From NCBI GenBank assembly GCA_943704415.1, contig CALSCO010002108.1:1-26194 (forward strand): DNA of 26,194 nt. Reading direction: 5' to 3'. Made by a program: the position numbers and the translations under genes. Positions 1 to 26,194 of this stretch are shown here, piece by piece. Source of the stretch: Parvularia atlantis. Lineage: Eukaryota > Opisthokonta > Rotosphaerida. The notes beneath the pieces are model-generated. The model did no database searches and was not told where the DNA came from. It saw nothing but the letters and a program-made list of their open reading frames with translations. The number at the start of each line of letters is the position of its first letter. Position 1 is the stretch's first letter.

Positions 1-217
1 CGCACATGTAAAGCCGAATTGCAAACATTTTGTGCAAAAGCAAACAAAGCGGAGTCGCTCACTGGAGCAGAGTGCGCAGACGGAAAAGAGAAAATGGAGA
101 GAAGTGGGTACTTTGCTTCATAAAGCGCGAAAAGGTCTCTACGGTAGGCAGCGGACGGGACGTCGCCGTCGCCGTCGTTCGCCGGCATGCTGCGAATTCG
201 CGATCGGACCCAGGCTG
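1..217. other. Upstream region of the Ku80 gene
   Basis: The first 120 bases are clearly richer in A and T than the genes around them, as are the other intergenic gaps in this window. From about base 150 the sequence turns GC-rich up to the Ku80 start codon at 218. It probably holds the Ku80 promoter and 5' leader, and perhaps the tail of a neighbour to the left. Short open frames cross it, but none shows a recognisable domain. I see no convincing TATA box. Confidence 0.4.
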
Positions 218-3200
218 ATGGCGCAGAAGGTGCGCCAGCTCGACGGCTCGACGGCTCGACGGCTCGACGGCTCGACGGCTGCTGCGCCTCTCACTACGCG
301 CTTGCGCGTGGGGCGCAGGAGGCGATCGTGGTGTGCCTCGACGTGGGGCGGACGATGTTCGACCCGAAGACGCAGGGCGAGTCGCGCGCGCACACCAAGC
401 TCTACGTGCGCGTCGGATGCACGGCGATCAAAGGCGCGCGCACGCGCTGACGGAGAGGGCGACGCGGCGCGCAGGAGGCGCAGCAGGCGCTCAGCCTGTT
501 CCTGCAGCACAAGATCGCCGACGGGCGACGGACGGAGCAGGTCGGGCTGGTGCTGTTTGGCTGCGACGGTGTGCGGGGTGCGACAGATGCGCTGCAACGG
601 CTGAGGCGACGGGCGCGCGCGCGGCGCAGAGAGCAAGAACAGCCTCAACTACCCACACGTGAGCGTGCAGTACACGATCCAGATGGCCACCGTCGAGATG
701 GTGCGCTTTATCGAGAACGACGTCAAGGGGTGCAACAACGACTCAGACTGGATCGACGCGCTGCTCGTGCGCGCCTGCGAGACCTGCTGCGTGTCGGGCC
801 TGACGCCGCGCCCCCAGGTCGCCATGGATATGCTCGAGAACCACCCGGCGCACATGGCCGGGTGGAGGACGTACGCGCGGCGCGTGATCCTCGTGACCGA
901 CGCCGGCTGCGACGTCAACAAGGACAGCGTCGACGTGATTCTGGGGGAGCTCAAGGACAAGGCGTACAAGCTGCAGATCTTGTGCGCCGTCGCACAACAC
1001 CGCGAACGCGCCGCCTGCTCACGCTCCTGTGCGCAGCGGGCTCGACTTTGACGACCCAGACTACCCGATCAAGACCCTCCCACACAAGTCGGACGTGCAG
1101 GTGCGCGCGCGGTGGCCAGCGTGCGTTGTTGGCAGCGGCCTGACGCGCCTGGCCAGCTGCGCAACGAGGAACTGCTGCAGAGCTGGGCCGCGGGCAAGGT
1201 CGACGACATGGACGTCATCCCGATGACCGACGCGCTGCAGCGCCTAAGGTTCGCGCGCGCCCAGACGACGCACCGCCGCGGCTGACGGTGCCGGCACGCA
1301 GCTGGTTCCGCGCGCGCGCCATCCGCCAGACGTCGCTCTACCGCGGCTTTCTCGAGGTCGCGGGCGACGCGCTGCGCATCCCCGTGCACCTCTTTACCAA
1401 GACCGCCGAGGCGAAGCCGGTCTGCCCCGTGCCTACGTCCCCGCGCTCACACTCACGCACACACGCACGCGCGCACGCCCCGAGCAGAAGTCGTTCAAGC
1501 GCGTGTTTGTCGAGGACGACGGCACACCCGTCGACGTGACCATGGAGCGCACATACAAGCGCGTCGAGGACGACGAGCCGGTCGAGCGCGACGACCTCGT
1601 CAAGGCGTACAAGGTGTGGCAGGCGTTGTGGCGGGCGTCTCGGCCTCACGCGCCGCCGCGGCCGCTGCGCACGCAGTACGGGCGCACGTACGTCCCATTT
1701 GATCGCGCGGACCAGGCGCTCGAGTTTAACGCGGAGAAGTGCCTGATGGTCAGCGGCTTTGTGCGGTCGGACGAGGTGCGTGCATGTCACCGTCACGCGT
1801 AACGTGCGCTGAGTCGTGTGCGCGCCAGGTGCCCTTGACGCGCTTTCTGGGCTCGACGTCGAGCGGGACAGTCGAGGTCGACCCGCAGCCGAACGACCCG
1901 AACGCGGCGTACGCGCTCTCGGCGATGGTGCACGCGCTCTACGAGCTGGACCGCGTGGCCCTCGTGCGCTACAAGAAGAACAACGGCGCGCGCAGCACGA
2001 CCGCCGGTCGGACTGGGCCACTGATGCGTGCGCGCGCGGTCGAGCAGGCAAGGGTGGGCCGATCGTGGGTGTGCTCACACCGCACATCACACCCAAACGC
2101 GAGTGCCTGTTCTTCACGCGTCTGCCGTTTGCCGAGGACATCCGCGAGTACACGTTTGTGTCGCTCGAGAAGTCGCGGTGCGCACTCGCATAACCTGTGT
2201 GTATGCTTGTTGTTTTGATCCGCTTTGTGCGCCCCTTGCGATCAGGCCGACGAACGCACAGCAGGCCGCGATGGACGCGTTTGTCGACAGCCTCGACCTC
2301 ATGACGGCAGCGCGCGACCCGAGCGGGTACGCACGGCGCGCGTGCCGTGTACCGCGCACTGAGCAGCGCGCAGCGACCCGATGGAGGACCTCAAGCCGTC
2401 CAACACGCCCAACGTCGTGCTGCACCGCATCCTCGAGGCGATCAAGTGCCGCGCGATCTACAAGAACTCGCGCCCGCTGCCGCTCACGTGCGCGGCTGCG
2501 CGGTTTCGTCGTGCGACGCGCCTCACCCGCCTTGACAGCCAGCCCGCGCTGGACAAGGTGCTCGAGCGCAACCGGCAGCTGTGGCACGGCGCAGCGGACA
2601 CCGTCGCCAAGGCACGCCCTGCCTGCTCCTGCGCCTCACTGTGACCGCTAAGTCGCACGCGATCTTGCAGCTCGAGTCGTCGTTCAAGCTGACCAAGACC
2701 GAAGCCGCAGCCAAGAAGGACGCGCAGCAGCAGTGGGCCGCGGCCAAGGTCGAGGGTGCGCTCCGCCTGCACCTTGTCTGCTTGTATGCGCTCGCTGACG
2801 CTCGTCGCCAGACGACGCCAAGAAGCCGCAGCTCGACGGCGAGATGGACCTCGCCAAGCTGGCCGACCAAGTGCTGCCTCGCCACTCGCGCTCTGCGAGA
2901 CACTGACAACACAACGCAGGCAGTCGACACGGTCGGCTCGATGGACCCTGTGGGAGACTTCCGGCGGATCATCGGGCAGCGCAACGCGGACCGGGTCGCG
3001 TCGGGTGCGGCGCCCAGAGTGCTGCGTGCGCGGCGGTGGCTAACGGTCATGCGCAGCGATGGACCAGCTCGCGAGCATCGTCAAGACGCTCGTGACCAAT
3101 AGCTTTGGCGACGCGAACTTTGACAAGGCGCTGGTGCGTGCCTGGCGGCCGTTGGCGTGTGCGCAGGTTCACGGCCGTGCGCGCGCACATAGGAGGCCGT

Positions 3201-3633
3201 GCAAGAGCTGCGCAAGGCGGCCATCGTCGAGGAGGAGTCGGCGCGGTTCAACAACTTGCTCACGACGCTCAAGGGCGCGCCGTGGACCAGGCCGAGCGCC
3301 GTGCCGTGGACTAAGCCCAACGGCGCGCGCTTCTGGGACCGGCTCGTGCGGGCCAACGTCACGCTGATCTCGTCCGACGAGGCCGACGACAGCAGTGTGC
3401 CGCCGCAGGCGTCGCAGGACGTGCGTGCCGCGGCGATACCGGTGCGGTGCTCAGACGCCCCCGCGCGCGCGCGCGGCCGCGCAGTTCATCAAAACCGACA
3501 GCACGCCGCGCGCGTCCGTCAAGATGGACTCGGTGCCGACGGCCGACAGCCTGGTGCGCGGCGGCGCGTGCCGGTTGGGGCCCGCGTGGTGCTGATGCGC
3601 CCGCGCCCCGCGCAGCTGGACGAGCTGGAGTGA
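218..3633 (+). CDS. XRCC5: Ku80 (XRCC5), DNA end-binding subunit for non-homologous end joining, 22 exons
   Basis: Ku80 pairs with Ku70 to form a ring that threads onto broken DNA ends in the nucleus and recruits the ligation machinery. My exons are 218-229, 319-405, 475-568, 630-766, 818-981, 1037-1100, 1157-1248, 1302-1419, 1488-1613, 1677-1775, 1829-2006, 2048-2177, 2246-2326, 2374-2487, 2539-2611, 2671-2755, 2812-2870, 2920-3004, 3057-3133, 3193-3420, 3485-3553 and 3616-3633. They sum to 2190 nt, or 729 aa; human Ku80 has 732. The N-terminal vWA domain opens with EAIVVCLDVGRTM and includes VGLVLFG, DALLVAMDML and RRVILVTD. The beta-barrel core has AIRQTSLYRG, YGRTYVPFDR and MDAFVDSLDLM. 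A helical C-terminal domain follows (about residues 580-700). The protein ends in ADSLLDELE, like the hydrophobic-acidic tail that binds DNA-PKcs in animals (inference). Intron 15 (2612-2670) has a GC donor. The coding part of exon 1 is only MAQK. The next gene starts 32 bp after the stop. Confidence 0.93.
238..277 (+). repeat. Five tandem copies of an 8-bp unit in Ku80 intron 1
   Basis: The unit GCTCGACG occurs five times without a change, filling almost half of the 89-nt first intron (230-318). This is the longest intron of the gene. Its excess length over the roughly 55-nt norm is about that of the repeat, so recent expansion is likely. Confidence 0.9.
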
Positions 3634-3665
3634 GAAAGGGGAGTGAGTGTTGTTCTCCGGTGCAG

Positions 3666-6071
3666 ATGTCGATGTCGTCCACCAGGCTGCCGCGCGGCAT
3701 CTGCGTCGTGTGCTTCGCGGCCGAGGGCGAGGACGACGCGGGTGCGGCCCCCGCTGCGCCGCTGCGCCTGCTGCCGTGCTTGCACGTGACGTGCGCGCTG
3801 TGCGTGCGCGACCTGGGCGAGCGCGGGCCGGACGTGGCGCTGGCGTGCCTCGAGTGCGGCGAGCGGTGTGCGCGGGAATGCGTGGCTCTGGATGCGTTCT
3901 CACGGCGCGGCGCACCGGGCGCAGCTTCGATACCGCCAGCCTCGTCGACTACGTCTCGCCGCGCGACGTCACGCTGCTGCAGGGCCGCGGCGCGCCCGAT
4001 CCATGGCTGGCGCTGGACGCGGGCGGCGCGGCGGTCGCGGACGATGCGAAGGACGCAACGCCGACGGCCTGTGCGGCCCACGCGCGCCCCTGGACCGCCT
4101 TCTGCCTCGACTGCGACAAGCTGCAGTGCGCCGCCTGCGTCGACGGCGACCGCCCCGGCCACGTCTGGAAGCGTGTGCTGCTGGCGGACCTGCCCGGGCG
4201 CGCGGCCGAGCTGCGCCGCGTTCGCGCGCGCGTCGAGCCGCGCCTGGCCGAGATCAGCGCCGCGATCGCGCAGCTGCGCACCGTTGTGCAGCCGCTCAAC
4301 GCGCGCTACGTCCCGCTCGCGCACGAGATTGACGAGTGCTTCGACCGCTGCCTGCGCCACGTCCGCAACCGCGGCCGCCTCACGCTCAGCCCGGCGCTCG
4401 CCTCGCGCTTTGGCGTCGTCGGCTCGATCGCCCGGCGCTTCTCGGTCTCGGCGACGTCGCGCGCGTCAGTGTCGGCCGCGGCCGCGGCAGCAGCGGCAGC
4501 AGCAGCATCGGGCGAGAGCACGGATGAGGAGGACGAGCAGCCCACGGCTCCGCCGACGCCCTCCGCGCCCAAGGCGCTCTCGATGCGCCGCTCGGCCGCG
4601 CGCCTCGTCAGTCGCCTGTTTGGCGTGGATTTGTCGCGCGCGAGCGGCACGAGCAGCAGCGGCGACATATCGGCGCCGCGAGAGTCGCTCCCGGACCGCG
4701 TGTCCGTGCCGACGGCCGACCTCAACGGCGACCGCGTGACACAGCCGCCGCGGCTCACGCGCGAGCAGCGGCACCAGCGGCAGGAGGAGCGCGCTCGCGA
4801 GATTGAGGCGTGGCGCGACGACCTCAAGCGCACGGCGCGCCGCACCCTCGACGGCGACATTAAGACGATCACGCTGCAGGTCGAGGGCCTCGACCTGGTT
4901 CAGCAGCAGTACACGCAGGCGATCGAGCTGTGCCAGGTGGTCCAGGACCTGCTGGCGCTGCCACAGAAGGAGGTGGCCGTGCGCTGCGCGCTGCGGCTGG
5001 AGGCCGTTGTCGTCGCGCGCCTCGAGGCGCGTGCGCGCCTGCCTGCCTGCCTCACAGCGCGTGCCAACACACGTTTGCATCGCACAGCACTTTGGCGCGC
5101 TCAAGCCGTGCCTTGAGCCGCTCGTGGATGACACGCTGCGCTTCACGCGCTTCCTCGAGGCCGGTGCCGACCCCATGGTCTCGTCGCTCGACTTTATCGG
5201 CCGGCTCGAGCGCCCGCGCGACCTCTCGGCGTTCAAGAAGGTGGCCTTGCCGAGCGCGATCATCGAGGGCACGGCCAACACGCGCGGCCCGCGCGACACG
5301 CGCGACACGCTCATGTTCAACCGGCCGTACGCGCTCGCCTGCAACCCATGGGGCCAGCTCGTCGTAGCCGACTACGGTGCCGACGCGGTCGTCGTCGTCA
5401 CGCCCGGCGGCGACCCGCGCCTGCGCATCCGCGTCGATAGCCCGCTCTCGGTCGCTGTGGGCGACCTGGGGCACATCTGGGTGGCCAACACCAACAACGA
5501 GGTGCGCTGCTACACCGCCGCCGGCGCCCTCGTCCGCTGCCTGCGCGTCAACGGCGTGTGCCGCATCACGATCGCCCCAACCAACGGCGACCTCATCCTC
5601 GCCACGCTCGACTACGTCGCCGCGATCACGTCCGCGGGCGACGTGCGCTGGAAGACCGACGCGGCCGACGGCGCGACCTACGGCTTCGTGTGTACGCCCA
5701 CGGGCGAGCTCCTGACGGGCAGCTGGCGCAAGCAGGTGCGCCGTCCGCCGCTTGCCGCGTCTAGCAAAACTGATCGCGCCGTCCAGTCGCGATGCCTGTT
5801 GTCGCTCGCCGATGGCCACCTGCTGCGCCACGTCGGCACCAGCCTCTTCCCCGCGCCGACCGAGGTCGCGGCCACGTCGCGCTTCTTCGTCGCGTCCGAC
5901 CCGGCCTCGCATTCGGTCGCGCTCTTCACCCACGCCGGCCGGCGCGTGCATGCCTGGGGCGCATTTGGCAGCCAGCCGGGCGAGTTCAACGGGCCGGGCT
6001 CGGTCGCGGTGCTGCACGACGACCGCGTGGCCGTGGCCGACGTCAACAACGCGCGCATCCAGCTGTTCTGA
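3666..6071 (+). CDS. TRIM-NHL-like protein: RING finger, B-box, coiled coil, NHL beta-propeller
   Basis: Probably an E3 ubiquitin ligase with a C-terminal propeller for RNA or protein binding, as in animal TRIM-NHL proteins (family knowledge). Exons are 3666-3865, 3925-5026, 5088-5735 and 5787-6071, giving 744 aa. A C3HC4 RING lies at residues 13-66 (CVVC, then CLHVTCALC, then CLEC). A B-box follows at about 130-170 (CAAH, FCLDC, CAAC). Next come a coiled coil, an 11-alanine run with an acidic patch, and a second charged coiled coil (about 355-430). The last 260 residues hold NHL-type repeats such as FNRPYALACNPWGQLVVADYG and FNGPGSVAVLHDDRVAVADVN. I split the first of these by eye and did not count blades. 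The second intron (5027-5087) fits the frame only with a GC donor. The third (51 nt) has no stop and is a multiple of three, so it could be retained. The ATG at 3672 is an alternative start. Confidence 0.85.
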
Positions 6072-6158
6072 GGGGCTGCGACGCACGAGCGGCTACCAAC
6101 CTTTGGCAGAACTCACCCAAGGTGCCGCGGCGCGGCGTTGTTAACACAATCACAGGAT

Positions 6159-8970
6159 TTATGCAGTCGGCCAAACCTTTTTCGCCCCCCTCGACCCATG
6201 GCCCAGCTCGGCGTCACAGTCGCTAATCGCCTGGCCGAACGTGCCCTCGAACCAGCTGATCACTTGCGCCACGTCGGCTGCGCTCGCTGGCCCGCGGTCA
6301 ACGGCGTCCTGACAGAGCGTGCGCGCAAGGCGTCGCAGGTGCTCGGCGACCTTTGGTGGACGCAGCGGGCCGCTGGAGCTGTCGGCCGCGGCGTGCGCTT
6401 GCCTGCTGAGCATGAGTTGCAGCAGCTCGCGCAGGTCGGCCAGGCCGTAGCCGTCAATGGCTCGGGTGAGCGCCTTGAGCTCGACGATGCGCACGGTGTT
6501 CCGCGCGGCTGATGCAGTCAGCACTGTCAGCGTTACAGTCATGCAGGCGGCGGTGTGCTTGTGCGCACCCTCGCGGAAGCACACGTCAAAGCCGTTGAGC
6601 ACGAGGTTGCGATCCGACACAAACTTGACGCTCGCGCCGGCGGCCATTGTCGGCAGGCGCTCGAGCAGGGCCCAGGCGTCCGGTCCACCGACAGCGCTGC
6701 GCCGAGTGTGAGCACACGACGGGCGCAACAGACAGCTGCGCACTCGGGGTCGAGAAAGACAGGCGGGTCCATGGCCTCCCGTGGCAGGGCGTGCGTCTGC
6801 GTCAGTTCGTGCAGCGTGTGCATCTCCCGAAGTCTGCGGTGTGCCTTCAGTCGCAGTCGGCACCGTGGCAGCGCACGCACCGCGTCAGCGGCAGGATGTA
6901 CACCGCGCCGTTCTCGACCATGACGGCCAGGTGTGGGTGGGTGCGCAGCGGCGCAAAGACGCGGGCTGATGTATCGTGTGCAGTGACGGCCATGCGCAGA
7001 CGCTCCACGCTGAACGGCACGTGCAGCTCCTCGTTTGCGACTGGCGCGAGCTCGAGCGGCTGCATCTCGCCAGCCGGGCGGACGGGCAGCGGCACTGCGC
7101 GTGTCGTTCGCGCCTGCAGGTAGCCGAGGATGGAGCCCGCGTCCGCGATCTGCGGTCGTGTTCGCTTGGCGGCCGGTGCAGCGTCCGGTGCAGCGTCCGT
7201 GGCAGGGCCGGGCGAGGGCCGTTTGCTAGCCTCGGCAGGTGCGTCTTGCGCGACCAGATCGGGCCCGGACCCCGGCGGCGTCGGCAGCGGGGCAGCGGTC
7301 GCGGGTGAGCCGAAGTCGTCCGCCGCACGCGTCCTGCGCTCAGTGATCAACCCACAGCGAGCCACACGCGGGCACGAGCGGCACGCACTGTGCTGTGACG
7401 AGCGAGCCGTTCGGCTGCGAGCTGGTGGAAGGCTGCGACGAGCTCGCCAGCACGGGCGCAAGGGGCGTTGCCGGCAGCGGGTAGAGCTGGTCGAGCAGGT
7501 GCTGCACGTGCTGCGCCAGGACGGCGGGGTACTGGAACAGGATCGACGTCTTGTTGGGGTCGAGGTTGACTGCGCGGGGCGTCAGCAAGTGCGCGACGCG
7601 GCCTCGCAGCCGGCGCACTGTCGCACTCGGCCTGGTCGAGCGTGAGCGCGAGATAGATGAACGGGTAGCGTCGCGACGGGCCGGCCCCGTCGCGCAGAGC
7701 GGCGTGCTGGCGCGGCGAGCGACGTCAGACGCCATGGAGCAGGCGTACGCCGGTCGTGCCTGGCTAAAGTGGCTCACGACAGTCGCGACCAGGTCCTTGG
7801 GCATGACAGGCCGGCGGTTGACGTAGACGAAGCAGCGCGTGTTCTTGCGGCGCGCGACAACGGCCAAGTCGGCGTTGGGCCGCGGCAGGAATCCCTCGAT
7901 GGCGAGCGCCGCGTCGCCGTCGGCGCGCCAGCTGACACGCTGCAGCTGCCCGGCCAGCTCTGCGCCAAACACGCTCAAGATCGCCTCCTGCACGGCCGTG
8001 ACAGTGAGCACGCTCCGCGTCGTGCTGCGGCGAGCGCGAGCCCGGCACCGCGGCGTCGAGTGCGGCGGGCTTGTTGAGGACGATCTGCTGGTCGATCTTG
8101 ACGAGCATGCGGCAGGCCGGCCGGGCGAGCGCCAGGGCGAGGGCCACGTCCTCGATCGCCTTCTCCTCGGCCTTGATGCTGGCCAGTATGCGCTGCAGAA
8201 GCGTGTGCGTGAGTCGGCTGCGGCCGCACGTGCAAGCGGTGCACGCACCTGGCGCCGCACGGGCACGCCCGCGAACAGCTTGCGCACGATGACCGTCGTG
8301 CCGATGCCGCGCGGCGAGGTCTCGGAGCGGACGACGGCGCCGTCGGCGCGGAACGTGACCGTGGTGCCGACCTGGCGCGGTGTGCACGGTGCAGTGTGAG
8401 CGCGCACGTCAGCGGATGGACGCGAGAGCGCACCGTCTCGCTGCTCGTGCGGCTCGCGATCTGCACCTGCGCGAGCTGGCAGAGCGAGCTGACGGCCTCG
8501 CCTGCGCATCTGTCAGGACGTGCACGCACACACGTGCACGCACGACGCACCGCGGAAGCCGTACGTGGCGATGCGCTCGAGGTCGTCGGCCGTGCGCAGC
8601 TTGGACGTGTGGTGGCGCAGGCCGATGCGGCGCAGGTCGGCGGGCACGATGCCGCTGCCGTTGTCGGCGATCACGAGCAGGTCCAGGCCGCACTGCTCTA
8701 GGCGCATGTCGATGCTCGTCGCGCCCGCGTCGAGCGCGTTCCTTGCGGGCGCGTGTGCGTCGATCAGCAGTGGTGCGAACGCGCGCGCGCGCGCGACACG
8801 GCGCACTCGATCAGCTCCTTGACGGCCGCGTGCACCGACGTGATCACCTGCGACGCGCGCATGTGTGTGTGTGTGTGTGTGGCGGTCGGTGGTGGCGCGC
8901 AAGGCGTGGCACGCACCTGGCCGCTCGTGATGCGCCGCGCGACGTCGGACGGGAGCGCCGCCAACGACAT
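6159..8970 (-). CDS. PMS1: PMS1-type MutL homologue, DNA mismatch repair, 13 exons
   Basis: A MutL-family ATPase expected to pair with MLH1 in the nucleus. Exons on the minus strand start at 8970, 8847, 8741, 8501, 8371, 8192, 7987, 7706, 7569, 7333, 6833, 6696 and 6508, totalling 706 aa. GHKL ATPase motifs are intact: ENALDAGA (about residues 32-39), DNGSGI, TYGFRGEAVSSLCQLA and GIGTTVIVRKLF. The transducer domain has VYVNRRPVMPKDLV and INLDPNKTSILFQYP. A low-complexity linker leads to a short C-terminal domain with LNGFDVCF and YGLADLRELLQLML, which resembles the end of human PMS1 rather than PMS2. I see no DQHA(X)2E metal-binding endonuclease motif, so it is probably non-nucleolytic like human PMS1. 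The protein is shorter than human PMS1 (932 aa) and lacks an HMG box. Linker exon boundaries are the least certain. It converges on the TRIM-NHL gene, with 87 bp between stops. Confidence 0.9.
8862..8880. repeat. TG dinucleotide microsatellite in PMS1 intron 1
   Basis: About nine and a half TG units (CA on the sense strand of PMS1) lie inside the first intron, which spans 8916-8848. They sit about 15 nt upstream of the 3' splice site. Confidence 0.9.
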
Positions 8971-9064
8971 CGCTGTGGTGGCGCTACCTTTGCAACTGAC
9001 TGCGCGCGCGCACTGACCTGACCACACACACTCACTGAGGGGAAGCGATGCTCACTACAGGCGC

Positions 9065-12000
9065 TCACAGACGCGCCTTGCCCGCGATGAGATCCTGGTA
9101 CTCCTGCGCGCGGTCGGCGGTGAGGCTGCCGCGTCCGCATGACCGAGGCGCACCTTCTGCCCGAACGGCTCGTACGCCTTCGTCTGCGGGTTGAACCAAA
9201 CCATCGGGTCCTTGACGACGGCCGGGTTGCAGCCCTCCGTGCGCAGCGTGACCTTCTGGTACTTGAACGTCGCCGTGCTCTGCCGCGCACGCGGGCGTGT
9301 CAGGCACGGTGCCCCGTCTCGCGCCGCGCACCTCGATCTGCGGGAGCAGGCGCAGGAAGATCGGGACCGCATAGGACGGCAAGGCCTGCGAGACGTACTT
9401 GCCGAGCTTGGCCAGGTTGACGTCGTCGCGCAGCACGACCGCAGCCATGCCCGCGCGGCCGTCCTGGGCACCCGTGGAGTCAGCTCGCAGCAACACCAGG
9501 AGCGTGTGCTGTGTGCACCTTGCCGGGGATCTCCACGCCGTACACGTTGGCTTCGAGCACGCCGCCGCCGGGGAACGCCGTCAGGTGCTCCATCACCTCG
9601 TTCGTCGACACGTTCTCGCCCTTCCAGCGGAACGTGTCACCTGTAGTGCCGTGTCAGCCCACGGCAGCTCTCCGCCGCGGGTTGCACACCGATGCGGTCG
9701 ACAAAGTACATGAAGCCCTGCGCGTCCATCTGCACGCCCGGCCGTCAGGCGCGCATGCGGCCCGCGGCTGCCCGGCGCGCACCTTGATGATGTCGCCGCT
9801 GCGGTAGTAGACGTCGCCCTGCTCAAACACGTCGCGTAGGAGCTTCTTGTTGTTAGCCTGCGCGGCGGTCAGTGCCTCGGTGACGCCCGGTGCACACGCG
9901 CACGTCGTTGTTGCCGTGGTAGCCGACGAAGGGCGTCGCCTCCGTGACCTTGCCGATGAGCTCGCCGGGCTCGTCAGGCGCGCACTGACGATCAGCGGCC
10001 GTGAGCGATGTGCGGCGCACAACGCGGCGAGCAGCGCGCACGCGGATGCAGCGCCCGTTCGCGTTGCGCACGATCTGGTCCTTGTCGACATCAAACTTGA
10101 CCACGGCAAACGGCACCAGGTTGCTGCAACGAGCGGCGGTGAGCGGTGCCGTGCGGTGGCCCGACGGCGCGCACCGGAAGATCACGCCCGCGCGGAAGAA
10201 CGAGCCCTTGCCGGGCTTGCCTGTGTAGACGCTGTGGCCCTGGAAGGTCGCAGTGGACGGGGACTCGGTCGCGCCTGGTCGTGTGCGGTCAGAACGGCAC
10301 GCACGCGCACGTCGGCAGCCCGCACCGTAAAACTCGCCAACGCGTGGGATGTTGAAGCGCTGCACAAATTCATCCCAGATGTCGGGCCTGCGTCGCGACG
10401 GCGCTCCAGCTCTCTGCGCGGCACGGCAGACGACCGCGCGCACCGCAGGCCGTTGCCCCACGCGAGGCGCAGCTTGTGCTTCTTGTCGTGCGGGCTCGGC
10501 GGCGTCTGAATCAGGTAGCGGCAGAGCTCGCCGATGTACCTGCGGCGCTTGGCCGTCAGCAGCACAGTACGGCACAAGACAGGCAGAGCGCGCGCGCACT
10601 GGAACGTGGTGCAGTTGTAGTGCGCAATGTCCTTCATGACAGCCTTGGCCGAGAACTTGCGCTTGAGCACGAGCGAGCCGCCGCAGACGATCGCGGTGAT
10701 GGTGCCCTGCACGCCGCATCAGCGAGCAGCAGCCGGGCCGCGCACGCCACGCCGCACCATGCCCGCGGCCGAGTGGAACATCGGCAGGGCGATGTAGCAG
10801 CTGCGCACGTGCTGTCAGGCGCTTGCTTGCGACGGGGCAGCGCGCGCACATGTCGTTCGGCGTAAAGTCCCAGAAGATTGAGCACACCAGGCCCGCCCCG
10901 AGCGCACGGCCCTGCGTGATGACGGCTGGCGCAGCGCACAGCGTCAACACAAACACGCAGGCAGACTGTCAGCAGCGCACCGGCTTTCGGCAGGCCCGTC
11001 GTGCCGGACGTGTAGATGAGCGAGTACGGCGTCTTGAAGTTGATGCCTGCGACCGTGTGCATGCGCTTCGTCAGCAGCGAGCTGGCACTGGCCGCGCGGC
11101 GCACCCTTGCGCAGCTCGGCGACGGGCACGCGCGTCGTGGGCGGCTGCGAGGCGGCCAGCGGGTCGAGGTGCGTGGCCCACTTTGGGCACGTGTCGCCCA
11201 TGACGAGCAGCCGGCGGCCTGGGCCGTGCGCGCGTGTTGGCGACTGTAGCGTCTGCTGCAGTGGCGCACCGTCGGCCTGCAGCGTGGGCAGGATCTCCTC
11301 CACGGCCTCGACGAGCTCGCCGCCGACGACGACGGTGCTCGCGCCGGCGATCTGTGCGCGCCAGCGTGAGCGCACACGCTCACCGAGCGCGTTGACGGGC
11401 CGCACGTTGATGCAGTGCTGCAGCGACTTGCCGCGTAGGTTGGTGTTGATCATGACCGTGACGCAGCCCATCTTGCCAATCGCGATCATCGCAAAGACAA
11501 ACTCGGGCCGGTTCTCCATCATCAGCGCGACGTAGTCTGTGCGCGCGTGGACGCGGGCGCGGACGCGTAAGAAGCGGCGACGGGCCGCGTCGAGGGCCGC
11601 ATTCGCGCACCGCCGCTCTTGACGCCGATGCTCAGCAGCGCGTTCACCTGCGATCGCACGGTCAGCGCAGCAGCGGGCGTGGCGCGGGCGGTCGCGCACC
11701 ACACGGCAGGCCTCTGCGCGCGCGCACAGTCCGCTTTATCACGACAAACAACGAACGCGGGCGCGACGCAGACGGGGGCGCGCGCACCGGCCTCGACCTG
11801 TTTGTACGTCCACACGCGGTCCTCGTACAGCACGCACTTGTTGTCGCCGAACGTGCGCACGGTCTGCTCCCAGGTGTCGGCGAAGGCGTACGCGCCGGTC
11901 TGCTTGGCCGTGACCCTGCGACGGCACGGCGCGGTCAACACGCGGGGCCGCACGCCGCACGCCGCCACGCACTGCGCCATGATCCGCCGCAGCTTGGACA

Positions 12001-12100
12001 GGTACACGACGTCGCTGCTGATGCCCAGGCGCGAGTCGACGTAGTCCGCGGCGAGGTAGGCCGCGCCGAGGCTCGCCGCGACGGACGCCCAAGTCGCCAT
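9065..12100 (-). CDS. Fatty acid transport protein / very-long-chain acyl-CoA synthetase (SLC27 family)
   Basis: An AMP-forming synthetase that activates long-chain fatty acids to acyl-CoA and so promotes their uptake. The family sits in the ER or plasma membrane. The N-terminus has a hydrophobic stretch ([15 protein letters not shown]). Reading through about 22 exons gives, in order, [50 protein letters not shown], the AMP-binding loop [31 protein letters not shown], the FATP signature region [54 protein letters not shown] and [13 protein letters not shown]. It ends [12 protein letters not shown]. These match the SLC27 order and length (about 640 aa). The start at 12100 (MATWASV) is the first ATG in frame. 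An 11-nt microexon lies at 11703-11713. An upstream ORF extension begins only with a GTG codon and was not used. Confidence 0.92.
11703..11713 (-). other. 11-nt microexon of the fatty acid transport protein gene
   Basis: Between the exon ending GTCGAGGCCG (11788) and the exon starting GTGAACGCG (11647), the frame needs two more codons' worth of sequence. The 11 bases here are flanked by ...GCGCAG and GTGGTG. They join to give VEA-EACR-VNALL, matching the SNRVANALL-type helix of this family. The flanking introns would be 74 and 55 nt. Without the microexon the frame shifts. Confidence 0.7.
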
Positions 12101-12168
12101 CTTGCCTGGGTGCTCACTGCACGTCACGCAAGTGTAATTTGGCTATTTTGGCTAAATGCTGTCTGTAC

Positions 12169-13482
12169 TCAGCTGCGCTGCACCGCGAGCGGCGAGTCGC
12201 CCGCGACGGTGTAGGCCTTGGCGCCGACCGTGCCGACCTTGCCCTGCGACCCGCGGCGTGAGGGGGCCGGGCGGGCAGGTGGCAGTGCGGCGGCGCACCG
12301 TCGTGCCAAACGTCGTCCACACGCGGATCGGCTCGCTCGTCTCCTCGAGCGCGGCCCAGGTGATGCCGTTGGCCTTGCGCAGACTGACCTCGGTCTTGAC
12401 CGTGAGGAACGTGAACGAGCTCTCATCGGGGCTGATTGGCTGCGGGCCACGCGCCGGGTCAGTACGCGCTCGCGGCCCGGCAGCACGTGCCTGGAACAGC
12501 TTGAACTCGCGCCCAAAGACCGCCCCGCTCTCAAACACAAGGCGCACGGTCATCTGCACGGCACGCGTAAGCTGCGCGCGTCTCCTCACATGGCGTCTCC
12601 GCGCGCGCGCACCGCCGACGGCGCAAACGTGACCGTCGACGCGGCCTGGTCGAGCTTCTTCGCAAAGAACGAGATAATGACGTGCGTCTGCGTCTGGTAC
12701 CAGTCGAACCGGCAGTCGACCGTCTCGGCGGCAGCGGCGGTCACGGCCACCGCGGCGCCCAGGTAGCGGTGCCGTCCCGTCTTGCAGCCGGGGATCTTGA
12801 GGAACTCGGCAAACTCGAGCACCTTGCGCGCGCAGCACGACCAGCCCTTCGAGCCCTCGTGGAAGATCGGCACGCCGCTGTGGAAGCGGCACGCGCCCGC
12901 GCCCTCAGCCTCCGTATCGGCGCCCTTCTTGTGGCTGCAGCCGTTGCGCTTGCACGGCGCGCCCTCGACCACGACGGCGTCCGGGGGGTCGTCCTCGGGC
13001 TGAGCCGGCGCAGGTGCGGGTGCCGGTGCGGGTGCCGGTGCGGGCGCAGGTGCCGGTGTGCTGCCAGCGACCGAGGTGGTGGCGGCGGCCATCGCGGCGC
13101 CGGCGAGCTCGTTGGCCGACTTGGCCGGCGCGGGCATCGCCTGGGCCTGGCTCGTGTGCAGGCCGGGCGTGCAGCCGGGCAGGGCCATGAACTCGTCAAA
13201 CTCGGTGACGCGCTTCTTGCAGCAGCTCCACCCCTTGAGCCCTGCCGCACAGAGCCCGCCGCGTCAGCCGGTGCGCGCGCGCGTGCCACACGCCGCCGCA
13301 TGCACCTTCGTGGAAAACCGGCTGGTGCGCGCACGCGTGCCGCGTCAGCCACGTGCGCCGGCCACGCACGGCGCACGCACCGCGCCCGGGTGGAACATGC
13401 ACTCCATGCGCTCGTCCTCGTCGTCCAGCGTCGGATCGAACGCTTTCCCGCAGCCGCGGTTCGTGCACGTCGCCCTCGACAT
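12169..13482 (-). CDS. CHORDC1: CHORD-containing, CS-domain co-chaperone (CHORDC1/RAR1-SGT1 type)
   Basis: An HSP90 co-chaperone with two zinc-binding CHORD domains and a CS domain. Exons are 13482-13381, 13321-13306, 13241-12613, 12553-12491, 12439-12299 and 12243-12169, totalling 341 aa (human 332). CHORD-I begins at residue 5 (CTNRGCGKAFDP), continues through the 16-nt second exon (PVFHE), then GLKGWSCCKKRVTEFDEF and GCTPGLHTSQ. A Pro-Ala repeat linker follows. CHORD-II has CKRNGCSHKKG, CRFHSGVPIFHEGSKGWSCC and GCKTGRH. The CS domain has CRFDWYQTQTHVIISFFAKK, MTVRLVFESG and VKTEVSLRKANGITWAALEE. The intron at 12490-12440 uses a GC donor (CAG|GCACGT). It is divergent from the carbonyl reductase gene, with 85 bp between start codons. 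Confidence 0.93.
13009..13060 (-). repeat. 12-bp tandem repeat coding a Pro-Ala linker between the CHORD domains
   Basis: Near-identical GGTGCGGGTGCC-type units (plus strand) encode an alternating Ala-Pro run of about 18 residues in frame. Such Ala-Pro runs form stiff extended spacers. A similar run occurs in UPF3 of this window. Confidence 0.85.
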
Positions 13483-13567
13483 GTTGCGCGCGGGCACAAG
13501 AAGCAGCAGGAAAGCTGACAAGCGGCCACGCCTGACGTCTCATCCGTTTGACGACGCCTTCGTCGCG
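13483..13567. promoter_or_regulatory. 85-bp divergent promoter of the CHORD protein and carbonyl reductase genes
   Basis: The only non-coding DNA between two divergent start codons, so it must hold at least the core promoters or leaders of both genes. It contains a TGACGTC palindrome at 13533-13539, which resembles a cAMP-response-element core. One such short match could be chance. No TATA box is visible. Confidence 0.5.
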
Positions 13568-14697
13568 ATGCTGACCAAACGCGTCGCGCTAGTGACGGGC
13601 GCCAACAAGGCGCGGCAGCGCACGGCCGGCGCACGGTATCGCTCGGCACGCGCTGATGCTGGTGCCGCCCCGCGCAGGGCATCGGTTGGCACATCTGCGA
13701 CCAGCTCCTGCGCGGCGACCGCGAGTTGACCGTCGTCGTGGCCGCGCGCGACGTCGGCCGCGGCACGGCGGCTCAGCAGCAGCTGGCGCAGGCGCACGGC
13801 GCCGAGCGGGTCGAATTCCGCGCGCTCGACATCGACCAGCCGGCGAGGTGCGGCGCCGTCGCGTTAGGCACGGGCGCGGTGCGTCTGACGCGCGTCAGCA
13901 GCATCCGCGACGCGGCCGTGTGGGTCCGCGAGCGCTTTGGCGGGCTCGATGTCCTCGTCAACAACGCGGCGATCGCGTGGAAGGGCGACGCGTTCGACGA
14001 GAACGTGCGCGGCGCAGCGGGTGTAGCGCATGCGGCCGGCTGAGCGCCGCGGCACGCGCAGGTCGCGACGACGACGCTCGGCTGCAACTTTTTCGGAACG
14101 ATGCACATGCTCGAGGCGTTCCTGCCGCTGATGCGCGACCACGGCCGCGTCGTCAACGTGGCGTCGATGGCCGGTCGCGTCGGCTCGTACGGCAAGGCGC
14201 TGCAGGCGCGCTTCCTAGATCCGGCCCTGACTCCGGCCGGCGTCGCGGCGCTGATGGAGGACTTCAAAGCCGCGGTCAAGAACGGCACGTACGCCGCCGA
14301 CGGCTGGCCGCGCAGCACTTACGGCGTCTCGAAGGCGCGCGCGTGTGCGTGCGCGCGGTGGCCCTGCCGAGGCTGACGGCCAGCCGCGCCAGGCCGGCGT
14401 GATTGCGCTCACCAAGGCGCTCGCGCGGCAGTACACGCAGGGCGTGCTGGGCGACGTGACGCGTGCGCAAGGCCTGCACATCAACTGTTGCTGCCCTGGT
14501 GCGCGCGGCCGCGGCATTCGGGTGCACACGCTGACGCCTGCGGCCCAGGCTACTGCCAGACCGACATGTCGAGCCGGCGCGGCACGCGCTCCGCGGCCGA
14601 GGGCGCCGACACGCCCGTCTGGCTCGCGCTCACCCCGGAGGACGAGTGTCCGCAGGGCGGCTTCCTGCAGGACCGGCGCGAGCTCGCCTGGGCGTGA
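13568..14697 (+). CDS. Carbonyl reductase-like short-chain dehydrogenase (CBR1 type)
   Basis: A cytosolic NADPH-dependent reductase of the classical SDR superfamily that reduces carbonyl compounds such as quinones and aldehydes. Exons are 13568-13609, 13678-13847, 13899-14004, 14062-14334, 14393-14498 and 14549-14697, giving 281 aa (human CBR1 277). The Rossmann glycine motif TGANKGIGW (residues 10-18) is formed exactly across intron 1. LDVLVNNAAIAWKG, RVVNVASMAGRV, the catalytic YGVSK, and NCCCPGYCQTDM follow. The long insert before the active-site tyrosine (ending in KNGTYAADGWP) is typical of carbonyl reductases. Introns 1 (13610-13677) and 3 (14335-14392) both have GC donors after AAG. 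For intron 3 an alternative acceptor at 14383 also keeps the frame. Confidence 0.92.
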
Positions 14698-15037
14698 TGC
14701 AGTTTGTGTGGCGATCGAATGGACTGAAAGGAGGCGGCGCGGACGATCATTGCGCGCCGGCGAGCGCAGGCCCGTGGGAGCGGCGCACGTGCGCGCCGGC
14801 GTGCGACCTAGGCGGCCAGGCACGACGTCACTGGGGCGATGTGGAGTGTCACTTCAGCCTCGCCCCCGCCTCGCCTCGCCGGCGTCATCGGTGTGCTCGC
14901 CCGCCGCCTGCCGCCTGCCGCGTCCGCATCCCGCGCGCGCACGCCCGGCGACCGGGAGTGTTCCTGCGTCTCGTCTCTTCTTCCTCCTGCACCCGTCGCT
15001 GCAAGCCCCTGCTGCCGTTGCCGCCAGCGCGCGCGCC
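14698..15037. other. Gap of 340 bases between the carbonyl reductase and the next gene
   Basis: The longest intergenic stretch in the window. It starts with a less GC-rich part (about 14698-14760) and ends in a C- and T-rich stretch (about 14840-15030) directly before the next start codon. It probably holds the terminator of one gene and the promoter and leader of the next. A short open frame begins with ATG at 14839 and overlaps the next start in another frame. It could be an upstream ORF but has no recognisable domain. Confidence 0.4.
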
Positions 15038-16518
15038 ATGACCGACGTCGCGATGACCGCCGTGGCCACGGCCACCGCCGAGACGGCCGCCGTGCTCGCC
15101 GCCGCCGTGCCGCCCGCGCTTAGCACCGCGCTCGAGCCGGCCCCGGCATCGCAGCCGCCACCTCCGCAGCCAACGTCGCAGCCAACGTCGCAGCCAACGT
15201 CGCAGTCATCGCAGTCAACATCGCAGCAGCAGTCAACATCGCAGCAGCAGCGCGCGCGGACAAAGTCGGCCAAGGGCGCCGTGCTCGAGCTGACGCTGCT
15301 GGGTGAGGGCGACCCGTCCGTGCCGGTCAACAGGTGCGTGCCGACGCTGCCCAGTGCGTGTCGTGCACCGCTCACGCGCCTGCCCCGCCCGCCAGCGACG
15401 ACATCTTCACGCTCGACGAGCTGCACGACCCCATCGTCAAGGTCCGGTACTCTACCGGCGCCGTGTTTGCGTTCGGGTTGGAGGGTGTGCGCTGCTCATG
15501 ACGTGTATCGGCGCGCACACTCATGCCCCATGCAGGCCTCTCCAACTGGCTGCGCAAGCATCGCTCCGATCCGCTCCTGCGCGCCGCGCGGTTCACGGAC
15601 GCGCAGGCCGAGGTCTGCCTGCTCGGCAACAGCGCGTGCCGGTCTCACCCGCGCCCCGCAGGCCGTGCTCCGGCGCAATGACCTCTGGTGCTTCGCCACG
15701 AACCGCGGCCTGCTGTCGCAGACGCTCGTGTCCAAGGTGCTCGCGACCAACGGGCAAGAGAAGGTGGCAGACCAATGCGCGCTGGCGCTGCGCTGGCTGA
15801 CGCGCGCCACAGGAGCTGCGCGAGTTCTTCCTCAGCCTCGAGTCGCGCGAGCTGTGCGCGTGCCTCTTCGCGGCGCACCGCCTCTCGTTCACGATCTTCA
15901 AAGAGGCCTGGCTGGTGCGCACGCCGACCCGCGCGCGCTCTCGGCGCACTGAGCACGAGCCTGCACAGGCCGGCCGCGAGCGCGCCCTGTGTGACATCTC
16001 CACGCTCGAGATCTTCCTGTACGACTGCCTCACCAACCTTCGGCCGGAGCACTACGTACAGCAGGTGCGCTGCGGTTACGCGTGCGGGGCGGTGTGCGGC
16101 CTCGCTGATCGAACGCACCGCGCTGCAGGAGGCCTTTGCCAAGTCGCTGCTGCACTTTTTCAACGACCAGCTCGCGCTCCTGCCACGCGCGCAGCGTCGC
16201 CAGCTCAAGGTACGTGCGCGTTCGCATGGCATCGCCTCGCCGGGTGACACGGTATGCGCGCGCTCGCGCAACAGATCCAGCATGCGCTCGGCCACGTCGT
16301 CGTGCACCCGCGCATCCGCGGACGGTTTCTTGACATGGTGCGCGCGACGTGCCGGCGCCGGCCAGCACAACGCGGCTGACGCGCACGCGCGCGTTCAGCT
16401 GCTGTGCCACTGGCAGATGATCCCGCGGCCGTACTTTGAGAGCATCGCCGCGCACCCGAAGCAGCCGCACTCGGTCTGGGCGTCGTGGGTTGTGTTTGTC
16501 AACACGCACTTCCGGTGA
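15038..16518 (+). CDS. Unrecognised 341-aa protein, possibly U-box-like at its N-terminal half
   Basis: I do not recognise this family. Exons are 15038-15333, 15396-15484, 15536-15612, 15662-15763, 15813-15914, 15969-16064, 16129-16209, 16275-16337 and 16399-16518; all join in frame. The first 100 residues are low complexity (Ala, Pro, then Gln-Ser-Thr repeats). Residues about 100-150 (DIFTLDELHDPIVKV, then NWLRKHRSDPLLRAARFT) have the spacing of a U-box, a RING fold without zinc, which would suggest ubiquitin ligation. This rests on pattern only. The rest is helical, with FATNRGLLSQTLVSKVL, LCDISTLEIFLYDCLT, LLHFFNDQLALLP and an aromatic end (HSVWASWVVFVNTHFR). No signal peptide or membrane segment is visible. 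It converges on the FkbM-type gene with 95 bp between stops. Confidence 0.75.
15164..15250 (+). repeat. Imperfect 12-bp repeats coding a Gln-Ser-Thr-Pro tract
   Basis: Units close to CAGCCAACGTCG recur and then degrade into CAGTCAACATCGCAG units. They encode repeated PTSQ and STSQQ blocks just before the first folded part of the unrecognised protein. Confidence 0.8.
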
Positions 16519-16613
16519 CCGCAGAAGCAGTCTTGGCCCTAACACAAACAAAGACAAAGCAAAGCAAACGCAATGAATGTCCAAGCGGTGCCGGCATGCG
16601 GCGGCGTCCGATA

Positions 16614-17672
16614 TCAGAACAGGCGCGTGCATACCATGTCGGTCCAGGCGTGATTCTCGTGCCAAAGGCTCGCGAGCTGATCAAAGTGCTCGAGGTACTT
16701 CTCGAACGCCATGCTCGAGACGATGCCGTTGCGCCCAAACTTGGCGTGATTGCCGGTGATCCAGTCGAAGCATTGGTAGCCGAGCTCGTCAAGGAACTGG
16801 AGAAGCTTGAGCGCGGAGCACCCTGACACGTCCATCATGAACGGCCAGAACTCAAACACGACGTAATCGACCCGGCGCGTGCGCAGCAGCCTCTCCGCGC
16901 CATGGATCACGTGGCAGTCGAAGCCCTGCGCGTCCGACTTGAGCACGTACAGGTCCTCGTCCACGACGTCGTCCACGCGCACGACCGACACGTTCACGAA
17001 GACCGAGTCGGTGCGCGTCACGGCCTCGTTCACGAACGAGTCGACTTTCATGCCCTTGCCGTTCTTGGGCATCTTGAGGCGCAGCGTCGTCGTGGTCGCG
17101 CCCGCGCCGGCGTTGATGAGCACGGCGGCCGCAACGCCCGGGCCGACGTTGGCAGCCCAGTGCGCGGCGATCTCAGCCTTGTCGACCTTCTCGCCGGGCG
17201 TGGGGCGGATGATCTTGACACGGCCGCCGAGGTCGCGGTGCGCGCTCATGAACGCCTCGAGCTTGTTGAGCGCGGGCTCGAAGGCGTAGACGCGGTGGCC
17301 GGCGGCCAGGGCCGGCACGGTGTAGTCGGCGCCGTTAAACATGCCCACGTCAACGACGGTCGACGGCCCCGCGTCGCGCACGGCCCAGAACGGCGGGACG
17401 GCCCCGTTGCGCGTAACGTAGTTGAGCTGTGCGAGCATGAACGAGACGCGCCCCGAGCCACGTGCGCGAGGGGCTTGCTGGTCGCAGACGTCGGCAAAGT
17501 CGAGCGGCGCGGCGGCCAGGTCGCGCGCCCACTTCTGCATGCCGTGCTGCCACAGGCCGCTCACGGTGAGGCCGGCCAGCACGAGCACGGCCACGAGGCC
17601 GCCGACGGCAACAAGGCGGTCTTGGAGCATCTGCAGTGTGGAAGGTGAAAGAAAGCTGACTGACGCGGCCAT
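16614..17672 (-). CDS. FkbM-type SAM-dependent methyltransferase with an N-terminal membrane anchor, single exon
   Basis: Class I methyltransferases of the FkbM type methylate hydroxyls of sugars, lipids or natural products; the substrate here is unknown. The frame is open from the ATG at 17672 (352 aa) or the ATG at 17630 (338 aa) to the stop at 16614. A hydrophobic segment (VGGLVAVLVLAGLTVSGLW) near residues 22-40 suggests a signal anchor. The SAM-binding motif is STVVDVGMFNGADYTVPALA, followed by VYAFEPALNKLEAF (acidic ribose-binding residue), then VDSFVNE, YVLKSDAQGFDCHVIHGAERLL and VDYVVFEFWPFMM, all typical of FkbM. It is the only gene here without an intron, which may reflect transfer or retro-copying. 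The 17630 start directly follows a pyrimidine-rich stretch ending in CTGCAG, so a leader intron is possible. Confidence 0.85.
   Translation of the reverse strand: MAASVSFLSPSTLQMLQDRLVAVGGLVAVLVLAGLTVSGLWQHGMQKWARDLAAAPLDFADVCDQQAPRARGSGRVSFMLAQLNYVTRNGAVPPFWAVRDAGPSTVVDVGMFNGADYTVPALAAGHRVYAFEPALNKLEAFMSAHRDLGGRVKIIRPTPGEKVDKAEIAAHWAANVGPGVAAAVLINAGAGATTTTLRLKMPKNGKGMKVDSFVNEAVTRTDSVFVNVSVVRVDDVVDEDLYVLKSDAQGFDCHVIHGAERLLRTRRVDYVVFEFWPFMMDVSGCSALKLLQFLDELGYQCFDWITGNHAKFGRNGIVSSMAFEKYLEHFDQLASLWHENHAWTDMVCTRLF
17631..17670. promoter_or_regulatory. Divergent start region of the FkbM-type and UPF3 genes
   Basis: UPF3 has no in-frame ATG near its start other than 17671. The FkbM-type gene can start at 17672, sharing the bases CATG with the UPF3 start, or at 17630. 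Non-coding space between the two genes is therefore 40 bp at most. Read on the minus strand, this stretch is CTTTCTTTCACCTTCC followed by ACACTGCAG, a good 3' splice site. Confidence 0.5.
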
Positions 17673-19264
17673 GTCTGTGGTCAAGGGCGCCGCGACGGTG
17701 GCCACGAACGCCGCCTTCCAGCGCTCGCGCTCGGAGCTGGTGCCGCGCACGGCGCCGGCCGCCGGCGGCAGCGCGGGCAGCGCGACGGCCGCGATCGCCC
17801 TGCCGCGCCCGCGCCTCACGCGCGCCGTCAAGACGAAGGCCGTCGTGCGCCGCCTGCCGCCCACGCTCGACGAGGACGCGTTCCGCGCGAGCATCGCGCC
17901 GTACGCGCAGCAGCTGACGTACTTGTGCTTCTACCCGGGCCGCGTGACGTGCGCGCTGCCGCTGCCGCTCGTATCGCGGAGGGGGGACGCGGCTCACACC
18001 CACGCCGCAGCAAGGGCAACGACGTCGTCCTCGGCCGCGCATCGCTCGCGTTCGGCGCATTCGAGCAGCTTGTGGCGTTCGCGCGCGCGTACGACGGGCA
18101 CGTCTTCCTGGACGCGCGGGGTGCGACGTTGTCGTGCTGCGCTGCGCCATCGATCAGCCGCTCAGCCGCGCGCACGCACACACACAGGCAACGAGTCGCG
18201 CGCGCTCGTCGAACCTGCGCTCTTCCAGCGCGTGCCCAAGCCGCGCGCACGGCTCACGACCGACGCGTGCGCCGGCACGATCAGCGCAGGCACGCACACG
18301 CTGCGCTCTTGCCTCCTCTAGCTCAACGCTGCAGCACGCAAAACAGACGACGACTTTAAGGCGTTTGTCAAGGCGCGCGAGGAGGGCGGGCCGGCCGCGT
18401 CCGTCGAGGCCGACGCCCTGCTGGAGCGCGCCGAGCAGGAGCGCCACGAGGGTGCGGCGCGCGCGCACGCACGCATGGACGACTGCATCTGACGCCCCGC
18501 TGTGCAGCCGCGATGCGTGGCGAGCGCGCGTCGCAGAGCACGCCGCTGATCGACTACCTGCGCGAGCTCCAGCACGGCACCAAGGTGTGCATCTGCCGGC
18601 CACTCGCGGCCCATGCCGTGCTGATGCGCGCAGCAGAGCCGCGCCGGCAAGGGCAAGGCGGCAGTCGAGAGCAGGCCGACCGCGACGCGCAAGAAAGAGT
18701 GCGCACAAACAGCCTTTGCTGTGCGCGTCGTAATCGTGCGCCAACAGCCGCAAGTCAGCCGCCGCCGCCTCGGCCGCCGCTGCTGCCTCCGCCGCTGCGG
18801 ACAGCCCGGGCAAGACGCAGGATGTGCGCGCGCGAGCTGCTGCCCCGGCCGAGCCCAAGCCCAAGCCCCCAAAGGACAGCAAGACCAAGAAGGAACGCAA
18901 ATCACCACAGGTCAAGGTGCAGATCCTGTCGCGCACCACCGTGCCGGACGCCGAGCCCGCACCTGCACCGGCGCCTGCACCCGCACCGGCGCCTGTGCCT
19001 GAACCCGTCGCTGCGACAGCCGCGTCATCGTCGGCCGCGCCAGCGCCAGCGCCTGGCAAGGGCAAGGGGCGCGGCCAGCCGCCGCCGGCCAAGAGCGCGT
19101 TCGTGTACGTGCGCCAGAGCCCCGCAGCGAGCGCCGAGCCAGCGCCGCCACCCGCCGAGACATCGATCGCCGCACCGAGCGTCGGGCGTGGCCGGGGTGC
19201 ACCAGTGGCACCCCAAGCAGGGGCGGGCCGGGGCCGGGGCCGAGGCGCCCCGCCGGACAGCTGA
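17671..19264 (+). CDS. UPF3: UPF3, nonsense-mediated mRNA decay factor, 7 exons
   Basis: UPF3 bridges UPF2 and the exon junction complex in nonsense-mediated decay and shuttles between nucleus and cytoplasm. Exons are 17671-17948, 18011-18120, 18188-18289, 18335-18451, 18508-18584, 18634-18698 and 18748-19264, giving 421 aa. The Smg4/UPF3 RNP-type domain (about residues 48-150) has KTKAVVRRLPPTLDEDAFR, AFGAFEQLVAFARAYDGHVF, ALVEPALFQRVPKPR and DDDFKAFV. The conserved STPLIDYLREL follows at about 210. The tail is rich in Ala and Ala-Pro, with KVQILSR, then KSAFVYVRQSP, which may be an exon-junction-complex-binding motif (tentative), and ends in RG repeats. Intron 3 (18290-18334) has a GC donor (CAG|GCACGC). 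An in-frame stop at 18490 lies inside intron 4. It converges on the next gene with 18 bp between stops. Confidence 0.9.
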
Positions 19265-19282
19265 GCATTGCGTGCGTGGCCA

Positions 19283-20028
19283 TCATGTGTTCAGTGCAAA
19301 CAGCTCAGGCGGGAAGTCCTCGCGGATCTCGCAGGCAATGCCGTCGGCCTCGAGCCTGTACAGCCGCCACAGGGCGCCGTCGGCCGTCTTGCCGACGTCG
19401 AGCAGGGTGAACTCAGGAAGGAGGTGCAGGTACCTGCTCTCGCGCTCAGTTGGTTGGCTGCAGCGTGCGCGCGCGGCAACGTCTCACGGCGCACCGGAAC
19501 AGCTGCCCGATGCCGACGGCGCCGCTCTCGACGAGCTCGCGGGTGCGCGCGCTGTTGATCGTGATGGACGAGCGCGCAGTGCAGAACACCTGGCAGCGTG
19601 CTCAGTCACCGCAGCCCCGGAGGGGAAAGGCGTCCGCGTGCGCACCCGTCCGAGGCACGACAGGTGCACGAGCCGATCAAAGGTCTCGGCGCCGATGCGC
19701 TCGTTGCGCAGCACGGTCACGTCGACGCGGGCGTTGTAGTACGCGCTGCAACACGCAGTCGCCTCAGCGCCCCGTCTGTTCGCCTCGTCCCGCCCCCTGC
19801 GCGGCACCTGATGATGCGCTGCAGGTTGCCGTTCGCGGTGAGCACGATGCGCTCGAGCGGCGCAAAGTGCTCTGGCAGATGCACGGCCGTCTCCTTGAGC
19901 GACCTGCGCACGCACGCTAAGCTACCTATCTCCTCTCCTCCTGCGCCCCGTGGGTGGTGGTGCACGCACATCACGTCGCCAAAGTGGTCCGGGATGCCCG
20001 GCGCGGGCGCGGGCGCGTCCGGCTGCAT
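19283..20028 (-). CDS. Chorismate-lyase-like (UTRA/DUF98 fold) protein, 166 aa
   Basis: Exons are 20028-19970, 19903-19808, 19745-19646, 19589-19495 and 19433-19283, all in phase. The order of motifs fits the chorismate lyase/UTRA ligand-binding fold: LERIVLTANGNLQRIISAYY, ARVDVTVLRNE, LGRVFCTARSSITI, LVESGAVGIGQLFRYL and GALWRLYRLEADGIACEI. Bacterial members split chorismate to 4-hydroxybenzoate or sense small ligands. In this protein I cannot say whether it is an enzyme. No targeting signal is visible, and the first 17 residues are Pro-Ala-rich. The start at 20028 is the first ATG in frame; upstream codons in frame have only GTG. It is divergent from ALADIN with 32 bp between start codons. 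Confidence 0.7.
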
Positions 20029-20060
20029 GGCCCCCACGTCTGTCACTCTTTCGAACGTCG
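20029..20060. promoter_or_regulatory. 32-bp space between two divergent start codons
   Basis: This is all the DNA between the start of the chorismate-lyase-like gene and that of ALADIN. It includes TTCGAA at 20050-20055. Core promoter elements of each gene must lie here or inside the partner's first exon or intron. The CT repeat in ALADIN intron 1 is 45 bp away and could contribute. Confidence 0.45.
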
Positions 20061-20104
20061 ATGGAAAGGGTGACAGCGTGTGAGGTCGACGGCCGGCTGC
20101 GTGC

Positions 20105-20142
<38 letters not shown>

Positions 20143-22170
20143 CGCCCTCGCTGCGCGCGCGCGATCGCCGACCGCCCCGTGCTCGCTGCGGCGCAGTCAC
20201 GCGCCTGCGCATCGGCGAGCCCGCGCTCGATTCGGACGCCGAGCGCGCCGTGCGCCGTGCCGGCGCGGTCTGGTACCGCACCGAGCATGGCCTGCCTGCG
20301 GACCATGTGGCGCTGACCGACGCGCGGTGCGGCGCCTGCCTGTGCGACGGGCGCCGTTTACGGTGCATCGGGCAGGCTGCGCGACTCGGCGCTGCTGCCG
20401 AGCAAGACGAGCGTGGTGTTGCTGGAGGACGGCGCCGACGCGCTCGCCAAGCTGCTCAACCGCGCGACGGTGGCCGTGCTCGCGACGCTGGCCGCGCTGC
20501 CGGTAGACATCGCCTGCCCCTCGCCCACCCCGCGCACGCTCACTGCTCGACGTGCGCAGTGGCCGTGGCGCCCGCAGACCCTCCCGCCCATGTACGGCGT
20601 GATCCGCGCGCTCGCGCTACACCCGAGCCGCCCGCTGCTCGCCGTCGCGAGCCCGCACGTGCGCTGCTGGCAGCGATGCAGGCGGCCGCCGACCGTGCGA
20701 TGCAGGAGATCTTTGTGTACAGCCTCGAGCGGCAGGTGTGGCACCCGTACAGCCTCGTGTCGACGCGACAGGTGCGGCGGCCCGGGCGGTAGCGGCCCAC
20801 ATTTCCCCCCTCCCCTTCTGAGCACGAAATGCGCAGGTCGGCATCACGTGCCTGGCGTGGCGGCCTCTGGTGCGCGACCAGCTAGCCGTCGGCTCGCAGC
20901 TGGGCGCGGTCGTGTGGACGTTCGACTTTGGGCAGCTCAACCGCGGTATGCGAACGGTCCGCGCGCCACAGCATCACTCACGCAGCATGCGCGCTTGCAG
21001 ACAGGTGCTACGGCGCGAACCCGACGTGCCGCGAGATCGACATGCTGGCGCCGCGCGGCAGCGACCCGCACGTAACGGCGCTCGCTTGGGACCCGTGCGG
21101 GCGGTGCGCGCCAAGCACCCCTTGTTCCGCGCGAGCTGACGCTGTGGCAGACGGATCGCCGTGGCGTCACAGCGTGCGCACTCGCTCGTCGTGCACGACC
21201 TCATCAGCCGCACCTCGACCGCGCTGCCGTCGTGGGGCGGCTACTTCACCAGCCTGCGCTGGGGCGGCGGCAGTGGGCGCGGCGACGGCGAGGGCGACAG
21301 CGACGGCGCCTTCCTCGCGGCTGCGTCGGTGTATGCGCGCTGCGCTTGTGCTGCCACGGCCCCGCGGCGCTTGCTGACGGTCGACGCGCGGCTGCAGCGA
21401 CGGCACGCTGCGTGTGTGGACGACGGCGACGTGGACGCTGCAGCGCTGGCGGCTGTCGTCGCGTCCGCTCACGGTGCGCCGCAGCTGCCGCGACGCGGGG
21501 TGCGCTCACACGTGCGACGGCACCAGAGCGTCGCGCTGGACTGGAGCGGCACCAAGGCCATGGTCGCGGCGCACGGCGAGACCGGCGTGCACCTCGTCGA
21601 CCTGAGCAGCCGCAGCACGACCAACGTCGCCTCGGTGTCGCTCGCGGACGTACTTGGACCGGTGCGGGCTTGTACCGTGCGCTTGTGGCGCGCGCTCATT
21701 GCCGACGACGAGCAGGGCACGATTCGCGAGCTCGGCGACGTGAGTGCGCTGGCGTGGGCGAGCGAGCACGACCGCGTCACGGTCTCATTTACACGGTCGG
21801 CGCGCGTGCTCGTGTGCTGGGTGCAGCTGCTACCGGCGTTCCGTCTCATGCCGCTGTGCGTGTGTGCGCCAGCACGTGGCGGGCGCGGGTGCTGATGTCA
21901 CACCCGCGTCGGGCAGTGGCTTTGCAGAGGGCGAGGGCGACGTGACGACGTGCATGGCGGTGGGCAGCATGATCGGCGCGTCCGGGACCGTGCTGGCCTG
22001 CGTGCGTCGACCACGGTGCACGTTTTGCCGCCGTGCTCACTCGGCACACACGCGCGTGCGTGCAGGCGCACGAGACGGGCGAACTCAACATCACGCCGAT
22101 GTACTTTGTGTCGTCGCGCTCTGGCGCGGCCGACGTCCTGCGCGACTGGGGCTACCCCGCCCTGTTTTAG
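20061..22170 (+). CDS. AAAS: ALADIN (AAAS), WD-repeat nucleoporin, 13 exons
   Basis: ALADIN sits in the cytoplasmic and nuclear faces of the nuclear pore, bound through NDC1 in animals. Exons start at 20061, 20197, 20376, 20560, 20706, 20837, 21001, 21151, 21398, 21527, 21716, 21917 and 22066; in total 466 aa (human 546). WD-type blades read YGVIRALALHPSRPLLAVAS with EIFVYSLERQVW, then GITCLAWRPLVRDQLAVGSQ with GAVVWTFDF, DPHVTALAWDPCGRRIAVAS with SLVVHDLIS, GYFTSLRWGG, DGTLRVWTTATWTLQRW, and SVALDWSGTKAMVAAH. The C-terminal ITPMYFVSS matches the IPLYFVNA of human ALADIN, after which it ends in DWGYPALF. Exons 11 and 12 (about 21716-22001) are the weakest part of the model. The N-terminal 130 residues are poorly conserved. 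It converges on the methyltransferase with 78 bp between stops. Confidence 0.85.
20106..20139 (+). repeat. (TC)17 microsatellite in ALADIN intron 1
   Basis: A perfect TC run begins 5 bases after the donor GTGCG of intron 1 (20101-20196). It lies just after the first coding exon and close to a 32-bp divergent promoter. A shorter CT run stands upstream of the LCAT-like gene. Confidence 0.95.
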
Positions 22171-22248
22171 ACTGAGCCTGTCCATTTTGGGGGAAGGGAG
22201 GGACGGACGGGGGCCAATCACACAAATCGAAGCAAACCAAGTGCCCGC

Positions 22249-23490
22249 TCACTGCGCCTTGTGAATAAAGTAGTAGGCCACGGCCGCGATCACGACGGCC
22301 GACAGTAGCACCTGCGCGCGCGCGCGCGAGGCGTTTTGCGGTTAGGGCGTGCACGCCTCGCAGTGCAGTGCGCGCCCGGGGCCGCACCAGGCCTGTCGGG
22401 TCGCCACGCGGCTTCTTGGGCGGACGGCCGCCGGGCTTGACGCAGACGGCCTGCAGGCCGAACGGGAGGCCGCGGTCGATGTAGCTCAGGTTGTTGAGCA
22501 GCCACTTGTCTTTGACCTCGCCGTGCTTCTTCATGTGGATTAGCGCGATGCCGCGCATGTGCGCCGCGGCCAGGTCGGTGAGGTCGTCGTACGACTCGAC
22601 CTGTGCTGCTGTGTGAGCGCGGTGTGCGCGGCGTCGCGCCCGTGGCCGCGGCGCACCTTGAAGCCCGCGGCGTTGAGGTCGGCGAGGTAGCGGTCGGCGT
22701 TGCAGTCGTCCATCGCGAGGAACTGCAGGTCGGCGTTGAACTTGTCGATGGCCTGGCGAGCGGGCGCGCGCGTCAGGTGTCCGCCCAGCGGCGTGCAGGG
22801 CCGCGCAGGGCACCTTGGCGTCGTCCTTGGGGAAGTCCGGGCCGGGGATCCAGTGGTGCATGAACACGAGCTGGCCGCCGGGCTTGAGCACGCGCAGCAG
22901 CTCCTTGAAGATGAGCACGCGCTGCTCGTGGCTGAACGCGTCCGGGTCCTGGCCGTAGACGCAGTCAAATGTGCCATCCTTGAACGGGAGCTCGAAGGCG
23001 TTGGCCGTGACGAAGCGCACGCGGTCCTGCACGCCCTCGCGTGCCGCCAGCTCGCCCGCGCGCTGCACGGCCGGCGCGACGATGTCGACGCCGGTGATGC
23101 GCGCCTGCGGCTGCAGCTTGGCGTAGTGGCACGCGGTCGATCCCTGCGTCCGCCCGCCGTCGCACGTTGAGCCGCACGCGCCGCCGACCGCGCCGGCCGC
23201 GCACCTCGCCGCAGCACAAATCCAGCAGGTGCTGCCCCGCGCGGATCTCGAGCCGCAGCGTCTTGGCCAGGCGCCGCGTCACGCGCCAGCCGCCCGCGTG
23301 CAGCTGCTCGCGCGGCTCGGGCCAGTTGGCCGAGAGGCGGTCGTGGAACGCGTCGCCGTAGTCCTAGCCGTGGCCACTCAGCGCGCGACGGCGGCAGCGC
23401 GCAGCGGCACGGCACGGCACGGCGCACCACGTAGTGCTCCCAGCCAACCTTCTTGGCTTCCGTCGGCGCGGCACTTCCCTCAGAAGCCAT
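22249..23490 (-). CDS. Class I SAM-dependent methyltransferase with a C-terminal membrane tail
   Basis: Exons are 23490-23428, 23363-23205, 23143-22814, 22752-22657, 22600-22388 and 22311-22249, giving 307 aa. The SAM motif DLCCGEGSTACHYA is formed across intron 2. Motif II is ITGVDIVAPAV, the post-II region is FELPFKDGTFDCVYGQDPDA, and motif III is LLRVLKPGGQLVFMHHW, all typical of the Methyltransf_11 group that acts on small molecules, sterols or phosphobases. Substrate unknown. The last exon adds VLLSAVVIAAVAYYFIHKAQ after a basic Pro-Lys stretch (GGRPPKKPRG), which looks like a tail anchor into a membrane facing the cytosol. An in-frame ATG at 23583 would add 31 residues; I prefer 23490 because the upstream part has no conserved feature. 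It follows the LCAT-like gene on the same strand, 128 bp away. Confidence 0.82.
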
Positions 23491-23618
23491 GTGCGGCTGC
23501 ACGGCTGGTGCAATGCGCTGCCAGTGCGGCACGTGTGAGTCGTCGGGCACGTGCGCGCGGGTTGTGCGAGGGCGAGCGAGCATGGGGAGGCACACAAAAA
23601 CAAAAAAAACGACTCGAT

Positions 23619-26009
23619 TCAGAGGATCGCACAGCAGCAGCGCGTCGTCCGCTCGGCCTGAGCCAACTTGCTCTCGACCGCAGCCGGCTTGGTCTCGGTC
23701 TCGGTCTCGGTCTCCGAGTCAACCGGCGCAGCTGGCTTGCTCTCCGCCTTGACATCGGTCTTGGTCTTGGTCTCGGCCTCGATCTCGGTCTCAGCAGCAC
23801 CTGCAGCAGCACCCGCACCCTCGGCACCACCCTCACCGCCAGCACCGCCAGCACCAGCAGCGGGCGGCTCGCTCGACTCGACCGTCGCCTGCACCGCCTT
23901 GGCCTCGAGCGCCGCGTCGGCCCGCATCACCGCGCGCAGCTGCTTGAACGCCGCGGCGTCGCCCGCCAGCCGTGCCTCGAACGCGTCCACGCTCGCAGAC
24001 TCGACCACGGCCGCCTGCAGCGCCGGATGCGCCGCCAGCGCAACGGGCGCCGCGCGGTTGCGTGTGTAGAGCGCGTGCAGCTGGTCGTCCTGCGAGCCCA
24101 TGCCCTTGCCTATCATGATCAATGCGTGCGGCTTGGCCGGCTTGACCTTGAGTCGGTACGCCGACGGCACGCCGCTGTCGCGCGACTGCTGCTCGAGCTC
24201 GGCGATGTTGCGCCACAGCTCGGCCTGCGCGTGCGCGTCCGCGTCCGCCGGGGCGGTGCCGCGCAGGCGCTTGAGCGTCTGGGCGCGCATGGGCTTCAGG
24301 ACCTTGGCCTCGACCGTCGGCTTGGCCGAGGCTGTGCGCTGCTGCACGAGCGCGTGAAGGTCGACCTGGCTGTCCTTGTGCGTCTCGAGCGTCCAGTCGA
24401 TGCGCGCGACGCACTCGGCCAGCGTGTGCGCGCCCAGGTCGCCGGGCGTGGGCACCGCCGAAGGCGTCAGCACGCGGTATACCGCGTCAAGGATCTTGTC
24501 GCAGGTGTAGATATTGCCGTGGTCGGTGTCGAGCTCGCCTAGGTCGAAGCCGAAAAAATCGGCGCCGGGCAGGTACGTCGACTGGAGCAGGACCGAGTTG
24601 TCGCCGTTGAGCCACTTGCCGTCGGGTGCGGTGCCGGACGCTGTCTGGAAGAGGTACTTGTTCTCGCTCGCGCTGAACGAGGCCGAGACCATCGTGCCCT
24701 GGTTCACGCCCGCAAACACCGTCACGCGGCCCTTGTACGGCGAGGCGACGTCTGCCGCCAGCCACTGGCGGTAGCTCTCGGCGTCGGCGTGGAGCGCGCT
24801 GCCGGCGCTGAGGAGCACGTCACGGAACGCGAGCGACTGGTCGTTTGTCAGCTGGCCCGGCGCGAAGAGCGACTCGCCGTGGCTGTCGTCCCGGAAGTGC
24901 CACACGGGCGCGCGCACACCCACGGGCGCGCCGATCGCCTGCAGCGCCGCGTCCCAGACAGCGTTGGGCGCGCACATGAGCTGGCTCGCGCCCGTGCACT
25001 TGGCCGAGAGCTTCTTCATGGCCTCGCCGCTGCAGTCCTCAACGTGGTCGAAGATGCTGCTCAGGCCGTAGCCCGTCTCGAACGTGTACAGCGGCTGCAC
25101 TGCGCCGCGGAACGGCGGCACGACGAAGAGGACGTGGGCGACGCGCTCGGCGAAGGCGGCGTCGCGGCCGTAGCGGCCGAGCATGTCGAGCGTGACGAGG
25201 CCGCCCATGCTGTGCGTGAGGATGCTGAGCCGCGCGGCCGGGCGCTGGCGCAGGACGTCGCTCAGGACGAGGAACAGCCGTGCCGAGTTGAGGCGGACGT
25301 CCTCGCGCCTGCGAGTGCCCGCTTGTCGTGATCGCGCTCCGCCCCCTCGCCCCCCACGTCGCCACGCACCAGTCGTACACGAAGAAACTCGTGCGCGGAG
25401 CGAAGCGCGCGTCGCTCGCGAGCTTGGCGTACGGCGCCTCGACGTTCTGGCCGAGGCACTTGAAGTCGACGACCTTGGGCGCGGTCAGGAAGACGTGCTC
25501 GCCCGCGTCAACGTAGCCGGCCACGACGCGCTGGGCCGCGGGCACGTCGGCGGGCGGCTGCAGCTGCAGCGCCGAGACCTCCATGCCCTGCATGCCCTCC
25601 TCGACGATCAGGTCGAAGAAGTTGAGCTGCGCCGACGGGCATCAGACGGCGCCTTATCATGCGGATCGCTCCCGCGCGGGCGCATTGTGACGCACCCACA
25701 GCACCCAGCCGTCGCCCGTCTCGCGCGGCGACGATAGCTCGCTGCCCATGATGCCGTGCAGGTGCACAAACAGCGCCTCGCCCGCGAGACCGTCGATCTT
25801 GCGCACGGCATCGGCCACAAAGCGCTCGCGCAGCCGGCGGTACACGTCGCGCTCCCATCCCGTGGCGCTCTGCGCGCGGCCGGCAGCGCGGTCAGGCATC
25901 GCAGAGGAGGGGGACGACGCGCTGCCGCCCCCGCGGCGCCGCGTGCCTGCAGCGCGTAGCTCTCGGCCGCGGCCACGGCGGCCTCGGCGGCGTCCAACGG
26001 CGAGCCCAT
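23619..26009 (-). CDS. LCAT-like alpha/beta hydrolase (lipase/acyltransferase) with a C-terminal CaaX box
   Basis: Related to lecithin:cholesterol acyltransferase and phospholipase proteins that move or cut acyl chains of phospholipids. Exons are 26009-25947, 25869-25696, 25626-25370 and 25308-23619, giving 727 aa. Family signatures are VHLHGIMGSELS (about residues 54-65), the nucleophile elbow THSMGGLV (serine near 198), PPFRGAVQPLYTFETGYG, an acidic residue in NGDNSV and a histidine in DTDHGNIYTCD, which complete a plausible triad. The last 100 residues are Ala-, Glu- and Thr-rich with repeated TETETE units. The protein ends in RTTRCCCAIL. CAIL is a CaaX box whose final Leu favours geranylgeranylation, with neighbouring cysteines open to palmitoylation (inference). 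No signal peptide is visible, so it should face the cytosol, unlike secreted LCAT. Intron 1 (25946-25870) has a GC donor. An in-frame ATG at 26048 is an alternative start. Confidence 0.83.
23690..23791 (-). repeat. Hexamer repeats coding Thr-Glu and Lys-Thr runs in the lipase tail
   Basis: Two blocks (about 23690-23716 and 23757-23791) of GGTCTC/GGTCTT-type hexamers on the plus strand encode alternating Glu-Thr and Lys-Thr in the tail before the CaaX box. The tail is probably a flexible tether. Confidence 0.8.
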
Positions 26010-26126
26010 CAGATCAGATTCGGGGAAATAATCAGCATCATGCCTCATTCGATGATGCTCGTCATGCTCTCTCTCTCTCTCGTTCACTGCGCGCCGCTCG
26101 CGCCGTCGTCCTCGGTCGCGCGCGAC
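26010..26126. promoter_or_regulatory. Likely promoter region of the LCAT-like gene, with a CT/GA run
   Basis: A relatively AT-rich stretch (26020-26066) next to the lipase start is followed by a CT run at about 26068-26081 and then GC-rich DNA. If the ATG at 26127 opens a plus-strand gene, this is another divergent promoter. Confidence 0.4.
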
Positions 26127-26194
26127 ATGGCCGCGACGAGTTTGCTGCGGTCGGGGGGGGCTCGATGGCGAGATCAGCGCCCTGTCTGCCGAGC
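26127..26194 (+). CDS. Possible 5' end of a gene cut by the window edge
   Basis: An ATG at 26127 opens a frame that stays open to the window end. Its first residues (MAATSLLRSGGARWR) are rich in Arg, Ser and Ala without acidic residues, which resembles a mitochondrial presequence. It includes a run of eight G at 26153-26160, so the frame depends on that run being called correctly. On the other strand, the end of a gene (SKLVAAMSRATEDDGASGAQ and stop at about 26086) is an equally possible reading. Too short to decide. Confidence 0.25.
   Translation, partial: MAATSLLRSGGARWRDQRPVCR

Follow-up and report, generated by a model that had tools for sequence, protein, structure and literature searches.

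Why does one stretch of genomic DNA from Parvularia atlantis appear to hold so many introns that begin with GC instead of GT, and why do the donors of these introns look so alike? In the window, that is, the whole stretch of 26,194 nucleotides analysed here, the earlier note had listed seven such introns; all seven donors lie where it placed them and read AG/GCRCG (a slash marks the exon-intron boundary), and an AG is present at each 3' end that it gave (Table 1). Our gene finder learned its donor model from GT introns only and assigned an equal low prior to the 15 other dinucleotides (the conservative run). In the window, this run yielded 7 GC introns, namely, five of the original seven plus those at 1986-2047 and 7759-7707; for carbonyl reductase intron 1, it placed the donor 6 bases downstream and, for the UPF3 intron, it took the donor at 18263 and the end at 18334. 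With a GT/GC prior, 108 introns were called (96 GT, 11 GC and 1 AC), including all seven donors.

Table 1. Predicted GC-AG introns in the window, with the donor sequence and the basis of each call ("both runs", conservative and GT/GC-prior; gene names in quotation marks are those of the earlier note)
Gene or call	Positions	Strand	Donor	Basis
Ku80	2612..2670	+	AAG/GCACGC	both runs; homology
"TRIM-NHL"	5027..5087	+	GAG/GCGCGT	both runs; flanked by exons of 1102 and 648 bases
CHORD-CS gene	12440..12490	-	CAG/GCACGT	both runs; CS homology
Carbonyl reductase, intron 1	13610..13677	+	AAG/GCGCGG	GT/GC-prior run; homology
Carbonyl reductase, intron 2	14335..14392	+	AAG/GCGCGC	both runs; homology
UPF3	18290..18346	+	CAG/GCACGC	GT/GC-prior run; homology with changed 3' end
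"Lipase"	25870..25946	-	CAG/GCACGC	both runs
PMS2/MutL-like gene, absent from the earlier list	7707..7759	-	CAG/GCACGA	both runs
Ku80, possible intron without preceding AG	1986..2047	+	ACG/GCGCGC	both runs
Low-confidence call	20512..20577	+	GCCTG	GT/GC-prior run only; donor at 20530 in conservative run
Low-confidence call, MutL-like gene near 3' end	6278..6326	-		GT/GC-prior run only; donor at 6335 in conservative run

Five of the seven donors fall within stretches that can be aligned to solved homologues, and at these junctions the homologues support excision, with four junctions free of gaps and a fifth of equal length. The Ku80 junction, at amino acid 519, is gap-free in the alignment to Ku80 (XRCC5) from the PDB. 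In carbonyl reductase, the restored motif on which the earlier note had relied, TGANK/GIGW, aligns to PDB sequences without a gap, as does the second junction, YGVSK/AG, and in the CHORD protein the restored CS region matches SGT1, 89 residues against 89, across the junction. At UPF3, the proposed donor stands and the proposed end at 18334 does not: the most likely 3' end is 18346, 12 bases away, which makes the alignments to UPF3B and UPF3A from the PDB gap-free, against 4 extra residues with the end at 18334. The support is less clean for the two additions to the list, the PMS2-aligned stretch having gaps near the junction and the Ku80 alignment a one-residue gap at the possible junction. 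If the introns were retained, translation in the upstream frame would meet a stop codon inside the intron in Ku80, UPF3 and carbonyl reductase intron 2, while "TRIM-NHL", "lipase" and carbonyl reductase intron 1 would shift frame. Retention of the 51-base CHORD intron would neither shift the frame nor introduce a stop, so that the case for its removal comes entirely from homology and signals. Judging from these sequence features, the GC introns are probably removed by splicing.

The earlier note held the share of GC-AG introns to be far above 1% and called for a genome-wide count from reads; our count covers 286 kb of 16.25 Mb and is based on gene models rather than reads. In these 286 kb, the conservative run found 967 GT donors and 61 GC donors, and 63 donors with the remaining 14 dinucleotides pooled (largest 12, mean 4.5). 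Thus, in gene models, the GC share is 61 of 1028 GT and GC donors, or 5.9% (4.7-7.6), about one intron in 17, well in line with that claim. The coding model took its starting values from the frames that flank the seven introns of the earlier note, and the donor model started from a typed-in GTGCG; only the held-out contigs are independent of these seeds, and there GC donors account for 11 of 228. Introns are dense, about one per 186 coding bases, with a median length of 56 (850 introns; 0.70 of 226 kb coding). Genomic GC is 0.67-0.73 in the pieces sampled and about 70% overall; with this composition and a share well above 1%, the excess is of the type found in GC-rich genomes.

The presence of C at +2 depends strongly on the surrounding donor letters, as the earlier note had suspected from the AG/GNRCG context. 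C occupies +2 in 26 of 34 donors of the form AG/GNA, in 26 of 237 of the form AG/GNG and in only 9 of 740 (1.2%) without the exon-end AG; the 17 leftover donors of the 1028 are AG/GT with C or T at +3. Position -2 is A in 43 of 50 GC introns against 252 of 750 GT introns; for A at +3, the corresponding counts are 20 of 50 and 28 of 750 (p 7e-14). The strongest single predictor of C at +2 is +3 A (logit 3.0). The ratio of G to A at +3 is 906:32 with GT, 34:27 with GC and 3.3:1 in intron interiors. The same pattern holds for the 11 held-out GC introns, 10 of which have AG and 7 of which have +3 A. Position +4, in turn, is C in 920 of the 1028 donors. As a separate observation, the enrichment of +3 A in GC donors appears despite the penalty that it incurs in the scoring model learned from GT introns.

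The CTNAC branch motif, which was not part of the model, occurs near the acceptor in GC introns as in GT introns (37/50 and 448/750, respectively), compared with 13/50 for other dinucleotides and 8% for shuffled GT introns; in the held-out set, unlike the training set, the 13 introns with other dinucleotides match GT introns in this respect (0.69 vs 0.60). Together with flanking donor letters that are nearer to consensus than in GT introns, this suggests that these are U2-type GC-AG introns in which a GC donor and an AG acceptor would join coding sequence. U12-type donors read (G/A)TATCC. In the 50 listed GC introns, +3 is G or A and +4 is C or T, and a U12-type assignment was rejected. GC introns are also concentrated in phase 0 (44/50, against 343/750 for GT introns and 147/186 for AG/GT introns). 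We attribute this excess mostly to the A needed at -2, and it persists when donors are matched for AG (41/42 vs 147/186, p 0.003). In phase 0, the AG would close a complete codon, and third codon positions are presumably poor in A here; phase 1 is found in 7 of 186 AG/GT introns.

The reading that we prefer, at a probability of roughly 0.8, is that these are ordinary U2-type introns shaped by T-to-C mutation bias together with relaxed selection at +2 in strong donors. Mutation at about 70% GC would keep converting the T at +2 to C, and the C would persist chiefly in donors that are otherwise strong, with an exon-end AG, A at +3, G at +5 and, preferably, T at +6. In intron interiors, C/(C+T) is 0.68; the 26:8 ratio of C to T at +2 in AG/GNA donors is close to this 68:32, so that selection for T in that context seems nearly gone. 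For mammals, too, the preferred scenario is that GC becomes fixed neutrally in donors with a strong context, and the tolerance of +2 C in otherwise strong donors seen here matches that proposal (PMC2490688). Counting against the mutational part, mammalian GT-to-GC changes showed no clear dependence on regional GC (PMC2490688). Moreover, RCC299 has only 2.7% GC-AG introns at 64.1% GC (PMC3033335), so that GC content by itself does not set the share. As to origin, mutation bias and relaxed selection are the probable source of the GC introns.

Several other explanations have to be weighed against mutation bias with relaxed selection. GCGCG is common in the coding sequence of a GC-rich genome, and the GC calls might be mostly artefacts of the gene models. 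A looser prior does raise GC calls and control dinucleotides alike (at 0.07 for one extra dinucleotide, GC 105, CG 70, CT 56 and CC 55) and, with donor context switched off and 16 equal priors, CG (91 calls) exceeds GC (74), so that the GC count by itself is not special under that setting. However, RCG at +3 to +5 emerges even then, in 34 of 74 GC calls and 437 of 539 GT calls but in 40 of 465 with the remaining 14 dinucleotides, and the conservative counts, the branch motif and the junctions aligned to homologues all speak against artefact, which we regard as very improbable. An origin of the GC donors with mobile introns (introners) appears the least credible of all: in Micromonas, 53% of IE-A1 introners begin with GC, in the same AG/GYGCGT context (PMC3879977) but, in an all-against-all comparison of 850 introns, the 25 listed of 127 matches were GT-GT pairs, mostly shorter than 35 bases, with no GC intron among them. 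Somewhat less remote, although still improbable, is that GC donors mark regulated introns (retention, alternative donors) held by selection rather than drift, given that alternatively spliced human, nematode and Arabidopsis genes are reported to be rich in such donors (PMC2490688). Against this, GC introns do not cluster by gene (42 genes vs 43.5 ± 2.8 under label shuffling), and lengths divisible by three, a sign of retention, are not in excess among them (12/61, against 309/967 for GT introns).

A further alternative concerns what reads the donor. The earlier note had proposed relaxed U1 pairing offset by a strong context and suggested inspecting the 5' end of U1; the single U1 gene above the cut-off (41 of 149 first-look candidates scored) carries the standard 5' end, AUACUUACCUG, which rules out an altered U1 as the cause for the copy found. 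The context part of the proposal is supported, but the U1 part is not fully so: a model of U1 pairing in a fixed register separates the sites only roughly and leaves +3 A uncredited. Where the context reaches -5 kcal/mol or better, 57 of 455 sites have GC donors, compared with 4 of 573 weaker sites, yet the 8 strongest sites include none, and the median pairing of GC donors (-3.2) is weaker than that of GT donors (-4.2). In the duplex model, GCACG and GCGCG are equal (-4.5), with +3 A isolated between mismatches at +2 and +4 and gaining nothing beside the +2 mismatch. It is therefore possible, although we would not favour it, that the U6/Prp8 takeover, rather than U1, is the step at which +2 C and +3 A are read together, with +3 A repairing a contact lost with the +2 change; the size of the +3 A effect, its zero gain in the duplex model and the shift in the G:A ratio at +3 point this way, whereas pseudouridines and U1C, which lie outside the model, could make +3 A count at U1. 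More doubtful still is the notion that two rules of donor reading depart here from the usual ones. The effect of +3 A, which is rare beside +2 T and common beside +2 C, flips with the +2 base, unlike modelled U1 pairing, and this would again point to U6/Prp8. The prevalence of +4 C, despite a standard-looking U1, U6 ACAGAGA box, METTL16 and SNRNP27K, would suggest that some other feature reads +4. Loss of METTL16 or SNRNP27K was considered as the reason for +4 C and rejected, both having been found.

Compared with eukaryotes generally, the 5.9% share contrasts with 1.3% over 61 species (PMC3033335) and, for human coding introns, with 0.8% (PMC7242645); a further difference is C at +4. The "roughly 1 percent" benchmark of the earlier note nevertheless omitted GC-rich genomes for which shares as high or higher have been published, namely, 39.6, 22.2 and 7.7% in the algae Aureococcus anophagefferens, Micromonas pusilla and Chlorella sp. 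(Iwata and Gotoh 2011, PMC3033335). All three resemble the present case in the elevated share, and the first two, at 69.5% and 65.9% genomic GC, also in an unchanged U1 5' end; the origin of these published excesses was termed an enigma (PMC3033335), whereas here the dependence on the neighbours of +2 is resolved. Micromonas also shares the donor, AG/GTGCGT or AG/GYGCGT, and a CTGAC branch motif (Verhelst et al. 2013, PMC3879977); its introners are rich in GC donors, in contrast to the matches listed here. As in mammals, the change from GT to GC goes with a closer consensus in the rest of the donor (PMC2490688). A search for the chlorophyll-binding family gave no match, so that, unlike the GC-rich algae, this organism is probably not photosynthetic.

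Thus, although an excess of GC-AG introns is in itself known from a few GC-rich algae, the letter-by-letter dependence described here makes its rule testable. Within one genome with a standard U1, the GC share spans 1.2% to 76% by donor context, so that the way in which +2 trades off against the letters around it becomes measurable. For annotation, 42 of 126 intron-bearing gene models have at least one GC donor and would be broken by a gene finder limited to GT.

The GC introns that the earlier note had proposed at seven places in the window appear to be real: the donors read AG/GCRCG (the slash marks the exon-intron boundary), the 3' ends are AG, and removal of each predicted intron joins an open frame. 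Among the seven, only the CHORD intron would keep the frame open, with no stop, if it were retained. The names TRIM-NHL and lipase are those of the earlier note. For the carbonyl reductase, Ku80, UPF3, CHORD protein and a PMS2/MutL-like gene, the junctions were examined by comparing the predicted proteins with PDB sequences. Both carbonyl reductase junctions are ungapped in the alignment to carbonyl reductases 3 and 1, as is the Ku80 junction at amino acid 519 in the alignment to XRCC5, and 89 residues of the CS region of the CHORD protein match 89 of SGT1 in the match table. In UPF3, the proposed donor stands but the proposed end, 18334, most likely does not: it would add four residues, and the alignment to UPF3B and UPF3A is ungapped with the longer intron listed in the table. 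The table also includes a lipase-methyltransferase model that probably represents two genes.

Introns and other features in the window and on two other contigs of the genome (C232 and C142; L025 and L004 are sequence pieces taken from them)
Feature	Coordinates	Gene	Remark
GC intron	18290-18346	UPF3	ungapped junction
Additional GC intron	7759-7707	PMS2/MutL-like gene	within aligned but gappy stretch
Possible GC intron	1986-2047	Ku80	one-residue gap at junction
Single gene model	22252-26009 (-)		1010 aa; by eye, lipase + methyltransferase
AC-AG call	23645-23497	1010-aa model	joins lipase and methyltransferase parts
CT-repeat run	20106-20139	gene starting 20061	within first predicted intron; gene adjoins divergent gene starting 20028
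Predicted intronless gene	L025:1117-2418 (C232, -)	METTL16 homologue	between intron-bearing neighbours
Sole U6 snRNA gene found	L004:1501-1662 (G000:C142:8820-8981, +)	U6	48-base insert

The genome comprises 16.25 Mb in 616 contigs, with ~70% GC; the window is one complete contig (C500). Introns were called with a purpose-written gene finder that scans both strands and trains its own models of coding sequence, introns and splice sites. Its starting points were the reading frames flanking the seven proposed introns and a GTGCG donor entered by hand; the donor and acceptor models were then trained on GT introns alone. Under a conservative prior (0.85 for GT and 0.01 for each of the 15 other dinucleotides), 226 kb (the window plus 200 kb) yielded 850 introns, of which 750 were GT, 50 GC, and 50 were spread over the other 14 dinucleotides (the largest being CT, with 11). 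Six held-out contigs outside the training set (60 kb) yielded 241 introns (217 GT, 11 GC, 13 others), for a pooled total of 1091 (967 GT, 61 GC, 63 others). The GC share of GT and GC introns in these gene models is thus 5.9% (95% interval 4.7-7.6), or 5.5% and 4.8% after subtraction of the mean and the largest noise class, respectively, in agreement with the earlier claim of a share well above 1%.

A looser prior (0.07 for one extra dinucleotide) gave 105 GC calls with a score gain of 803; this count is inflated because eight control dinucleotides also gained calls under the same prior (26-70 each, score gain 29-313), and we therefore used the conservative count. With 16 equal priors, GC received 86 calls and CG, the next, 40 when the learned donor context was applied; with the context off, the counts were 74 and 91. 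Even then, RCG occupied +3 to +5 in 34 of the 74 GC calls, compared with 40 of the 465 calls at the remaining 14 dinucleotides. The branch-point motif CTNAC, an independent mark absent from the gene-finder model, is present in 37/50 GC introns, 448/750 GT introns, and 13/50 introns with other dinucleotides (8% in shuffled GT introns). The small held-out set showed no such contrast (0.73 for GC, 0.60 for GT, 0.69 for the 13 others).

The strong AG context of GC donors, and the dependence of C at +2 on it, had likewise been correctly anticipated. GC donors carry A at -2 in 43/50 cases and G at -1 in 48/50, compared with 252/750 and 545/750 GT donors; A at +3 is found in 20/50 and 28/750, respectively, whereas T at +6 differs only weakly (24/50 vs 240/750, p 0.03). 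Among 1028 donors, the GC share is 26/34 for AG/GNA, 26/237 for AG/GNG (N being +2), and 9/740 without AG, the remaining 17 being AG/GT with C or T at +3. The C/(C+T) ratio in intron interiors, 0.68, falls inside the interval of the strongest class, AG/GNA (0.60-0.88). Phase 0 accounts for 44/50 GC introns, 343/750 GT introns and 147/186 AG/GT introns, so that the need for AG before the donor explains most of the phase bias of GC introns. After matching for AG, a phase-0 excess is left (41/42 vs 147/186, p 0.003).

The sole U1 gene above the cut-off has the standard first 11 letters, among 41 scored of 149 candidates, a sample outside which a very divergent copy could fall. In a fixed-register pairing model, with context energy defined as U1 pairing with T at +2, GC occurs at 57/455 sites with a context of -5 kcal/mol or better, at 4/573 weaker sites, and at none of the 8 strongest. 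With their actual +2 base, GC donors have weaker modelled U1 pairing than GT donors (median -3.2 vs -4.2). Beside a +2 mismatch, A at +3 brings zero benefit in this model, yet it is the strongest predictor of GC at +2 (logit 3.0), and it is rare in GT donors: the G:A ratio at +3 is 906:32 with GT, 34:27 with GC, and 3.3:1 in intron interiors. This change of sign with the +2 base is the least explained part of the pattern; the U6/Prp8 step, pseudouridines or U1C might lie behind it. According to work cited in PMC4671708, G is permitted at +3 only with U1 pairing at +4 to +6; in this genome, +3 G accompanies C at +4, a U1 mismatch.

C at +4 is found in 863/967 GT and 57/61 GC donors. The U6 base m6A43 lies opposite +4, which is generally A in humans, according to PMC10581693. 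The METTL16 homologue has the U6 A43 methyltransferase as its best PDB match (E 2.5e-48); genome-wide, introns are predicted at a density of roughly one for every 186 bases of coding sequence in the 226 kb analysed. SNRNP27K is present as well, and LUC7 matches occur on two contigs. Ostreococcus and Micromonas share the +4 C donor, according to PMC2483917 and PMC3879977, the former suggesting altered snRNAs for exploration in Ostreococcus; in the copies found here, the 5' end of U1 and the ACAGAGA box of U6 are both unchanged. The insert of the U6 gene interrupts the catalytic core, with GATTA before it and GCATGG after it. Neither a good donor nor a good acceptor stands at the exact ends of the insert. 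It contains GTGCGAGCC, which we take to resemble a pol III B box. The U6 gene of S. pombe has an intron in the same region.

GT-AG introns make up 98.3% in animals, 98.7% in fungi and 97.9% in plants (PMC7072748). PMC3033335 gives GC-AG shares of 39.6% in Aureococcus, 22.2% in M. pusilla, 7.7% in Chlorella and 2.7% in RCC299, ties them to GC content while leaving the cause open, and reports an unchanged U1 end in Aureococcus and both Micromonas. PMC2490688 states that GC donors keep closer to the remaining consensus, and it prefers neutral fixation of GC in strong donor contexts; the present case would be that scenario, now with numbers from a GC-rich genome. For the +3 sign change and a neutral +2 ratio in GC-rich genomes, no precedent was met in searches of the openly accessible literature. 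The GC-AG excess joins already known cases; what merits following is the dependence of +2 on its context and the way +3 and +4 behave.
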